In this document: one piece after another, positions 1 through 64,000 of the stretch | How positions within the stretch are numbered: the first letter of the stretch is position 1 | Layout of the letters: every line of letters begins with the position of its first letter | Assembly: GCA_028281765.1 (NCBI GenBank) | Contig: JANQJF010000001.1 | Span: 62,001-126,000, forward strand | Reading direction: 5' to 3' | DNA from: Planctomycetota bacterium | GTDB taxonomy: Bacteria; Planctomycetota; UBA1135; UBA2386 | Length of the DNA stretch: 64,000 nt | Notes under the pieces: generated by a model | What the model saw: the letters and a program-made list of their open reading frames with translations, nothing else | Database searches by the model: none | Told to the model about the DNA's origin: nothing | Made by a program: the position numbers and the translations under genes

Positions 1-2015
1 AGGTAGAGCTGGCACGATTCGTCCTCGACCCGAACCGGCTTGCGGGAGATCCCGAGCTGCAGCAGTTCGGACGCCTGGTAGCGACCGATCTCGTGGCTTT
101 GGTATTCCTTCCAGAGCACGAACTCGCAGCCGCTCTCCCAGGCGCTGCAGCCGTAGCCCTTGCGCCCTTCGATCACCGGCTTTCCGCAGCGCGGGCAGTC
201 GCCGAGTCGGGTCCCGTCGATGCGCGCGTTCTTGCTGTTCTCGAGCATCGTCGTCACGAACGAGACGATCTCCCCCATGAACGCCTCACGCGCGAGATCG
301 CCGCGCTCGATGTCCTGGAGCTTCGCCTCCCATTCGCCGGTCATCTCCGCCGACGTGAGGATCGGGTCGCGCAGCAGCGCGATCAGCGTGCGTCCCAGGT
401 CGGTCGCGCGGAGCTGCTTCTTCTCACGTCGGATGTAGCGACGGCGCAGCAGCGTCTCGATGATCGCCGCGCGCGTCGCCGGCGTGCCGAGCCCGCGCGA
501 CTTCATCGCCTCCCTGAGCTGCTCGTCTTCGATCAGCTTGCCGGCGGTCTCCATGATCCCGAGCAGGGAGTTTTCGGTGAAGTGTCGCGGCGGTCGCGTC
601 TCCCCGTGCTTGAGGAGTGGCTCGTGCGGTCCCGACTCGCCGACCTCGAACGCCGGCAGCTCCTGTGCGTCCTCGTCGCGGTCCTTGTCTTTATCCTTGC
701 CGCGGCCCTTCGGCTTGTCGCTGTCCGCCTGGGACGGCGTGACGAGGGTCCACCCGGGATCCGTGACCCGCACGCCGCGCGCGCGGAACGCGGTCTTCTC
801 GACCGACGCCTCGACGACGGTCACGTCTCGCTTGCACGGCGGATAGAACGCCGCGATCGTCCGCTTCGCGATGACGTCGAACAGCCGACGGTCGTTGCCG
901 TGCCCCGGGGACGTGCCGGTCGGAATGATCGCGTGGTGATCGCCGACTTTGGCATCGTTGAAGATCCGCGCGTGGTCCGGCAGGGCCGACAAATCGAGAC
1001 GGCCGATCTCCTCGGGGTAGCCGGCGGCCAGCTTCTCGAAGAGCGGCCCGATCTCGGCGTGCATCTCCTTGGTCAAGTACCGCGAGTCGGTTCGGGGATA
1101 CGTGATCGCCTTGCGTTCGTAGAGCGCCTGCGCCTGTTGGAGCGTGTCCGCGGCGGTCATGCCGAAACGGGTGTTCATCTCTCGCTGCAGCGAAGTCAGG
1201 TCGAACAGCTGCGGCGGCTTGAGCTGCTCTTCCTTGGTCTCGATGCCGTCGATCCGCAGCGGCTTGCCGGTGACCTCGGCGAGCGCGGCCTCGGCGGCGT
1301 CTTGCGCGGTGAAGCGATCGGCCTTCTGCCGGAACACCACGTCGCGGTAGGCCGTGCGCAGCTCCCACCAAGGATCGGACTGGAACAGTCGGATCTCGTC
1401 GTCGCGCCGCACGATCAGCGCGAGGACCGGGGTCTGCACGCGACCGACGCTCCACAGCACGCCCGCCTGCCCGTGCCGGACCGTGTAGTTGCGCGTCGCG
1501 TTCATGCCGACGAGCCAGTCGGCCTCGCTGCGGCAGCGCGCGGCGGCGTAGAGATTCAGATACTCGGCACCGGGGCGCAGATCGTCGAACGCGGTCCGGA
1601 TGGCGGTCTCCGTCAGCGAGCTCAGCCAGAGCCGCGACATCGGCTTCGCCTCGCACCCGCTCATCTCGACGATGTACCGGAAGATCAGCTCGCCCTCGCG
1701 CCCCGCGTCGGTCGCGCAGATCAACTCGTCCGCGTCACGCATCAGCGACGCCACGGTTTCGTACTGCTTCTGCGCCCCGTCGTCCCCGGTCAGCTTGAGC
1801 GCGAACTTCTCCGGCACGATCGGCAGCGCCTCGAGGTTCCAGCGCTTCAGGGCCGGATCGTACTCGTCGGGCTCCTTGAGCGTGACCAGGTGGCCGAACG
1901 CCCACGTGACCTGGTAGCCCTCGCCCTCGATCCACCCGTCCTTCCGCATGCGCGCGCCAAGGAACGCAGCGAGCTCACGCGCGACGGACGGCTTCTCGGC
2001 AAGGACGACTTTCAC
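1..2015 (-). CDS. topB: DNA topoisomerase III (type IA), 3' end outside window
   Basis: Type IA topoisomerase that cuts and passes single DNA strands to relax or decatenate DNA. The reverse-strand frame is open for 671 codons from a GTG at 2015 to the left edge. The N-terminus carries the TOPRIM start (VLAEKPSVARELA, residues 4-16) and the acidic DAGREGELI motif near residue 100. The active-site segment AITYPRTDSRYL places the catalytic tyrosine at about residue 306. At the left edge there is a C-terminal zinc-ribbon-like segment (GDCPRCGKPVIEGRKG), usual for bacterial topoisomerase III relatives with extra C-terminal domains. It diverges from the dehydrogenase gene across 69 bp. No strong Shine-Dalgarno is visible. 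Family assignment is secure; the C-terminal end is not in the window. Confidence 0.93.
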   Translation of the reverse strand, partial: MKVVLAEKPSVARELAAFLGARMRKDGWIEGEGYQVTWAFGHLVTLKEPDEYDPALKRWNLEALPIVPEKFALKLTGDDGAQKQYETVASLMRDADELICATDAGREGELIFRYIVEMSGCEAKPMSRLWLSSLTETAIRTAFDDLRPGAEYLNLYAAARCRSEADWLVGMNATRNYTVRHGQAGVLWSVGRVQTPVLALIVRRDDEIRLFQSDPWWELRTAYRDVVFRQKADRFTAQDAAEAALAEVTGKPLRIDGIETKEEQLKPPQLFDLTSLQREMNTRFGMTAADTLQQAQALYERKAITYPRTDSRYLTKEMHAEIGPLFEKLAAGYPEEIGRLDLSALPDHARIFNDAKVGDHHAIIPTGTSPGHGNDRRLFDVIAKRTIAAFYPPCKRDVTVVEASVEKTAFRARGVRVTDPGWTLVTPSQADSDKPKGRGKDKDKDRDEDAQELPAFEVGESGPHEPLLKHGETRPPRHFTENSLLGIMETAGKLIEDEQLREAMKSRGLGTPATRAAIIETLLRRRYIRREKKQLRATDLGRTLIALLRDPILTSAEMTGEWEAKLQDIERGDLAREAFMGEIVSFVTTMLENSKNARIDGTRLGDCPRCGKPVIEGRKGYGCSAWESGCEFVLWKEYQSHEIGRYQASELLQLGISRKPVRVEDESCQLY

Positions 2016-2084
2016 TTCCCGCCAACTCTACCGAGGATCGGCCGCAAGCAAATAGTGCACTCATGCGCCATACTCGAAGGCGTC

Positions 2085-3530
2085 ATGAGCGAGAAACTGC
2101 GCAACTTCATCGACGGCGCCTGGGTCGAAGCCACGACCGATCGTTACGCGCCCGTGATCAACCCGGCCACCGAAGAGACCCTCGCGGAAGTGCCGCTGGG
2201 CGGCGCGGCGGACATCGACAAGGCGGCCCGCGCGGCGCACGAGGCATTCGCGTCGTGGCGCAGCGTGCCGCCCGTCGAACGCGCACGCTATCTGTTCAAG
2301 CTCAAGCAGCTCCTCGAGGACAACCGCGAGGAGCTCGCCGCGACCGTCACGCGCGAGCACGGCAAGACGATCGCCGAGTCCCGTGGCAGCGTGCAGCGGG
2401 GCATCGAATGCGTCGAGGTCGCGTGCGGGGCTCCCTCTCTCCTGATGGGCGACACCCTGGAAGACGTCGCGAAGGGTATCGACTGCCAGTCCGTGCGGCA
2501 GCCGCTCGGCGTCTTCGCGGTCATCGCGCCGTTCAACTTCCCGGCGATGGTGCCGATGTGGTTCTTCCCGTTTGCGGTCGCTTGCGGCAACACCTTCATC
2601 TGCAAGCCGTCGGAGCAAGTTCCGCTGAGCCAGCAGCTCATCTGGAAGCTCGTGGAAGACTGCGGCTTCCCGTCGGGCGTCTTGAACATGGTCCACGGCG
2701 ACAAGGAGGTCGTCGACGCGATCCTCACCCACGCACTCATCCGCGGCGTCTCGTTCGTCGGTTCCAGCCCGATCGCGAAGTACGTCTACGAGACCGCGGC
2801 GGCGCACGGCAAGCGCGTCCAGGCCCTCGGCGGCGCGAAGAACTTCATGGTCGTGATGCCGGACGCGGATCGCGAGATGACGCTCGACGCCTTGTCGTCC
2901 TCGGCGTACGGCTGCGCGGGCGAGCGATGCCTCGCCGGGGCGATCGTCCTCGCGGTCGGGGACAGCCACGAGTGGGTCCGGGATGGTCTCCGCGAGCGCG
3001 CAGCCGCGATTCGAGTCGGCGACGGCAGCGAGGCCGGCGTCACGATGGGCCCGGTCATCTCGGCGAAGCACAAAGCCAAGGTGCTCGGCTACATCGACAA
3101 GGGCGTCGAGGAAGGGGCCAGCCTCGTCCACGACGGCCGCGGCTCGCAGCAGCCCGACACCGGCTACTTCGTAGGCCCGTGCCTGTTCGACGGCGTGACG
3201 GAGGACATGGTCATCGGCCAGGAGGAGATCTTCGGGCCCGTCCTCTGCATCGAGAAGGCCGCGGACCTCGACGCCGCGATGCGCCGGATCAGCGCGCACC
3301 CACTCGCGAACGCTTCGACCATCTTCACCCAGGACGGCCGCGCGGCGCGCAAGTTCAAGTTCGAGGTCGACGCGAGCATGGCTGCGGTCAACATCGGCGT
3401 CGCGGCACCGATGTCGTTCTTCGGCTTCGGCGGCGCGAAGGGCTCGTTCTTCGGGGACCTGAAGGCTCACGGGAAGGAAGCGTTCGACTTCTTCACCGAT
3501 CGAAAGGTGTTCATGACGCGGTGGGGATGA
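2085..3530 (+). CDS. mmsA: CoA-acylating (methyl)malonate-semialdehyde dehydrogenase
   Basis: ALDH-superfamily enzyme, 481 residues, the usual length for methylmalonate-semialdehyde dehydrogenases. It would oxidise malonate or methylmalonate semialdehyde with NAD+ and CoA to acetyl- or propionyl-CoA and CO2. Visible features are the N-terminal NFIDGAWVEA, the PFNFPAMVPMWFFP segment typical of the family, ALGGAKNFMVV where other ALDHs have the general-base Glu (absent, as expected for the CoA-dependent branch), and the catalytic Cys282 in AGERCLAG. The ATG at 2085 matches the family N-terminus; the frame is open much further upstream but that part is antisense to topB. A -10-like CATACT lies 10 nt before the ATG. 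It could finish the pyrimidine-degradation pathway encoded at 8923-15153, since transamination of beta-alanine gives malonate semialdehyde. Valine or inositol catabolism are alternative roles. Confidence 0.92.
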   Translation: MSEKLRNFIDGAWVEATTDRYAPVINPATEETLAEVPLGGAADIDKAARAAHEAFASWRSVPPVERARYLFKLKQLLEDNREELAATVTREHGKTIAESRGSVQRGIECVEVACGAPSLLMGDTLEDVAKGIDCQSVRQPLGVFAVIAPFNFPAMVPMWFFPFAVACGNTFICKPSEQVPLSQQLIWKLVEDCGFPSGVLNMVHGDKEVVDAILTHALIRGVSFVGSSPIAKYVYETAAAHGKRVQALGGAKNFMVVMPDADREMTLDALSSSAYGCAGERCLAGAIVLAVGDSHEWVRDGLRERAAAIRVGDGSEAGVTMGPVISAKHKAKVLGYIDKGVEEGASLVHDGRGSQQPDTGYFVGPCLFDGVTEDMVIGQEEIFGPVLCIEKAADLDAAMRRISAHPLANASTIFTQDGRAARKFKFEVDASMAAVNIGVAAPMSFFGFGGAKGSFFGDLKAHGKEAFDFFTDRKVFMTRWG

Positions 3531-3552
3531 GGCCAGGGCGGGGGCAAACCGA

Positions 3553-4719
3553 ATGACTCGAGCGATGCCCACTCCTCACCAGGCGCGCGGCACCGGCAGC
3601 CGTCGCCCCGGACCATGGACCGTGGCCTGGGCAGCGGTCCTGCTGACGGCACCGGTCTGGGCACAACAGGCGGAGCGAGTCGGCGATGCGCATCGGCGGC
3701 CGTGGTCGGCTGGATCTGCCTCCGGGGCCTGGACGCTCCACTCGCTCGCCCACCTCCAGCACGCGGTCAGCTACTACCGATGGCTCCTCGCGTGCCTGCT
3801 TCTGCAGGAGTCGTTCCTCGTCGAGAACCCGCGCGCCGAGTTCGGGGATCTCTACTCCCGATGGAACGAGCGGGAGATCGTGCGCGCGCGCCTGCTCGAG
3901 TTTCGCGACAAGATCGAGCGCAACCCCGACATTGTGGACGCGCGCTATCTGCTCGCGTCCTTTCGGGGCATCGTCAAGACAAGCGAAGGGGCCGGCCCTG
4001 CCGCGGCTCTCCTCGAGGTCCTCGATCACACCATCGGCGAGACACCGAACGTCGCAACCCGTGTCGAACTCGAGGCGCGCTGCCGGGACGCCTCCGACCT
4101 GGAGATCCGCGCGGTCGCGGAGACCGATTTCGCGACCCGCGTCATGGCGATGTTGCGGCGGCACGTCGAGGATCGCCCTGGCCGATCCGTCGGGATCGCG
4201 GCCCTGCTACATGGGCGATTGGACTCGTTCGCGGTGCCGCCGAAACCGAAGCCTGCGCCAACCCGACTTCGTGCGGCGCCCCCACCGGCTCGCATTGTGT
4301 ACTCCGACTTCGACCACCACGTGATCAGCCGCTGTTTCGAGGACCTCGTCCACCTCGTCGACGTCGGCAAGAGACGCGCTACGACCTTCCCACGCGGCCT
4401 GACGCCATCTCCGACCCTGTTCTGGATCGACGAGACGGCTCCGATCCAGAACATGTTTTTGCGGATCTGGGCGCTTCGCCCCCAGGAGGGCGAGCTCGAG
4501 GAGCAGTCATGGCACGACCTCGGCCGCGGGATTGCCGCCATCGAGCTTCCGTGGACACGCTGCTTGCTCACTCTCGATTCACGTGGGAGATCGGCCGACT
4601 ACTTCGAGTTTGGAGACCTCCGTGTCTATCCGGTCTCGGCCGTGCGAAGGGACGACGCGACGTTCACGGACGTCTGGGTCGAACAGCGCATCCGGTCTGG
4701 CTGGCAGCGCATCGAATAG
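3553..4719 (+). CDS. Secreted protein of unknown function
   Basis: 388 residues. The N-terminus is Arg/Pro-rich followed by a hydrophobic stretch ending in PVWAQQ, which looks like a signal peptide with a cleavage site after Ala; a second Met at residue 5 is an alternative start. The mature part is mixed alpha/beta with no motif I recognise. It has a Pro/Arg-rich linker near residues 230-245 (VPPKPKPAPTRLRAAPPPAR) separating an apparently helical half from a half rich in beta strands (LFWIDETAPIQNMFLRIW, YFEFGDLRVYPVSAV). It lies 22 bp after the dehydrogenase stop and may be co-transcribed with it. Protein-like composition and uninterrupted length support it as real; function unknown. Confidence 0.72.
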   Translation: MTRAMPTPHQARGTGSRRPGPWTVAWAAVLLTAPVWAQQAERVGDAHRRPWSAGSASGAWTLHSLAHLQHAVSYYRWLLACLLLQESFLVENPRAEFGDLYSRWNEREIVRARLLEFRDKIERNPDIVDARYLLASFRGIVKTSEGAGPAAALLEVLDHTIGETPNVATRVELEARCRDASDLEIRAVAETDFATRVMAMLRRHVEDRPGRSVGIAALLHGRLDSFAVPPKPKPAPTRLRAAPPPARIVYSDFDHHVISRCFEDLVHLVDVGKRRATTFPRGLTPSPTLFWIDETAPIQNMFLRIWALRPQEGELEEQSWHDLGRGIAAIELPWTRCLLTLDSRGRSADYFEFGDLRVYPVSAVRRDDATFTDVWVEQRIRSGWQRIE

Positions 4720-4772
4720 ACCCGCGGTCACGACGCGCCCCCCATGAGGTGTCGCTCCGCCGAAGTCCGGTC

Positions 4773-4778
4773 TAAGCT
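4773..4778 (+). promoter_or_regulatory. -10-like TAAGCT, leaderless start
   Basis: TAAGCT ends 6 nt before the ATG at 4785 and there is no Shine-Dalgarno. A transcript starting 6-8 nt after the hexamer would begin at or within the start codon. Prediction only; no clear -35 is visible. Confidence 0.4.
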
Positions 4779-4784
4779 GACCGC

Positions 4785-7622
4785 ATGACGCGAACCCGCT
4801 CATGGACCGCCCTCGCTCTCGCTGTCTCGTCGCTCGCGCTGACGTCCTGCAGCAGCTCCCACGAAGACACGGTCCGTGAACTCGTTTCGGTCGAGGAGAC
4901 AATCCTCGAGTTGTCCCCGGTGCTCGGCGGGTTCGGTCGCGCGATTCGCGACATCCAGATGCCCGACCCGGCGGCCGATGGGGATTGGAAGTCCCTGCTC
5001 CAGAGCGTCGCCTACTTCGAGAACGCGTCGTTCAAGATCGTCGACGGCGAGTTCGCGGACGGTGGCTTCGCGTCGGACGTGGTGTTCCACGCGTTTGCGC
5101 GCACTCGGAGCAAGTCCTGGCGGGCGATCGATGCACACGTCGACATGCTCTGGAAGCGCGAGGACCCGGAGCAGCCGTGGCAGGTCGCGGGCTGGAAGAC
5201 CCGCGACATGACCGCGAAGGACACGCCGCGCCGATTCTTCCGGGAGGTGTCGGGATTCGCGCTGCCCCTCGCTGACGACCACGAGATCGCGAGACGCTCG
5301 CACCACGAGGAGCACATCGTCCGGCTCTACCGCCAGGGCGAGACGAACCTCCCGCAGACGATCTTCGGGGACTACTTCCGGCCCGACGCCGCGGGGCAGC
5401 ACCCGGGGCTGTCGGTCGTCGATGTCGATCGAGACGGCTTCGACGATCTCTACGTCACGGTGCGCTACGGCCGCAATTTCCTGTTGCGCAATCGCGGCGA
5501 CGGCACGTTCGTCGAAGCGGCCGAGGAGTACGGTCTCGACGTCAGCGGTCTGTCGTCCTGCTCGATCTTCGCCGACTTCGACAACGACGGGGATGACGAC
5601 CTGTTTCTCGGCAGGACGTTCGAACGCAGCCGGCTCTACGAGAATCGGGACGGCCGCTTCGTCGAGCGCAGTTCCGACCTCGCGGCGGCGCCGCTGCCCT
5701 ACCTCGTGTCCTCGGCCGCAGCCGCGGACTACAACGGCGACGGCTTGCTCGACCTGTACGTGTGCGTCTACGGTCTGCCCGGCCGCGCGCTCCGCAATCA
5801 GGCGCTCGCGAACGCGATCCTGCCGGCCGGCCAGGCCGAAGAGGTCTTCCGCCGAGTGCGCGAAGGGAAGGCGTCCGACCTCTACCTCGAGGCGGTCGGC
5901 CCGCCCAACGTGCTCCTCGTCAACCGCGGTGGCCGCTTCGAGGTCGCCCCGGAGAGCGAGCAGGTGTCGCAGTGGCTGAACGCGCTTCAGGCGACGTGGG
6001 CCGACTTCGACGACGACGGAGATCCCGACCTCTACGTCTCCAACGACTACGCGCCCGACGCGCTCTTCCGCAACGACGGACCCGACGGCTTCACCGAGAT
6101 CACGCGCCAGACCGGCGGCGACGCGATGATGGGCTTCGGAATGGGCGCGTCGTGGGGTGACTACGACGGCGACGGCCGTCAGGACCTCTACGTCTCGAAC
6201 ATGTTCAGCAAGGCGGGCAAGCGCATCACGAAGCGGATCTCCGGGATCGACGCGCGCTTCGTGCGCTCCGCCGAAGGCAACCTGCTCTTCCGCAACGCCG
6301 GCGGCAAGTTCGAGCTCGTGTCGGGGCTCGAACCGCCGACACTCACGGTCGCCAAGGCCGGCTGGTCCTGGGGCGGCCAGTTCCTCGACGTCGACAACGA
6401 CGCTGACCTCGACCTCTACGTCTCGAGCGGTTACTACACCGCGCCGAGCGCGATAGCCACACAGATAGACCTTTGAAGCGAGTTCTGGCGCACGGTCGTG
6501 CGCACTGACGAAGGACTCGAAGACGGTTTCACCAAGGACGAACAGTGGGGTGATGCGGACGGTTTCGACGCGAGCAAGATGGCCGAAGTCGACGAGCTGC
6601 CGGACGGCCGGGTGATCCGACGCGCGCATTCGTTCAGCGGCAAGGAGCGCAACCGCCTGTTCCTCTCGGACAACGCGACTTCGTTTGCCGACATGTCCGC
6701 GATCTCGGGAGCCGACAGCGCCGCGGACAGCCGGTCGTTCGTCCTCTGGGACTACGACCGGGACGGCTGGCTGGATCTCGCCGTCGTCAACGCGAACGCG
6801 CCGCTGCTCGAGATCTATCGCAACGAGATGGCGCAGCTACCGGGCGCGAACGGTCGCTCCCTCGCGATTCGCTTTCTCGGCGGCAACACCAGCGATCGGC
6901 CGCAACCCGGACTTTCGTCGCGCAACGGCTACGGCGCGACGGTGACCGTGCGGGTCGGTGACAAGACGATCAAACGAGAGCACCGATGCGGCGAGGGTTT
7001 CGCCGCGCAGAACAGCGCGACGATGCTCGTCGGCATCGGCGCCGCCGACTCGGTCGAATCCGTCACCGTCGATTGGCCGTCCGGTCGCTCGCAGGTCATC
7101 CGGGACGTCGCCGCCGACTCCCTCCTCACCGCTGACGAGGCGAACGGGGAGTTTCAGACCGAGCCGTACTCCCGCTCGGTTCGTGCAGCCCGTCGCGTCA
7201 CGCGATCCGTCGCGCGACTCCCGTTGGGCGGATCCTCGTCGGGAGGCCAGCTGAAGGTCTACATGACGATGGCGACCTGGTGCGCGGCCTGCAAAGCCCA
7301 CCTCCCCCGGGTCGCGCGGCTCCGGCAGGTCGTCGGCAAGCGCGTCGACCTCATCGGTCTTCCGACCGACGAATCCGATGATCGCGCGAAGCTCGACGCG
7401 TACGTGCAGCAGTTTCAGCCCGCCTACGATCTCCGCACCGACCTCACCGCCGAAGAACGCGACCAGGTCCGCAACCTCCTGCGCACGGAGCTCGGACGCG
7501 AGGTGCTGCCGTCGAGCTTCGTCACGAACCGATCCGGCCAGGTGCTGCAGGTGTTCGAAGGGCTGCCCACGCTCTCCGACCTCGGCCGCCTGATCGACGC
7601 GCAGTCGGGCGTCGTGCGGTAG
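4785..7622 (+). CDS. FG-GAP / ASPIC-UnbV / thioredoxin lipoprotein with candidate selenocysteine 564
   Basis: Predicted 945-residue exported lipoprotein, read through an in-frame TGA at 6474-6476. Residues 1-22 form a signal peptide ending in the lipobox LTSC. From about residue 200 there are FG-GAP/VCBS repeats (DVDRDGFDDLYV, DFDNDGDDDLFLG, DYDGDGRQDLYVS, DVDNDADLDLYVS), then after the TGA another repeat (DYDRDGWLDLAVV), an ASPIC/UnbV domain (about 705-785) and a C-terminal thioredoxin-like domain with W-C833-A-A-C836. Both sides of the TGA are in the same frame and form one expected CRTAC1-like architecture. The TGA (residue 564) sits in QIDL-U-SEFWRTVV, right after the last N-terminal FG-GAP repeat, and is followed by a perfect hairpin (separate entry). 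I infer selenocysteine insertion; a nonsense mutation or two separate genes (the second from GTG 6498) are the alternatives. FG-GAP repeats suggest a surface beta-propeller; the CxxC domain suggests redox activity outside the cytoplasm. Confidence 0.78.
6474..6503 (+). promoter_or_regulatory. In-frame TGA (Sec564) plus bacterial SECIS-like hairpin
   Basis: The TGA at 6474-6476 is followed by 11 nt and then a perfect 6-bp stem, GCGCAC (6488-6493) paired with GTGCGC (6498-6503), closing a GGTC tetraloop (6494-6497). The apical loop begins 17 nt after the TGA. Loop sequence and spacing match the upper stem-loop of the E. coli fdhF SECIS, whose loop is also GGUC and whose upper stem also starts 11 nt after UGA. 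Confidence 0.72.
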
Positions 7623-7739
7623 GCGGGTCGACACTTCTCCGACGAAAGCCGGCGGCTGACTCTCGGGCATTCGTGAGAACTCGTAGCCTCGAATCCGACG
7701 TGGCCCTCCTGCGTACCTTCGGGGTCGGAATCGAGCACG

Positions 7740-7815
7740 TTGCCCGTCCATGGGCAGCCCACTAACCTCGACGACGAGTCGAACCCGGTCCCGGAGATCC
7801 AGGCGACGATGCTCG
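7740..7815 (+). pseudogene. Remnant of a beta-ureidopropionase gene 5' end
   Basis: The stretch translating as LDDESNPVPEIQATMLDK is clearly similar, at both protein and nucleotide level and in the same frame, to codons 16-33 of the intact beta-ureidopropionase gene at 8923 (LNDESKPVPEIQAAMLEK). Just before it, CCCACTAACCTC (about 7757-7768) also occurs in the upstream region of that gene (about 8847-8858). This looks like a partial copy with an internal deletion, now joined to the lipoprotein reading frame that follows. Confidence 0.6.
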
Positions 7816-8532
7816 ACAAGCCTCAATCGAAACAGCGGTATTCGCGCGCGAAACAGCAGCCGAACGAACCGGACTCCGGACCATCACGGCGCCCGCGCGC
7901 TGCCCCGCTGCTCGCACTGCTTGCTCTGCCTGCGTGCGCCCTCTTCGGTGTCGGAGACACAGGACTCGTGCGCGTACACGATGAGGACGGCGATCCAATA
8001 CCCGGAGTCGAGGTGCACTACAGCTCCCCCCCTTTCGGTGGACGAGCGGAACCCACCGATCTACGCGGGCGCACGCGCATCGACGGCCTCCTGATCGATA
8101 TGAACCGGATGGATGTTCGGATCATCCGCAACGGCAACACGGAAGCCTCCCGTTTCGTCCGAGATTGGCCACTCGACATCACGCTTCCTAAGTATTGGAG
8201 GGGCGAACCATATTCCTTCCCGCGCATGGGCACGCCGGGGCACCCGCCGTTCGTACGGCCGATGGCTTCGTTGGGGTATGACGTACGAGGAGGTCCTGCC
8301 GGAACTTCGCAAACCAGGCATCGAACTCCTTCATTGGAACGATGTGCCAGTGGACCGACACTCCGTTCCCATGCTCGAGCAACGGGTCCGATACTCGCGT
8401 GCAACGACGTGCTTGGAGGTCCTCGGGCGCCACGGCAACACCCGCTGGTGGGGAGTCCTGTGGTTCGACGAAACCGGACTCACGTGCGACTTCTACTTCG
8501 AACTCGGGTCGCCGGCATCCGTCGACGTCTGA
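7809..8532 (+). pseudogene. Lipoprotein with carboxypeptidase-regulatory-like domain, frameshifted
   Basis: Two frames together give one sensible protein. From 7809 (or the TTG at 7740) the first frame encodes a long Arg/Pro-rich n-region, a hydrophobic segment ending in the lipobox LALPAC, then VRVHDEDGDPIPGVEVHY, typical of carboxypeptidase regulatory-like domains. At TTGGGG (8271-8276) this frame loses sense while the +1 frame continues with GMTYEEVLPEL and runs to the TGA at 8530-8532. Removing one G from the G4 run joins them as MASLG-MTYEEV. The cause is either a real one-base insertion or a homopolymer sequencing error. The 5' end appears to be built on the ureidopropionase remnant. 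Function unknown; the GMTxEEV motif recalls SmpA/OmlA-like lipoproteins but is too short for assignment. Confidence 0.55.
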
Positions 8533-8922
8533 CGCTAGTGTGCCTCGTCTGAAGTCCGTAGTGGAAGTAGCCGCGTCAGTCGATTCGCTCGGAAGGCGCT
8601 GCGACGACACGGTGTCCGAGACGCCGCGCTGCCGCGACAGCCGGCTGATCTCATTGGGAATCCAAAGGACCGTGTTGTGTGCCGTTGCCCGTTCGCCGAC
8701 AGCCACCGCCGGTATGCCACCCGTGGTGCTCCTGGTGTCCCCCTTGGTGCCATGGTGTCTGCCAAGACCAAAGCGCGAGCGCCGAAGGCGCAGCGTCGGC
8801 CCCCTCCTCACCACCCCACAACGCATTGACCCCCCACGCGCGGCCCACTAACCTCCATCCAATTGGTGCACCGCGACTTGCATCGACGTGCATGTCGCCT
8901 CGCTCCACCATCAGGAGGCAAC
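8533..8922. other. Intergenic region before the pyrimidine operon
   Basis: 390 bp without a convincing gene; open frames on both strands here have low-complexity or shadow-like translations. It contains TGGTG/CCTGGTGTC-type short repeats (8723-8758), a small hairpin GCGCC-GAA-GGCGC (8779-8791), the CCCACTAACCTC segment shared with the upstream remnant, and the AGGAGG Shine-Dalgarno (8913-8918) of the next gene. It probably carries the operon promoter. Confidence 0.5.
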
Positions 8923-9795
8923 GTGACGCGCATTCTCAAGGGCGGCTTGATCCAGTGCAGCAATCCGCTCAACGACGAGTCCAAACCGGTCCCCGAGATC
9001 CAGGCCGCGATGCTCGAGAAGCATCGGCCGTTTCTCGATCAGGCCGGTGAACGCGGCGTGCAGGTCCTGTGCCTGCAGGAGCTGTTCAACGCGCCCTACT
9101 TCTGCCCGAGCCAGGATCCGCGCTGGTACGACGCCGCCGAGCCGGTGCCCGGCCCGTGCACGGAGGTCATGGCGGAATACGCGAAGAAGTACTCGATGGC
9201 GATCGTCGTGCCGGTGTACGAGCGTGAGCAGGCCGGGGTGTACTACAACACCGCCGCCGTCATCGACGCCGACGGAAGCTACCTGGGCAAGTACCGCAAG
9301 ATCCACATTCCCCACACCTCGGGATTCTGGGAGAAGTACTTCTTCAAGCCCGGCAACCTCGGCTACCCCGTGTTCGACACGGCGTACGGCAAGGTTGGGG
9401 TCTACATCTGCTACGACCGCCACTTCCCGGAGGGCGCCCGTCTGCTGGGCCTAGCCGGCGCTGAAGTCGTGTTCAACCCGTCGGCGACGGTCGCGGGCCT
9501 TTCCCAGTATCTCTGGCGCCTCGAGCAGCCCGCCCACGCCGTCGCGAACGGCTACTATATGGGGTGCATCAACCGCGTCGGCACCGAGGCGCCTTGGAAC
9601 ATCGGCAAGTTCTACGGCAACAGCTACTTCGTCGACCCGCGTGGCAGCTTCATCTCCGAAGCCAGCGAGGACGACGACGAGCTGATCACGGCGGACATGG
9701 ACCTCGATGTGATCGAGGAGGTGCGGCGGATCTGGCAGTTCTATCGGGATCGCCGGCCCGAGACTTACGAAGACATGACGCGGCTCTTGCCGTGA
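8923..9795 (+). CDS. Beta-ureidopropionase (N-carbamoyl-beta-alanine amidohydrolase)
   Basis: Nitrilase-superfamily enzyme, 290 residues, catalysing the last step of reductive pyrimidine breakdown: N-carbamoyl-beta-alanine to beta-alanine, CO2 and NH3. The catalytic triad is visible as Glu53 (CLQELF), Lys126 (KYRKIHIPH) and Cys163 (YICYDRHFPEG). The GTG at 8923 is chosen because AGGAGG lies 4 nt upstream and because the protein then begins TRILKGGLIQCSNP, as expected for the family; the frame is open further upstream without protein-like sequence. It is the first gene of a five-gene operon in which every step of the pathway is encoded. A plant/animal-type N-terminal extension is absent, as usual in bacteria. 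Confidence 0.93.
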   Translation: MTRILKGGLIQCSNPLNDESKPVPEIQAAMLEKHRPFLDQAGERGVQVLCLQELFNAPYFCPSQDPRWYDAAEPVPGPCTEVMAEYAKKYSMAIVVPVYEREQAGVYYNTAAVIDADGSYLGKYRKIHIPHTSGFWEKYFFKPGNLGYPVFDTAYGKVGVYICYDRHFPEGARLLGLAGAEVVFNPSATVAGLSQYLWRLEQPAHAVANGYYMGCINRVGTEAPWNIGKFYGNSYFVDPRGSFISEASEDDDELITADMDLDVIEEVRRIWQFYRDRRPETYEDMTRLLP

Positions 9796-9808
9796 GTGGA
9801 GGCGCACC

Positions 9809-11185
9809 ATGGGCGTGCTGATCAAGAACGGACGCATCATCACGGCGATCGACGACTTCGTCGGCGACGTCTACTGCGATGGCACCACGATCGCCGCGGT
9901 GGGCCAAGACATCGACGCGAACTCCGGCGACGAGGTCATCGACGCGTCGGGCCAGCTCGTGTTTCCGGGTGGGCTCGACCCGCACGTGCACATGGAACTG
10001 CCGTTCATGGGCACCGTGTCCGCCGACGACTTCGAGACCGGCACGGCCGCAGGCGTCGCCGGTGGCACGACGTCGATCATCGACTTCGTGATCCCCGCGC
10101 GGAACGAAGACCTCATGGAGGCACTCGCCGCGTGGCACGACAAGGCGGGCAAAGCCGTGTCCGACTACGCGTTCCACATGGCGGTCACGTGGTGGGGTGA
10201 CAAGACCAAGGAGTGGATGCGCCGCTGCGTCGAGGAAGAGGGCATCACCTCGTTCAAGACGTTCATGGCCTATCGCGGCGCGATCGGCGTCGACGATCCG
10301 GAGCTGATCGAGGTCATGGCGCACGCCAAGACGCTCGGCGGGCTCGTCACCGTCCACGCAGAGCATGGCGACATGGTCGTCGAGCTGCAGAACAAGCTCT
10401 TCGGCGAAGGCAAGACCGGACCGAAGTATCACGCGCTCTCCCGCCCGCCCGCCGTCGAAGGCGAAGCGACCGCGCGCTCCCTGATGATGAGCAAGATGAC
10501 CGGGCAGCCGGTCTACATCGTGCACGTCACCTGCAAGGAGTCGATCGACGCGATGATCAGGGCGCGCATGGACGGCGTGAACGTCTACGGCGAGACCTGC
10601 ACGCAGTATCTGCTGCTCGACGACTCGGTCTACGACAAGCCCGACTTCGAAGGCGCGGCCTACGTGATGTCGCCGCCGATTCGGCCCAAGGGACACCAGG
10701 AGGTCCTCTGGAATGCGCTGAAGCTCGGCGCGCTGCACACGGTCGCGACCGACCACTGTCCGTTCAACCAGCACGGGCAGAAGGACCGCGGCAAGGACGA
10801 CTTCCGGGTGATCCCGAACGGTGCGGCCGGCATCGAGAATCGGATGGCTCTGCTCTACACCTACGGCGTACTCGAGGGCCGACTCGACCTCCACGAGTTC
10901 GTCGACCTGACGTCGACGCGTGCGGCGAAGATCTTCGGGATGTATCCGAAGAAGGGTGCGATCCGGGTCGGCGCCGACGCCGACATCGTCGTGTGGGACC
11001 CCGCCGCGAGCGGCGTGATCTCCGCGAATACCCACCACCACAACTGTGACCGCAGCATCTTCGAAGGATTCGAGACCAAGGGCGCGGCGTCCCACGTCGT
11101 CGTCGCGGGTCGAGTCCAGTACGCCGACGGCGACCTCAAGGTCGAGCGCGGCGCCGGAGAGTTCGTGCGGAGGACCGTCGGATGA
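9809..11185 (+). CDS. hydA: Dihydropyrimidinase
   Basis: 458-residue amidohydrolase-superfamily enzyme that opens 5,6-dihydrouracil or dihydrothymine to the N-carbamoyl beta-amino acid. Dinuclear metal ligands are visible: His59 and His61 (DPHVHME), the carboxylated Lys150 (SFKTFMAY), His in TVHAEHGD, His in YIVHVT and Asp in ATDHCPF. The substrate-binding segment SPPIRPKGHQ and the CTQYL motif also match the D-hydantoinase/dihydropyrimidinase family. It starts 13 bp after the ureidopropionase stop and its stop overlaps the next start as ATGA, so it is translationally coupled. The neighbours favour a pyrimidine rather than a hydantoin substrate. Confidence 0.94.
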   Translation: MGVLIKNGRIITAIDDFVGDVYCDGTTIAAVGQDIDANSGDEVIDASGQLVFPGGLDPHVHMELPFMGTVSADDFETGTAAGVAGGTTSIIDFVIPARNEDLMEALAAWHDKAGKAVSDYAFHMAVTWWGDKTKEWMRRCVEEEGITSFKTFMAYRGAIGVDDPELIEVMAHAKTLGGLVTVHAEHGDMVVELQNKLFGEGKTGPKYHALSRPPAVEGEATARSLMMSKMTGQPVYIVHVTCKESIDAMIRARMDGVNVYGETCTQYLLLDDSVYDKPDFEGAAYVMSPPIRPKGHQEVLWNALKLGALHTVATDHCPFNQHGQKDRGKDDFRVIPNGAAGIENRMALLYTYGVLEGRLDLHEFVDLTSTRAAKIFGMYPKKGAIRVGADADIVVWDPAASGVISANTHHHNCDRSIFEGFETKGAASHVVVAGRVQYADGDLKVERGAGEFVRRTVG

Positions 11186-12507
11186 CCAATCAGAAAGCCG
11201 CGAGCCGCGCCGAAGACGTCCGTGCGAAGCACGCGAAGTACCTGTTCCCGTCCGTCGCGAACTACTATCAGGAGTCCGTGGTGCTCGACGAGGGCGATGG
11301 ACTCCGGCTGCGCGACATCGACGGCAAGGAGTACCTCGACTTCTTCGGCGGCATCCTCACCGTCTCGATCGGGCAGTGCCACCCCGAGGTCACGACGGCA
11401 CTCAAGGCCCAGGTCGATCGCCTCGGCCACGTGTCGACGCTCTACCCGAACGTGCCGATCGTCGAGCTCGCGGAGCGAATGGCGCGCATCACCCCGGGGA
11501 AGCTCTCGAAGAGCTTCTTCACGGCGTCGGGTACCGAAGCCGACGACACCGCGGTCGTGCTCGCGCAGGTCTACACCGGAGCCCAAGAGATCATCGCGCT
11601 GCGTCACGGCTACTCCGGCCGTGGCGTGCTGTCGCAAGCGCTCTGCGGCCACGGGACGTGGCGCGCGACGCCGACCCAGGTCGCGGGCGTCAAGCACGCG
11701 GTGTCTCCGTACTGCTACCGCTGCCCGTTCGGCCAGACCTACCCGTCGTGCAAGATGAAGTGCGCGACGGACGTCGAGGAGCTGATCCGCACGACGACGA
11801 CCGGCCGCATCGCCGGCATCCTCGCCGAGCCGATCCAGGGAGTCGGTGGATTCGTCGTGCCGCCGCCCGAGTATTTCGAGATCGTCGTCGACATCGTGCG
11901 CAAGTACGGAGGCGTGTTCATCTGCGACGAGGTGCAGACCGGCTTCGGTCGCACGGGCACGAAGATGTTCGGGATCGAGCACTGGGGCGTCGAGCCCGAG
12001 ATCATGACGATGGCGAAGGGCATCGCGAACGGGATGCCGCTCGCGGCGACCGTCGCGACCGACGAAGTCGCCGACTCGTTCCAGGCGCTCTCGATCTCGA
12101 CCTTCGGCGGCAACCCCATGTCGTGCGCCGCCGCCAACGCGACGCTCGAAGTCATCGAACGCGACGACCTGCCGACCAACGTCGAAAACCAGGGCGCGCG
12201 ACTGCGCGCGGGGTTCGAGGCGCTTCAGCGCAAGTATCCGCGCAAGATCGGGGACGTTCGCGGGAAGGGCCTCATGCAGGCCATCGAAATCGTTGCGAAC
12301 GAGGAGGCCGGCGATCGCACGCCGGATCCCCAGTCCACGCTTCGACTGTTCGAAGAGACGCGCAAGCGCGGTCTGCTGATCGGCAAGGGCGGCCTCGAGG
12401 GCAACGTGGCTCGCGTCGCGCCGCCGATGAACGTCACCGCCGACGAAATCGACGAAGCGCTGAAGATCTTCGGCGAGGCCTTCGCCGCCATGGAGTCGGG
12501 TTCTTGA
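11182..12507 (+). CDS. Class III (omega) aminotransferase, probable beta-alanine/beta-aminoisobutyrate transaminase
   Basis: 441-residue PLP enzyme of fold type I. The Schiff-base lysine is Lys279 in TMAKGIANGMPLAA; upstream are FICDEVQTGFGRTG with the PLP-binding Asp and SFFTASGTEADDTAV with the phosphate-binding region. Similarity is to the AGXT2-like group, which includes beta-alanine-pyruvate and alanine-glyoxylate transaminases. Position inside the pyrimidine operon suggests it removes the amino group from beta-alanine or beta-aminoisobutyrate to give (methyl)malonate semialdehyde, the substrate of the dehydrogenase at 2085. It has a Cys-rich patch (CYRCPFGQTYPSCKMKC) unusual for a transaminase, possibly a metal-binding or disulfide insertion. 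Start overlaps hydA by ATGA; its stop overlaps the TTG start of preT. Confidence 0.9.
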   Translation: MTNQKAASRAEDVRAKHAKYLFPSVANYYQESVVLDEGDGLRLRDIDGKEYLDFFGGILTVSIGQCHPEVTTALKAQVDRLGHVSTLYPNVPIVELAERMARITPGKLSKSFFTASGTEADDTAVVLAQVYTGAQEIIALRHGYSGRGVLSQALCGHGTWRATPTQVAGVKHAVSPYCYRCPFGQTYPSCKMKCATDVEELIRTTTTGRIAGILAEPIQGVGGFVVPPPEYFEIVVDIVRKYGGVFICDEVQTGFGRTGTKMFGIEHWGVEPEIMTMAKGIANGMPLAATVATDEVADSFQALSISTFGGNPMSCAAANATLEVIERDDLPTNVENQGARLRAGFEALQRKYPRKIGDVRGKGLMQAIEIVANEEAGDRTPDPQSTLRLFEETRKRGLLIGKGGLEGNVARVAPPMNVTADEIDEALKIFGEAFAAMESGS

Positions 12508-13817
12508 CGCCGTATCCGATTTCAGGCGACCGGCTGGAGGGCGAGTTCGCCGACAAGTATCCGCCGCTGACGAAGACCGAAGCGACCTTCGAGGCGACGC
12601 GCTGCCTGTACTGCTACGACGCTCCGTGCATCCAGAGCTGCCCGACTTCGATCGACATTCCGACGTTCATCCGGAAGATCGCGACCGGCAATCTGCGGGG
12701 CTCGGCACGCACGATCCTCGAAGCGAACTTGCTCGGCGCGAGCTGCGCCCGGGTCTGTCCCGTCGAGGTGTTGTGCGAATCGACGTGTGTCTACGTCGGC
12801 TGGGATCGCGAGGCGATTCCGATCGGTCGACTGCAGCGCTACGCGATGGACGAAGGCGCGTCACCCGACCTCCTGCCGAAACGCTCCTCGACGGGCCGCA
12901 AGATCGCCCTGGTCGGCGCGGGCCCTGCCTCCCTCGCGTGCGCGGGAACACTCGCGCTGCTCGGTCACGAGGCGATCCTCTACGAGAAGGACCCGCTGCC
13001 CGGCGGCCTCAACACGACGGGCGTCGCGCCGTATAAGCTGCGCGTCGAGAGCGCACTCGACGAAGTCGAGTTCGTCCAGTCGCTCGGCGTCGAGATCCGC
13101 ACGGGCGTCACGATCGGTGTGGACATCACCGCCGCCGATCTCCTCGCGCAGCACGACGCGGTCTTCCTCGGCCCGGGGCTCGGGAGCGATTCGAAGCTCG
13201 GTGTTCCGGGTGAAGACGGCCCCGGCGTCCTCGGTGCGGTCGCGTGGATCCGTGCGATGAAGACGGATCCGGAAGCGACGCTCGATGGCGTCCGACGAGC
13301 CCTTGTTGTCGGCGGTGGCAACACCGCGATCGACGTCGCGCGCGAGCTCAAGGGACTCGGCATCGAGTCCGTAACGATGAGCTATCGCCGGGAACGGGCC
13401 GCGATGTCCGCCTACGACCATGAACTTCGCCCCGGCCTCGATGAGGGTGTCGTCCTCCTCGACGGCACCGCCGTCACTGAGATCCGCCGAGACGGCGGTG
13501 CGCCTCACTCTGTTCGCCTCGTCAACACCGAGGACGGTCGCCCCACCGATTCGGAGTGCGGACTTCTCCCGATCGACCTCGTCGTCATCGCGATCGGGCA
13601 AGCCAAGCTCCGAGGCTTGGCCGAGCAGTTCGAGAACGTGACCTGCGACGACCGGGGACGGATCGAGGTCGACGCCAACTCGTTCGCAACGAACAACCCA
13701 AAGGTGTTCGCCGGCGGCGACGCGATCAACGGCGGCAAGGAAGTCGTCAACGCCGTGCACGATGGCCAGGCCGCGGCGCGCGCGATCCACGCGATGCTCG
13801 GAGGTGACGATGCCTGA
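12504..13817 (+). CDS. preT: NAD(P)H-dependent dihydropyrimidine dehydrogenase, subunit PreT
   Basis: FAD/Fe-S electron-input subunit of bacterial dihydropyrimidine dehydrogenase, 437 residues, GltD-like. It begins with a [4Fe-4S] module (CLYCYDAPCIQSCP, then CARVCPVEVLCESTC), followed by the FAD-binding Rossmann motif LVGAGPASLACAG near residue 140, a second nucleotide-binding motif VVGGGNTAIDVA near 275, and the C-terminal FAD motif VFAGGDAINGG. The TTG at 12504 overlaps the TGA of the aminotransferase and gives a PreT-like N-terminus; the frame upstream of it is antisense-quality sequence over the aminotransferase gene. It overlaps preA by 8 bp. Together they reduce uracil or thymine to the 5,6-dihydro form. 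Confidence 0.93.
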   Translation: MTPYPISGDRLEGEFADKYPPLTKTEATFEATRCLYCYDAPCIQSCPTSIDIPTFIRKIATGNLRGSARTILEANLLGASCARVCPVEVLCESTCVYVGWDREAIPIGRLQRYAMDEGASPDLLPKRSSTGRKIALVGAGPASLACAGTLALLGHEAILYEKDPLPGGLNTTGVAPYKLRVESALDEVEFVQSLGVEIRTGVTIGVDITAADLLAQHDAVFLGPGLGSDSKLGVPGEDGPGVLGAVAWIRAMKTDPEATLDGVRRALVVGGGNTAIDVARELKGLGIESVTMSYRRERAAMSAYDHELRPGLDEGVVLLDGTAVTEIRRDGGAPHSVRLVNTEDGRPTDSECGLLPIDLVVIAIGQAKLRGLAEQFENVTCDDRGRIEVDANSFATNNPKVFAGGDAINGGKEVVNAVHDGQAAARAIHAMLGGDDA

Positions 13818-15153
13818 TCTCTCGGTCGACTTCTGCGGCATCCACAGCCCGAACCCGTTCTGGCTCGCGTCCGCACCACCGACCAACAGCGGCCCCCAGA
13901 TCGAACGCGCGTTCGACGCGGGCTGGGGCGGCGCCGTGTGGAAGACGCTCGGCAATCCGATCGTGAACGTTTCGAGTCGCCTCGGCGGGCTCGACTACGG
14001 CGGCCAGCGCCTGATGGGCCTGAACAACATCGAGCTGATCACGGACCGTCCGCTCGAAGTCAACTTCCGCGAGATGGCGGAGTGCAAGAAGCGCTACCCG
14101 AAGCACGCGCTGATCTCCTCACTGATGGCTGAGGGCAAAGAGGAGTGGCGTGAACTCATCCGTCGCTCTGAAGACGCCGGCGCGGACGGTCTCGAGCTGA
14201 ACTTCGGCTGCCCGCACGGCATGTGCGAGCGCGGTATGGGTTCGGCCGTCAGTCAGGAACCGAAGGTCCTGGAGGAGCTCGTCCACTGGGTCGTCGAGAT
14301 GGCGAACATCCCGGTGATCTCGAAGCTCACGCCGAACATCACCGACGTGCGCGAGCCGGCTGCGGCCGCACGCCGCGCGGGCTCACACGCGGTGTCTTTG
14401 ATCAACACGATCCAAAGCCTCATGGGCGTCGATCTCGACACGCTGTCGCCGCTCCCGAGCGTGAACAAGCAGTCGAGCCACGGCGGCTTCTGTGGCCCCG
14501 CGGTCAAGCCGATCGCGCTGCGCATGGTCGCGCAGCTCGCGCGGGAGGACGACTTCGGCATTCCGATCAGCGGCATCGGTGGGATCTCCAACTGGCGTGA
14601 CGCGGCCGAGTTCTTGGCGCTCGGATCGACGACGGTGCAGGTCTGCACCGCGGTCATGCACTACGGCTACCGCATCGTCGACGACATGATCGAGGGGCTC
14701 GACGAGTATCTTCGGGAGAAGGGCATGGACAGCGTGAACGAGCTGATCGGTGCCGCCGTGCCTGCGTTCCAGGAGTGGGGCGATCTCGACCTCAACTACC
14801 ACGTCGTCGCGGAGATCGACGCGGACAAGTGCATCGGCTGCGATCTCTGCCACGTCGCATGCCACGACGGCGCGCATCAGTGCATTCACATGCCGGGCAC
14901 CAAGGCCATCGCCGGCCACGACGCGCCGATGGCCGAGCGAGCCGCCGAACTCCACGCGTCGTCCAACGGCTCCTATCGCGTGCCGTGGGTCGACGAAACC
15001 GAGTGCGTTGGCTGCAACCTGTGCACGCTCGTCTGCCCGGTCGATGGCTGCATCACGATGGTCGAGAAGCGACGCGGCCCCGAGAAGGACACCTGGAACA
15101 TGCGCGTCGCCGACGGCCGGGACCACGTTCCGGGTGGGCTCGGCCAAAGCTGA
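13810..15153 (+). CDS. preA: Dihydropyrimidine dehydrogenase, catalytic subunit PreA
   Basis: 447-residue FMN/TIM-barrel subunit that reduces uracil or thymine, fed with electrons by PreT. The barrel resembles class 1B dihydroorotate dehydrogenase and the C-terminal half of mammalian DPD: NFGCPHGMCERGMGS, SKLTPNITDV, SSHGGFCGPAVKPIALR and PISGIGGISNW are all recognisable. The C-terminus has two ferredoxin-type [4Fe-4S] motifs, CIGCDLCHVACHD (about residue 340) and CVGCNLCTLVCP (about 400). It is the last gene of the operon; the next gene is convergent 24 bp away. Confidence 0.94.
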   Translation: MPDLSVDFCGIHSPNPFWLASAPPTNSGPQIERAFDAGWGGAVWKTLGNPIVNVSSRLGGLDYGGQRLMGLNNIELITDRPLEVNFREMAECKKRYPKHALISSLMAEGKEEWRELIRRSEDAGADGLELNFGCPHGMCERGMGSAVSQEPKVLEELVHWVVEMANIPVISKLTPNITDVREPAAAARRAGSHAVSLINTIQSLMGVDLDTLSPLPSVNKQSSHGGFCGPAVKPIALRMVAQLAREDDFGIPISGIGGISNWRDAAEFLALGSTTVQVCTAVMHYGYRIVDDMIEGLDEYLREKGMDSVNELIGAAVPAFQEWGDLDLNYHVVAEIDADKCIGCDLCHVACHDGAHQCIHMPGTKAIAGHDAPMAERAAELHASSNGSYRVPWVDETECVGCNLCTLVCPVDGCITMVEKRRGPEKDTWNMRVADGRDHVPGGLGQS

Positions 15154-15177
15154 CTCGGCTCGAGCTGACAGTCTCGC

Positions 15178-16575
15178 CTACGGGCGGATGCCACGCTCCT
15201 CGAGTGTCCCGGGAATCGTGTTGTCGAGCAGCAGAGCGGTGAACGCCCCCACCGCCATGCCCGTCTTGCCGATCGTGTTCAGCATGTCGGACAGCCAACC
15301 CCAGCTGCCACCGAACGAGAGCAAATGCTCGTCGTTCGCGAAGTACTCCGGCACCGACAGCCCCATGAACATCGCGAACCCGAGGATGAACAGGTTGCGC
15401 GCCGAGTTCAGATCCACAAACTGCAGGTTCGAAAGGCCGACCGCCGCGATCATGCCGAACATCGTGCAGTACATCCCGCCGACGACCGGCTGGGGAATCG
15501 TCGTGAACAACCCGCCGAACTTGCCGAACATCGCGAGCACGATCATGAGGATCGCGCCTGCCTGCACGACGCGGCGGCTGCCGACGCGCGTGAGCCCGAT
15601 CGCGCCGATGTTCTCGCTGTAGGACGTCGTGCCGTTGCCGGTGCCGAAGATGCCGGCGAGCATGCAGCCGACGCCTTCCGTGCCGATCCCGCGATTGACG
15701 GTCCGTGCGTCCGGATGCCCGGCCCCGGACATCCGTGCGCAGGCGTAGTAGTCGCCGACGGACTCGACGATCGACGCGAGGTAGCCCGCGAGCATGCCGA
15801 CGATGGCCGGCAATACGAACTGCGGAGCTCCCCACTGGAACGGCATCGGGACCTGGATCCACGGCGCCGCGTCGAGCCGCGCGGTCGACACGTGCGCCGG
15901 GTGCCCTTCGGGGAACACGCCGCTCCACGTCAGAAGCGCTGCGACTCCCCAGGCGCCCACCAGACCGAGCAGCACCGGGAACAGCTCGATCATCCGATGC
16001 GACCGCCGCAGGTACTGACTGAACAGCACGATCAGCACGATCGTCAGGCCCCCGATACCCCAGTGTCGCCCCGCCTCTGGCGCGCCGAGCTTGAAGAGCG
16101 CGAGCCCGATCAGCGCGATCGTCGGCGCGATCGTGATCGGCCCGACGAACCGCAGCAGCCGTCCGACGAGTCCGCCGTACCCGACGAACATCTCGAACGC
16201 GGCACCGACGATCACCGCGCCTTGGATGTGCTGGAGCTTGACCTCGTGGCCGGCCTCCGCGACGCCGGCCATCCCGCAGATTACGATGGCCGGCGTCAGG
16301 AACGAGAACGTCCCACCCTGCACGAGCGGCAGGCGATTGCCGAACGTCGTCTGCAGCAGGGTCGCGAGCCCGCTGACGAAGAACAGAGTCCCGATGAGCA
16401 AACCCAGCTCGGCCGGCTTGTCGTCGAGCCCCAAGGGCTTGCTGAGAATCAGCGGGATCGCGACCGTCGACCCGAACATCGTCAGGTAGTGCTGCAGCCC
16501 GAGCAGCAACGTCTCCTGCGGCGGCGGAACGTCGTCGATGCCGTAGATCAGGTCGTGCTTGCGGCTCTCGGTCAT
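15178..16575 (-). CDS. NCS2-family nucleobase permease (uracil/xanthine type)
   Basis: 465-residue polytopic membrane protein with about 12-14 hydrophobic segments. Family signatures are visible: QHYLTMFGSTVAIPL near the N-terminus, LVQGGTFSFLTPAI in TM3, SIVESVGDYYACARMSGA in TM8 and GNGTTSYSENIGAIGLTRV in TM10. NCS2 transporters are nucleobase:cation symporters; the convergent pyrimidine-degradation operon suggests uracil or thymine as the substrate, although the motifs alone do not separate uracil from purine carriers. The ATG at 16575 overlaps the stop of the upstream glycosyltransferase (ATGA), so it is probably expressed from that gene's promoter. Confidence 0.9.
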   Translation of the reverse strand: MTESRKHDLIYGIDDVPPPQETLLLGLQHYLTMFGSTVAIPLILSKPLGLDDKPAELGLLIGTLFFVSGLATLLQTTFGNRLPLVQGGTFSFLTPAIVICGMAGVAEAGHEVKLQHIQGAVIVGAAFEMFVGYGGLVGRLLRFVGPITIAPTIALIGLALFKLGAPEAGRHWGIGGLTIVLIVLFSQYLRRSHRMIELFPVLLGLVGAWGVAALLTWSGVFPEGHPAHVSTARLDAAPWIQVPMPFQWGAPQFVLPAIVGMLAGYLASIVESVGDYYACARMSGAGHPDARTVNRGIGTEGVGCMLAGIFGTGNGTTSYSENIGAIGLTRVGSRRVVQAGAILMIVLAMFGKFGGLFTTIPQPVVGGMYCTMFGMIAAVGLSNLQFVDLNSARNLFILGFAMFMGLSVPEYFANDEHLLSFGGSWGWLSDMLNTIGKTGMAVGAFTALLLDNTIPGTLEERGIRP

Positions 16576-17789
16576 GACTTCGCCTCGATCAACTCGCGCC
16601 ATACGCGTTCGATGCGCTCGAACACAGCGCCCCACTGGAACGCGCGCAAGGATCCTTCGTCGACGGGTGCGATATCGTCGCGAAGAGACGCCATCAGTTC
16701 CTTCGCCAACCGATCGGTGAAGGCCGGCAGCGCGGCCGCGATCGGCGTATCGGGACCGTCCATCTCCGGCATGGGCACGAGGCGCATCGAGTCCCCGAGA
16801 ACCGGCGCGATCTGCTCGACGACACCCGGGAGTGCCGTGGCGACGAGACGGCACCCGCTCGCCGCGGCTTCGACGAGGACGAGCGGAAGTCCTTCATAGA
16901 ACGACGGGAGCACGCAGACCGCGCACTCTCGCAGGATCGACGCGAGCTGTTCGGGCGCGACATGACCGTGTAGCTCGACCGCATCGCCGTATTCGGAGAG
17001 ACACGCGCGCAGCTCGTCGGCCTCGGGACCCGCACCACTGCCGGCGACGTGCAGGTGCGCATCCGGAATGGACTCCAACACGCGACCGAACGCCACGGCG
17101 AGTTCGCGCACGCCCTTCGCCGCGCTGATCTTGCCGACGTATGCAATCGTCGATCCGCGGGTCGCTGCTCCCGCACCCGAGAACACCTCGTCGCGATACC
17201 CCGCGCCGACGACCTCGACCCGCGCCGGATCGACGTCCAGCTTCTCGACGAGCGATTCGCGATGCCCGCCGTGCAACACGACGAACCGATCGCTGCGCCC
17301 GATGCCGGTGCGCACCTCATCGGCCCGGTTCGGACAGAGTTCCATCTGACGAAGCCCGGTCGCGTGGCAGTGCGTGATCAGCGGCGTATCGGGCGCAACG
17401 TCCTTGACGATCGAACTCATGCACCACACGTGGTTCGTATGGATCACGTCGGGTCGCGTCGCGCGGATCACCGTTTCGAGATGCCCTCGCCAACGCTCCC
17501 GATAGTCGGTCCACGCGGCGTCGTCCATGGTCGAGAAGACCGTGCTGGGATACGGCATCACGTCGCTCATCCCCGGCAGCACCAGAGGATGATCTGCGGT
17601 GCCGAACTCCAGCGCATGCACATGCTCCGGATTCAATTCGCCGATTCGGGGATCTGCGCCCGCGGGAACGCCGACGACCGCATGTTGCTCCCATCGCCGT
17701 CCGTCAGCCGCTCGGACGATGGCGTCGAGAGTCACGCCACTTCCGGTCAGGAGGGGCTGCTGCGAGAGGAGGTGCAGAACGGTCGGCAT
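16572..17789 (-). CDS. GT4-like glycosyltransferase
   Basis: 405 residues with a GT-B fold. The N-terminal half begins MPTVLHLLSQQPLLTGSG with the Gly-rich acceptor loop; the C-terminal half has AYVGKISAAKGVREL, HGHVAPEQLASIL and the nucleotide-sugar binding EX7E region (SFYEGLPLVLVEAAASG). The substrate cannot be told. The start at 17789 gives the family N-terminus; CACAAT 7 nt upstream could be a -10 for a leaderless mRNA. Its translational coupling to a nucleobase permease has no obvious functional logic. Confidence 0.85.
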   Translation of the reverse strand: MPTVLHLLSQQPLLTGSGVTLDAIVRAADGRRWEQHAVVGVPAGADPRIGELNPEHVHALEFGTADHPLVLPGMSDVMPYPSTVFSTMDDAAWTDYRERWRGHLETVIRATRPDVIHTNHVWCMSSIVKDVAPDTPLITHCHATGLRQMELCPNRADEVRTGIGRSDRFVVLHGGHRESLVEKLDVDPARVEVVGAGYRDEVFSGAGAATRGSTIAYVGKISAAKGVRELAVAFGRVLESIPDAHLHVAGSGAGPEADELRACLSEYGDAVELHGHVAPEQLASILRECAVCVLPSFYEGLPLVLVEAAASGCRLVATALPGVVEQIAPVLGDSMRLVPMPEMDGPDTPIAAALPAFTDRLAKELMASLRDDIAPVDEGSLRAFQWGAVFERIERVWRELIEAKS

Positions 17790-17856
17790 CGCTTGGATTG
17801 TGCGCGAATGCCGCCCGAAACAGAATATCCAGGCGCCGGTCTCGTAGGCCTTCGCC

Positions 17857-18234
17857 ATGCCCACTGCGCAGCACGACCCGGCCCTCGTCGACGACGAACA
17901 GCGCACGTGGGCCTCGCTCTCCCACCTCACGGCCCTTCTGGGCTACCTCGTCGCGTTCGGGCAGTTCATCCCGCCGCTGATCCTCTACCTGACGAAGCGG
18001 AACAAGAATCCGTTCATCGCCGACCAGGCCCTAGAGTCGCTGAACTTCCAGATCAACGTCGTGCTGTGCCTGGTCGTGGGAACCATCCTCACGATGACGA
18101 TCGTGCTCGCCTGGATCGGCATCCCGATGCTGATCCTGACCACGCTGGGGAACGTGATCTTCGTCATCATCGCGACCGTGCGCGCACGCGAGGGTGAGCT
18201 CTACCGCTACCCGGTCAGCGTGCGCTGCTTCTGA
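17857..18234 (+). CDS. DUF4870 / Tic20-like small membrane protein
   Basis: 125 residues with three predicted membrane segments (about 25-45, 65-90 and 92-110). The order HLTALLGY, KRNKNPFIADQALESLNFQ, then two hydrophobic helices and a short tail GELYRYP is typical of DUF4870 proteins. The molecular role of that family is not established. It diverges from the glycosyltransferase and converges with the FG-GAP gene 10 bp downstream. Confidence 0.85.
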   Translation: MPTAQHDPALVDDEQRTWASLSHLTALLGYLVAFGQFIPPLILYLTKRNKNPFIADQALESLNFQINVVLCLVVGTILTMTIVLAWIGIPMLILTTLGNVIFVIIATVRAREGELYRYPVSVRCF

Positions 18235-18243
18235 GCCTCTCGC

Positions 18244-19320
18244 TCAGCGCTTGCCGACGAGCTTGCCTTTGCCGGCGCGTCGGTAGAGCCAGACCCAGCC
18301 GTGGCGCTCGCGCGACTTGCCGGAGCCCGTGGCCGAGTTGTCGCCGACGAGCAGGTCCATGTCCCCATCGCCGTCGTAGTCGAACACGAACACCTGTGCC
18401 CGTGCGCCCTGCTTCACGCTCGCGACTTGGCCCTTCTTCTTCGAACGCTTCGACTTCTTGGTCTTCGTCTTGCCGGGTTCGACGAGCGGCGCCGCCTTGC
18501 GGAGCTTGAGCTTCTTCTTGCTCTTGCCGCGGAACCAGTAGATCGCGCCGTTCTGGCTGCCGGAGATCAGGTCGGTCTTGCCGTCGCCGTCCCAGTCGGC
18601 AGCCACTGGCATCGCGTATCCGCCGGGCACCTTGAGGTCGAGGTCGACGAGCTTCTCGGAGAACGACAGCTGCGTCGCGCTGCCCTTGTTCTCCCGCACG
18701 TAGAGACCGCCGGAGTTCGTGCCGATGATCAGGTCCAAATCGCCGTCGCCGTCATAGTCGTACGGCAGCGCCGAGTAGGCCCGCTCCCCCGGGCCATCGC
18801 CGGAAGTGTGCTCGCGCGTGTCCGCGTCCCAATACCGCCCGGTGTGCATCTTGCCGCCGCGACGATCCTTGAGCATGACCGGCTTCGCCAAGCCGTCCGC
18901 ACTGCCGTAACACACGTAGGGCACTCCCTCGTAGCAGCCGGAGACGATGTCGGTGTGGCCGTCACCGTTCAGGTCCGCAAACTGCGGACTGATGCCGACG
19001 CATCACCAGTTGTGGATCCGAATCGGATCGCCACCCGCCTGCAGCGGCTTACCCTCCTGGAACTTCGGCTCTTGACGCGTGCCCACGTTCTTGAAGAACC
19101 GGATGTTGCCGCGGAACGAGCTGACGAGCAGATCCGGTAGCCCGTCGCCGTCGTGGTCGCGCATGATCGGACCGGCGTGTCCGATGTCCTTGCCGGTGTC
19201 GATCGGGGCGCCGTCCGCTTCGATGCGAACCGGAGCCTCGAGTTTGCCGCCTCGTTGGGCCGCGAGATCAGCGCCGGCGACCAGGCTGGCCGTCAGCGCG
19301 AGAATGGACGCTGCTCTCAT
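18244..19320 (-). CDS. Secreted FG-GAP/VCBS repeat protein with candidate selenocysteine 106
   Basis: Predicted 358-residue exported protein read through an in-frame TGA at 19005-19003. The ATG at 19320 has GGAGG 8 nt upstream and gives a signal peptide ending near GADLAAQ; an ATG 24 nt upstream is less likely. FG-GAP repeats occur before and after the TGA (MRDHDGDGLPDLLVS; ADLNGDGHTDIVSG; PYDYDGDGDLDLIIG; ADWDGDGKTDLISG; FDYDGDGDMDLLVGD). The TGA codes residue 106 in IHNW-U-C-VGISPQF, directly before a Cys. It falls between two repeats, in a region that is otherwise continuous, and is followed by a strong hairpin (separate entry). A Lys-rich linker (about residues 275-290) interrupts the last repeats. 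I infer Sec insertion; if TGA stops translation, the product would be a 105-residue fragment with a single repeat. The function is unknown; a U-C pair suggests selenenylsulfide redox chemistry or metal binding. Confidence 0.73.
18970..19005 (-). promoter_or_regulatory. In-frame TGA (Sec106) plus SECIS-like hairpin
   Basis: Reading the minus strand, TGA (19005-19003) is followed after 11 nt by a stem CAGTCCGCA paired with TGCGGAC-C-TG, with one bulged C and a GTT apical loop (five-base AGTTT if the last A-T opens). Nine base pairs form; the loop starts 20 nt after the TGA and begins with G. This fits the published bacterial SECIS constraints, although the loop is not GGUC. Confidence 0.6.
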
Positions 19321-19399
19321 CGTGTAGACCTCCGTCTCGGTCAACAGAACAACGCGATCATACCAGCCGCGAAGCGTGGAGACCGCAGAACCCGAGCGG

Positions 19400-22363
19400 C
19401 TACGGGACGCTTTCCCAAATATTCAGGATGCCGGCCTCGCCGACGGCGGCGAGGCGCGCGCCGTCCGGAGAGAAGCACGCGTCGTACATCCACTGACCAC
19501 TTCCGCGAAGCACGAGTAGGTCCCCTCCTGTGTCCGCATCCCAGACGCGGACGGAGCCGTCGTGCGACGCGGTCACCATCCTACGGCCGTCGGGCGAGAA
19601 GCGGATCGAATGCACCCACCCCTGATGAGCCGTGAGGCGACGCAGCACGTCCCCTGTGCGCGCATTCCGCTCGATGACGTCGTGTCCCTCACCGACGAAG
19701 ACGGAAGAGCGTGACGGGTGACTCGCGAGTGATCGAACCGGACCATTCGTCTCCAGCCGGAGAACCACGTCCCCATTCTCGAAGTCGCGGAGCTCGAGCG
19801 AGCCGTGCGACGAACCGATCCACAACAGAGGCTCCCCAACTCCGAACTCCAACGCAGAAACGCGCCCACGTTCGATCTCGAAGGCGTGTACGTGCGCGGT
19901 CGGTTCGACGTCCCAGACCTGCACGGTCGAACCACTGCCCGTCGCGATCCGCGCGCCATCCGCGCTGATCACCACGTCACCCGCGAGGTGCCGATACCCG
20001 GGCTGTGGGACCGCGACGCTCTTCGCATCGCCCTCGAGTCGCCAGACCCGTAGTCCGTGGGTCGGGTCCGACGCGACCGTCACGAGTCGTCGCCGGGCAA
20101 CGTCGAAGGTGGCATCGGAGACTCGAAGATCCGCTTCTTGCCGCCGCGACACCTGGTTCGTTCCGAAGTCGTATTCGAGGATCGTGCCGCGATCTCCGGT
20201 TGCGACCACGCGTTGCGGACCCATCCACGCCAGAGCGACGACCGGGCCCTCTTGCAGCGGCACGCGGGACGTGTGCGTCGACGCGCGCCAGTTCCAAATC
20301 CGCGTGTCGTGGTAGTCCGACACGGAGACGATGCTCGTGCCGTCGTCGCTCAGGTCCGCGTCCACGACCCGCGCGCGATGCCCCAGCAACGTCGTCACCA
20401 GCCGACCATCCGCGGCAGATCGCACTTCGATCGCCGAGTCCGTCCCAGCGGACACGACATGCTCTCCGTCGGCCGCGAAGCGAACGCTCGCTACTCGCCG
20501 CCCTCGATGCGACGCGACCGACCAGAGCCTCGCGCCGGTTCGCCAGTCGAAGCATTCGATGCGTCCGCCGCTCTCCGATCCGATCACGACCCTGCGCCCC
20601 TCCGCGTCGAAAGCGGCCCCGTCCGCGCAGTAGTCGAGTTCGATCAGGGCTCGCCCTCCCGCGTCGAAGCGATGCAGCTCCGTGCGCGCATCGTACGACG
20701 GCTGTCCCGGTCGCCAGAAGATGAAAGCGCCTCCTTCTCCGGGGTGATCCACCCCCAGGCATCGAGAGTTTTGCAGGCGAAACACCTCGCCCACACGTCG
20801 CCCGGAAGAGGCGTCGAATCGGACGCTGTCCCGATCTCCGGACGCAACCACCGTACGCCCGTCCCCGGAATAGTAGACCGACAGCCAGCCCGCGCGTTCG
20901 ACGGGATCGAACGTGAGCACCTCCATGCCGTCCCGCGCACGCACCGTGCGCAAGGCGTTGCCCTCGAGCGTCGTCAGCCGCGTTCGATCGGGGCTGATGC
21001 ACCACTCCGCGACGGCTTCCGTGCCCCAGAGTTCTCTCCCGTCGTCGGCGCGCACGACACGCAACCTTCGGTCGTACGCCGAGACCGCGAGCGCGTCGCT
21101 GCCCGCGATCCACGCGACTCGGTAGCCCGGCAGGGAGGGGAAATGCCGTACGCTCTGATCGCAGCGCCGCTGTAGGTGATGCCACTCGAACCCGCGGAGC
21201 TCGGCCGCGCACGCTTCGAGATGCTGTTGCGCAGCGAGGCTGTTCCGCGACGCCAGCGCGTATCCCGCCGCGACAACGTTCGCGGCGTAGCTCTGCCGGA
21301 CGGCTCGATCGCGCTCGCCGGCGATGCCGAGGTTGATCGCGATCGGGATGCCGACCGCGAGGAGCAACACGGCGATGATCGCGACCGCGGCCGCGGGCCG
21401 ACGCTGCGCAAACCGATACAGCCGCAGCGACGCGCCGGCGGGCCGCGCCTGGATCGGTCGGGTCTCCAACAGATTGCGAAGATCGCCGGCGAGCGCTTCC
21501 GCGCTCGGATACCGTCGCGAAGGCGTCGGGTCCATCGCGATCGAGCACACGGTTTCCGTGTCTCGATCCAGCGCCCGGTTCCGCGTGCGGAGCGGGATTG
21601 GGCGCGCGTCCAAGATCTTGCGCCGAAGCTCCTCACTCGTCGCGTGCCAGAACGGCAAGTTGAGCGCGAGCAACTCGTAGAGGGTGACTCCGAGTGCGTA
21701 GACGTCGGTGTGCGTGCCGGGAGTCTCCCCGCGGACCTGTTCCGGGGCCATGTAGGGCAGGGACCCCGGTTGCGCACCGCTGAGGGTGAGATCGTCCACG
21801 CCTTCCGCACGCGCCAACCCGAAGTCGAGCAGCATCACGCGACCGTCCGGCGCCAGCATGATGTTCGAAGGCTTCACGTCCCGATGCACGACGCCGCGCC
21901 GGTGCGCGTGGTCGAGGGCGATGGCGACTCGCTCGACGATCCGCAAACAGACGCGGTGCCAGGGACCGCTGCACAGGGTGCGGACGTCATCGCTGAGCGG
22001 TCCGCGGTCGGCAAGCACGTCGAGGAGGTGGGCGCCGCGGAGTCGCTCGGCCGGCGTCTGCGGGAGCTTGCGCAACGCCTCGGCGAGCGTGCACCCTTCG
22101 ACGTACTCCATCGCCAAGAACGGGATGTCCCGCTCTTCCCCGAACGCGTAGACCGGCACGATTCCGGGATGCTTGAGCCGCGCGATCATCGTCGCTTCGC
22201 GCTCGAACCGCTGGCGGCTGTCCCCGAACGGAAGCTGCTCCGGTCGCACGATCTTGAGGGCCACCTGACGCCCCATGCTCTGCTGCTCGGCGAGGAGCAC
22301 GATGCCCATGCCGCCGGAACTGAGCTTTCGGATCACTCGAAACTCACCGAGGCGACCCGGCAC
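19400..22363 (-). CDS. Membrane serine/threonine protein kinase with WD40 propeller
   Basis: 987 residues counted from the GTG at 22363. The kinase domain (about 7-280) has SSGGMGIVLLAE in the glycine loop, Lys37 in VALKIV, Glu56, HRDVKPSN with catalytic Asp162, DFG at 180-182 and YMAPEQV. One hydrophobic helix (about 330-350, AVAIIAVLLLAVGIPIAI) follows, then a long C-terminal sensor region with WD40-like repeats, the clearest being SIRFSPDGRRMVTASHDGSVRVWDADTG. The architecture is a cytoplasmic kinase joined by one TM to a propeller, common in planctomycetes. The frame stays open to 22582 and the extra 71 codons look like the usual N-terminal helical part of such kinases, yet hold no ATG, GTG or TTG; see the ATC note in the findings. 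An ECF sigma gene lies two genes away on the other side. Confidence 0.9.
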   Translation of the reverse strand: MPGRLGEFRVIRKLSSGGMGIVLLAEQQSMGRQVALKIVRPEQLPFGDSRQRFEREATMIARLKHPGIVPVYAFGEERDIPFLAMEYVEGCTLAEALRKLPQTPAERLRGAHLLDVLADRGPLSDDVRTLCSGPWHRVCLRIVERVAIALDHAHRRGVVHRDVKPSNIMLAPDGRVMLLDFGLARAEGVDDLTLSGAQPGSLPYMAPEQVRGETPGTHTDVYALGVTLYELLALNLPFWHATSEELRRKILDARPIPLRTRNRALDRDTETVCSIAMDPTPSRRYPSAEALAGDLRNLLETRPIQARPAGASLRLYRFAQRRPAAAVAIIAVLLLAVGIPIAINLGIAGERDRAVRQSYAANVVAAGYALASRNSLAAQQHLEACAAELRGFEWHHLQRRCDQSVRHFPSLPGYRVAWIAGSDALAVSAYDRRLRVVRADDGRELWGTEAVAEWCISPDRTRLTTLEGNALRTVRARDGMEVLTFDPVERAGWLSVYYSGDGRTVVASGDRDSVRFDASSGRRVGEVFRLQNSRCLGVDHPGEGGAFIFWRPGQPSYDARTELHRFDAGGRALIELDYCADGAAFDAEGRRVVIGSESGGRIECFDWRTGARLWSVASHRGRRVASVRFAADGEHVVSAGTDSAIEVRSAADGRLVTTLLGHRARVVDADLSDDGTSIVSVSDYHDTRIWNWRASTHTSRVPLQEGPVVALAWMGPQRVVATGDRGTILEYDFGTNQVSRRQEADLRVSDATFDVARRRLVTVASDPTHGLRVWRLEGDAKSVAVPQPGYRHLAGDVVISADGARIATGSGSTVQVWDVEPTAHVHAFEIERGRVSALEFGVGEPLLWIGSSHGSLELRDFENGDVVLRLETNGPVRSLASHPSRSSVFVGEGHDVIERNARTGDVLRRLTAHQGWVHSIRFSPDGRRMVTASHDGSVRVWDADTGGDLLVLRGSGQWMYDACFSPDGARLAAVGEAGILNIWESVP

Positions 22364-22581
22364 TCCGGACAGGGCTCCGCTGTCGTCCGGCTCGTCGAGT
22401 ACCCCGCTGGCTCGCAGCAGGTCGTAGCGGCGTCGCAGATCGTCCGCGAACTCCGGGCGTTCGCGGCAGACCGCCTCGACCGCGGCCGCACGCTCGGCGG
22501 GCGGCGCGACGAGGCACTCGGCCAGCAGTCGGTCGACGGGGTCGAGCGCGGGATCGGAACTCGTGGACTCGGCGATACCCG

Positions 22582-22587
22582 ATTATC
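22582..22587 (-). promoter_or_regulatory. -10-like GATAAT upstream of kinase gene
   Basis: GATAAT on the minus strand, 5 nt before an in-frame ATC (22576) that opens the extended kinase frame. It matches the -10/leaderless pattern of other genes here. Prediction only. Confidence 0.35.
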
Positions 22588-22724
22588 CGCTGCCAGCGTC
22601 CGGGATCACCACGGGCTCCGAGCGGAAAAATCCACGGTACACGCGCGCCGCCCGGTCACTCACCTCGGCGGTCGACGATCGATGTCGTCGATCGGAATCC
22701 ACTCTGTCTCCCCCCGAGGTTCTC

Positions 22725-24899
22725 ATGAGGCCCTGTCTGGCCGGTGCGATCGCGGCTTTCTCCGTTCTGTCTTCCGCGATCGGTGCGCAGGACTCCCCCA
22801 CGCCCGGCACCTCCCGTCTCGCCCTGCCGATCACTCTGGGCGCCGATGGTCCCCGAGACCTCCGCGGCTCCGGGCCCGATTACGAAGTCGTGTTCGAACC
22901 CGCGGCCATGGAGTTCCTGCCGGCGCTCGGTGTGACCCTCGACGCGCCGCACGGACTGCGCCTCGAATTCCTGTCCGCGCGGCGATCGGCCGTGGAGCAC
23001 CGCTTCGGAGCGGCCCCGGTACGGGTCACCGAGCCAGAACGCGTCCGCTATCGACGCGGGCCGTTCGACGAGATCTACGACCTTCGAGAAGACGGGATCG
23101 CGCAGAGCTTCGAGTTCCGTGCGCTGCCACCGGGCGGGGGCGATCTCGTCGTCCGATTCCGAGTCACGACTCCTCTGGTCGCGGCACGTGACGGCGATGG
23201 CCTGCTGTTCTCGACGCCCGAAGCCGGCGGCGTCCACGTCGGCGGCGTGACGGGAATCGACGCCCATGGGGTGCGTGTCGCAGGATCCATCGAGTACGCC
23301 AATGGACTACTCGCGCTCACCCTGCCCGGGGAATTCGTCGAAGACGCGGCGCTCCCGCTGATCCTGGACCCGCTGATCGGCAGCACGACCCAAGTCCCGA
23401 ATGGCCTGTTCGATCAGCAGGACACGGACATCACCTTCGACCGAACCAACGACATGTACCTCGTCGTGTTCACGCGGGAGGTCGCGGGCGTTCAGCAGAT
23501 CCGAGGGCAGCGAATCGACACGTCGGGAGCGATGATCGGCTCGACCCTCTTCATCGAGTCCACATCGACCGACAAGTACGAACCGCGCGCGGGTAACGTG
23601 CACCTTCGCGAGGGCTTCGTCGTCTGCTGGCAGGAGAACGGTGACATCCGCGCGCGCGGAGTGCTCGCGGACGGCACGATCGGCCCGAATTCGGTCGCGG
23701 TGACGTCAGGAGGCGATTTCGACTTCGCCCCGGACGTCGGCGGGGAAGGCGCGACGTCCAGCGACGACGCGATCGTCGTGTGGCAGAGTTCGACCCTCAC
23801 GACCGACGACGTGCACTCGGCTACTCTGGCGCTGACCGAGCTCGGCCAAGTGCTCGTCGGGATACCCCGCGATCTCTCCTTCGGATTCCAACGCAACCGA
23901 GCCCCGTCGATCTCACAAACCGGCGGAGCGTCGGGACGCTGGCTCGTGACGTGGCAGCGCGTTTTCCCCACCCACAGCGACATCGTCGCCGTGATCCTCG
24001 ACCGGAGCCTGAACATCCTCGATAACTTCGGGATCACGGGAGACCTCGTGACCGACGACAACCCGGCGTGCGACGGGGACGGCACGAACTGGGTCGTCGC
24101 GTGGCAGCAAGAAGAGCTCAGTCCGGGCAAGCACGACATCCTCTGCGTTCCGGTGCGATGGAACGGGGCGGTTGCGACTGTCGGCACACCGGAGCCCGTG
24201 GCGGACCTGATCTTCGAGGACGAACACGACCCGGTCGTGGGCTGGGCCGGCGATACCGCGGTCATCGGCTGGTTGGACCACGTCTTCCTCAGCAACAGGG
24301 ACAACGCCTACTACGCCACGGCGACCTTCGACGACTGCCTTGTCTGCGAGACCCAAGGGGAAGTCGATGTCACGCTTCGCAGCTCGGCGTACCTTGCGAT
24401 CGCGACCCAGCGACACGGCGCCCAGATCGGCAGCGACGACCACGCCATGTTCGTCTGGACCTCGCAAGACACGTCGACCTCGGACGGCGAAACCCTCGTG
24501 CAACGGGTCCGTGGACTCGATGGAGACGTCACCGACCTCGGTGGCGGCTGTGGCGCGGGCGGCACCGCATCCGGCGACTGCGCAATCATCGGCAACGCGA
24601 CTTTCGGACACCGACTGACGGGCGCCGCCACGACCGCGACCTGCGCCCTCCTCCTGAGTCTCGATCAACTCGAAGAGGCATGCGGCCCCTGCCAGCTGAT
24701 GGTGGATCCGTTCGTCGGCTGGACACTCCCATCCTTCACCGGTTCTACCGGCAACGCGATCGTCACGATGCCGATGCCGACCGACCCCGCCCTCGCGGGC
24801 TTCCGCTTCTACGACCAGTGGCTCGTCGCTTCACCAAGCCCGCAGTGCACGGCGATCGGCCTCGACTTCTCCAACGGCATCTCGGTACGCATCCAATGA
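22725..24899 (+). CDS. Large secreted protein of unknown function (paralog 1)
   Basis: 724 residues. The ATG at 22725 is preceded by CCGAGG and starts a signal peptide ending near IGAQD. The N-terminal third contains GGVHVGGVTGIDAHGVRVAG and ends with LPLILDPLIGS, shared almost word for word with the next gene and in part with the gene at 44567. The middle has repeated strands with Trp motifs (VVCWQENGDI, IVVWQSS, WLVTWQRV, WVVAWQQEE, VIGWLDH), suggesting a beta-propeller. The end has a Cys-containing C-terminal module (CALLLSLD...CGPC; PALAGFRFYDQWLV) resembling the ends of other secreted proteins in this window. It diverges from the kinase gene and its stop overlaps the start of paralog 2. 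Confidence 0.85.
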   Translation: MRPCLAGAIAAFSVLSSAIGAQDSPTPGTSRLALPITLGADGPRDLRGSGPDYEVVFEPAAMEFLPALGVTLDAPHGLRLEFLSARRSAVEHRFGAAPVRVTEPERVRYRRGPFDEIYDLREDGIAQSFEFRALPPGGGDLVVRFRVTTPLVAARDGDGLLFSTPEAGGVHVGGVTGIDAHGVRVAGSIEYANGLLALTLPGEFVEDAALPLILDPLIGSTTQVPNGLFDQQDTDITFDRTNDMYLVVFTREVAGVQQIRGQRIDTSGAMIGSTLFIESTSTDKYEPRAGNVHLREGFVVCWQENGDIRARGVLADGTIGPNSVAVTSGGDFDFAPDVGGEGATSSDDAIVVWQSSTLTTDDVHSATLALTELGQVLVGIPRDLSFGFQRNRAPSISQTGGASGRWLVTWQRVFPTHSDIVAVILDRSLNILDNFGITGDLVTDDNPACDGDGTNWVVAWQQEELSPGKHDILCVPVRWNGAVATVGTPEPVADLIFEDEHDPVVGWAGDTAVIGWLDHVFLSNRDNAYYATATFDDCLVCETQGEVDVTLRSSAYLAIATQRHGAQIGSDDHAMFVWTSQDTSTSDGETLVQRVRGLDGDVTDLGGGCGAGGTASGDCAIIGNATFGHRLTGAATTATCALLLSLDQLEEACGPCQLMVDPFVGWTLPSFTGSTGNAIVTMPMPTDPALAGFRFYDQWLVASPSPQCTAIGLDFSNGISVRIQ

Positions 24900-27106
24900 A
24901 CACGCGAAGCGTCATCCTCATTTTCGTCGCGATGGCCAGCCCGCTCGCGCTCAGCCCCCTCGCCAACTCCCAGCTCGACCCGCTGACCGTGGACCGCGGA
25001 TTCGGTGTTCGGCACGAGGGCGAAATCCCCCGCGCCATCGGACGCGACTTCAAGGCGACGTTTCGCGAGGGATCGTTCCGTTTTACGCCGGCGCTCGGCG
25101 TTCGAGCGCCGCGCAACTTCCCGGTCTCCCTTTCGCTCCGAGAGATTCGTCGCGGCAACGTCTCGGTCTCGAGCTTCACGCGAGATGTCCGACCCGTGAC
25201 GTCGGGCGAATTCGTAACCTTCCGTCGATCGGCATCGATCCTCGAGCGCTACCGCGTGGCAGGATCCGGAGTCGAGCTGAGCTTCGTGTTCGCCGAGCGG
25301 CCGGAAGGCCGCGGCGACCTCACCGTCCGGCTCGAACTGGACACCGAGCTCCCGATCCCTGCGGCCGGCTCCTACGACGAAGGCCTCGACCTCGTCCATC
25401 CGCGTTTCGGTGGCGTGCACATCGGGGGCGTCACCGGCATCGACGCGCGGGGCGTCACGCAACGCGGCAGGATGCGGCTGCGTGATGGAAGCCTGGAACT
25501 CTCGCTGCGGGCGTCGTTCGTGGACACAGCATCGTATCCCCTTGTGCTCGACCCGCTGATCGGATCGCAGTTCCCGGCGAGCCCGAGCGACCAGGACGAC
25601 GACCAACCGGACGTCGCCTATGAAGCGACATCGGACGAGTACCTGGTGGTCTGGTCCCGCTCCTTTTCCCAACTCGACGCCGAGATTTTCGCCCAGCGGA
25701 TCGACGGAGCGACCCACGACTTGATCGGCGCGCCGATTCCGATCGCGACCGGGGCCTTCGACCGCAACCCTGCGGTCGCGACCACCGTCGCGAACCGGGA
25801 GTTCGTCATCGCGTGGGAGACCCGCGACTCGTGGTTCGGCCCGGCCGACATCGGCGTTCGCGCGGTCCAGGCCGGCTCGGGAATCGTCTCGATGCCCGGC
25901 GTCGTCGGCGCGGCCGGCAACGACATCGACCCCGATGTCGGCGGCGATCGCACCCCCACGGCGCGCGCCGCCTTGGTATGGGACGACGAAGCCGCCGGTC
26001 TCCGGGGCGCGCGAATCTGGATCACGTCACCTTCCGGCCCGCCGGCAGTCCTCAGCTCCACTCTCATCGTCGCGGGAACCGACTCGACCGTCGGTCTCCC
26101 GAGCGTGTCCAAGTCCGGCGGAGACGTCGAGCGTTGGATGCTGGTCTTCGAAACCGACGCGGCGACGGACCAGGTCGGCGGCTTCGTGATCGATCAGAAC
26201 TTGGGACAACACGGCCCCTACTTCGGTCTCGCGGCGAGCGTGCTCCTGTCCGAAGGAGCGCCGGACTGCGACGGAGACGGCCACGACTTCTACATCGCCT
26301 GGCACGAGACCGAGAACGGACTCACCGGCAACCGCGACGTCTACTGCCGACGGATCACCGCCGACGCGACCACAGCGATGTTCGTCGGCTCGAAAGTCGC
26401 GGTTCGCACGACACCTGACGACGACCAACGGAACCCGACGGTCAGTTTCCTCGGACCGAAGGTCGTCGTCTCGTGGACCGATGTGAACCCTGGATTCCTC
26501 GACACGGGGATCCGGTTCCGCGCGCTCGATCCGACGACGTGCCTCGGCTGCAGTCCGATTCAGCCGCTGGGATCCAGCGGCCGTCGCCAAGAGAACTCGA
26601 AAGCGGCGTCGTCCTACTCGGGTGGCGGCTCGAGCGACGAGGCGATGTTCGTCACCGCCGCCTACCGGCTCGCGATCCCGTTCGACAGCCTGATCCAGGC
26701 CGTCGAGTTCGAGGCCGTCGGTGCGGGCGGCACGGTCACCTCGGTCGCGCCGGAGTGCGGCGGTGGCGGCACCTGCACGATCCAGGGCCCCTTCGCGTTC
26801 ACCGCCTCCCCGATCGTGGAGCTGCAGGGCGGTGACCCGTCCGCGTCCGTCGCCGTGCTCCACGTTGGCAACGTGTTCAGTCCGGTCGTGCCCTGCGGCG
26901 GTTGCTCGCTCTTCACGCCGTTCACCTCGACGCCCGTTCCGCTGATCGGTGGAAACGCGTCTCTGCAGTTGAACCTCGAGTGTTCGGTCGACCTCTTCAA
27001 TCAGCAGCTACGCTTCCAGTATCTGATCGCGAACACCTCGGCGACCCCGTGTCTGGGGCTCCCGGTGGGTGTATCCAACATCCTCGAAGCCGAGTTCGGG
27101 TTCTGA
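24896..27106 (+). CDS. Large secreted protein of unknown function (paralog 2)
   Basis: 736 residues, starting in an ATGA overlap with the previous stop. Signal peptide ends near LANSQ. It shares with paralog 1 the segments PALGV, GGVHIGGVTGIDARGV and YPLVLDPLIGSQ, followed by Trp-containing repeats (YLVVWSRS, FVIAWETRD, RAALVWDDE, FYIAWHETE, VVVSWTD) that probably form a propeller, and a C-terminal Cys-rich beta module (CGGGGTCTIQ; CGGCSLF; LRFQYLI). Tandem duplication with later divergence is the simplest history. Secreted or cell-surface function inferred; no enzyme motif seen. Confidence 0.85.
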   Translation: MNTRSVILIFVAMASPLALSPLANSQLDPLTVDRGFGVRHEGEIPRAIGRDFKATFREGSFRFTPALGVRAPRNFPVSLSLREIRRGNVSVSSFTRDVRPVTSGEFVTFRRSASILERYRVAGSGVELSFVFAERPEGRGDLTVRLELDTELPIPAAGSYDEGLDLVHPRFGGVHIGGVTGIDARGVTQRGRMRLRDGSLELSLRASFVDTASYPLVLDPLIGSQFPASPSDQDDDQPDVAYEATSDEYLVVWSRSFSQLDAEIFAQRIDGATHDLIGAPIPIATGAFDRNPAVATTVANREFVIAWETRDSWFGPADIGVRAVQAGSGIVSMPGVVGAAGNDIDPDVGGDRTPTARAALVWDDEAAGLRGARIWITSPSGPPAVLSSTLIVAGTDSTVGLPSVSKSGGDVERWMLVFETDAATDQVGGFVIDQNLGQHGPYFGLAASVLLSEGAPDCDGDGHDFYIAWHETENGLTGNRDVYCRRITADATTAMFVGSKVAVRTTPDDDQRNPTVSFLGPKVVVSWTDVNPGFLDTGIRFRALDPTTCLGCSPIQPLGSSGRRQENSKAASSYSGGGSSDEAMFVTAAYRLAIPFDSLIQAVEFEAVGAGGTVTSVAPECGGGGTCTIQGPFAFTASPIVELQGGDPSASVAVLHVGNVFSPVVPCGGCSLFTPFTSTPVPLIGGNASLQLNLECSVDLFNQQLRFQYLIANTSATPCLGLPVGVSNILEAEFGF

Positions 27107-27134
27107 TCCGTGACGGATTCGGGCTCCCCCTCGA

Positions 27135-27140
27135 TAGGAT
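27135..27140 (+). promoter_or_regulatory. -10-like TAGGAT, leaderless start
   Basis: TAGGAT ends 8 nt before the ATG at 27149. It supports 27149 rather than the GTG at 27110 as the translation start of the sigma factor gene. Confidence 0.4.
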
Positions 27141-27148
27141 GGCGGGCG

Positions 27149-27745
27149 ATGCCCGACCACCCCAGTCACGCCGACATCGACCGCGCCGTGACGGGAGATC
27201 CGAAGGCGATCGAGCGCCTGCTCGAGCACTACCTCGACCGCCTTCGCGCGTTCGTGCGCCTACGCACCGGTGAGCGCATCCGCGAGTACGAGTCGACCAG
27301 CGACCTCGTGCAGTCCGTCTGCCGCCAAGTTCTCGAGACCGCACCGGAGTTCGAGTTTCGTGGAGAGCCCGAGTTCCGGGCGTGGCTGTTCACGGCGGCG
27401 TCGAACAAGATCCGAGAGCGCGCGCGCGCCCTCGGCGCGAAGAAGCGCGACCGCGATCGCGAAGTGCACGGCGACGACGGAGTCCTCGAGGCGTACGGCG
27501 CGATCCTCCCGACGCCGAGCCAGATTGCGATCGGGCACGAACAGCGCGAGCGGCTCGAGCGAGCGTTCGACCAGCTCACGCCGCAGAACCGCGAAGTCTT
27601 GACCTTGTCGCGGATCGCACAGCTTCCAGCGAAGGAGATCGCTGCACACCAAGGGCGCTCCGAGGGCGCGGTGCGGAACGCGATCGCGCGCGCGCTCGCG
27701 CAGCTGTCGGGCCTCTTGGATCGTCAGTCGCGGAACCGCGACTGA
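27149..27745 (+). CDS. ECF-type RNA polymerase sigma factor
   Basis: 198 residues. The sigma2 region is at about residues 10-80 (AIERLLEHYLDRLRAFV; EYESTSDLVQSVCRQVL; FRAWLFTAASNKIRERAR) and sigma4 at about 125-190 (LTPQNREVLTLSRIAQLPAKEIAAHQGRSEGAVRNAIARAL, an HTH that reads the -35). The EYESTSDLVQSV form is typical of planctomycete/verrucomicrobial ECF factors that sit near kinases. No anti-sigma gene follows; a kinase-controlled mode is possible since a kinase gene is nearby. The 3' end overlaps the convergent membrane-protein gene by 22 bp. Confidence 0.9.
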   Translation: MPDHPSHADIDRAVTGDPKAIERLLEHYLDRLRAFVRLRTGERIREYESTSDLVQSVCRQVLETAPEFEFRGEPEFRAWLFTAASNKIRERARALGAKKRDRDREVHGDDGVLEAYGAILPTPSQIAIGHEQRERLERAFDQLTPQNREVLTLSRIAQLPAKEIAAHQGRSEGAVRNAIARALAQLSGLLDRQSRNRD

Positions 27746-29136
27746 GCCCAAGGCAGCGACTTCGGAAGCGCCATCGCCAGCGCGAGCATGACCGCGGGCA
27801 TGACATGCAGGACCGTGCGGTCCGCCGCGGTCGGCAAGTGCCAGGTCGGGTCGTGCGGCGTCGCGAAGAATACGACGTGATATCCGGCGAGCGCGACGAA
27901 CGCGGCGATGAATGGCACGAGCATCGGGCTGCGGAGGTTCCGCCAGGGCACGATTGCACACGCGAAGAGCAGAATCGGAATCGCGAGTCGGAACGGTCCC
28001 GGGGCGAGGATCAGATCGCCCCAGTAGTGACCCAAGACGGCGTCCCACCGCTCGGTCACCTGCGCGACAGCACGCTCGAAGAAGCCCATCCCGGTGTGCG
28101 CGGTCTCGGGGTCGAACAAGTCGTTCTTGGCGCCGAGGTATGCGTTGAAACCGGTGTGCACACCGAACACGGCGAGCGGCAGACCCAACCACGCTGACGC
28201 GGCGCTCCTTCCGGGCCACATCGCCGGCACTGCGCGCAGGACCCGCGCGAAGACGATTCCACACGCCAGGGCGACGAGAAGGAGTGCCCCCTCGTTCTTG
28301 GCCCACAGAGTCCCAGCGATCCCGCAGCAACACAGCGCCCACCACTCGGTCCGCCGCGTGTCGACCCAGCGGAGCCAAGCGTCGCAGGTGACGGCGAATG
28401 CGGTGAGCAACACCATCTCGGCGCGAGATGGCCCGATGTTCAGGTCGAAGATTCCCATCCCGAAGAACAGCACGAGGAGGAGGGCCGTAACGGACGGGCG
28501 CACATATCGCCGAATCGCTCCCGCTAAGACGAGCAGCAGCGCGATCGTGAACACCTGAATCGGCCAGCGATTGTCGACCAGCGTGATGTGACCCGCGTTC
28601 GTATATGTCCACAGGTGCAGCAACGGATCGAACATCGGGTAGTCGATGTGCTGCACGTGCACCTGCCCGTGGCGCACGATGTAGTCGAGGTCGAGCGCGG
28701 CGGCCGAGAACATCACCTTGGCCTTCTGCGAGAAGATGCTGGCCTCGTCGCCGTACAGCACGGGCTTCACGTTGAGCGCAAGCAAACGGACGACGATCCA
28801 CGCCGCCAACAGCACGAGCACGACGACGAGCGTGACCTCTTCGCGCGAACGAGGGCGAATCGCGGAGACGACGGATTCTCGACTCCGTGCCGACCACAGC
28901 ATCAGAAGCGAACCCACGGCGAACAGCGGCCCCAACCAGGTGCCGTCGATCGGCTTGGCGAGGACCGCCCACACGAACGTGACCAGGGCCGCGACTATGG
29001 TCCCGGTCAGCCACGCCCACCCTCCGAACGCGACCCGGTCACTCGAAAACCGCAGTCCGAGCAGTCGCAGGACCGCGACGCCACACAAGAACGGCGCGCC
29101 GAGGATCCAAAGGTGGTCCCACCAAGACAGCGTCAC
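27724..29136 (-). CDS. Polytopic membrane protein, probable GT-C-type glycosyltransferase
   Basis: 470 residues with about 10-12 hydrophobic segments. A conserved-looking acidic motif YGDEASIF after the third or fourth helix resembles the catalytic first-loop Asp-Glu of GT-C enzymes (ArnT/PMT-like), which use polyprenyl-phosphate sugars. The C-terminal part has several HxxFF/HDPTWH segments. The GTG at 29136 overlaps the stop of the upstream gene, and a longer frame upstream is shadow sequence. Substrate unknown. Confidence 0.72.
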   Translation of the reverse strand: MTLSWWDHLWILGAPFLCGVAVLRLLGLRFSSDRVAFGGWAWLTGTIVAALVTFVWAVLAKPIDGTWLGPLFAVGSLLMLWSARSRESVVSAIRPRSREEVTLVVVLVLLAAWIVVRLLALNVKPVLYGDEASIFSQKAKVMFSAAALDLDYIVRHGQVHVQHIDYPMFDPLLHLWTYTNAGHITLVDNRWPIQVFTIALLLVLAGAIRRYVRPSVTALLLVLFFGMGIFDLNIGPSRAEMVLLTAFAVTCDAWLRWVDTRRTEWWALCCCGIAGTLWAKNEGALLLVALACGIVFARVLRAVPAMWPGRSAASAWLGLPLAVFGVHTGFNAYLGAKNDLFDPETAHTGMGFFERAVAQVTERWDAVLGHYWGDLILAPGPFRLAIPILLFACAIVPWRNLRSPMLVPFIAAFVALAGYHVVFFATPHDPTWHLPTAADRTVLHVMPAVMLALAMALPKSLPWAQSRFRD

Positions 29137-29615
29137 GGTGCCCTCCAGAGCTGGAAGCGCTCGTTCCCCGCGACCTGGGTCCAGGTCGACGGCGGCGCTT
29201 CGCCTTCTTCGGGGTCGATCAGACAGACGCCGAGATCCTGTTCTCCGGCGACGCTTGCGACCAGCGCGGCGTTGTGGAAGTCGAACCCCCATACGGCGCG
29301 TGGGTGCAGACTGTGCCGCAACCGCATCAGCAGGAACGCCGACTCGACCGCCTTTGGGTGGTCGGCCATGCGCTCGAGATTCAGGAAGACCGTGCCGTGC
29401 TCGGGCACGTTGTCGCGCAGGGCGACGAAGGTCTCCCAGTGTTCGCCGAGCGCGCGCTGCAGTCGCAGTTCTTCCGTTTCGAACATCCCCTCCGTCGCCA
29501 CGTCGCGGACGAAGAGGGCGCCGATCAGCCACGCGGACGTGACGGTTTGCCACGCCAGCGCGGCGAGCAGGATCAGCGCGAGCGCGCGGCGGAGTTTGGA
29601 CGGGCGGGGCTCCAT
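29133..29615 (-). CDS. Membrane-anchored protein of unknown function
   Basis: 160 residues with one N-terminal transmembrane helix (about 12-35) after a basic stretch, so probably a type II anchored protein facing outward. The soluble part resembles the C-terminal soluble domain that follows the membrane part of some GT-C transferases (HGTVFLNLERMADHPKAVESAFLL). Its stop overlaps the start of the polytopic protein, so the two are coupled and probably act together. Confidence 0.7.
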   Translation of the reverse strand: MEPRPSKLRRALALILLAALAWQTVTSAWLIGALFVRDVATEGMFETEELRLQRALGEHWETFVALRDNVPEHGTVFLNLERMADHPKAVESAFLLMRLRHSLHPRAVWGFDFHNAALVASVAGEQDLGVCLIDPEEGEAPPSTWTQVAGNERFQLWRAP

Positions 29616-29657
29616 GCAGGAGTCACCCTTGTAACCCCGCCAGGCCCCGGCGCCACC

Positions 29658-30845
29658 CTACGGCGCGGACACGCGGACTTGGTAAAGCGGCGTGATCACG
29701 ATGCCAAGGGCGGCATCTCCCGGACACGCGGCCACGTATTGCATGTAGAACTGGAACCCGGCGGGGATCCCGACGAGTGAGATCGGTAGCGCCGCCGTGC
29801 CCGCCGCGTCGGCGAGTGCGCCGAAGCCGATCGCCGTCGCGAAGTTCAGCCCGAACGGACAGCCCACCGTGTTGAGCATCGGGAACGCTGGATTGAAGCC
29901 TGCGAAGTCGAACGCGAAGATCACGATGTTGTTCGGCGCGAGCCCGACCAGGTCGACGCCGAAGTTCGGGTTGCCCGCGGTCATCGGCCCGCGCAGCACC
30001 TGCCCCATCGCGTAGCTCGGGCAGGCACAGGGTGCACCCGCCGGCATCGGGCTCGGCGCCGGGTGATAGGTGATCCCGACGTCCATCGGCCCCCCGAAAG
30101 ACGGGAACGGCACGCCGGTGAAGATGTCGACGACCATGCCACCGCCGGTGACGTACACCGACCGCGGCATCCCGGGCATCGCCAGACCACTCTTGTCGAT
30201 GGTGATCCCGGTCGCAGGACCCGGCAGCGGCATCGGCGGCGGGAAAGGTCCGCCCACGGGCGCTCCGCCCGGCATGAAGTTGTAGGCGATCCCACCGATG
30301 TCCACCGCCCAGAGCGTGCCGGTGATCGGATCCCATTCGAGACCGGACAACGGCGGCAAGCCGCCGAAGAACGGCGCGAAAGGCGGAACGACGACGGGCC
30401 CGCCAGGGACGGGCACGACTCCGGCGACGACGAAGCCGTCGGTCAACCAGAGAATACCGGCGACCGGATCGATCGCCATGCCCATGACCATGCCCGCGCC
30501 GAGCACCGGCGGCGCGGGGAACGGCGCGAACACGGGCGCGCCAGCCGGATACGCGTTGTGCGGCGTGTTGGCAATGAACGGCCCGTTGCTGAACCACGTC
30601 ATGCCATTCGTGCTGTCGATCGAAACCGCACCGGGCGGGGCGAATCCGATCGGCCCAGGCGGCAGCGGCGGGATGGCCGGGTAGACGTTGATCGGCACGC
30701 CGGCGCCGGGGTAGAGGGGCGAGACGCCGGCGCCTTCCCAGAAGGTGGCCGCGGCGGCGTCGTGCACGACGAGATTCTGCGCAGAGGTCGTGGCGGCGAG
30801 CGTGCAGAGGGCGAGCCCGAGGGGGAACAGGGAGCGGGGAACCAT
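29658..30845 (-). CDS. Secreted Gly/Pro-rich protein of unknown function
   Basis: 395 residues starting at the ATG at 30845, giving a signal peptide ending at TTSAQN. The mature chain is rich in Pro, Gly, Phe and Val with repeated blocks of the type GIxWLTDGF, GTLWAVDIGG and SVYVTGGGMVVD, each about 60 residues apart, which look like propeller blades. The C-terminus (about 300-395) has Cys pairs (CACPSY, CPFGL, ACPGD) and PAGFQFYMQYV, resembling the C-terminal module of the secreted paralogs at 22725 and 24896. The open frame upstream of 30845 covers an inverted repeat and is unlikely to be coding. Confidence 0.75.
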   Translation of the reverse strand: MVPRSLFPLGLALCTLAATTSAQNLVVHDAAAATFWEGAGVSPLYPGAGVPINVYPAIPPLPPGPIGFAPPGAVSIDSTNGMTWFSNGPFIANTPHNAYPAGAPVFAPFPAPPVLGAGMVMGMAIDPVAGILWLTDGFVVAGVVPVPGGPVVVPPFAPFFGGLPPLSGLEWDPITGTLWAVDIGGIAYNFMPGGAPVGGPFPPPMPLPGPATGITIDKSGLAMPGMPRSVYVTGGGMVVDIFTGVPFPSFGGPMDVGITYHPAPSPMPAGAPCACPSYAMGQVLRGPMTAGNPNFGVDLVGLAPNNIVIFAFDFAGFNPAFPMLNTVGCPFGLNFATAIGFGALADAAGTAALPISLVGIPAGFQFYMQYVAACPGDAALGIVITPLYQVRVSAP

Positions 30846-30936
30846 GGTGTCGTTTCTCCGAGGTTGCGGTCGGCACGGAGCGCTGCCTGGAAAAGACGAC
30901 ACGCGCACCTCGAACCGACCTGGATCGGCAGGGATG

Positions 30937-31032
30937 GAACTGGCTGGCTTCGATGGGCTCGGTGTTTTTGGCGGCGTAACTCGGCCTGCGGGAACGCCGT
31001 AGGTGAGCGTGCCCATCGAAGCCAGCCAGTTC
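30937..31032. repeat. 22-bp perfect inverted repeat with 52-bp spacer
   Basis: Arms at 30937-30958 and 31011-31032 are perfect reverse complements. The spacer holds a smaller GGCGT/ACGCC pair. It lies in the 333-bp divergent gap (30846-31178) between a secreted-protein gene and the STN-like gene, in which I see no gene. It could be a regulatory palindrome, a processed RNA hairpin or a mobile-repeat remnant. Confidence 0.75.
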
Positions 31033-31178
31033 AGGAATGCTTCGGTGACCCCAGCGGGCGGAGGCGGCGTCACCGGAGTGGCTTTTCGAGAAAAACTGCC
31101 GTTCCCGCGACGAATCCCCCGAGCGGTGCCGTCTGCCTTCTCGAACACCGAAACCGGCCCAAGAGACGACCGAGAACG

Positions 31179-31928
31179 ATGCTGAAACTTCCCACGACCG
31201 CCGCACTGCTGACCACCGCACTGCTGACCCTCGCGACCACTGCCCCACTGACCGCCCAGAACCCCGGCGGCGTGATCTCGATCGAGTTTCCCGGCGGCAG
31301 TCTGACGACGCTACTCGAACAGATCCGGAAGGCCGGCGACAACGTCAACATCGTCGCCTCGAACCTCTCGGACAGCGTCGAGCTGCCGAAGCTCACGCTG
31401 AAGAACGCGACGGTCGGCGCGGCTCTCAAGGGCATCTCGAAGATCGTGGCGAGCCCGTACTACGTCGCGGTCGAGACCGAGATCGATGGCATCGGGCAGC
31501 CGGTCTACGCGCTGGCGATTCGCAAGAACACGGGTGTCACCAACACCGCGATGGCGTCCGGCCCTGACGTCGCCGTCTTCTCGTTGCGCGGGCTGACGGA
31601 GCGCCTCGCGACGGATCCAGAGGGCTCGAATCTGGTCATGCCGGCCAAGACGATCCTCTCGGCGATCGACGCCGGCCTCTCTGTGACGGTCGACGACAAA
31701 GACAGGACGCAGACCCCCGCGACAATCCGATACCACGAGGACTCGGGCCTTCTGTTCGTGCGCGGCTCACACATGCAAACCAGGCTCGCTCAGCAGGTCC
31801 TGTCGCAGCTCGAAGCGAATCTGAACGAACGACGCCAGGCCGCACACTTCAAGCTTCAGCAGGAGGAACGCGACAAGCGGAAGGCCGAGAAACCGGCGAA
31901 GCCCAGCCATCCCAGCCGCGGCCGCTAG
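31179..31928 (+). CDS. Secreted STN-like (secretin/TonB short N-terminal domain) protein
   Basis: 249 residues with a signal peptide (residues 1-27, ending LTAQN). Residues 35-85 (SLTTLLEQIRKAG, NIVASNLSDSVELPKLTLKNATVGAALKGI) look like a secretin/TonB short N-terminal domain, which packs as a small alpha/beta fold at the periplasmic side. The middle contains a second alpha/beta unit ending in LLFVRGSHMQTRLAQQVLSQLE, similar to secretin N-domains, then a charged Lys-rich tail. No pore-forming secretin domain follows. The TAG stop (31926-31928) is the first triplet of the palindromic element, so the C-terminus may have been cut by its insertion. Confidence 0.72.
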   Translation: MLKLPTTAALLTTALLTLATTAPLTAQNPGGVISIEFPGGSLTTLLEQIRKAGDNVNIVASNLSDSVELPKLTLKNATVGAALKGISKIVASPYYVAVETEIDGIGQPVYALAIRKNTGVTNTAMASGPDVAVFSLRGLTERLATDPEGSNLVMPAKTILSAIDAGLSVTVDDKDRTQTPATIRYHEDSGLLFVRGSHMQTRLAQQVLSQLEANLNERRQAAHFKLQQEERDKRKAEKPAKPSHPSRGR

Positions 31929-32098
31929 CCCGGATTATTCACGAAGCACCTACTGCGGTCGGCGATGTCACCATGCCATGGCCACGTGCCTTACTCGGCT
32001 TGTCCACCGACAAGCCTCCGTCGGCACCGCTCCGCTCGCGCCCATGGCACGGCAACCTCGCCGACCTCGCTACGGCGCCTCGTGCATAATCCGGGCTA
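31926..32098. mobile_element. MITE-like near-palindromic element
   Basis: The 173-bp segment begins TAGCCCGGATTAT and ends ATAATCCGGGCTA. Comparing the first 25 bases with the reverse complement of the last 25 gives 22 matches. The similarity continues inward for about 60 nt per arm (GGTCGGCGA, TGCCATGG), and a hairpin GGCTTGTC-CACC-GACAAGCC lies near the middle. There is no coding capacity for a transposase. The TA at each end could be a target-site duplication, as in Tc1/mariner-IS630-type MITEs. It supplies the stop of the gene before it and four bases of the -10-like TAGGAT of the gene after it. Confidence 0.65.
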
Positions 32099-32102
32099 GG
32101 AT
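32097..32102 (+). promoter_or_regulatory. -10-like TAGGAT, leaderless start
   Basis: TAGGAT ends 8 nt before the sigma-factor ATG at 32111; its first two bases lie within the right end of the MITE-like element. Confidence 0.35.
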
Positions 32103-32110
32103 GACTCTCG

Positions 32111-32716
32111 ATGGAGCGAGCGCTCGCGCCCCGAACAGAACCGGACGAAGCCTCTCACGAGGCTCCGTCGCGCCCATTGACGGCGCACCTCACGCCGCGC
32201 ATCGCGCGCGGCGACGAGGGCGCATTCGCGAGCTTCTACGAGCTTTGGTTCGATCGGGCGTTCGCGCTCGCGCGACGGACCTGCCGGCGGGACGAGTCGT
32301 TCTGCCTCGACATCGTGCAGGACGCGATGATGCGCGTCGTGAAGTCGATGCCGGGCCTCGAGACCGAGGCCGCGGTCGAAGCGTTCATGGGACGCGTCGT
32401 GCTCACGACGGCGATCGATCGACTGCGCGCGGACACGCGACGACGCAAGCGCGAGCGCAATGCGGCCAAGGACGAACTCGAACACGCGGGGCAGGAGCAT
32501 GCAGCCGAGGCGACCGAGCAGCTCGCGTGGCTCCACGGCACGATCGCCGAACTTCCGGATCGCGACCGCAAGCTGCTCGAGTCGCGCTTTCGCGACGGCC
32601 ATACACTCGCTCAGGCCGGGGCGAGCGTGGGACTGTCGGGCAACGCGGCGCACAGTCGGATTCGCAGGCTCGTCCAGTCTCTGCGCGACGCGGCACGAGG
32701 ACTTTTCCATGACTGA
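32111..32716 (+). CDS. ECF-type RNA polymerase sigma factor
   Basis: 201 residues. Sigma2 is at about 30-105 (GDEGAFASFYELWFDRAFALARR; SFCLDIVQDAMMRVVKSM; FMGRVVLTTAIDRLRADTRRR) and sigma4 at about 140-195 (IAELPDRDRKLLESRFRDGHTLAQAGASVGLSGNAAHSRIRRLV). The N-terminal 25 residues are acidic and Pro-rich. It overlaps by 8 bp the gene for a membrane protein that is its likely anti-sigma partner. Confidence 0.88.
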   Translation: MERALAPRTEPDEASHEAPSRPLTAHLTPRIARGDEGAFASFYELWFDRAFALARRTCRRDESFCLDIVQDAMMRVVKSMPGLETEAAVEAFMGRVVLTTAIDRLRADTRRRKRERNAAKDELEHAGQEHAAEATEQLAWLHGTIAELPDRDRKLLESRFRDGHTLAQAGASVGLSGNAAHSRIRRLVQSLRDAARGLFHD

Positions 32717-33197
32717 CCGACACGCACTGTTCCCCGTCGGCGTCACCTCGGCGTCGGATTCGTTGAGCCCCGCGGGCCACGCGCGCCGCGAGGCGATGGG
32801 CACGATGCTGCAAGGTGCCGTTCGCTCACGCCGGCGGCGCCGACGCGCGGCGCGGGCCGGTGTCGCGGCGACGTTCGTGGCACTCTTCGCGATGTTCCTG
32901 TGGCCGGGCGACGACCGCATTCCCGAAGCGGACCCGGAGAATGCGATCGCCGATCACGACGCGGAGATCCGACTCGAACACGCGGACTTCGCGATCGTCG
33001 CATCGGCCGACGACGTCCTCGCGCGGTTCTCCGCGCCACGACGAGAGCTCGACCCGTCGATCTTCCTCAACGACGACGGGCTCGTCCGGTGTCTCGACGA
33101 GGCACGGCAGCCGACGATGGTCTTGCGAACAGGCGATGCGCTGATCCTCTCACCCGAGCCGGAGCTCGATCCGTTCGACGCCCAGATGGGCGAATAG
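32709..33197 (+). CDS. Single-pass membrane protein, putative anti-sigma partner
   Basis: 162 residues. A cytoplasmic segment of about 50 residues ending in a poly-Arg patch (SRRRRRRAARAG) precedes one transmembrane helix (VAATFVALFAMFLW); the rest is acidic and would be outside. Overlap of 8 bp with the ECF sigma gene and this topology suggest an anti-sigma factor, though I see no zinc-binding HxxxCxxC motif. Function inferred from context only. Confidence 0.65.
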   Translation: MTDRHALFPVGVTSASDSLSPAGHARREAMGTMLQGAVRSRRRRRRAARAGVAATFVALFAMFLWPGDDRIPEADPENAIADHDAEIRLEHADFAIVASADDVLARFSAPRRELDPSIFLNDDGLVRCLDEARQPTMVLRTGDALILSPEPELDPFDAQMGE

Positions 33198-33203
33198 GCA
33201 GCG

Positions 33204-33548
33204 CTACCCGAAGTTGAGCCCACACTCCGGGCACCGCGTCGTGTCCTTCGTCGAGAACGCCGTCATGCACGCCGGACACGTCGTCTCCTCGGCGTCGAAG
33301 TCGACGACCGCTTCCGCGCTGCGTCGCTCTTCTTCGCTCAGAGCTTTCGCGTCGTGCTCGGCGAGAACCGCACGTGCGCGATCGAGATCGGGACCCGCGA
33401 CCGCGAGCCAGCCTCGAATGCTTCAAGCATTGGCCTTGGCGCCGGGCTCGCGCACCAGTTCGGCCGCGACGCCCGACTCCGACAACACGTTGCGCGCCCG
33501 CTCGAGATCTTTGCTGCCGCCCTGCAGCAGGGGAACCCAGTCACTCAT
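33204..33548 (-). CDS. DUF2007-like / zinc-ribbon protein with candidate selenocysteine 42
   Basis: Predicted 114-residue protein read through an in-frame TGA at 33425-33423. Residues 1-65 resemble the DUF2007 alpha/beta fold (LERARNVLSESGVAAELV, then WLAVAGPDLDRARAVL); the TGA is residue 42 in GAKANA-U-SIRGWLAV, between the two halves of that domain. Residues 90-114 form a zinc ribbon, CPAC-x11-CPEC, ending GLNFG before a TAG stop. Without readthrough the product is 41 residues and the downstream half has no good start of its own. A SECIS-like hairpin with a GGUC loop follows the TGA. ATG 33548 has CATAAT 8 nt upstream and no Shine-Dalgarno. It is a cytoplasmic protein by sequence; the role of DUF2007 is unknown. 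This gene is too fragmented by its TGA to be seen by ordinary gene finders. Confidence 0.72.
33392..33425 (-). promoter_or_regulatory. In-frame TGA (Sec42) plus SECIS-like hairpin with GGUC loop
   Basis: On the minus strand the TGA (33425-33423) is followed by a 7-pair stem, GGCTCGC with GCGGGTC (two G-U pairs), closing a GGTC tetraloop. The loop starts 20 nt after the TGA. Same loop as at 6494 and as E. coli fdhF. Confidence 0.68.
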
Positions 33549-33556
33549 GGCGACGG

Positions 33557-33562
33557 ATTATG
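33557..33562 (-). promoter_or_regulatory. -10-like CATAAT, leaderless start
   Basis: CATAAT on the minus strand, 8 nt before the ATG at 33548; no Shine-Dalgarno present. Confidence 0.4.
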
Positions 33563-33594
33563 CCCGCGACCGGATGCAACGCCAGGGGCCCCGC

Positions 33595-34428
33595 TCACGC
33601 GAGCACGGAGGCCGCTGAATCGAACCGCGGCAGGTGCACCTGGGTCCCGAAGGAGCTATCGAGAACGAGGCTCGACCGGGTGTCCGCCGCGACGGTTTCC
33701 GCCTCGGTGGGACTTTGGATCCGCCGTGCCGCCGGCGTCCGCCGCAGCTCGCGGTCGATCGAGATCGCGACGTTTCGACTCAAATCAGCGATGGACGATC
33801 TCGCCCCCTGCACGCGTTCGCGGGCGCCCTCGAGAGCCTTCTTCGTGCCCTCCCCGGCGACATCGAAGTCGACGAGCCCGAGCGAGCGCAACGAGAAGTC
33901 TTCGATCGGCACCTCGAACGATTCGCCGTCGCGTCCCGAGAATGCGTAGCCCTCCGCGTCATCGTCCGCAGCTCGTAGCAGAGCGATCCCACGGAACTCG
34001 GATTCGTCCGCGATATCACGGATCCGGTCGATGATCTCGTCGAACTTGCGCTGGTACTGGGAGCGCTGTGCGTCGGTCAGAACACCGTTCGTGCCTTCCT
34101 CGTTGGTCGCGTTGTCCCGAGCGGATTCGCGCGCGGCGGCGCTCAGTCGATCGAGGCGTCCGAGCTCCTCTTCGATGCGCGCGAGCCCGTCGTCGGCCGC
34201 CTGCGCGACCGCGATGCCCCCATTCAGATCGCGGATCAGTTCGGTGCTCTGGAACTGCTGCGCCCCGAGTCTTTCCGCGACTACCCGGGACACCTGCACG
34301 TCGGGACGGGCCGATCCGACGGCGCCGTTCGTCACGAAGTCACTGCCGGTGCCGAATCGCGACCGATCCGCGGAACCCAGTCGGGTCGAGGGGATCGAGA
34401 ACACGTTTCCCGGCAGCGGAATGGACAT
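33595..34428 (-). CDS. Flagellin-like protein
   Basis: 277 residues. The region 60-165 has the heptad and consensus features of the flagellin N-terminal D1 helices (NGGIAVAQAADDGLARIEEEL, RLDRLSAAARESARDN, YQRKFDEIIDRIRDIADESEFRGIALL), and residues 205-245 (ARERVQGARSSIADLSRNVAISIDREL) resemble the C-terminal helix. The extreme termini that form the D0 core are atypical: it begins MSIPLPGNVFSIP and ends with about 45 non-helical residues. No other flagellar genes are in the window. It may be a minor flagellin, a hook-associated relative or a repurposed filament protein. Confidence 0.7.
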   Translation of the reverse strand: MSIPLPGNVFSIPSTRLGSADRSRFGTGSDFVTNGAVGSARPDVQVSRVVAERLGAQQFQSTELIRDLNGGIAVAQAADDGLARIEEELGRLDRLSAAARESARDNATNEEGTNGVLTDAQRSQYQRKFDEIIDRIRDIADESEFRGIALLRAADDDAEGYAFSGRDGESFEVPIEDFSLRSLGLVDFDVAGEGTKKALEGARERVQGARSSIADLSRNVAISIDRELRRTPAARRIQSPTEAETVAADTRSSLVLDSSFGTQVHLPRFDSAASVLA

Positions 34429-34514
34429 GGTACGCTCGTCGGAGCGTGAATTCCATCGACACGAGCAGAAGAGGTGTTGAGCCTTTGGACACCTTCGGCT
34501 CGATTTGAGACACG

Positions 34515-35852
34515 TTGGATCCCGCCACGCATCCCTTCCGCGAGCACCCCCACCGCACGACGGCATTGCTGTCGGTGCCGGTGTTCTTCTCGCTGATCGC
34601 CGAGCCGATCGCGGGGCTCGTGGATACGGCCTTCGTAAAGGAACTCGGGGAAGCGCCGGCAGCGGCACTCGGCGTCGGCACGGTTCTCTTGTCGAGCGTG
34701 TTCTGGATCTTCAACTTCCTCGGCATTGGCACGCAGACCGAAGTCGCTCGGCTGCTCGGGGCCGGCGAGCGAGCCAGGGCGCGCCAGATTGCGTCGCTGG
34801 CGATCGCGCTCGCGGTCGGATTCGGGACTCTTGTCGCGCTCGGCGTCGCCGTGGCGGCGGGCCCACTCGCCGAGCTCCTGGGTGCGTCAGCCGAAGCCCA
34901 CGATGCCGCGGCCTTGTACGTCCGTATCCGCGTCGTCGGCGCACCGGCCGTGCTCCTGATGACGACGGGATTCGGTGCGCTCCGGGGTCTCCAGGACATG
35001 CGAAGTCCGCTCTGGATCGCCGTGTTCGCGAACGCACTCAACGTCTTGCTCGACTGGTGGCTGATCTTCGGCGGTGGCCCCGTTCCCGCGCTCGGCATCG
35101 CCGGGGCAGCGTGGGCGACCGTCATCGCGCAGTGGGCGGCCGCGGGGCTCGCGCTGTACCTGGTCGGTCAGCGGCTCGGTTGGACTCGCCGATTCCATCT
35201 CAAGGACGCGCACCTGCTGCTCGTGGTCGGCGCGGATCTGTTCCTGCGCACGGGCTTACTGACGCTGTTCATCCTGACCTCGACACAAACGGCCACGAGC
35301 ATCTCCGACGGCGCCGGCGCGGCCCACAACGCGATTCGGAACGTCTGGATGTTTACGGCCCTCTCACTCGACGCGTATGCCGCGACGGCGCAGAGCCTCG
35401 TCGGGTTCTTCCGCGGATCCGGTCGGCCTCGACTGATGCGCCGGGTTGCGAGCGTCAGCTGCCAACAGAGCCTCCTCGTGTCCGTAGTCCTGCTGATCGC
35501 AATGCTCGCGACCACCGACCTCGTCGCGGACGCACTGGTTCCCCTGTCGGCGCATTCGGTGTTCGCGGCCGCGTGGTGGTACGCCGCGTTGTTCCAGCCG
35601 CTGAACGCGATTGCGTTCGCGACCGACGGCATCCACTGGGGCACCGCGGACTTCCGCTACCTGCGCAACGCGATGATCTTCGCGAGCGGCGCGGGCATCG
35701 CCGGACTACTCCTCATCGACGTCGATCGCGACGGCGCACTCACCACGGTGTGGATCGTGACCGGCGGGTGGATCCTCCTCCGCGCTGCGCTCGGCTTCGT
35801 GCGCATCTGGCCCGGCAGCGGGCCGTGGGCCCGCGACGCTACGACTTCTTGA
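34515..35852 (+). CDS. MATE-family efflux transporter (DinF-like)
   Basis: 445 residues with 12 predicted helices in two halves. The N-terminus ALLSVPVFFSLIAEPIAGLVDTAFVKELG is characteristic of DinF-type MATE exporters, including the Asp of the first half; GIGTQTEVARLLGAG and GALRGLQDMRSPLW also match. These exporters use Na+ or H+ gradients to expel organic cations or other compounds. TTG 34515 is the only sensible start. The 3' end overlaps the convergent selenoprotein candidate by 14 bp. Confidence 0.9.
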   Translation: MDPATHPFREHPHRTTALLSVPVFFSLIAEPIAGLVDTAFVKELGEAPAAALGVGTVLLSSVFWIFNFLGIGTQTEVARLLGAGERARARQIASLAIALAVGFGTLVALGVAVAAGPLAELLGASAEAHDAAALYVRIRVVGAPAVLLMTTGFGALRGLQDMRSPLWIAVFANALNVLLDWWLIFGGGPVPALGIAGAAWATVIAQWAAAGLALYLVGQRLGWTRRFHLKDAHLLLVVGADLFLRTGLLTLFILTSTQTATSISDGAGAAHNAIRNVWMFTALSLDAYAATAQSLVGFFRGSGRPRLMRRVASVSCQQSLLVSVVLLIAMLATTDLVADALVPLSAHSVFAAAWWYAALFQPLNAIAFATDGIHWGTADFRYLRNAMIFASGAGIAGLLLIDVDRDGALTTVWIVTGGWILLRAALGFVRIWPGSGPWARDATTS

Positions 35853-36888
35853 CGCGCCGACGCACGGCTTCCACGGCGTCCCACGCGGCGAGCCCCTTGT
35901 CGATGACGACCGGCCAGCCCGCCTTCGGGTGCGCCCGCACGTCGGCCAGCAGCTCGCGCTGCCGTGGCGACAGCAGCTCGACGCTCACCCCGTTTCGCAG
36001 GCGCGCGTTGATCCGCACCGCCTGCGCCTCGGTCATCGGCACGTGCCGGAGCTCGGTCCGCCCGAGGTAGTATTTCGGGTCCTTGTCCGCGCGCAGTTTG
36101 CCCGACACCTTGGCGACGTCCCTGCCCCAGATGTCCCCGGCCGACTTGCACTGCGCGTCGTCGAGCGGGTGCACCGACCAGCCGCTGCCCTTCGCGCGCA
36201 CCGTTTTCGCGATCTTCTCGTAGCTCGTGACCTTGGGGTCGAACTTCACTTCGACGACCTCGCGCGGCCCCATCCACGCCGCCTTGGTCGCGACGACACC
36301 ATCGAGGAGGCCGAACTCGACCTCTCCGACCCAGAATCAACCCATGCCGAAGATGGCGGTTTCGACGCCGCGCGCGTGGGCGCGCTCCTCGTCGACGAGG
36401 AGCCGCAACCAGCCGGGCACCGATTTCTCCGCCTTCGACAACGCGCGCACCATGCCGTCGGCGAGGGCACCCACGGTCCAGCGGTTCGCGACCTTGTCGA
36501 CGAGCTCGGTCCGGTCGTGCTCCATGATCCGCACGACCGGGTTGTTCCAGGCGCGCTCCCCGAACGACTTCAAGACGCGTTCGTCAGCGTCGCCCTTCGT
36601 GTTGTTGTAGACGCACGCCGGAACGAACAGCGATTCGGCGGCATCGACGATCAGCGGGTGGCTCAAGACCTGAGTCCCATAGTCGACGCAGGTCCTTCAA
36701 CCGGGGACTTCCTGGAAGAGCAGCAGGATCGGCCTGTCGACCTGCTTCGCGGTCTCGACAGCAGCGTCGAAGTCACGCTGCCAGGCGATCGCGCCGAGCT
36801 CTACAGGAGTGTTCGATTTCGTCGCGGACTGTGCCGAGCATCCCGCCGAGGCGAGGACTGCGGCGATCGGAATGAGCTGCCATCGCAT
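35839..36888 (-). CDS. Thioredoxin-like / MsrA-like lipoprotein with two candidate selenocysteines (64 and 184)
   Basis: Predicted 349-residue exported protein with two in-frame TGAs (36699-36697 and 36339-36337); all three segments are in one frame. A signal peptide with lipobox-like SAGC (Cys17) is followed by a thioredoxin-like domain (about 35-160: AWQRDFDAAVETAKQVDRPILLLF) whose active site reads EVPG-U64-R-T-C67, a UxxC motif. The second domain starts ETAIFGMG-U184-FWVGEVEF, which is the MsrA GCFWxxE motif with the catalytic Cys replaced, and continues GVVATKAAWM, EVVEVKFDPKVTSYEKI as in MsrA. The rest (about 235-349) is not standard MsrA. Both TGAs are followed by SECIS-like hairpins. 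MsrA repairs methionine-S-sulfoxide; a fused thioredoxin-like domain could recycle it, here in the cell envelope. Start 36888 has TATGCT 7 nt upstream; an ATG at 36900 is the alternative. Confidence 0.83.
36304..36339 (-). promoter_or_regulatory. In-frame TGA (Sec184, MsrA motif) plus SECIS-like hairpin
   Basis: After TGA (36339-36337) the minus strand has GAGGTC paired with GGCCTC (one G-U pair) around a GAGTTC loop, with two more outer pairs past a bulged C. The loop starts 18 nt after the TGA and begins with G. Confidence 0.62.
36660..36699 (-). promoter_or_regulatory. In-frame TGA (Sec64, UxxC) plus SECIS-like hairpin
   Basis: After TGA (36699-36697) the minus strand has CTCA paired with TGAG around a GGTCT loop, extended by GG/CC across a bulged A, giving six base pairs. 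The loop starts 26 nt after the TGA. The loop context CA-GGUC-U is very close to the fdhF element. Confidence 0.66.
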
Positions 36889-36895
36889 ACCCGGC

Positions 36896-36901
36896 AGCAT
36901 A
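36896..36901 (-). promoter_or_regulatory. -10-like TATGCT, leaderless start
   Basis: TATGCT on the minus strand ends 7 nt before the ATG at 36888, favouring that start over the ATG at 36900, which overlaps the hexamer. Confidence 0.38.
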
Positions 36902-36927
36902 CGCAGGCGACGCGAGGGGAGTACGAG

Positions 36928-37374
36928 CTACACCAGACCTTGGCGCTTCATTTCCCGCAGCATTACCGGAACCGACATCACGCCGAGGGACACGACCATC
37001 ATCATGATCCCCATGAACCCGGCCGGGTTGTAGTGGTCAGGCCATCCCTCGATCAGGGCTCCCACGAGGAACGCTGTGCCCAAGAGAAGTCCGAGCCAAC
37101 TGCCGACGAAGAACAGCTTCATCCACGTCGACTTCGCCGGCAGCTTCGGGCTCAGCTTCAGGTCGTCGAACTTGTCCGGGTCGTAGTGGCCGTGCCGCGC
37201 GAGCTCATGGAGCACCTCGAGCTTCTTCTCCGTGAGCCGCGTCCGCGCCTTGATGCCCATTCCGACCAGAATCGAGATGGCGACCATCGCCGGAACGATG
37301 ATCGCGATGGCGACCTCTTCGTCGCGAATCGGAACGGGGAGCATCGCGAGCGTCGGAAGGAACGTGCTGATCAT
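36928..37374 (-). CDS. DUF6249-like membrane protein
   Basis: 148 residues. Three hydrophobic segments (about 20-45, 88-108 and 118-138) with a charged cytoplasmic region between the first and second, TRLTEKKLEVLHELARHG, which resembles DUF6249 proteins often found next to sigma factors. The ATG at 37374 follows GAGGCGACC. It lies just upstream of, and on the same strand as, the double-Sec gene (gap 39 bp), so the two may be co-expressed. Confidence 0.72.
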   Translation of the reverse strand: MISTFLPTLAMLPVPIRDEEVAIAIIVPAMVAISILVGMGIKARTRLTEKKLEVLHELARHGHYDPDKFDDLKLSPKLPAKSTWMKLFFVGSWLGLLLGTAFLVGALIEGWPDHYNPAGFMGIMMMVVSLGVMSVPVMLREMKRQGLV

Positions 37375-37499
37375 GGTCGCCTCAGGGCCATCGTATGCCG
37401 CGCAGCGAATCGACCGGGCAGCGGGAACATTTCGAATTCTAGCGCAAAAAGGCCGACGGTCTAAGCTGTCGGCGCCTCCCAAGGACGCTGATCTCGCAC

Positions 37500-39065
37500 A
37501 TGACCCGGAACCGAACCCTTACCCACGCCGCCGTTCTCGCGGCGCTTCTCGCACCCGCGCACGCCCAGAAGAAGGGCGAGGGCGTCGGCTGGCCGTTCGG
37601 CGAGGCCGCGGCGCGTGGCGGTGCCACCGCGTCGATGCACAAGCGCGATCTGTTCAACCTCGGCCTCCTCGGCGCGAAGGCGTGGGATGCCGACCGCGAG
37701 GAACCGAAAGTCCACACCCGCGGCGGACGGCGCCAGTTCAAGAGCTCCGGCAAGCACGGTGAAGACGTCGGACCCAAGCGCCTCGTGGTGCGTGCTCTGC
37801 TCGGTGGCGGGCCCGCGTCCAAGGCCGGCCTCAAGATCGACGACGTCATCGTCGGCGTCGGCCAGACTTCGTTCGACGAGGGCTCGTTCGGGCCGTTGGC
37901 CACCGCGATCCGGAACGCCGAAGCCGGGGACGGTAAGGTCATGCTGCAGATCGAGCGCGGCGGCGAAACCAAGCAGCTCGTCTGCAAGATCTCGAAAGGC
38001 GGCAAGGCGGCGCTGGTGCCGACGGAGGGCAAGCACCGTGACAAGATCCTGAAGCAGACCCTCGGCTGGCTCGCGAAGCGGCAAGGCGGTGACGGCGGCT
38101 ATCCGCAGACGCTCGGGGGCAACAACGGCGCCGTCGTGATGTCGTGTCTCGCCGGGCTTGCCTGGATCGCCGGCGGCAGCTCGCTGAAGGGCGGCAAGCA
38201 CAAGGCCAACCTGGAAAAGGCGAGCAAGTTCGTCATTCGTGGGCTCTACGCCGAAGATCCGTTCGCGTCCGCTCGCGGCGGCGGCACGGCGAACTGGGAC
38301 CAGACGACGTGGGCGTTCGCGCATGCCGGTGTCTTCCTCGGGGAGCTGCTCCTCGCAGGCAAGAACAAGAAGCTCAAAGCCGAGCTGCAGAAGATTGCCG
38401 ACACGATCTGCAAGCGCCAGGAAGCCTCGGGCGGCTACGGCCACGGCCCGGGCGGCAAGAACGCGCTCGGCTACATCGAGCTCAACATTCTCGGCGCATA
38501 CTCGCTGTGCGCGCTCAGCCTGGCCAAGCAGGCCGGCTGCACGATCGACGACGAGGTGGTCACGAAGCTCAACGCCTACCTCGAGGAGTCCGCGAGCAGC
38601 GACGGTGGCGTCGGCTACTCGACGGCTCCCGGCCAGAAGGGCTCGGGCAACATCGGCCGCACGGCCGCGGCTTGGCTCGGTGCGGTCGGGCTCGGTCTCG
38701 GTGATGACGAATGGACCCAGAAGATGGAGTCCTACGTGAAGAAGAACATCGCGAACGTGCAGGGCGGCCACGCGTCGCTGCAACAGCACGTCTTGCTCGC
38801 AGGGGTTGCCGCGCGCGCGATCGGTCAGGGCACGCTGAAGGACTTCTGGGACGGAGGCTTGCGCCGTGATTTCACGCTCGCGCGCTCGCCCGACGGATCG
38901 TTCCAGCCCCGCCCGTGGCACGAGAGCCTGACGATGAGTTCGAACACCGACGTCTCGATGGGCGAAGTGTGGACGACCGCGAGCTGGGCCATCATCCTCG
39001 CGGCCGATCGTCGCAAGAACGGCAAGGGCGGGTTGCCCGGTTGGTGCGGCCTGAAGAAGAAGTAG
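37500..39065 (+). CDS. Secreted PDZ / DUF6288 protein (alpha-toroid)
   Basis: 521 residues with a signal peptide ending at APAHAQ. A PDZ-like domain lies at about 85-165 (ALLGGGPASKAGLKIDDVIVGV; VMLQIERGGE). The rest (about 180-515) has repeated helical units around GGYPQTLGGNNGAVVMSCLAGLAW, QTTWAFAHAGVFLGELLL, GGYGHGPGGKNALGY and GRTAAAWLGAVGLGL, the pattern of prenyltransferase/terpenoid-cyclase-like alpha/alpha toroids grouped as DUF6288 in planctomycetes. No catalytic DxDD motif is seen. Probably binds peptides or glycans outside the cytoplasm; role unknown. Confidence 0.82.
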   Translation: MTRNRTLTHAAVLAALLAPAHAQKKGEGVGWPFGEAAARGGATASMHKRDLFNLGLLGAKAWDADREEPKVHTRGGRRQFKSSGKHGEDVGPKRLVVRALLGGGPASKAGLKIDDVIVGVGQTSFDEGSFGPLATAIRNAEAGDGKVMLQIERGGETKQLVCKISKGGKAALVPTEGKHRDKILKQTLGWLAKRQGGDGGYPQTLGGNNGAVVMSCLAGLAWIAGGSSLKGGKHKANLEKASKFVIRGLYAEDPFASARGGGTANWDQTTWAFAHAGVFLGELLLAGKNKKLKAELQKIADTICKRQEASGGYGHGPGGKNALGYIELNILGAYSLCALSLAKQAGCTIDDEVVTKLNAYLEESASSDGGVGYSTAPGQKGSGNIGRTAAAWLGAVGLGLGDDEWTQKMESYVKKNIANVQGGHASLQQHVLLAGVAARAIGQGTLKDFWDGGLRRDFTLARSPDGSFQPRPWHESLTMSSNTDVSMGEVWTTASWAIILAADRRKNGKGGLPGWCGLKKK

Positions 39066-39077
39066 GCGCGCTCGCTC

Positions 39078-40925
39078 TCAGGGCACGAACGTGATCGGCA
39101 TCGCCCGCGGGAACGTCGTGCCGATCGGCCACGCCCCCGGTTCGTACGTGATGCCCGTGGCGAACAGAGTGAGTCCGACGATCCAGGACTGGTCGGGGAC
39201 CGAGAGCACGGCGCTTCCGACCCCGCCCTGCAGCACGCCTAGATGACCGTCGATCAGTCCGTTGCCCGGCCCCATCGCGGCTTCGGTCACGGCATCAATC
39301 ACGATCGGCAGCACGCGCCCGTCGCCGAGCGGCGTCCCCGGCGCGTCGTTGGTCGCCACCAGGATCGCGTACTGCATGCCGTCGTCCGCCGGGACCGAGA
39401 GCTCGATGGCACAATCCGTGCCGAGCGCGGCGTCCCCGAGGAGCCGCATGCGCGGCTCGACGATCGTCAGCGTCTGGTCCACCGGCACGCCTTCGATCCG
39501 CTGCGTCTGCCCGGAGGGCCACCACACCTCGACGTCGACGGCCGAGGCGTCCCCGACGCCGAAGTGCACGCGGGTGTCGTTCGAGCTCAGGAAACCGATC
39601 CCGTTCCGCACGTGCTGCCGCTGCCGTGTGCCCGCTGTGATCACGTCGACTCGCGCGCCGATGCCCTGGGCGTTGCTGACCGTGCCGACGGTGTGCACGC
39701 GCAACCAGTGACCGGCCGGCAGGACGTTGCGATGCAGCGCCAGGCCCGGCGGCTGCGGACCGAACGCGTGCTCGAACCGATGCAAGAGGTCGACGCGACC
39801 ATCTTCGTCGAAGTCCGCGGCGATCGCTGTCGTCTGGATCCAAGTCGGCGCCAGCGCGTCCCCGAGTTCGCTCCAAGGGACGCTCGACGCGTGCGGCATT
39901 GCAGGATTGCGGTAGAGATGGTTCGGCCCGTCCTCGTGCACGACGTGCAGGTCCTGCCACCCGTCGTTGTCGACGTCCAAGAACTGCACCGCCCAACCGG
40001 TATGGCCGCCGGTCACGCCGAGTGGCACGGCGTCGTCGATGTACTTCTGCAGAGCCGGATACCACACGTTGAACAGATGGTTCGGCGGAATGTCACTGCA
40101 GACGTAGTCGATGCCGCCGTCGCGGAAGGCGTCGACGAAGTCGAGCCCCATGCCGTCGATCGCGTCGTTTGCGCCGGTCGACGTCCCGAAGGGGACGAAC
40201 GTGCCGTCGCCGAGGTTGCGATACAGCTCGTTCGGCAGGATCGCGGGCCCCTTGTCGTTCACGCAGACGATGTCGGGCCAGCCGTCTTCGTCATAGTCGA
40301 CGAATGGCGCAACGAACGTGGCCCCGAGGTGCCCGACACCGGCAGCGACCGTGACGTCGACGAAGTGTCCGTCGCCGGTGTTGCGGTAGAGGATGTTCGC
40401 CTCGGGAAAGCCCGGCTGACCCGCGAGGTAGCGATTGCCGACGTAGAGGTCCAGCCAACCGTCGCGGTCGTAGTCCCCGAAGCTCATGCTCCAGTTCGAC
40501 GCGACGTGAACCAGACCACGCGAGACCGCCTCGTCGACGAACACGCCCCCGCCGTCGTTGACGAACAGCTGCACCGCGCCGTGCCAATTCCCGATCACCA
40601 GATCGAGGTCCCCGTCGTTGTCGATGTCGGCCGTGCCGACCCCACGCACGGATCCGGACGTGCCGAGCCCGCTCTGGGGGCTCCGATCAGAAAACGTCAT
40701 CGCGCCTTCGTTGCGGAAGTAGCGGATCGGCTGTCCGAGCGTTCCGGTGAGGACCACATCCAGGTCGCCGTCGCCGTCGAAGTCTCCCGTCGCCATGCCC
40801 GAGCCATAGCGCAGGTCGGCCGGTGCGGTCCCCTGCATCCCCGACGCCGCCGTCACGTCGGCGAACGACTGCGCCACCACGATCGTGGGCGAGGCGAGGA
40901 CGAGGGCGATGCGGGCGAAGTACAC
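39078..40925 (-). CDS. Secreted CRTAC1-like FG-GAP / ASPIC-UnbV protein
   Basis: 615 residues, GTG start at 40925, signal peptide ending near IVVAQ. Residues 20-400 hold FG-GAP repeats (DFDGDGDLDVVLTG, DIDNDGDLDLVIGN, DYDRDGWLDLYVGN, DYDEDGWPDIVCVN, DVDNDGWQDLHVVH, DFDEDGRVDLLHR) predicted to form a calcium-binding beta-propeller. An ASPIC/UnbV domain follows (about 405-480: GIGARVDVITAGTRQRQHVRNG, DVEVWWPSGQTQRI). The last 120 residues are a beta-rich tail like the C-terminal module of other secreted proteins here. Unlike its relative at 4785 it has no in-frame TGA and no thioredoxin domain. It diverges from the sulfatase gene. Confidence 0.88.
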   Translation of the reverse strand: MYFARIALVLASPTIVVAQSFADVTAASGMQGTAPADLRYGSGMATGDFDGDGDLDVVLTGTLGQPIRYFRNEGAMTFSDRSPQSGLGTSGSVRGVGTADIDNDGDLDLVIGNWHGAVQLFVNDGGGVFVDEAVSRGLVHVASNWSMSFGDYDRDGWLDLYVGNRYLAGQPGFPEANILYRNTGDGHFVDVTVAAGVGHLGATFVAPFVDYDEDGWPDIVCVNDKGPAILPNELYRNLGDGTFVPFGTSTGANDAIDGMGLDFVDAFRDGGIDYVCSDIPPNHLFNVWYPALQKYIDDAVPLGVTGGHTGWAVQFLDVDNDGWQDLHVVHEDGPNHLYRNPAMPHASSVPWSELGDALAPTWIQTTAIAADFDEDGRVDLLHRFEHAFGPQPPGLALHRNVLPAGHWLRVHTVGTVSNAQGIGARVDVITAGTRQRQHVRNGIGFLSSNDTRVHFGVGDASAVDVEVWWPSGQTQRIEGVPVDQTLTIVEPRMRLLGDAALGTDCAIELSVPADDGMQYAILVATNDAPGTPLGDGRVLPIVIDAVTEAAMGPGNGLIDGHLGVLQGGVGSAVLSVPDQSWIVGLTLFATGITYEPGAWPIGTTFPRAMPITFVP

Positions 40926-40968
40926 GTGCAGGAGACGAACCGAAGATAGACCGCGCGAGCGATCCCAC

Positions 40969-40974
40969 TATCGT
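40969..40974 (+). promoter_or_regulatory. -10-like TATCGT
   Basis: TATCGT lies 10 nt before the sulfatase ATG at 40985 and no Shine-Dalgarno is present; consistent with a very short leader. Confidence 0.3.
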
Positions 40975-40984
40975 GGGCGCCGCC

Positions 40985-42454
40985 ATGCGACTCTCAACCC
41001 CCTTGGCGCTCTTGGCCCTGTCCGCGTGCGCCGTCCCGCCCACGGCACCGTCCGGTCCGCCGAACATCGTCGTGATCTTCATCGACGACATGGGCTACGC
41101 CGACATCGGCCCGTTCGGTGCGAAGTACCCCACGCCGCACCTTGACGAGCTCGCCGCGAGCGGCATGAAGTTCACCGACTTCCAGGTGCCGACCTCGGTC
41201 TGCTCGGCGTCGCGCGCCGCGCTCCTGACCGGCTGCTACAACGTCCGGGTCGGAATCCACGGCGCGTTCGGTCCACGGGCCAAGACCGGGCTCTCGAGCG
41301 ATGAAGTGACGATCGCCGAGGTCTGCAAGCAGCGCGACTACGCGACCGCGTGTTTCGGCAAGTGGCACCTGGGACACCACCCGAAGTTCCTCCCGCTGAA
41401 TCACGGCTTCGACGAGTACCACGGGCTGCCGTACTCGAACGACATGTGGCCTCTACATCCCGCATACGCAAACTTGCCGGCGGGGGCCGCGAAGCGGAAA
41501 CAGGGGTATCCCGACCTCCCGCTGATCGAGGGCGACCGCGTCGTCGATGCCGAGGTCACCGGGGACGACCAGAAGAATCTGACCAAGTGGGCCACGGAAC
41601 GCGCCGTCGACTTCATCGACCGCAACGCGGACAGGCCGTTCTTCCTCTACGTGCCCCACTCGATGGTCCACGTGCCGCTGTTCGTGTCGCCGGAGTTCGA
41701 AGGCAAGAGCGGTGCGGGCCTCTTCGGTGACGTCGTCATGGAGATCGACTGGTCGGTCGGCCAGATCGTCGCGGCGCTCGAGCGTCACGGCCTGCGCGAG
41801 AACACCTGGGTCGTGTTCACGTCCGACAACGGACCTTGGCTGAGCTACGGTGACCACGCCGGATCTACGGGCGGACTGCGCGAAGGCAAGGGCACGATCT
41901 GGGAAGGCGGCACCCGCGAACCGACGATCATGAGCTGGCCCGGACGAATCCCCGCTGGCACCGAGTGCGAACACCTCGCGTCGTCGATCGACATCCTGCC
42001 GACCGCAGCCGCATTGATCGACGCGGAGTTGCCCGCGCACCCCATCGACGGCAAGGACATCCGGCCGCTCATGTTCGGCGAGCCCGACGCGAAGACTCCA
42101 CACGAGTTCTTCTGCCTGTTCTACGCGCGCGGCCAGCTGCAGGCGATTCGCGACGAGCGGTTCAAGCTGCACTTCCCCCACGGCTACCGCACGCTCGACG
42201 GCCGGCCAGGCGGCACCGGCGGTACGCCGTCGAAGTACACGACCAAGAAGACCGAGACCGAGCTCTACGACCTCGACGAGGACGTCAACGAAACCACGGA
42301 CATCTCAACGCAACGCCTCGACGTCGTCGTGCGCTTGACCGAGGCCGCCATCCAGGTCCGCGAGGATCTCGGCGACCGCCTGCACAAGAAGAAGGGCAAG
42401 GGCTGCCGACCGGTCGGGAAGCTCGGCCCCGAAGACGCGAAGCTCGAGTGGTAA
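40985..42454 (+). CDS. Type I sulfatase lipoprotein (arylsulfatase family)
   Basis: 489 residues; signal peptide with lipobox LSAC (Cys15). Metal-binding NIVVIFIDDMGYADIG opens the domain. The formylglycine motif is Cys73-S-A-S-R77 in SVCSASRAALLTG; Ala replaces the more common Pro at position three, as in many bacterial enzymes. GKWHLGHHPKFLPLNHGFDEYHG and FTSDNGPWLSYGDHAG supply further active-site residues. It would remove sulfate esters, probably from algal or other polysaccharides, at the cell surface after Cys73 is converted to formylglycine. No polysaccharide utilisation genes are adjacent, so the substrate is unknown. Confidence 0.92.
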   Translation: MRLSTPLALLALSACAVPPTAPSGPPNIVVIFIDDMGYADIGPFGAKYPTPHLDELAASGMKFTDFQVPTSVCSASRAALLTGCYNVRVGIHGAFGPRAKTGLSSDEVTIAEVCKQRDYATACFGKWHLGHHPKFLPLNHGFDEYHGLPYSNDMWPLHPAYANLPAGAAKRKQGYPDLPLIEGDRVVDAEVTGDDQKNLTKWATERAVDFIDRNADRPFFLYVPHSMVHVPLFVSPEFEGKSGAGLFGDVVMEIDWSVGQIVAALERHGLRENTWVVFTSDNGPWLSYGDHAGSTGGLREGKGTIWEGGTREPTIMSWPGRIPAGTECEHLASSIDILPTAAALIDAELPAHPIDGKDIRPLMFGEPDAKTPHEFFCLFYARGQLQAIRDERFKLHFPHGYRTLDGRPGGTGGTPSKYTTKKTETELYDLDEDVNETTDISTQRLDVVVRLTEAAIQVREDLGDRLHKKKGKGCRPVGKLGPEDAKLEW

Positions 42455-42568
42455 CTCCAAACTCCCGGGCTGCGCGTGCGCCTGCGCGATGGTGACCCGT
42501 AGCCCGCCGTGCCCGTGCTCGTTCCCGTGCCGAGGCCCCACGGCCACGCCCCCTTCACCAAACCCAAC

Positions 42569-43936
42569 TCAACACTCGATGATGTTCACCGCGAGCCCAC
42601 CCCGCGCGGTCTCCTTGTACTTCGTCTTCATATCCAGCCCCGTCTGCCGCATCGTCTCGATCACACGATCCAGCGACACCTTGTGCGACCCATCCCCCCG
42701 CAGCGCGAGCCGCGCCGCGTTGATCGCCTTGACGGCCCCCATCGCATTCCGCTCGATGCAGGGCACCTGCACCAGCCCGCCGACCGGGTCACACGTGAGC
42801 CCGAGGTTGTGCTCCATGCCGATCTCCGCCGCGTTCTCGACCTGCGCGACCGTGCCGCCAAGCACCTCGGCGAGGCCGCCCGCGGCCATCGAGCACGCGA
42901 CGCCGACCTCGCCCTGGCAGCCGACCTCGGCCCCGGAGATCGACGCGTTGAGCGTATAGATCACCCCGATCGCACCGGCCGTCAGCAGGAAGCGCGCGAT
43001 ACCGTCGTCGTCGCCCTGGCAGTGCTCCACGTAGTGGAGCAACACCGCGGGGATGATCCCGGCCGCGCCGTTCGTCGGCGCGGTGACGACGCGTCCTCCC
43101 GCGGCGTTCTCTTCGTTGACCGCCATTGCCCAGAGGTCGACCCAGTCCATCACGGCCATCGGGATCTTGCCGACGTCGGCCTCGCTCTTCAGACGCCGGT
43201 GCAGCGCCGCGGCGCGACGCCGAACTCGAAGACCACCCGGCAGAATGCCTTCGCGCTCGCACCCGCGCTCGATGCAGCGGCGCATGACGCCCCAGATCTC
43301 GAGCAGTCCCGACCGAACCTCGTCGCGACTCCGCCACGCACACTCGTTCTCGAGCATCAGCGTGCTGATCGAGAGTCCGCTCTTGTCGCACTGCGCGAGG
43401 AGCTCGTCCCCGGTCGAGAACGGGTGAGGAACCTCGGTTTTGTCGGCGACGATGCGGTCGGCCTCGGCCGCGTTCTCGTCGACGACGAACCCGCCGCCGA
43501 CGGAGTAGTAGACGCGACTCGAGAGTTCTCGGTCGTCCGCGGACGCCGTGAAGCGCATTCCGTTCGGATGCCCCGGCAAGTTCTTGCGGCGCATCGCGAT
43601 GTTCTTGTCGACGTCGAAGCGAATCTCCCGCTCGCCGAGCAGTCGCAGAGTCTTCCGCTCGCGGATCGCTTCGATGCGCGCCTCCACGCCATCGGTGTCG
43701 ACGGACTCGGGGAGCTCTCCCTCGAGTCCGAGAACGACGGCGACATGACTGCCGTGGCCTCGACCCGTCGCGCCGAGCGAGCCAAACAGCTCCACCTGAA
43801 TATGCGAAACGGCATCGAACTCGCCGCGCGAGCGGAGACCGTGCAAGAAGCGCAACGCCGCGCGCATCGGCCCCACCGTGTGGGAGCTCGACGGCCCGAT
43901 ACCGATCTTGAACATGTCGAAGACGCTGACTGCCAT
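42569..43936 (-). CDS. sdaA: L-serine ammonia-lyase (iron-sulfur dependent)
   Basis: 455 residues, single-chain type with fused beta and alpha domains. It deaminates L-serine to pyruvate and ammonia using a [4Fe-4S] cluster. The N-terminal signature [19 protein letters not shown] is diagnostic. Cluster ligands are in the C-terminal half: [22 protein letters not shown] and [19 protein letters not shown]. Length and organisation match the E. coli SdaA/SdaB type. The two flanking genes are not obviously related. Confidence 0.94.
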
Positions 43937-43964
43937 GCGCCCGCGACGTTACCGCACGGCGGCC

Positions 43965-44468
43965 TCAGAATCGCGGCGCGCGCCCTTCGGTCGTTCGATG
44001 CCGCGAGCTGGCGAACTGCCACCGTTCGCGCTTGTCACGCTGGAGTTCGGCCGTGATCTCGACGGCCCAGACGAGCTTCTCGGCGTCGTCGAGTCCTCGA
44101 TGCAGTTCCGCCTCGAGCTCGATCGTCGCCGTTCCCTCCTCGGTATCGAGCTCCGTAATGTCGAGCGAGTCCTCCGGAATGGCGATCCGCATCGCGAGGC
44201 GCCCGGTCTTCGGGTCCGTTTCCTGACGGAACGCGAACAGCAGGATGCCGTGCAGATCGCCCTTGCGCAGCCGCGACGTGCGGTCGCGGAAGTCACTCCG
44301 AAACGCCTCGAGTCCACGCAGGCTCCCCTCATTGAACGCGGGAGCCTGCTCGAGAACCATCACGCGAATCTTCTCCTCGTCGCTCCGCGTCGACTCGTAC
44401 AGCAGGAGACCGCCCCAGACGCAGACGAAACCGACGGCGAGGACGGACGCGATGCGGAGGAAGGTCAT
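43965..44468 (-). CDS. Single-pass membrane protein of unknown function
   Basis: 167 residues starting MTFLRIASVLAVGFVCVWGG, one N-terminal transmembrane helix. The rest is a mixed alpha/beta soluble domain with many charged residues (KIRVMVLEQAPAFNEGSLRGLEAFRSDFRDRTSRLRKGDLHGILLF; DITELDTEEGTATIELEAELHRG), resembling small NTF2-like folds but not assignable. ATG 44468 is preferred over longer in-frame starts because those give non-helical sequence before the membrane segment. Confidence 0.65.
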   Translation of the reverse strand: MTFLRIASVLAVGFVCVWGGLLLYESTRSDEEKIRVMVLEQAPAFNEGSLRGLEAFRSDFRDRTSRLRKGDLHGILLFAFRQETDPKTGRLAMRIAIPEDSLDITELDTEEGTATIELEAELHRGLDDAEKLVWAVEITAELQRDKRERWQFASSRHRTTEGRAPRF

Positions 44469-44566
44469 CGGGGGTTGGACGTGATCGACTCGGGGAACTT
44501 GCGGGCCGGACACGGAGATGCGGAATTGCCTGTGCGGTCCCGGCTGGGTTGGCGCTGCCATCTTCC

Positions 44567-46834
44567 ATGATCCTCAGCCTCCCGTCCCTGCTCGCGGTCA
44601 CCGCCTCGTTCGCGACCGCGCAGATTCCTCAAACGCCTACGCCATCGACGCTTCCGACCGAATGGCGCGTGCCGATCCACACGCACGACGACGACCCGGA
44701 CTTCGGCGCCTACGGGACGTGGGCCGCGGGCCCGGGCTTCAAGGCGAGCTTCCACGAGGGCTTCGAATTCGTCCCGATCCTCGGCCCCGACGCGCCCTGC
44801 AATCTCCCCGTCGCGTGGCGGACGGCAGACGTTCGCTGGGGTGATCAGTCTCTCATGGAGGGCGCGCGATCCGCAGCGACCCACCACCATGACGAGTGGC
44901 GATACGAGTATCACCTTCGTCCAGGCGTCGTGGAGGCCTACGACGTCGAAGCAGCAGGCGTCGAACAGTCCTTCGTCATTCATCGGCCTCGCGTCGAATC
45001 CGCGGGCGGTCCGCTGACGGTCGTCGGGCAGTTCACGACGTCACTCACGCCGACGCCGACCCCGGTCGGCGCGAACGGACAGTCTGCGTTCGACTTCGTC
45101 GACGCGAAGGGGCGCACGGTCGTGCGCTACGGCGAAGCCATCGCGTTCGACGCCAACGGCGAGCAGACGAGTGTCACCACCGAGCTCGTCGGCCTGGAGC
45201 TGACTCACACGGTCCCCGCGGAGTTCGTCGCAAACGCCACGTGGCCGATCACGATCGACCCACTCCTCTCACCGTTTCAGATCACGGCGCCGCCCGGCGC
45301 CATCACGGACTGCGACATCGAATTCGGTGAGACCCCGGGATCCTTTGATCAGATGATCGCGTTTGTGGTTGCCGCCTCGAGCACGGACCACGATCTCTAC
45401 ATCCTGATTGAGAACAACTCGTTTACCAACGCATACCTCGTATTCACCGAGATCGCGACGTTCGACAGCATTCGGCCCGCGGTCGCCTTCTGCGACGGCG
45501 CGGGCCTGAACGGCAAATGGGTGGTCGCATTCGAGCGTTCGTCGGCCACGATCTCGGGCATCCGGGTGCGGGTGCACGACGCGGGCTCCATCACCCAGAA
45601 CGGCTCGACCATGATCCTGCCGATGACGGAGCAGGGCGCGACGTATCGCAACCCCGACATCGGTGGCGGCGAGTCCGACACGGCGCTGCTCGTGTACCAG
45701 ACCGACGTGACCTCGACTCAGGCCAACACCGCGGGCACGGAGGTTCGCTACGCCTACTGCCACCCGGATTCGCTGATCTTCTCGGGTTTCGACATCGTCG
45801 CCAGCGCTCCCTCGCTGATCTCCGATCGCGAGGAGCCGTCGGTGATTCGTCGGTCCTATCCGAGCGTCGGCGACCGTGAGGACTGGGTCGTCTGCTACCA
45901 GCAAAGAACCCCGTTCCTTTCCAACACCTGGGGGATCCGCGGCCAGCGCATCTCGTTGAACTGGCCGAAGGGAACGGATACGCAGATCGTAACCTCGACG
46001 TCAACCTCGTCCCCCCACCTGATCCGGCCGGAGGTCGAGGGCGGCTCGTACGTGGAATACATGGTCACCGCGATGCAGGCCCAGTCCACGAGCTCGACGA
46101 GCGGAACGGCCGTGGTCAGCACGCCGTTCCGATGGGGCGCCGGTGGCTTGCAGAGCACGGATCCGTCGCAGGTCACCCTCTCGGCGGGCCTGCTGTTCGA
46201 CAGCATCCGTGATTTCTCGATCGCCTTCGACTACACGACCACATCGCACTGGGGCGTTTGCGTGCGGCGCGCTCTCGGCAGCATCAGCGTCGCACGGGTC
46301 GGCTTCGATGGCACGGCTTCGGACGTGGACACCACGCTGACCCAAGGCGGCACCGCAGCATCGATCTGCCACAACCCGACGAACGCGAACTTCAGCCATG
46401 TCTACGGTGTCAGCGGCCCCTCGAACGACCAGTTGTTCATCATCGGCTACGACTACTCACCCGACGCGATCACAGTCCCGATCGGGGCGTCGTGCGGCGG
46501 CACGATGAACTTCCCGACCCCGCCCTATCTCGGCACGGATCTCTGGCGCGTCAACTTCGCCGGCGGCCAACCTTCGGTGCCGCTCGCCCTGTTCGTCGCG
46601 TTCTCTCCGGTCGTGATCGACCTCACGCCGATCGGCATGACCAACTGCAACTTGCTCGTTGGTCCGACGGACATCGTGTCCATCCCGACCGCGACCGCGC
46701 CGAACGGTTTCGGCAACGCGTTCATCCCGCTGTCGGCGGCAGGCGACCTCTACTTGCAGTGGGCGCACATCGCGATCGGCGAGAACCCGCTTGGCGTCCA
46801 GACCAGTGACGGGTGGCGCGCGCAGGTTCGGTGA
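44567..46834 (+). CDS. Large secreted protein of unknown function (paralog 3)
   Basis: 755 residues from the ATG at 44567 (a TTG 18 nt upstream is possible). Signal peptide ends at FATAQ. Like the pair at 22725 and 24896 it has an N-terminal beta region ending in ATWPITIDPLLSPF, corresponding to their YPLVLDPLIGS, followed by repeated strands with WVVAFERS, ALLVYQTD, WVVCYQQR, WGVCVRRA in place of their Trp motifs. The C-terminus (FPTPPYLGTDLWRVNFAG; NCNLLVGP; LYLQWAHIAIGENPLGV) is the same module type. It is therefore a third, more distant member of one family. It diverges from the preceding membrane-protein gene. Confidence 0.83.
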   Translation: MILSLPSLLAVTASFATAQIPQTPTPSTLPTEWRVPIHTHDDDPDFGAYGTWAAGPGFKASFHEGFEFVPILGPDAPCNLPVAWRTADVRWGDQSLMEGARSAATHHHDEWRYEYHLRPGVVEAYDVEAAGVEQSFVIHRPRVESAGGPLTVVGQFTTSLTPTPTPVGANGQSAFDFVDAKGRTVVRYGEAIAFDANGEQTSVTTELVGLELTHTVPAEFVANATWPITIDPLLSPFQITAPPGAITDCDIEFGETPGSFDQMIAFVVAASSTDHDLYILIENNSFTNAYLVFTEIATFDSIRPAVAFCDGAGLNGKWVVAFERSSATISGIRVRVHDAGSITQNGSTMILPMTEQGATYRNPDIGGGESDTALLVYQTDVTSTQANTAGTEVRYAYCHPDSLIFSGFDIVASAPSLISDREEPSVIRRSYPSVGDREDWVVCYQQRTPFLSNTWGIRGQRISLNWPKGTDTQIVTSTSTSSPHLIRPEVEGGSYVEYMVTAMQAQSTSSTSGTAVVSTPFRWGAGGLQSTDPSQVTLSAGLLFDSIRDFSIAFDYTTTSHWGVCVRRALGSISVARVGFDGTASDVDTTLTQGGTAASICHNPTNANFSHVYGVSGPSNDQLFIIGYDYSPDAITVPIGASCGGTMNFPTPPYLGTDLWRVNFAGGQPSVPLALFVAFSPVVIDLTPIGMTNCNLLVGPTDIVSIPTATAPNGFGNAFIPLSAAGDLYLQWAHIAIGENPLGVQTSDGWRAQVR

Positions 46835-46853
46835 CGACTCGCGCGTTGTCGAT

Positions 46854-48077
46854 TCAGCTCTCGATCAACGAGATCAGCCGCTCGACGCACTCCTCGACGA
46901 ACGCCGGATCTTCGGCGTGTGTCGGGCGCTCGACGATCTCGATACAGTCCGGCAACACCGACTTCAGCTCGGCGAAGAACGCCGCATCCGACGCGGTGTC
47001 GCGCAGGTCTCCGCCGGGCATCGCGTAGCGCCCCGTTCCGTCGGTCGGGATCATGAATACGGCGTTGCCCTTCGTGTGCGACAGGCGCTTGCCGATGTCC
47101 CTCGCGACGCGCTTCATCTCGTCGGCGCGCAGCCGCGGAACGAAGACGACCGGATTGTGGAACACGTAGTCGTGGTCCTTGAACTCGTCGGGCACCGTGT
47201 TCGGCGGATCGACGAGCACGCCGAGGTGCTCGGCCCCGCCGGGGCAGATCACCTGCGGTAGTCCGAGCTGGCCTGCGACAGTCAGCCGCTCCGGCCCGCC
47301 GGCGCGCAGCACGCCCCAGAGATCGTCCGCGATCTCGCCGAGGGCGTAGTCGAACACGCCGCCGATCAGCCCTTCCTTCATCATCTGCTCCATCGCGCGA
47401 CCGCCCGAGCCGATCGCGTGGAAGACGATCACCTCATAGCCGCGCTCTTCGAAACACTGGATCGCGTGCATTGCGCCCTCGGTCAAGACCCCGAGGTTCG
47501 ACATGCCGATCAGCGGCTTGCCGCCCGCCGCCTTGCCGACCGGAACCTCGACCTGCGCCATCCCGTGCGCCGCACCCGCCGCCTTCGCGAGGATCTTTCG
47601 GGTGAACGGATTCAATCCGAGGATGTCGCTCACCGAGAACATCATCGTGATGTCCTTGATGTCGACGTAGGCCGACGTGTCGCCACTTGCGACCGTCGAC
47701 AGCATCACCTTCGGAAACCCGTACGGCAGCGAGCGCATCACCTCGGTGCAGAGCGCGGTGCCCTGCAGGCCACCGAGCCCAATCACGCCGTGGACGCGAT
47801 CCTCGGCGATCAGGCCGTGGATGATCTTCGCGGCGCCCGCGGCCATGACCGGCTGCGCCGCTTCGCGCGTCGGATCCTTCAGGATCGCGTCGAGGGACGA
47901 ACCGCCCGCCGATGCGATGTCCTGACGAGTGTGGTCTCCTTCGAACGCCGGCTCGCCGATCACACCGACATCGAGCACGACGGCGTCGCTGCCGAGCTTC
48001 TGGAGCTGCTCCCGAACGAACCCGGCCTCCTGGCCCTTCGTATCCAGCGTCGCGAGGATCGCGATGGTCTTGCTCAT
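46854..48077 (-). CDS. Tm-1-like ATP-binding domain protein (UPF0261)
   Basis: 407 residues of the Tm-1-like/UPF0261 family, named after the tomato antiviral protein Tm-1 N-terminal domain. TIAILATLDTKGQEAGFVREQL opens the first Rossmann-like half; GVIGLGGLQGTALCTEVMRSLPYGFPKVMLSTVASGD and FHAIGSGGRAMEQMM are strongly conserved in the family. The ATG at 48077 overlaps the stop of the upstream TIM-barrel gene (ATGA). In plants and fungi the same two domains occur fused in one protein, so they probably form a complex. The biochemical reaction is not known. Confidence 0.9.
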   Translation of the reverse strand: MSKTIAILATLDTKGQEAGFVREQLQKLGSDAVVLDVGVIGEPAFEGDHTRQDIASAGGSSLDAILKDPTREAAQPVMAAGAAKIIHGLIAEDRVHGVIGLGGLQGTALCTEVMRSLPYGFPKVMLSTVASGDTSAYVDIKDITMMFSVSDILGLNPFTRKILAKAAGAAHGMAQVEVPVGKAAGGKPLIGMSNLGVLTEGAMHAIQCFEERGYEVIVFHAIGSGGRAMEQMMKEGLIGGVFDYALGEIADDLWGVLRAGGPERLTVAGQLGLPQVICPGGAEHLGVLVDPPNTVPDEFKDHDYVFHNPVVFVPRLRADEMKRVARDIGKRLSHTKGNAVFMIPTDGTGRYAMPGGDLRDTASDAAFFAELKSVLPDCIEIVERPTHAEDPAFVEECVERLISLIES

Positions 48078-48937
48078 GACTCGTCCTTGAACGTCAGGTC
48101 GGCGAACTTCTTCGCGGCATCGAAGACCGCGCGCTCGATCGGGATGCGCTCCGTCGACGAGCCGGTCCACACACCGTGGCAGGTCGTGTTGTCGAGCATG
48201 TATTGCGCGTCCTCCGGCGTCTCCATCGCGGCGCCGTGCGCGACCAGGATGACCTCGGGATGTGCTTGCCGAGCCATCTCGTTGACGGCCTCGGTGCGCG
48301 CCGCGGTGACGTCGATCGTCTCACCCGAGTCGTACCCCTTGAGCCCGCCCTTCGTCGTGCCGGCGTGGAAGCAGAACACGTCGGGCTTCGCACCTTTGAC
48401 GATCGCTTCGCTGTCCTCCTCGTCGAACGCGAGACCGATCGTGACCATGCCCATCTCCTTCGCGATCTTGAGCATGTCGACCTCGTTCTGCATCGTGATC
48501 CCGCTCTTCGTCAGGACACGGAAGATCTCGCTGTCCTTGTCGACGTAGCTGATCGACGGCCCGATGTTCGAGATCGAGAACACGCCGATCTGCTTGAGCC
48601 GCTCGATCACGACGACCATGTCCTTGAGCGGGTCGTTCGCGTTCACGCACGCACACACGAACGACTTGCCCTCGATCGCCGGCATGATGTCCTGCTCGGT
48701 GTAGTCGAGGGTCTGTTTGTTCGAGTCGAGGATCGGCCACAGCATCGACATCGTGCCCATGCCGTTCGCGCGGAGACGCGCGCCGGAGAACGTGTTGATG
48801 CAGTCGGCGCCGGCCTTCTCGAGCATTTGCGCGACGAGGCCACTGCCGGCGCTCGAAATCAGGATGGGCTGGCGACGGTCGATCTTCGCGCGCAGCTTTT
48901 GGAGGATCTCTTCGCGGGAGGTGCGGGGGACGATCAA
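48074..48937 (-). CDS. Phosphoenolpyruvate hydrolase-like TIM-barrel protein
   Basis: 287 residues of the PEP-hydrolase/isocitrate-lyase-like group that accompanies Tm-1-like proteins. Typical blocks are PILISSAGSGLVAQMLEKAGADCINTF shortened here to its ends, MSMLWPILDSN, FVCACVNANDP and EVILVAHGAAMETPEDAQ. TTG 48937 has AGGAG 6 nt upstream, which decides the start. Translational coupling with the Tm-1-like gene supports a joint function; the substrate is unproven despite the family name. Confidence 0.87.
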   Translation of the reverse strand: MIVPRTSREEILQKLRAKIDRRQPILISSAGSGLVAQMLEKAGADCINTFSGARLRANGMGTMSMLWPILDSNKQTLDYTEQDIMPAIEGKSFVCACVNANDPLKDMVVVIERLKQIGVFSISNIGPSISYVDKDSEIFRVLTKSGITMQNEVDMLKIAKEMGMVTIGLAFDEEDSEAIVKGAKPDVFCFHAGTTKGGLKGYDSGETIDVTAARTEAVNEMARQAHPEVILVAHGAAMETPEDAQYMLDNTTCHGVWTGSSTERIPIERAVFDAAKKFADLTFKDES

Positions 48938-48977
48938 GGGGGCTCCTGTCCGGTCGGGGAGAGGGGTTGTCTGAGTC

Positions 48978-50417
48978 TCAGTGATCTTTCAGCCACTCGA
49001 CGTGGCGATTGCGTGCCTTGTCCACGCAGCCAGCACGAAGTGCCGCCGCGACGAGCGCCGCGCGCGAACGCAGGTCGTCCACGTGCTCGAGCAGGATCTC
49101 GGCCGCTTGTTCGGCTTCCCGATCGCGGCCCGCCGCAAGCAGGGCGCCGTAGCAGTCGGCGGACGCCATGCGAAACTGATGCGTCAGCCGACGACGGACT
49201 TCGGCCGCGACCTCTTCCTTCGACCGCGGCCTCCCGCGCTTCGCAGACGGTGCCACCATCGGGATCGCAGGCATCGCCTTGCCGCCATCCGCGGATGGCG
49301 CGCGCGGTTTGGGAGCGGCCCCCATCGGAACCGCGCGCTTCTTCGGGGCGGCTCCCATCGGAATCGCGGGCATCATGCCCTTGCGCGGCTTCGGCGCCTT
49401 CCCGGCGGGCTTCGGCTGGCTCGGCGCCATCATCGGAATCGCGGGCATCGCCTTGCCCGGCGTGATCTTCCCCGCCTTGGCCGCGGTCGGAGCGATGTCG
49501 TAGGCGCCGAGGTTTTCACCGAGAAAACGGAGATGCCCCTCGGTTTCCCCGAGCGTGTGGCCCGCCGCGACCCAAGCGTTCGCGGCGACGAGCGACCGGA
49601 AGACCTTCGGCGGCAGACCCCGGAGCTTCGCAGGCTCGCGGGCGGCGACACTCTTGGCCCAAACGATGGTCTTCGCGTCGTCTCCGAGCACCTGGTTCCA
49701 GTCGATCCACTGCAGCAGATGTTCACGCGTGCAGTTGGCGGGATCGATCTCGCCGCGCAAGGCGGCGAACTCGTGCTTCGCCGGTGCGTGCTTCTTCGCG
49801 AGGCTCTGCATCTGGAACAACACTCCCTGCCGCTCCGGGCGATTCGCGAGGCGGTGCTTCCAGAGCCAGACGTATCGCTCGGTTGCCGCCGCGTCCTCTC
49901 CGTAGGAGAGCAGTTCGCCGGCTACCTTCAGGTGGTCCTGCAGCGAGACCGCGGCGGGATCCGCGAGGATGCGGTCCAGCTCCGCCTTTGCGCGGTCGAG
50001 ATCGGTCTTGCCCGACAGTGCGCCGCCGAGCCACTTCGACATCTCGTCGGCGGTCTTCAGGCCCACGACCCGATCGAACTCCTTGCCGCCCTGGAAGAGC
50101 ACGATCGTCGGGAACGCGTTGATCCCGAGCCCGGTCTTCACCGACTCGTGCTCGTCCATGTCGAGCTGGATGCAGATGGCGTGCTTCTCGAGCCAGGCGA
50201 CCAGCTCGGCATCTACCCACGTCGTCTTGTCCATGACCTTGCACGGACCGCACCAGGACGTCATCGCGTCGAGCACGAGCAGCTTGCCGGACGCCGTCGC
50301 CGCGGCGCGCGCGGTCGGATAGTCGAGGTCGGCAAACACCGCGGGGCGCTGGGCCGAGGCGGTGCCAAACAGCAGCAGTGCCGCTACTCCACAGCCCAAG
50401 GATCGGATCGCGTTCAT
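48978..50417 (-). CDS. Secreted thioredoxin-fold protein with MPAIPM repeats
   Basis: 479 residues. Signal peptide ends near GTASAQ. The thioredoxin domain (about 25-130) has SWCGPCKVMDKTTW with the classic WCGPC and the cis-Pro motif AFPTIVLF. A helical TPR-like region follows (about 140-320). Residues 325-415 are low-complexity, Pro/Ala/Lys-rich with MPAIPM occurring three times plus related VPMGAAPKP units. A final helical part (about 420-479) carries paired Cys. It may act as an exported disulfide reductase or chaperone whose repeats bind a partner. TACACT lies 6 nt before the ATG at 50417. Confidence 0.85.
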   Translation of the reverse strand: MNAIRSLGCGVAALLLFGTASAQRPAVFADLDYPTARAAATASGKLLVLDAMTSWCGPCKVMDKTTWVDAELVAWLEKHAICIQLDMDEHESVKTGLGINAFPTIVLFQGGKEFDRVVGLKTADEMSKWLGGALSGKTDLDRAKAELDRILADPAAVSLQDHLKVAGELLSYGEDAAATERYVWLWKHRLANRPERQGVLFQMQSLAKKHAPAKHEFAALRGEIDPANCTREHLLQWIDWNQVLGDDAKTIVWAKSVAAREPAKLRGLPPKVFRSLVAANAWVAAGHTLGETEGHLRFLGENLGAYDIAPTAAKAGKITPGKAMPAIPMMAPSQPKPAGKAPKPRKGMMPAIPMGAAPKKRAVPMGAAPKPRAPSADGGKAMPAIPMVAPSAKRGRPRSKEEVAAEVRRRLTHQFRMASADCYGALLAAGRDREAEQAAEILLEHVDDLRSRAALVAAALRAGCVDKARNRHVEWLKDH

Positions 50418-50423
50418 GCGCGG

Positions 50424-50429
50424 AGTGTA
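50424..50429 (-). promoter_or_regulatory. -10-like TACACT, leaderless start
   Basis: TACACT on the minus strand ends 6 nt before the thioredoxin-protein ATG at 50417. It stands back to back with TAGAAT of the divergent gene. Confidence 0.38.
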
Positions 50430-50453
50430 GCCGCGTCGCGAGACTCGACTGTG

Positions 50454-50459
50454 TAGAAT
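50454..50459 (+). promoter_or_regulatory. -10-like TAGAAT, leaderless start
   Basis: TAGAAT ends 9 nt before the ATG at 50469. The whole divergent gap is only 51 bp, so both promoters must overlap and any leaders must be very short. Confidence 0.4.
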
Positions 50460-50468
50460 CTCCGCCGG

Positions 50469-52121
50469 ATGGTGCAGGTGCCCCTTGGACGTGCGGTTGC
50501 GATTGTCGCAGGCATCGCCGGTGCAGCCGGCGCGGTGTCCGCGCAGCCGACGCGAGTCGCGAACCCTGCACAAGTGCTGCGATCCGCCGGAATCGAGCCG
50601 AACGAAACCGGCGTGCGTGGGTACCTCGCGAGCTTCGTGCCGGACCGCACGCGCGGGCTGCGCATCCTGTGGCTCGTCGAGCGACTCGGCGATCCTCGCT
50701 TCTCGGTACGAGAGCGCGCAGAGCAGAAGCTGCGTGCGCTCGGCGCGAGCGCACGCCACGCGCTTGCCCGCGCTGCGGAAACCGCTCCGCTCGAGGTGCA
50801 GGTGCGCGCGACGGCGTTGCTCCGTGAGATGGACGAGAGCGCCTCGCGCCTCCTGCTCGCGTCGTTCGCAATGCTGCGCACCGAGAACGCGCGCAACGTG
50901 GTGTTGCCGCTGCTCACGATCGCGCCGCTTTGCACCGCAGCCGAGCTTCGCACCGAACTGGAAGAGACTCTTCGCACACTCGTGACTCCCGCCGAGTTCG
51001 ACGCACTCCGCGAAGCCGTGCGCACCGGCGGGCCCAACGCGCAGTGGGTCGCGGTGGTCGTGTTGGCCGAGCGCCTCACGCCGGACCAGCTCGACGCTCT
51101 CCTACCGGCGCTCGCATCCAAGAGCCCCGACGTTCGCTACGCGGCAGCGCGCGCCCTCGCGGACCAAGGCCGGCGCGAGTGCCTACCCGTGCTCGCGGAC
51201 CTGCTCGACGCGGCGCCGGTCGAGTTGCGGATTCGCAGCCATGCCGTGCTCGCGGCATCCACGGGGCAGGACTTCGGCTTCGCGGCGTATGCCGAGCTCG
51301 CGGATCGACAGGCCGCGATTCGCCGATGGCGGGACTGGATCGAGGCCAACGGCGCGACCGCCGAACTCCGGAGCCCGCTGCGCCTCGATCCCGAAGCTGC
51401 GGAGGTCGTCGCGTTCTGGGCGTCGACAACGGGGAGTGCGCTGACGCGCTTCGATCGACAGGGTCGGCAGACCCGGACGCGAAAATGTGATCCGTACGAC
51501 GTCTGCCCCGGCGAACACGGGGAGGTGCTCTACACCGACCGAAACGCCGGCGCCGTCCTCGTGCTCGACCCTCGTGGCAGGGTGCTTCGCAAGATCACGG
51601 GCCTGTCGTCCCCGACGGACGCCGAACTCCTGCGCGGCGGACACATCCTCGTGCTCGAAGGCGGCAACGGTCGAGTCAGCGAATTCGACGCGAAGGGCAA
51701 GAAGGTCTGGACCGCGGGCGGGCTCAACAACCCGTTCGACGCGGACCGCCTCGGCAACGGCAACACGCTGGTCGCCGACTCGGGCAGCGACCGCGTCGTC
51801 GAACTCAACCCGCAGGGCCGCGTCGTTTGGACGTCCGAGAAGATCGACTTCCCGAACGGCGTCCACCGCCTGGGCAACGGCTGGACCCTCGTGACGACCT
51901 ATACGAGCGGCAACGCCGTGATGCTCGACGCACGCGGCAAGACCGTGTGGAGGACGAAGGTCGGAGGCACCCTCTACTCGCCTCGTGCGGCCGCCGGACG
52001 TCTGTTCGTCGCGAACAGCACAGCCCGCACGATCGTCGAGCTCGACGTGACCGGCAAGGAGGTCGGCTCGATCTCGCTCGGCGTCGCGTTCAACGACATC
52101 GGCTACCAGCTGGTCCGATGA
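50469..52121 (+). CDS. Secreted HEAT-repeat / beta-propeller protein
   Basis: 550 residues; signal peptide ends near GAVSAQ. Residues 55-290 are helical with HEAT-like repeats (DPRFSVRERAEQKLRALG, SPDVRYAAARALADQG). Residues 305-550 contain beta-propeller blades of the NHL/PQQ type, with repeated GHILVLEGGNGRVSEFDAKG, GNTLVADSGSDRVVELNPQG and GNAVMLDARGKTVWRT, about 40 residues apart. This helical-solenoid plus propeller layout is seen in planctomycete surface proteins; the ligand is unknown. Confidence 0.83.
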   Translation: MVQVPLGRAVAIVAGIAGAAGAVSAQPTRVANPAQVLRSAGIEPNETGVRGYLASFVPDRTRGLRILWLVERLGDPRFSVRERAEQKLRALGASARHALARAAETAPLEVQVRATALLREMDESASRLLLASFAMLRTENARNVVLPLLTIAPLCTAAELRTELEETLRTLVTPAEFDALREAVRTGGPNAQWVAVVVLAERLTPDQLDALLPALASKSPDVRYAAARALADQGRRECLPVLADLLDAAPVELRIRSHAVLAASTGQDFGFAAYAELADRQAAIRRWRDWIEANGATAELRSPLRLDPEAAEVVAFWASTTGSALTRFDRQGRQTRTRKCDPYDVCPGEHGEVLYTDRNAGAVLVLDPRGRVLRKITGLSSPTDAELLRGGHILVLEGGNGRVSEFDAKGKKVWTAGGLNNPFDADRLGNGNTLVADSGSDRVVELNPQGRVVWTSEKIDFPNGVHRLGNGWTLVTTYTSGNAVMLDARGKTVWRTKVGGTLYSPRAAAGRLFVANSTARTIVELDVTGKEVGSISLGVAFNDIGYQLVR

Positions 52122-52214
52122 GCCCGGGGGGCGAGCCCTCGAATCGGCCGTCCCGGAATTCTGAATTCCTGCAAGCGCGGAGCCCGATCGTGACATCTCC
52201 GTCCTGACCAGCGG

Positions 52215-52790
52215 ATGGCCGATTCCAACCCGCAGACCCTGACCCAGGACGAGTTCGCGACGCATTTTCGCCGCGCCGCGCCGGTCCTGTGGTGCGTCGC
52301 CGCCGCGACCCTCGGGAACCGCGATGGCGCGGAGGACGCCGTGCAGGACGCCGCGCTGTCGGCGATGCGGAGGCTGGACTCGTTCCACGCCGGGACCAAC
52401 TTCACCGCCTGGATGTCCAAGATCGTGCGATTCACGGCCCTCAACCAGATTCGGCACGCGCGACGCGGGCCACAGCCGCTGAGTGACGAAGACACCGTGC
52501 CGGCGACGGATACGGCACCGTCGGTCGCGGTGACGTCCGCGGGGGAGCTCCTGCCGGATCAGTCCCAGTTCGACGACCGTGTCCTGCACGGCCTGCAGTC
52601 CCTGTCCGAAGAACAGCGAACGTGCCTGCTCTTGCGCACCGTCGTGGATTTGTCCTACCGCGAGATCGCGGGAATGCTCGGCATGCCCGAGGGCACGGCG
52701 ATGAGCCACGTGCACCGAGCCCGGCATCATCTAATGGAACGGTTGCGAGCGCCCGCCAACGAAGGCACGACGGCACGGAGGATGCGATGA
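52215..52790 (+). CDS. ECF-type RNA polymerase sigma factor
   Basis: 191 residues. Sigma2 at about 15-85 (GNRDGAEDAVQDAALSAMRRL; FTAWMSKIVRFTALNQIRHARR) and sigma4 at about 120-180 (LQSLSEEQRTCLLLRTVVDLSYREIAGMLGMPEGTAMSHVHRARHHL). Its stop overlaps the start of the next gene (ATGA), the usual layout of sigma and anti-sigma pairs. Confidence 0.92.
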   Translation: MADSNPQTLTQDEFATHFRRAAPVLWCVAAATLGNRDGAEDAVQDAALSAMRRLDSFHAGTNFTAWMSKIVRFTALNQIRHARRGPQPLSDEDTVPATDTAPSVAVTSAGELLPDQSQFDDRVLHGLQSLSEEQRTCLLLRTVVDLSYREIAGMLGMPEGTAMSHVHRARHHLMERLRAPANEGTTARRMR

Positions 52791-53524
52791 ACGAACACGA
52801 TCGATTGCAGCTCCAGCAATGGTTCGACGGCGCGCTCGACGACGAGGCAAGAGCCGCATTCGAGCAGAAGCTCGCCCAGGATCCCGAGCTGCAGGCCGAG
52901 CACGAGCTGCTTGGCGCCGTCTCCGATTCGCTGCGGCGCTCGTTCGTCGTGCCGGATCTCGCGGCCCCGGTCGGGCCGGACTCGAGCCCGCGCCCCATCT
53001 GGCCCGCGTTCCTGCTCGGCGCAGCCGCCGCCGCCGCGGTTCTTCTCGTGTGGCTGCGCCCCTGGGGCACACCACCCGAGCTTGCCGACCCGGTTCCGGA
53101 TCCGACCCTGGCTGCGGCACAGACCTGTGTCGCCCAGAGCTGGATCGCGATGTCGCGGCAGTTCCCGGAGGAGACTCCCTGGGCGGCCGCGGGCTGCTCC
53201 AGCCCCAATCAGGTCCCGCAGTACGTGCAGCCGCTCGTGCCCGACCTGCCACAACCCTTGGTCTGGAAGCAAAACGAGGGGGTCCAGTTCCGACGCGGCG
53301 TCGACGTCGATCCGGCGCTGTCGCTACGGGTGCTCGAGCTCGTTGTCATGCCCTCGACTCGCGTATTCGTGTTCGTCGTGCACGCCGAACAAGATCCGAA
53401 GCCAATCCTGCCGACCGGTTCCGACCTCGCGATCTTCCGGGCGCCCCGCGGACGCCTCGTTCTCTACGAGATCACGCCCCTGCCCGAACCGCGCGGGCTC
53501 GCCTGCCTGCAAGAGGCGAACTAG
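52787..53524 (+). CDS. Single-pass membrane protein, putative anti-sigma factor
   Basis: 245 residues. The first 45 residues (LQLQQWFDGALDDEARAAFEQKLAQDPELQAE) resemble the N-terminal helix of zinc-finger-type or RsgI-like anti-sigma factors, without a clear Cys/His zinc set. One transmembrane helix at about 68-88 (AFLLGAAAAAAVLLVWL) leads to an external domain with three or four Cys. Translational coupling to the ECF gene supports the role. Confidence 0.75.
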   Translation: MNEHDRLQLQQWFDGALDDEARAAFEQKLAQDPELQAEHELLGAVSDSLRRSFVVPDLAAPVGPDSSPRPIWPAFLLGAAAAAAVLLVWLRPWGTPPELADPVPDPTLAAAQTCVAQSWIAMSRQFPEETPWAAAGCSSPNQVPQYVQPLVPDLPQPLVWKQNEGVQFRRGVDVDPALSLRVLELVVMPSTRVFVFVVHAEQDPKPILPTGSDLAIFRAPRGRLVLYEITPLPEPRGLACLQEAN

Positions 53525-53545
53525 CGCTGAGTCCGTCGCTCCGCG

Positions 53546-55894
53546 ATGATCGTCGCGGAGCACACCGTGACGGACATCACCGACCTAGACCCGAGAGCCC
53601 CGGAACCACCCGCGATCGATACCGAGCTCGCGACGCGTTTGCTCGACGATCACTGGGACCTGCGGGGCGCGGTGCGTGCGCTCCCGAGCTACCTCGATCG
53701 GAACTTCCGACTCGACGAACCGGACGGCGCGCAGTGGGTCTTCAAAGTCGCGAACGATGACGAGGGCGCCGAGATCCTCGACCTGCAGCACGCGGCGCTG
53801 GAGCGCCTGGCGGAGCGCGAACCCGGCCTCGCGCCCCGACTGCGCCCGTCGCGAGATGGTGCCGGCATTCGGGACGTGGAGGGTCACGACGGACGGACAC
53901 ACGCCGCGCGCGCCGTGTCGTTCTTGCCCGGACGATTGTGGAGCCAGTGCGCCGACCTCGGCACGTCGACCTGGCGCAGCCTCGGCAATCTCCTGGCGAG
54001 AGTCGATCGCGCGATCGGTGATCTCGACCACCCGGCCCGCACGCGAACCCTGCGCTGGGACCTCGCATCCGCCGCGTGGACGATCGGCCACGCGGCGCGC
54101 ATCGCAGACCCCACTCGACGGGCGCTCGTCGAGCGTGCGCAACTCCGCTTCCTCGCCGACGTCCAGAGGCGGCTGAGCGATCTCCCGCGCGCCGTGATCC
54201 ATCAAGACGCGAACGACCACAACGTGCTGATGAGCGCCGACACGGAGCCGACCGCGATCGGGATCTTCGACTTCGGCGACATGGTCGAGAGCGCGCGCGT
54301 CTTCGAGCTCGCGGTCGCCGCGGCCTACGCGATCATGGACGCGCCGGCGCCGCTCGACGTTCTCGGTGCCCTCGCGCAGGGCTACGACGAACTCCAGCCT
54401 CTCGAAGATGAGGAGCTGGCCGCGCTGTTCGCCGCGACAGGAATGCGGCTCGTGCTCAGCGTCCTGATCTCCGCGGGAGACGCCGAGACGCAACCCGACA
54501 ACGACTACGTGCGGATCAGCGAAGCTCCGGCGTGGCGCGCGCTCGAGGCGCTGGATCGGATCGCACCCGCCGACGCACACCACGCCGTTCGCTCATGGTG
54601 CGGACGCGCGCCGTCCCCCCGATCGCCCGTCACTCCGGATCTCGAAGCACGACGCGGCCGGGTGCTCGGCCCGTCTCTGAGCCTGTCCTACCGCACGCCT
54701 CTCCACATCGCGCGTGGTCGCGGCACCTACCTGTTCGATCCTGCCGGCCGCCCGTTCCTCGACTGCGTCAACAACGTCTGCCACGTCGGTCACTGTCACC
54801 CTGACGTCGTCGCGGCCGCGCAGAGGCAGATCGCGACGTTGAACACCAACACGCGCTATCTCCATCCGAGCCTCGTCGAATACGCGGAGCGACTGACCTC
54901 CCTGCTTCCCGCGCCACTCGAGGTCTGCTACTTCGTCAATTCGGGCAGCGAAGCCAACGAACTCGCGCTTCGCCTCGCTCGCACGTTCACGGGACGGCAC
55001 GACATGCTCGCGGTCCAATGGGCATACCACGGGCACTCCGGTGCGTTGATCGATCTGAGTTCGTACAAACACGCGCGGTCCGGCGGCCGAGGCGCGCCGG
55101 ACTGGGTGCACGTCGTGCCGTGCCCGGACGTCTACAGAGCCCGGCGGGAGGATGACCCTCACGCCGGACGGGACTTCGCGTCCTCCGTGCGCGATGCGTG
55201 CGAGAAGCACGAGTTCGCCGCCTTCATCGCGGAGCCCTTGATCGGCTGCGGCGGTCAGATCGTCCCGCCGGGCGGTTGGTTGCCGGAAGCGTTCGCACAC
55301 GCTCGCGCAACGGGTGCTGTGTGTATCGCCGATGAAGTGCAGGTCGGGTTCGGCCGCGTCGGCAGTCACTGGTGGGCGTTCGAAGCACTCGGCGCGATCC
55401 CGGACATCGTCACGCTCGGCAAGCCGATCGGCAACGGACATCCGATGGCCGCGGTCGTCACGACCCGAGAGATTGCGGACGCGTTCGCGAACGGGATGGA
55501 GTTCTTCTGCACCTTTGGCGGTAACCCGGTTTCGGCCGAAGTCGGGCTCGCAGTTCTCGACGTCCTGGAGCGTGAGCACCTGCGGGAGAACGCGCAGGTC
55601 GTCGGCGACCTGCTCCTCGACGGATTCCGCAAGCTCGCGACGCGGCACGAGTGCATCGGCGACGTGCGCGGGCTCGGCCTCTACATCGGCGTCGAGTTCG
55701 TGCGAGACCGGGACACTCGGGATCCCGAGACGCAGCGCCTCGCCGACGTCGTCGAGCGGTGCCGCGATGCCGGAGTGCTGCTGAGTCGCGACGGGCCACA
55801 CGACAACGTCCTCAAGATCAAACCGCCGCTGTGTTTTTCCGCCGACGATGCGGCGCTGCTCCTGTCGGTCTTCGAACGATGCCTCGAACGCTGA
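53546..55894 (+). CDS. Aminoglycoside-phosphotransferase-like kinase fused to class III aminotransferase/phospholyase
   Basis: 782 residues with two enzyme domains. Residues 20-340 form an APH/choline-kinase-like domain with the catalytic loop AVIHQDANDHNVLM and the DFG-like IFDFGDMV. Residues 350-782 form a PLP fold-type I domain with FVNSGSEANELALRLAR, VCIADEVQVGFGRVG and the Schiff-base Lys in TLGKPIGNG. The same pairing occurs as separate human enzymes, hydroxylysine kinase (HYKK) and 5-phosphohydroxylysine phospholyase (PHYKPL), and as fusions in bacteria. The likely role is ATP-dependent phosphorylation of an amino alcohol followed by PLP-dependent elimination of phosphate. The exact substrate (hydroxylysine, phosphoethanolamine-like) is not determined. 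Confidence 0.87.
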   Translation: MIVAEHTVTDITDLDPRAPEPPAIDTELATRLLDDHWDLRGAVRALPSYLDRNFRLDEPDGAQWVFKVANDDEGAEILDLQHAALERLAEREPGLAPRLRPSRDGAGIRDVEGHDGRTHAARAVSFLPGRLWSQCADLGTSTWRSLGNLLARVDRAIGDLDHPARTRTLRWDLASAAWTIGHAARIADPTRRALVERAQLRFLADVQRRLSDLPRAVIHQDANDHNVLMSADTEPTAIGIFDFGDMVESARVFELAVAAAYAIMDAPAPLDVLGALAQGYDELQPLEDEELAALFAATGMRLVLSVLISAGDAETQPDNDYVRISEAPAWRALEALDRIAPADAHHAVRSWCGRAPSPRSPVTPDLEARRGRVLGPSLSLSYRTPLHIARGRGTYLFDPAGRPFLDCVNNVCHVGHCHPDVVAAAQRQIATLNTNTRYLHPSLVEYAERLTSLLPAPLEVCYFVNSGSEANELALRLARTFTGRHDMLAVQWAYHGHSGALIDLSSYKHARSGGRGAPDWVHVVPCPDVYRARREDDPHAGRDFASSVRDACEKHEFAAFIAEPLIGCGGQIVPPGGWLPEAFAHARATGAVCIADEVQVGFGRVGSHWWAFEALGAIPDIVTLGKPIGNGHPMAAVVTTREIADAFANGMEFFCTFGGNPVSAEVGLAVLDVLEREHLRENAQVVGDLLLDGFRKLATRHECIGDVRGLGLYIGVEFVRDRDTRDPETQRLADVVERCRDAGVLLSRDGPHDNVLKIKPPLCFSADDAALLLSVFERCLER

Positions 55895-57243
55895 TCCTGC
55901 TCACCGCGCTCTTCACGAGCTTCGTGATCCCGGCACAAGCCGAGAACGCGAAGCCCACCACGGTGCGCGCGATGACCTTCAACATCCGCTACGCGAATCG
56001 CCGGGACGGGCTCAACCACTGGGCGTACCGCGCAGACCTCGTCGCGAGCATGATCCGGTTCCACCGCGCCGACATCTGTGGCGTCCAGGAGGCGCTGGGA
56101 GCACAGATGCACGGGCTCCACGTCCGCCTGCCGGCGTTCGACTCGGTGGCAACCGGCAGGGATGGCCGTGCGGGTGGCGAGCGGTGCGCGATCTTCTACC
56201 GGAAGGATCGGTTCGAGCGCCTGCGGTGGAAGACGTTCTGGCTCTCGCCGACCCCGGAGCGTCCGAGCGCCGCGTGGGGCGCTCGACTCCGGCGCATCGT
56301 GACCTGGGCCGAGTTCCGGGACACGAACAGCGAGGCGACGTTCTTCGTGTTCAACACCCACTTCGACCATGCGAGCGCGAACGCGCGCCGGGAGAGCGCG
56401 CGGCTCGTGCTCGACAAGATCGACGAGATTGCGGGTGACGCTCCGATGCTCCTTCTCGGCGACCTGAACTGCGATCCGTCGTCGACCCCGTATCGGATCC
56501 TCACGACCGGCGGCATCAAGGCGAAAGCAGACCCCGCGCGGGCCGTGCGCGACGGATACGACTGGACGGAGCACACGCCGCTCGGCCCGGAGGGCACGTT
56601 CTCGGGGTTCGGTGGCGTGGATCGCGTCGGCCCCCGGATCGACTACGTCATGGCGCGCGGCCCCGTGCGGATTCTCGAGCATGCGATCCTGACGGATGCG
56701 GCGAACGCCGGGCGCACGCCTTCGGACCATCGTCCGGTCCTCGTGGAGGCGCGCATCGGCGAATCGCCCCGCCGAGATACCATCCACCTCGAACACGGGT
56801 GGCGATTCCGAACGGACCCCGACCAGACCGGTCCGCGGCGAAACCTCCACGGCGAGCACGTCGAGGATCGCGACTGGCAGGTCGTGCGTGCCGGCGACGC
56901 GTGGGAGCAACAGGGCGCGGCCGACTACGACGGCTTCGCGTACTACCGGCGCACGATGCGCATCCCCGCCGAATGGAAGGGGCGGACCGTGCACTTCGTC
57001 GCGCACGGAATCGCCGACCGTTTCACCCTGTTCGTGAACGGGCTCGAGGTCGTCCGCCCGACGGACGCGACGTCCTACTGGGACCGCATGGTCACGATTC
57101 GGATCCCGAGTGAGATGTTCCGCCCGGGCCGAGCCAACGTCGTAACGCTCCGCGTCGAGGATACGGGTGGCTACGGCGGACTCATCGGTCGACCGGTCCA
57201 CCTGACCACGCGGCAAGTCGAGACGACGCACAAACGGAAGTAG
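55879..57243 (+). CDS. Secreted endonuclease/exonuclease/phosphatase-family hydrolase with C-terminal beta-sandwich
   Basis: 454 residues. The ATG at 55879 lies 16 bp inside the previous gene and starts a signal peptide ending at PAQAE. The EEP domain (about 28-300) has MTFNIRYAN, GVQEAL with the catalytic Glu, FNTHFDHA, LLGDLNCDP and SDHRPVLVEA with the catalytic His. Residues 310-454 look like the galactose-binding/sugar-binding beta-sandwich found at the N-terminus of glycoside hydrolase family 2 (YYRRTMRIPAEWKGRTVHFVAHGI; FTLFVNGLEVV). The EEP domain may act on phosphodiesters or lipids; the sandwich suggests carbohydrate binding. The fusion is unusual. Confidence 0.85.
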   Translation: MPRTLILLTALFTSFVIPAQAENAKPTTVRAMTFNIRYANRRDGLNHWAYRADLVASMIRFHRADICGVQEALGAQMHGLHVRLPAFDSVATGRDGRAGGERCAIFYRKDRFERLRWKTFWLSPTPERPSAAWGARLRRIVTWAEFRDTNSEATFFVFNTHFDHASANARRESARLVLDKIDEIAGDAPMLLLGDLNCDPSSTPYRILTTGGIKAKADPARAVRDGYDWTEHTPLGPEGTFSGFGGVDRVGPRIDYVMARGPVRILEHAILTDAANAGRTPSDHRPVLVEARIGESPRRDTIHLEHGWRFRTDPDQTGPRRNLHGEHVEDRDWQVVRAGDAWEQQGAADYDGFAYYRRTMRIPAEWKGRTVHFVAHGIADRFTLFVNGLEVVRPTDATSYWDRMVTIRIPSEMFRPGRANVVTLRVEDTGGYGGLIGRPVHLTTRQVETTHKRK

Positions 57244-57255
57244 TGCGGCTCCTCG

Positions 57256-57960
57256 TCAGTCGCGCGCGTCGAACGCCAATGCGAAGTTTCTCGCCGCGCT
57301 CGGGCCGGCGGTGTCGAGGTCGTGCTTGAAGAAGACGTAGACGTCGTCCCACTCCGTGGCGCGCACGCGCTGGCCCCACTCCTCTAGCTGCTCTCGCGTG
57401 TAGTCGGACCGATGCAGCCGGAGATAGCCGAACGGTGCGGTCGCGACGATGTTCGGATCCGGACGCTTGGGCTGGTCCGAGACGCACCACGCGGCCCCCG
57501 CGTCCTGAAGCACGGCGAACACCTCGTCGTCGGCCCAAGACACGTTCCGAAACTCGAAGACCGCCCGCATGCCGTCTGGCAACGCCGCGAGGAACTCCCG
57601 CAAACGCGGCACGTCGCGACGGAAGAACGGCGAGGTCTGGAACAGCATCGGCCCGAGGTGCGCCTCCAGGTGTCGCGCCGACTTCCACAGGAACTCGAGC
57701 GTCTCGATGTTGGTCAACGGCGCGTGATGCGTGATCCTCTTCGACGCCTTGAGAACGAACTCGAACTCTCCGCCGACGCGAGACGCCCATTCGCGGACGA
57801 CGTCCGACTTCGGGTTGCGATAGAAGGTGTTGTTGATCTCGACCGCGGCGAACTGGCCCGAGTAGAACGTCAATCGCTTTTCCCGCGGGAGGTCGTCGGG
57901 GTAGAACGACCCCGACCACTCGTCGAAGTCGTAGCCGCTCGTCCCGACCCGGAGTCGCAT
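57256..57960 (-). CDS. DUF72 family protein
   Basis: 234 residues with the DUF72 TIM-barrel-like signature: VGTSGYDFDEWSGSFYP at the N-terminus, FAAVEINNTFYRNP, FVLKASKRITH, RAVFEFRNVSW and YLRLHRSDYT. Length is usual. Biochemical function of DUF72 (YecE) is not established. It converges with the EEP gene, 12 bp away. Confidence 0.92.
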   Translation of the reverse strand: MRLRVGTSGYDFDEWSGSFYPDDLPREKRLTFYSGQFAAVEINNTFYRNPKSDVVREWASRVGGEFEFVLKASKRITHHAPLTNIETLEFLWKSARHLEAHLGPMLFQTSPFFRRDVPRLREFLAALPDGMRAVFEFRNVSWADDEVFAVLQDAGAAWCVSDQPKRPDPNIVATAPFGYLRLHRSDYTREQLEEWGQRVRATEWDDVYVFFKHDLDTAGPSAARNFALAFDARD

Positions 57961-57966
57961 CCGCCG

Positions 57967-60909
57967 CTACAGGCTCAGCGTCGCGGTTTCTCCCGGCGCG
58001 ACGGTCACCTCACCGGTGCGCTTTTCCTCGCCGAGGTGCACGGTCACCTTCCACGTGCCGGGGTCGAGCGACGAGAGCGTCGTCTTGCCGTTCTGCAGCA
58101 TCTGCCCCTTCTGCTTGCGCTCCTGGCCTTCGGCGACCTGCAGGACGGCCGACACGTACGCGAACGTCACCGATGCGTCCTTCACCTCGACGACGATCTT
58201 TCCTGCGGGCTCGAGGACGAACTGCAGATCGCGACGTTCGGACCCGAGCGCGACGGACACCGGATCGCTCTTGGCGGTGCGGTGCGACTTGGACTTCACC
58301 GTTACGACGAGCGCCGTGTCCGGCTGCACGCCTTCGAGACGGAACGTCCCATCCGCTTGTGTGCGAGGCCCGACCTGCGTCTCGCTCCCAGGCCAACCGT
58401 AGATTCGCATGTCCGCGAAGTCGTTACCGCCGTCTTTCGCGGGCGCCACGCTCAACGAGGCCCCGCTGACGGGTTTGCCCTCGTGATCGACCACGCGGCC
58501 GGAGAGGACGGTCACTCGAAGATCAACGTCGCACACGGTCTCCCCTTCGACCGCGCGAAACTCGACGCTGCTCGGCATGGCTCGTGACTCGTGCGAGATC
58601 AACAGACGAGCGTCCCCGAGCTTCACGTCCTGGATCTCGAACCTCCCCACCGAGTCGGTCTTCTCGCCTCTGCCGCCGCCACGCATCACCATCTCATTGA
58701 CCATGATGTCTTCTTCCGCAGAGTCTTTGGCGGAGCGAATCGAAATCGTCGCGCCGACCAGGGGCTTGCCGTTCTGGCGAACGATTCCCGTGACCCTGGA
58801 TCGGAACTCTCGCTCCAGCACCAGCTCCACATCCTGCCGATCGACGACTTCGACGACCTTGCCGTCCTCGGATTGCTGGAATGCCGTCTCGTCGATCTCG
58901 ACCTCGACATCGGCCCACCCCCCAAAATCGCTGGACGAGTTGGAGAGGATGCGCACGCGATACTCTCCCGGGGCGACGTGGGCGAAACGCGCAATCCCTT
59001 TCGCGTCCGTCTTCACGTCCTTGCTCGAGCCACCCTTCTCGGTCTCGCGGCGCTCGACGTTGACGTTGGGCAAGGGTTCGCCGCGGGGATCCACGACCTT
59101 GGCGAGGATCGTGCCGCCCACGATCATGTCGACTTCGTGCTCCATCCGCCCGCGGTCCGGAGCCTTCAGCGGCTCGCTGCGATACGTCGCGTATTCCTTG
59201 TGCGTGACGCGAACCGTGAACGCTTGCCCCGGCTCGATCGCGATCTCGGCCTTGCCCTCGTCGTCCGTCTTGTCGCGGCCGCCGCGCGCCGAAGCACGCG
59301 CGGACGCCAGCCTGCCGACGGCCAGTGTGTATTCGAGCGACTCTTGCGAGTCCGTCACGACCCGGGTCCTGACGGTCGCGCCCACGAGCGGCTGTCCTTG
59401 GTCGTCGCGCACCGTGACCGCGATCATCGGCAGCGGTTCGAACCGGAGGATGCCGAGGTCGACGTTCCCGGACTTCGGGAGCGAGAGGTCCGACCGGACT
59501 ACCGAGCGGTAACCCGCGGCCTCCACCGTGACCTTGAGGCGCTGATCGCCCCTCTCGCTCGGCTGCAGACCGGGCACGCGGAAGACTCCGGTGTCGTCCG
59601 GCTCGAGGTCCTTCTCGCGGACGCGCGGGGAGCCTCCGAACATGTCCTGGCGCCCGCCCGTCAGGCGGGCCGTCGCAGTCACCGCACCGATGCTCTTGCC
59701 GGTCACCTCGTCCACCGCCTGGAACGTGACCGCAACGCCGGGCCGATACTCGAGTGAGACCCCGGATGCGCCGCTCGCCACGACCTTGGTGGGCGTGACC
59801 GTCGACTTGTTCCAACGACTGCCCTTGACGGGTAGGGCCGCGACCCGGTACTCCGCGCCGATTTCGAGGCCACCGAGCGAGAACGTGCCGTCCTCCCCGA
59901 CTTCGGTGTGATGCGGCGCCATCGAAAGGCGCGCTCCGAACTGCAGGCGAAACGCGGCCATCGAGTCGTTGGACTCGGCTTGTTCACCGGCAGCGACGAC
60001 CTTGCTCGCGCGAACCTCGAACTTCTCATCGCCCTCCGGCAATCCGCGCACGACACCGGTCACACGGGCGCCAGTGGCGAGTTGGATCCGCACGCCGCGA
60101 ACCTCGCGGCCCCGCTCCGATACCGAGCCCGACACGGCCTGGCTTGCGAACTCGTCGTGATACGCGACGAGGCGGAACTCACCCTCTCGCTGGAGAAGCA
60201 CACGGAACTCGCCATCCACGTTCGTCTTCACTCCGCGTCGCTCCATCGAGAACGAGAACGGGTCGCTGCCTCGACGATCCGGTTCGACGAGCGCGTCCTC
60301 GACTGGACGACCATCCGGTCCGACGACCGAACCGATCACCGGGAACCCCACCTCGAGCCGCAGGACGCCGACATCCGAGTCTCCGCCGGACGTCGCTGCC
60401 ACCTCGTGCATCATCGCCAAGTGCCGGTCGCCGACACAGATCAGTCGGAGCGGACGCTCACTGGTCGGAGCAGCGACTCGGAATGTGCCGTCGGCGCCGG
60501 AGCGCGCACGCTTCGCCTTCTCGAGATCCTTCGGCTCGGCGCCCGGATCCATGAGCTGGCTCAGGTTGAACCACCCGCGGTCCTCGACCACGAACACCCT
60601 CGCGCCTTCGACGGGAGCGTCGCCGGGTTCGAGCAGCGTTCCAACGACGAACCCGTGCTCGCCCTCGTCGTCCATGTCCGCTGTCGTCGCGGCGACGAGC
60701 GCGCGGTCCCCGTCTTCGGGCTCGTCCTCGCCATCAGCGCCGCCCTCGCCGATCGACCCGGTCTCGGCATCGGCCTCACTCGAATCCGAGTCGTTCGCGT
60801 CCACGACCCCGATAGGCGCTTCACCGGGGTCGCCGCCGAACACGAAGAGGGCGCCGACGGCACCCGCGATGAGGAGGAGAACAAGTACGAGTCCTGAGGA
60901 CGAGCGCAT
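57967..60909 (-). CDS. Large envelope protein with tandem carboxypeptidase-regulatory-like domains
   Basis: 980 residues. A hydrophobic N-terminal anchor (about 6-26, VLVLLLIAGAVGALFVF) precedes a highly acidic linker (about 30-75). The remainder is an array of about 8-9 Ig-like carboxypeptidase-regulatory/transthyretin-like domains of about 90-100 residues, each marked by a GTLLEPGDAPVEGARVFV, GSVVGPDGRPVEDALVEP, GRVVDHEGKPVSGASLSV-type start and a DGTFRV/GRFEI strand. No enzyme motif appears. Such proteins are usually surface-anchored stalks or scaffolds. It lies 7 bp from DUF72 on the same strand. Confidence 0.85.
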   Translation of the reverse strand: MRSSSGLVLVLLLIAGAVGALFVFGGDPGEAPIGVVDANDSDSSEADAETGSIGEGGADGEDEPEDGDRALVAATTADMDDEGEHGFVVGTLLEPGDAPVEGARVFVVEDRGWFNLSQLMDPGAEPKDLEKAKRARSGADGTFRVAAPTSERPLRLICVGDRHLAMMHEVAATSGGDSDVGVLRLEVGFPVIGSVVGPDGRPVEDALVEPDRRGSDPFSFSMERRGVKTNVDGEFRVLLQREGEFRLVAYHDEFASQAVSGSVSERGREVRGVRIQLATGARVTGVVRGLPEGDEKFEVRASKVVAAGEQAESNDSMAAFRLQFGARLSMAPHHTEVGEDGTFSLGGLEIGAEYRVAALPVKGSRWNKSTVTPTKVVASGASGVSLEYRPGVAVTFQAVDEVTGKSIGAVTATARLTGGRQDMFGGSPRVREKDLEPDDTGVFRVPGLQPSERGDQRLKVTVEAAGYRSVVRSDLSLPKSGNVDLGILRFEPLPMIAVTVRDDQGQPLVGATVRTRVVTDSQESLEYTLAVGRLASARASARGGRDKTDDEGKAEIAIEPGQAFTVRVTHKEYATYRSEPLKAPDRGRMEHEVDMIVGGTILAKVVDPRGEPLPNVNVERRETEKGGSSKDVKTDAKGIARFAHVAPGEYRVRILSNSSSDFGGWADVEVEIDETAFQQSEDGKVVEVVDRQDVELVLEREFRSRVTGIVRQNGKPLVGATISIRSAKDSAEEDIMVNEMVMRGGGRGEKTDSVGRFEIQDVKLGDARLLISHESRAMPSSVEFRAVEGETVCDVDLRVTVLSGRVVDHEGKPVSGASLSVAPAKDGGNDFADMRIYGWPGSETQVGPRTQADGTFRLEGVQPDTALVVTVKSKSHRTAKSDPVSVALGSERRDLQFVLEPAGKIVVEVKDASVTFAYVSAVLQVAEGQERKQKGQMLQNGKTTLSSLDPGTWKVTVHLGEEKRTGEVTVAPGETATLSL

Positions 60910-60986
60910 GAGTCAGTCTCCGGGGGTGGGATGCAGAGGTCGACGTCGCGATCGCGTCAGCCCTCCCGTATTTGGGCGCATGTCGG

Positions 60987-62042
60987 TCACAACGTAAACC
61001 TCGTCGCGACCGCGGACGTGCTCACGGCGGAACCGAGCGGGACCGTCGTGCTCCCCTGCGTAAACGTGCGCTTGCATTGGATCCCCGGATTCCCGTCGGT
61101 GCGTGGCAGGTTCACCAGCGCGCTGTTCGAGAGCGCGACACCGATCCCGAGCTGCGATCCGTCGAGCGCGAGCGCCTGGGTCGTGAACGGCAGCGACGCC
61201 GCGCCCGCGCTCCAGGCTACGGGGAAGACGACCTCCGACACGACCCCGCCCGACGTCGAGTTCCCGATCGGCAGGCTGAGAAACCCGTCCGCACCCAGCG
61301 GTGCGCACAGCCCCGGCACCGGAATGGCGTCGAACCACACGCTGCCGAGCATGACGACGACCCCGGCCTGCGACGGAGCTCCGGACACCCCGAACCCCAG
61401 CTCGAGCCCGCTGCCGTCACTGCGGAACTGGCCGAACATCGTGAATGCGCCGTTGGACGTGGCGCACCCGGGACCGAGATCGAGCAACGTCGAGCCGTAG
61501 TCCATCGATGCCGGCACCCCGAACCAGTCGTTCGCGTAGGTGCCGCCCCCGGACGACCCGTGGACGATCACGTCCCAGACAAGCGCGTCCTGCTCGTTGT
61601 AGGACCAGGGTTGCTGGAACGGGACGACGAGGTCGTATTCCAGCAGTGCCGGCGTCGAGGTCCAGTCGGGAACGTTGATCACCGTGCGAGGAAAGACGAC
61701 GGTCGGCGCGTCGAGTGCGTTCGCCGCGAAGTCATTGGAGAATGTCGCAAAGTCCGTGTGCGCCATTTGCACCTCGAGGTCGATCGTGCGAGCGACGGCG
61801 CTGGCCAGCGGACCGTCCTCGCGACGCCACGCGATCGCGGAGACGGTCGGAAGCAGCTGACCGATGAAGTTCGCATCCGCCTGCTGGACGCGGCTCTGGT
61901 GACCCGCGACCGTCCCGAACATCACGGCCGACCAGGAGTTCCCGAACTCGTGGTCCGCCCCGGGCGGACTGTAGACGCGAAACTCCTGGCCTGTCGCAGA
62001 CGCGACGACGAGCGCAGCAGCCATCATTGCCTTCCGGATCAC
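60987..62042 (-). CDS. Secreted protein of unknown function
   Basis: 351 residues from the GTG at 62042 (preceded by GGGGG); the frame is open to 62084. Signal peptide ends near SATGQ. The chain is beta-rich with aromatic residues (YSPPGADHEFGNSWSAVMFGTV; WSYNEQDALVWDVIVHG) and three Cys in Gly-rich contexts. The order of an early DHEFGNSWS segment, a central W-D-V-I-V strand and a C-terminal GIGVALSNSALVNLP is not one I recognise. No neighbour suggests a role. Confidence 0.75.
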   Translation of the reverse strand: MIRKAMMAAALVVASATGQEFRVYSPPGADHEFGNSWSAVMFGTVAGHQSRVQQADANFIGQLLPTVSAIAWRREDGPLASAVARTIDLEVQMAHTDFATFSNDFAANALDAPTVVFPRTVINVPDWTSTPALLEYDLVVPFQQPWSYNEQDALVWDVIVHGSSGGGTYANDWFGVPASMDYGSTLLDLGPGCATSNGAFTMFGQFRSDGSGLELGFGVSGAPSQAGVVVMLGSVWFDAIPVPGLCAPLGADGFLSLPIGNSTSGGVVSEVVFPVAWSAGAASLPFTTQALALDGSQLGIGVALSNSALVNLPRTDGNPGIQCKRTFTQGSTTVPLGSAVSTSAVATRFTL

Positions 62043-62095
62043 ATCGCCCCCAACGGTCGATTCGAACAGAACGGAGCGTAGCATGTCGCCGCGCC

Positions 62096-63994
62096 ATGGG
62101 AGTCCTCACACTTCAAGACGTCCGACAATCCTACGAAGACCGCGAACTGCTTCGCGGCGTCTCGCTCGTGATCGAGGAGTCGGATCGCATCGGGCTCCTG
62201 GGTCCGAACGGCAGCGGGAAGTCGACGCTGCTTCGCATTCTCGCCGGCCGAGAAGTGCCCGACTCGGGGCAGCGCACGACACGCCGGGATCTGCGAATCG
62301 GCTATCTCGAGCAGGATCCTCAGTTCGAACCGGGCACAACCGTGTCGGACGCGATCCGCGCGGGCTTCGCGCAGCGGGGCGAGATCCTGCAGCGATTGTC
62401 CGCGGTACATGATCGACTCGGCGAGGTCGAGGGAGAGGAGCTCGACCGGGCGCTCGCCGAACAGGCGACGTTGGAGGACCAGCTCGATGCCCAGGGCGGG
62501 CACGACGTCGACCACCGGGTCGACGCGATGATTCACGACCTCGGGCTCCTCAGCGCAACCGCCACGTGCGAGTCCCTGTCCGGCGGCGAGCGTCGGCGCA
62601 TCGCCCTCGCCCAGCTCCTGCTCCAGAAACACGATCTCCTGATCCTCGACGAGCCGACCAACCACCTCGACGCCGAGGTGACCGAGTGGCTCGAGGACCG
62701 CCTGCTCGGCCTGCGGTGTCCGTTCGTGCTCGTGACGCACGACCGCTACTTCCTCGACCGCCTCGTGACGCGCACGATCGAGATCGAGCGCGGCGAACTA
62801 CACGAATACGATGGCGGCTACGGAGAGTTCCTCGCCGCGAGGGCGGCGCGACTCGAACGCGAACAGGCCGCGGAGTCGACGCGCCTCAACCTCCTACGAC
62901 GAGAGACCGAATGGATGCGCCGTGGCCCACCAGCGCGCACCACGAAGGCCAAGGCCCGGATCGATCGCTTCGACGCACTGGTCGCCGGGAAGCCCGAAGC
63001 CGCCGCCCGCGACCTGGAGTTTCGGATCCCGCCCGGTCCGCGCCTCGGCGAGAAGGTCATCGAGCTGGAAGGGGTCACCGCGGGATACGGCGACGAAGTC
63101 CTGTTCTCGAACATGGACCTGGAGATCGGCGCTCGCACTCGCATCGGCATCGTCGGCCCCAACGGCACCGGCAAGAGCACGCTGCTCAAAGTGTGCATCG
63201 GCCAGCTCGAGCCGCAGAAGGGCTCCGTCTCCCTCGGTTCGACCGTGCGCGTCGCGACGATCGACCAGCGGCGCAGCGACCTGGACCCCGAGAAGACCGT
63301 TCTCGAAGAAGTGTCCGGCGGCAACGACTACGTGCACGTCGACGGACGCAACGTCCGCGTCGAGACGTTCCTCGAGCAGTTCCTGTTTCCCGGCTCGATG
63401 CGTCGCAGCAAGATCGCCAACCTCTCGGGAGGCGAGCGCAATCGGGTCCTGCTCGCGAAGCTCCTGAGCGCGGGCGGCAACGTCCTCGTCCTCGACGAAC
63501 CGACCAATGACCTCGACCTGATGACGCTGCGCGTCCTCGAAGAGGCGCTGATCGACTTCCCCGGTGTCGTCCTCGTCGTCAGCCACGACCGATACTTCCT
63601 CGACCGCGTCGCGACCCGCATCGTCCACATGGACGGACACGGGCACCACCGCATCCACGAAGGCGATCTCAGCCTGCTCCTGGAACGCCTCGCGAAGGAA
63701 CGCGCGGACCGAGCCGCGAAGGCCGCGCCGAAACCAGCCGCGAAGCCGGCGGCGGAGACCAAGCCCAAGGTCCGCAAGCTCAGCACCCGCGAACACGCCG
63801 AACTCGAGAAACTGCCCGACGCGATCGCCGAGGCCGAGGCAGCGCTCGAACAAATCGACGAGAAGCTCGCGGACCCGTCGCTGTACGAGGGCGACGGCTC
63901 CGCAGGCCGCGCGCTCGGCGACGAGCGAACCGCGGCCCAGGCCGAGGTCGAGCGGTTGTACGCGCGATGGGAAGAGCTCGAGAGTTTGCGGTGA
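62096..63994 (+). CDS. uup: ABC-F family ATPase (Uup-like)
   Basis: 632 residues, two ABC nucleotide-binding domains in one chain and no membrane part. The first has GPNGSGKS (residues about 38-45), LSGGERRRIALAQLLL and LLILDEPTNHLD; the second has GPNGTGKS, LSGGERNRVLLAKLL and LVLDEPTNDLD. The inter-domain linker is charged, and the C-terminus is an Ala/Lys-rich stretch followed by a coiled coil (LEKLPDAIAEAEAALEQIDEKL), as in Uup, which binds ribosomes and branched DNA. ATG 62096 gives the family N-terminus. Complete within the window. Confidence 0.92.
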   Translation: MGVLTLQDVRQSYEDRELLRGVSLVIEESDRIGLLGPNGSGKSTLLRILAGREVPDSGQRTTRRDLRIGYLEQDPQFEPGTTVSDAIRAGFAQRGEILQRLSAVHDRLGEVEGEELDRALAEQATLEDQLDAQGGHDVDHRVDAMIHDLGLLSATATCESLSGGERRRIALAQLLLQKHDLLILDEPTNHLDAEVTEWLEDRLLGLRCPFVLVTHDRYFLDRLVTRTIEIERGELHEYDGGYGEFLAARAARLEREQAAESTRLNLLRRETEWMRRGPPARTTKAKARIDRFDALVAGKPEAAARDLEFRIPPGPRLGEKVIELEGVTAGYGDEVLFSNMDLEIGARTRIGIVGPNGTGKSTLLKVCIGQLEPQKGSVSLGSTVRVATIDQRRSDLDPEKTVLEEVSGGNDYVHVDGRNVRVETFLEQFLFPGSMRRSKIANLSGGERNRVLLAKLLSAGGNVLVLDEPTNDLDLMTLRVLEEALIDFPGVVLVVSHDRYFLDRVATRIVHMDGHGHHRIHEGDLSLLLERLAKERADRAAKAAPKPAAKPAAETKPKVRKLSTREHAELEKLPDAIAEAEAALEQIDEKLADPSLYEGDGSAGRALGDERTAAQAEVERLYARWEELESLR

Positions 63995-64000
63995 GTCGGG

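What the first reader, a model, noticed from the sequence alone, without database searches (positions are those of the whole stretch)
4785..36900. Cluster of four candidate selenoprotein genes carrying five in-frame TGA codons
Seen: four genes (4785-7622, 18244-19320 minus, 33204-33548 minus, 35839-36888 minus) are each continuous in one frame except for TGA codons at 6474, 19005, 33425, 36699 and 36339. Every interruption is TGA, none is TAG or TAA. Each TGA is followed by a hairpin whose loop starts 17-26 nt downstream and begins with G. One TGA replaces the catalytic Cys of an MsrA motif and another makes a UxxC. Established: bacterial SECIS elements lie just after UGA, with an apical loop of 3-14 nt, a G in the first two loop bases and 16-37 nt from UGA to loop. 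Inference: this lineage makes several selenoproteins not previously recognised, mostly exported, in FG-GAP, DUF2007-like and Trx/MsrA families.
Basis: partly seen in the sequence, partly recalled or inferred. Interest (0 to 1): 0.95.

Follow-up and report, generated by a model that had tools for sequence, protein, structure and literature searches.

The report
Propeller selenoproteins missed by annotation
Four bacterial genes in this stretch carry five in-frame UGA "stop" codons that recur at the same protein positions in many related genomes and are predicted to insert the rare amino acid selenocysteine; two of the four are likely members of propeller-protein families not yet catalogued as selenoproteins.

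Summary
In detail: four genes, five in-frame TGAs. The genome has tRNA-Sec, SelA, SelB and a TGA-bearing SelD. At the loci examined TGA sits at the same residue in 29 of 30 (CRTAC1-like propeller), 30 of 30 (FG-GAP propeller), 28 of 29 (small zinc-ribbon protein) and 21 and 17 of 30 (Trx/MsrA-like protein, two sites). Across relatives, a 5-bp hairpin with a G[GU] loop (rule set after seeing the data) follows 103 of 125 TGA sites, 3 of 44 non-TGA sites and 4-5% of other codons. Two proteins are near known selenoproteins: VPGUxxT type 2 (here with a second Sec) and DG-like. The two propeller families are absent from the 2026 table of 119 families. One has a vicinal Sec-Cys pair, with TGA in 90 of 93 matches of a phylum-wide draw. 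In the other, Sec takes a position that is mostly Glu/Asp/Ser, rarely Cys, in homologues; 29 of 29 Sec forms have a CxxC 256-299 residues downstream, 0 of 21 TGA-less paralogues do. I infer a built-in CxxC-to-Sec redox relay. Selenium insertion and the relay are untested.

The parts
4785..7622 (+). Predicted lipoprotein selenoprotein (945 aa): CRTAC1-like FG-GAP propeller + UnbV/ASPIC + C-terminal ResA/StoA/TlpA-like domain with WCAAC
   Evidence: lipobox by eye
6474..6476 (+). In-frame TGA, residue 564 (DLUSEFWR)
   Evidence: U in 29 of 30 loci, Glu in 1
6488..6503 (+). SECIS-like hairpin, 6 bp, loop GGTC 17 nt after TGA
7281..7292 (+). CxxC (residues 833-836) of the thioredoxin-like domain that co-occurs with Sec564
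18244..19320 (-). Predicted exported FG-GAP selenoprotein (358 aa; five-bladed-propeller-like model) with vicinal Sec-Cys pair; 18244-18246 is its TGA stop
   Evidence: signal peptide by eye
19003..19005 (-). In-frame TGA, residue 106 (NWUCVG)
18973..18989 (-). SECIS-like hairpin, 6 bp, loop AGTTT 19 nt after TGA, with compensatory changes among relatives
33204..33548 (-). Small selenoprotein (114 aa) with C-terminal zinc-ribbon-like end; sub-cut-off relative of (seleno)protein DG; one relative weakly like Se_S_carrier
33423..33425 (-). In-frame TGA, residue 42
   Evidence: U in 28 of 29 aligned loci, Cys in 1
33392..33409 (-). SECIS-like hairpin, 7 bp, loop GGTC 20 nt after TGA
35839..36888 (-). 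Double selenoprotein (349 aa) of the VPGUxxT type 2 family: Thioredoxin_7-like domain (VPGUxxC) + MsrA-like stretch (GUFW)
36697..36699 (-). In-frame TGA, residue 64 (VPGURTC)
   Evidence: U in 21, Cys in 9 of 30 loci
36662..36674 (-). Candidate SECIS hairpin, 4 bp, loop GGTCT 26 nt after TGA; marginal
36337..36339 (-). In-frame TGA, residue 184 (MGUFW, MsrA-like)
   Evidence: U in 17, Cys in 13 of 30 loci
36307..36324 (-). SECIS-like hairpin, 7 bp, loop AGTT 19 nt after TGA

Best explanation
The five TGA codons are predicted to be decoded as selenocysteine by the genome's own SelA/SelB/SelD/tRNA-Sec system, each likely directed by a hairpin just downstream, giving four selenoproteins of which two propeller proteins would be uncatalogued selenoprotein families. 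Shown: the codons, their conservation, the machinery genes, the comparative hairpin signal, the co-occurrence of Sec564 with CxxC. Inferred: selenium insertion itself; that the CRTAC1-like lipoprotein works as a two-part redox device in which the C-terminal ResA/TlpA-like CxxC domain reduces an oxidised Sec564 of the propeller (no other Cys tracks Sec564, so the CxxC is the likely resolving partner); that the FG-GAP protein uses its adjacent Sec-Cys as a vicinal selenenylsulfide/selenolthiol pair; that the VPGUxxC/GUFW protein couples a thioredoxin-like Sec to an MsrA-like Sec in the cell envelope; that the small protein is cytosolic and handles a thiol or selenide. Least certain is what the propellers act on; an oxidised extracytoplasmic sulfur or peroxide species is my best guess.
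For: Machinery: tRNA-Sec 73.6 bits, SelB 365 bits, SelA 489.9, SelD 359.3 with one TGA. tRNA-Sec in 110 of 121 genomes; SelB matches in all 11 others, 9 over cut-off. TGA conservation: FG-GAP, 108 of 108 matches in 65 of 121 genomes have one TGA; 90 of 93 matches in 74 of 294 genomes of a phylum-wide draw hold one (15 of the 93 are from the same order); U at the site in 38 of 39 loci looked at. CRTAC1-like 29 of 30 loci. Small protein 71 of 81 matches hold TGA, 28 of 29 aligned loci U. VPGUxxT: U/U 17, U/C 4, C/C 9 of 30: only U or C at either site. SECIS: at least 5 bp with (N)G[GU] loop 16-21 nt after the codon at 28/29, 30/30, 23/28, 8/21, 14/17 TGA sites, at 3/21, none available, 0/1, 0/9, 0/13 non-TGA sites, and at 4-5% of other codons; in the FG-GAP hairpin 3 of 6 pairs show changes on both sides, 99.4% of cells pair, no shuffle of 500 as high. 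Relay: one CxxC 256-299 residues downstream in 29 of 29 Sec forms, none in 21 TGA-less paralogues; Cys at 833 in 100% of 29 Sec forms and 9% of 98 forms with neither Sec nor Cys.
Against: No selenium or peptide data. At residue 564 Cys is rare: 119 Glu, 1 Cys in the 120 listed homologues of one subfamily (18 clusters: 17 Glu, 1 Cys) and 4 Cys of 92 aligned in the other, where Asp, Ser and Glu prevail. The hairpin rule was set after looking at the data. 36699 lacks a clear SECIS: 8 of 21 under that rule, energies no better than controls (p 0.052). Cys sites at 184 also beat energy controls (p 2.4e-4). On the tree, 7 independent pairs differing in Sec give CxxC the same way in 5.5 on average, never the opposite, median p 0.0625; counting Sec or Cys, 10 pairs, 6.9 same, 0 opposite, median p 0.0156. 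CxxC also occurs in some forms with neither Sec nor Cys (10 of 119 and 8 of 88); of the 4 Cys forms of the second subfamily 2 lack it and 1 (P0330) has a doubtful motif; Cys833 is present in only 40% of 5 Cys forms. Two of the 21 CxxC-less paralogues (L290, L305) end before any C-terminal domain. The propeller substrate is unknown.
Confidence: 0.82

Rival explanations
1. Sec564 of the CRTAC1-like protein is a metal ligand (or structural residue) replacing Asp/Glu/Ser, not a redox centre; the CxxC domain serves something else.
For: Homologues have Asp, Glu, Ser, Asn at the site, residues that can bind metals; the FG-GAP repeats carry many conserved Asp, which in FG-GAP repeats bind Ca2+ (recalled).
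Against: 29 of 29 Sec forms against 0 of 21 TGA-less paralogues have the CxxC; Cys833 is among the columns that best track Sec, and the only Cys column that does so strongly.
Confidence: 0.2
2. UGA is read by another route (near-cognate read-through or reassigned code, e.g. Trp or Cys), or is a regulated stop with re-initiation.
For: The product is not measured; 11 of 121 genomes gave no tRNA-Sec match although several hold TGA forms, e.g. G014, G040.
Against: These 11 all have SelB matches, 9 over cut-off; after the top four, no other TGA of the window shows coding on both sides above a minimum score of 0.225; TGA pairs with Cys at four of five sites; G[GU]-loop hairpins track TGA.
Confidence: 0.05
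3. Sequencing errors, frameshifts or pseudogenes.
For: The window's genome is a 129-contig assembly, 88.8% complete.
Against: Same codon at the same residue in independent genomes within long open frames.
Confidence: 0.01

Closest known systems
VPGUxxT family thioredoxin-like (seleno)protein, type 2 (NCBIfam NF041383; OS_HP5)
   Same: 35839-36888 passes the model (358.4 bits, cut-off 275); Sec in VPGU.
   Different: A second TGA at the MsrA-like GUFW site in 17 of 30 loci; the 2026 catalogue lists one Sec (PMC13188914, Table 1).
Zinc ribbon-containing (seleno)protein DG (NCBIfam NF049953)
   Same: 33204-33548 and 5 of 5 relatives scanned match over profile positions about 59-172.
   Different: Scores 51-72 bits, below the cut-off of 130; the catalogue gives motif GUxG for DG, here AUS and xU[GS] in relatives.
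Cartilage acidic protein 1 (CRTAC1), PDB 9etn; UnbV/ASPIC FG-GAP proteins
   Different: I recall no Sec in that family; here Sec and a fused ResA/TlpA-like domain.
ResA / StoA / TlpA thiol-disulfide oxidoreductases
   Same: Profile of alignment A2 matches StoA 3erw (1.3e-5) and ResA 1st9 (2.4e-5) at the C-terminal domain, with CxxC.
   Different: Fused to a propeller that carries Sec; Pfam Thioredoxin_8 22.0 bits, below its cut-off of 27.
MsrA selenoproteins (PF01625)
   Same: GUFW aligned to the start of the MsrA profile, where the review gives GUFWG/H for Sec-MsrA.
   Different: Only the first 32 of 153 profile positions match; TIGR00401 25.8 bits against 108.1.

Membership tests
Bacterial selenoprotein | Sec machinery (selA, selB, selC, selD) in the genome | tested here: met
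Bacterial selenoprotein | In-frame TGA conserved at the same residue in homologues | tested here: met
   all five sites
Bacterial selenoprotein | Cys at the TGA position in Sec-less homologues (residues 106, 42, 64, 184) | tested here: met
   106: 20 CC of 25 aligned public homologues; 64 and 184: 9 and 13 Cys loci of 30; 42: 1 Cys locus only
Bacterial selenoprotein | Cys at residue 564 in Sec-less homologues of the CRTAC1-like protein | tested here: not met
   mostly Glu/Asp/Ser; Cys in 1 of 120 and 4 of 92 aligned. A habit of known selenoproteins, not a requirement for Sec insertion
Bacterial selenoprotein | bSECIS hairpin (loop 3-9 nt, G in first two bases, 16-37 nt, MFE <= -7.5; PMC13188914 Fig. 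2 legend) at 6474, 19005, 33425, 36339 | tested here: met
   meaningful only with the comparative counts, since 995 of 1770 codons also meet it
Bacterial selenoprotein | the same bSECIS model at 36699 | tested here: inconclusive
   -7.2 against -7.5; 8 of 21 relatives under the stricter rule
Bacterial selenoprotein | Selenium in the protein | not testable with these tools
   needs 75Se or mass spectrometry
NF041383 VPGUxxT type 2 | curated score cut-off 275 | tested here: met
   358.4 bits
NF049953 DG | curated score cut-off 130 | tested here: not met
   71.7 bits; five relatives 51.2-72.3
DUF2007 (Pfam) | Pfam match | tested here: not met
   13 families listed for P0003 at E <= 1, DUF2007 not among them
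MsrA | full catalytic domain | tested here: inconclusive
   PF01625 25.7 bits (cut-off 23.7) but only positions 1-32 of 153; TIGR00401 below cut-off
UnbV/ASPIC FG-GAP (CRTAC1-like) | FG-GAP repeats and UnbV_ASPIC domain | tested here: met

The most novel reading that the evidence does not exclude
In CRTAC1-like propeller proteins of this (inferred planctomycete) lineage, selenocysteine sits where homologues have Glu, Asp or Ser and comes and goes together with a fused TlpA/ResA-like CxxC domain: a selenoprotein family in which Sec is not traded for Cys but arises or is lost as one half of a built-in thioredoxin-selenol relay. Beside it, an FG-GAP propeller family with a vicinal Sec-Cys pair occurs across the phylum almost only in its Sec form, with up to four copies per genome.
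Probability: 0.5. Interest if true: 0.85.

Novelty: new variant of a known kind. Interest (0 to 1): 0.76.

Why it matters
Selenoprotein finders lean on Sec/Cys pairs; deep-Sep's authors state that proteins without Cys homologues may be filtered out (PMC12013277, passages). The CRTAC1-like family shows how such a gene escapes, and its co-varying CxxC gives a direct test of function. The FG-GAP family appears cut in two by annotation: 95 of the 120 best public homologues do not reach the site, and most are 197-260 aa pieces, too long to be the 105 residues before the TGA. Both would enlarge the selenoproteome of a phylum whose name (planctomyc-) does not occur in the main text of the 2026 review, and give extracytoplasmic propellers a plausible redox role.

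Tried and rejected
Hairpins as single-sequence evidence: rejected, since a loose rule finds a hairpin at 83-90% of random in-gene positions (groups of more than one locus) and 995 of 1770 codons meet the published rule. Record-size selenoproteome: no claim. A codon scan of the window plus 60 stretches (1,222,024 bases in all, about 1.16 million outside the window) gave 15 TGA and 14 TAG candidates at its threshold; it caught only two of the window's own five sites (36339, 19005), so its sensitivity is low, and it missed SelD. Of the 13 TGA candidates outside the window most read to me like gene boundaries, one thioredoxin-like (L239:12964) is convincing, one (L277:13988) possible. A profile search of the same DNA found no further TGA-bearing member of the four families, apart from a weak row in L249 with eight TGAs whose better-scoring part has none, which I read as over-extension. 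The four-gene cluster looks denser than the sampled rest, but the sample is small and the window was chosen for the find. Gene neighbours gave no functional hint. The phylum (Planctomycetota) is inferred from names of near public relatives, not proved. The structure tool gives no coordinates, so the Sec-CxxC distance was not measured. Row drops: one search's list is truncated; of its TGA-less rows as I counted them (21 'none', 1 TAA) 21 of 22 were examined (G089:C181 covers only residues 69-353). TGA rows beyond the 30 loci were not checked for position. L127 was left out of A6, L140 did not align at the site. Alignment A2 used 8 of the Sec loci and 9 public homologues beside the window. Not in print: the listings of searches (20 of 56 listed) show no title or abstract on an FG-GAP, VCBS, CRTAC1 or beta-propeller selenoprotein; only four papers were opened. 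Haft & Tolstoy 2025 is not held, Deng et al. 2026 was not looked up (known only from passages of PMC13188914), and supplements (e.g. S9 Table of PMC4807772, Planctomycetes P1/P2) could not be read, so earlier mention there is possible.


Full report
Observation. The four genes read open with TGA=U and hold exactly the five internal TGAs named. Codon statistics trained on the window rank 36339, 6474, 19005 and 36699 as the top four of 297 TGAs whose 40-codon flanks hold no stop, 33425 as tenth.

Machinery. The window is G000:C25:62001-126000 of an 8.78 Mb, 129-contig genome. It has tRNA-Sec (73.6 bits, over the Rfam cut-off), SelB (365 bits), SelA (489.9) and, next to SelA, a SelD whose frame holds one TGA (again SelD). 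Of 121 genomes (own plus 120 relatives) 110 have tRNA-Sec; the other 11 all have SelB matches, 9 over the cut-off.

Coupling to CxxC. All 29 Sec forms have exactly one CxxC between the site and the stop, 256-299 residues downstream; none of the 21 TGA-less paralogues has one, though two of them end before a C-terminal domain (Fisher p 1.5e-14, uncorrected for kinship). Public forms: Glu 10 of 119 with CxxC, Cys 1 of 1; second subfamily: Cys 2 of 4, one of these doubtful, others 8 of 88, and 9 of 9 fragments that begin after the site, which I take for Sec forms. On a quick tree of 132 rows built without the site, Sec changes at least 9 times and CxxC 14; in 7 independent pairs CxxC goes with Sec in 5.5 on average and never against (median p 0.0625), with Sec or Cys in 6.9 of 10, never against (median p 0.0156). 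Cys833 is present in 100% of 29 Sec forms, 9% of 98 others and 40% of 5 Cys forms; Cys836 in 100%, 43% and 60%; no other Cys tracks Sec; Ser618 does (100% against 18%) and less so Phe474 and Phe262. Inference: the CxxC domain is the reductant and resolving partner of Sec564. The tree is unrooted, so gain and loss cannot be told apart.

Small protein (33204-33548, U42). 81 of 121 genomes have one match each: 70 with one TGA, 1 with two, 10 with none, some of which start beyond or near the site. Of 30 loci 29 align: 28 U, 1 Cys. It matches NF049953 (DG) below cut-off, as do five relatives; of two relatives scanned one weakly matches Pfam Se_S_carrier (19.7 bits, cut-off 25).

VPGUxxC/GUFW protein (35839-36888, U64 and U184). 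33 of 121 genomes have 35 matches: 17 with two TGA, 6 with one, 12 with none (three of the TGA rows have another stop as well). In 30 loci the pair of sites is U/U in 17, U/C in 4, C/C in 9 and never C/U. It passes NF041383, a known selenoprotein family; the second Sec is not in the catalogue entry.

SECIS. The published model (PMC13188914, section 5) is met by four of five window sites and by 995 of 1770 codons of the same genes, so it does not discriminate. Best-hairpin energies at TGA sites beat in-gene controls at four sites (p 1e-6, 9.3e-10, 5.2e-8 and 7.6e-6 for residues 564, 106, 42 and 184) and not at 64 (p 0.052); Cys sites at 184 also beat controls (p 2.4e-4), Cys sites at 64 do not (0.59). 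With a stricter rule set after seeing the data (at least 5 bp, loop (N)G[GU], 16-21 nt) TGA sites score 28/29, 30/30, 23/28, 8/21 and 14/17 (564, 106, 42, 64, 184), non-TGA sites 3/21, none available, 0/1, 0/9 and 0/13, other codons 4-5%. The FG-GAP hairpin has 99.4% of cells paired with changes on both sides in 3 of 6 pairs; 184 and 42 show weaker covariation, with two such pairs each, a number that 188 and 49 of 500 shuffles reach; 564 has only 66.7% of cells paired in one register, and a slid register scores as well, as two loop lengths are mixed.

Novelty. Table 1 of the 2026 review (119 families/subfamilies; section 7 parts 1-2 of 3 seen) has no FG-GAP, VCBS, CRTAC1 or UnbV entry; NCBIfam gave no selenoprotein model for the two propeller proteins of the window and, for pieces of the second subfamily, only a sub-cut-off WAxxUGC match at the redoxin domain of P0245. 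Papers: of PMC13188914 the abstract, passages and sections 5, 7 (parts 1-2) and 10 were seen; of PMC4807772, PMC12013277 and PMC1088965 passages only. Sources I could not read are named under Tried and rejected.

Noticed in passing
L239:12784-13203 (+), TGA at 12964 (G000:C49): Another likely selenoprotein: signal-peptide-like start, thioredoxin domain (PF00085 27.0 bits, cut-off 23.5) with TIPGURDC.
   Followed up: partly
L277:13988 (G000:C76): Possible C-terminal Sec (GTUSGYC, under 30 codons before the next stop) in an exported-looking protein; may equally be the true stop.
   Followed up: no
L018 (G000:C9:81125-82045): SelD itself has an in-frame TGA near its start (ASGUAAK), beside selA; selB and tRNA-Sec lie on other contigs.
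   Followed up: partly
window 8923-15153 (+) and 15178-16575 (-): Operon-like run of carbon-nitrogen hydrolase, amidohydrolase, class-III aminotransferase, Fer4_20/Pyr_redox and DHO_dh/Fer4 genes beside a xanthine/uracil permease: looks like reductive pyrimidine breakdown.
   Followed up: no
window 39078-40925 (-): A second FG-GAP/UnbV protein without TGA; the Sec site does not align in it.
   Followed up: partly
window 46854-48937 (-): UPF0261 protein next to a phosphoenolpyruvate-hydrolase-like gene.
   Followed up: no
P0007, P0011 (public homologues of the FG-GAP protein): The Sec-Cys pair is replaced as a pair by Trp-Ser or Ser-Ser in close relatives of 353 and 345 aa.
   Followed up: no
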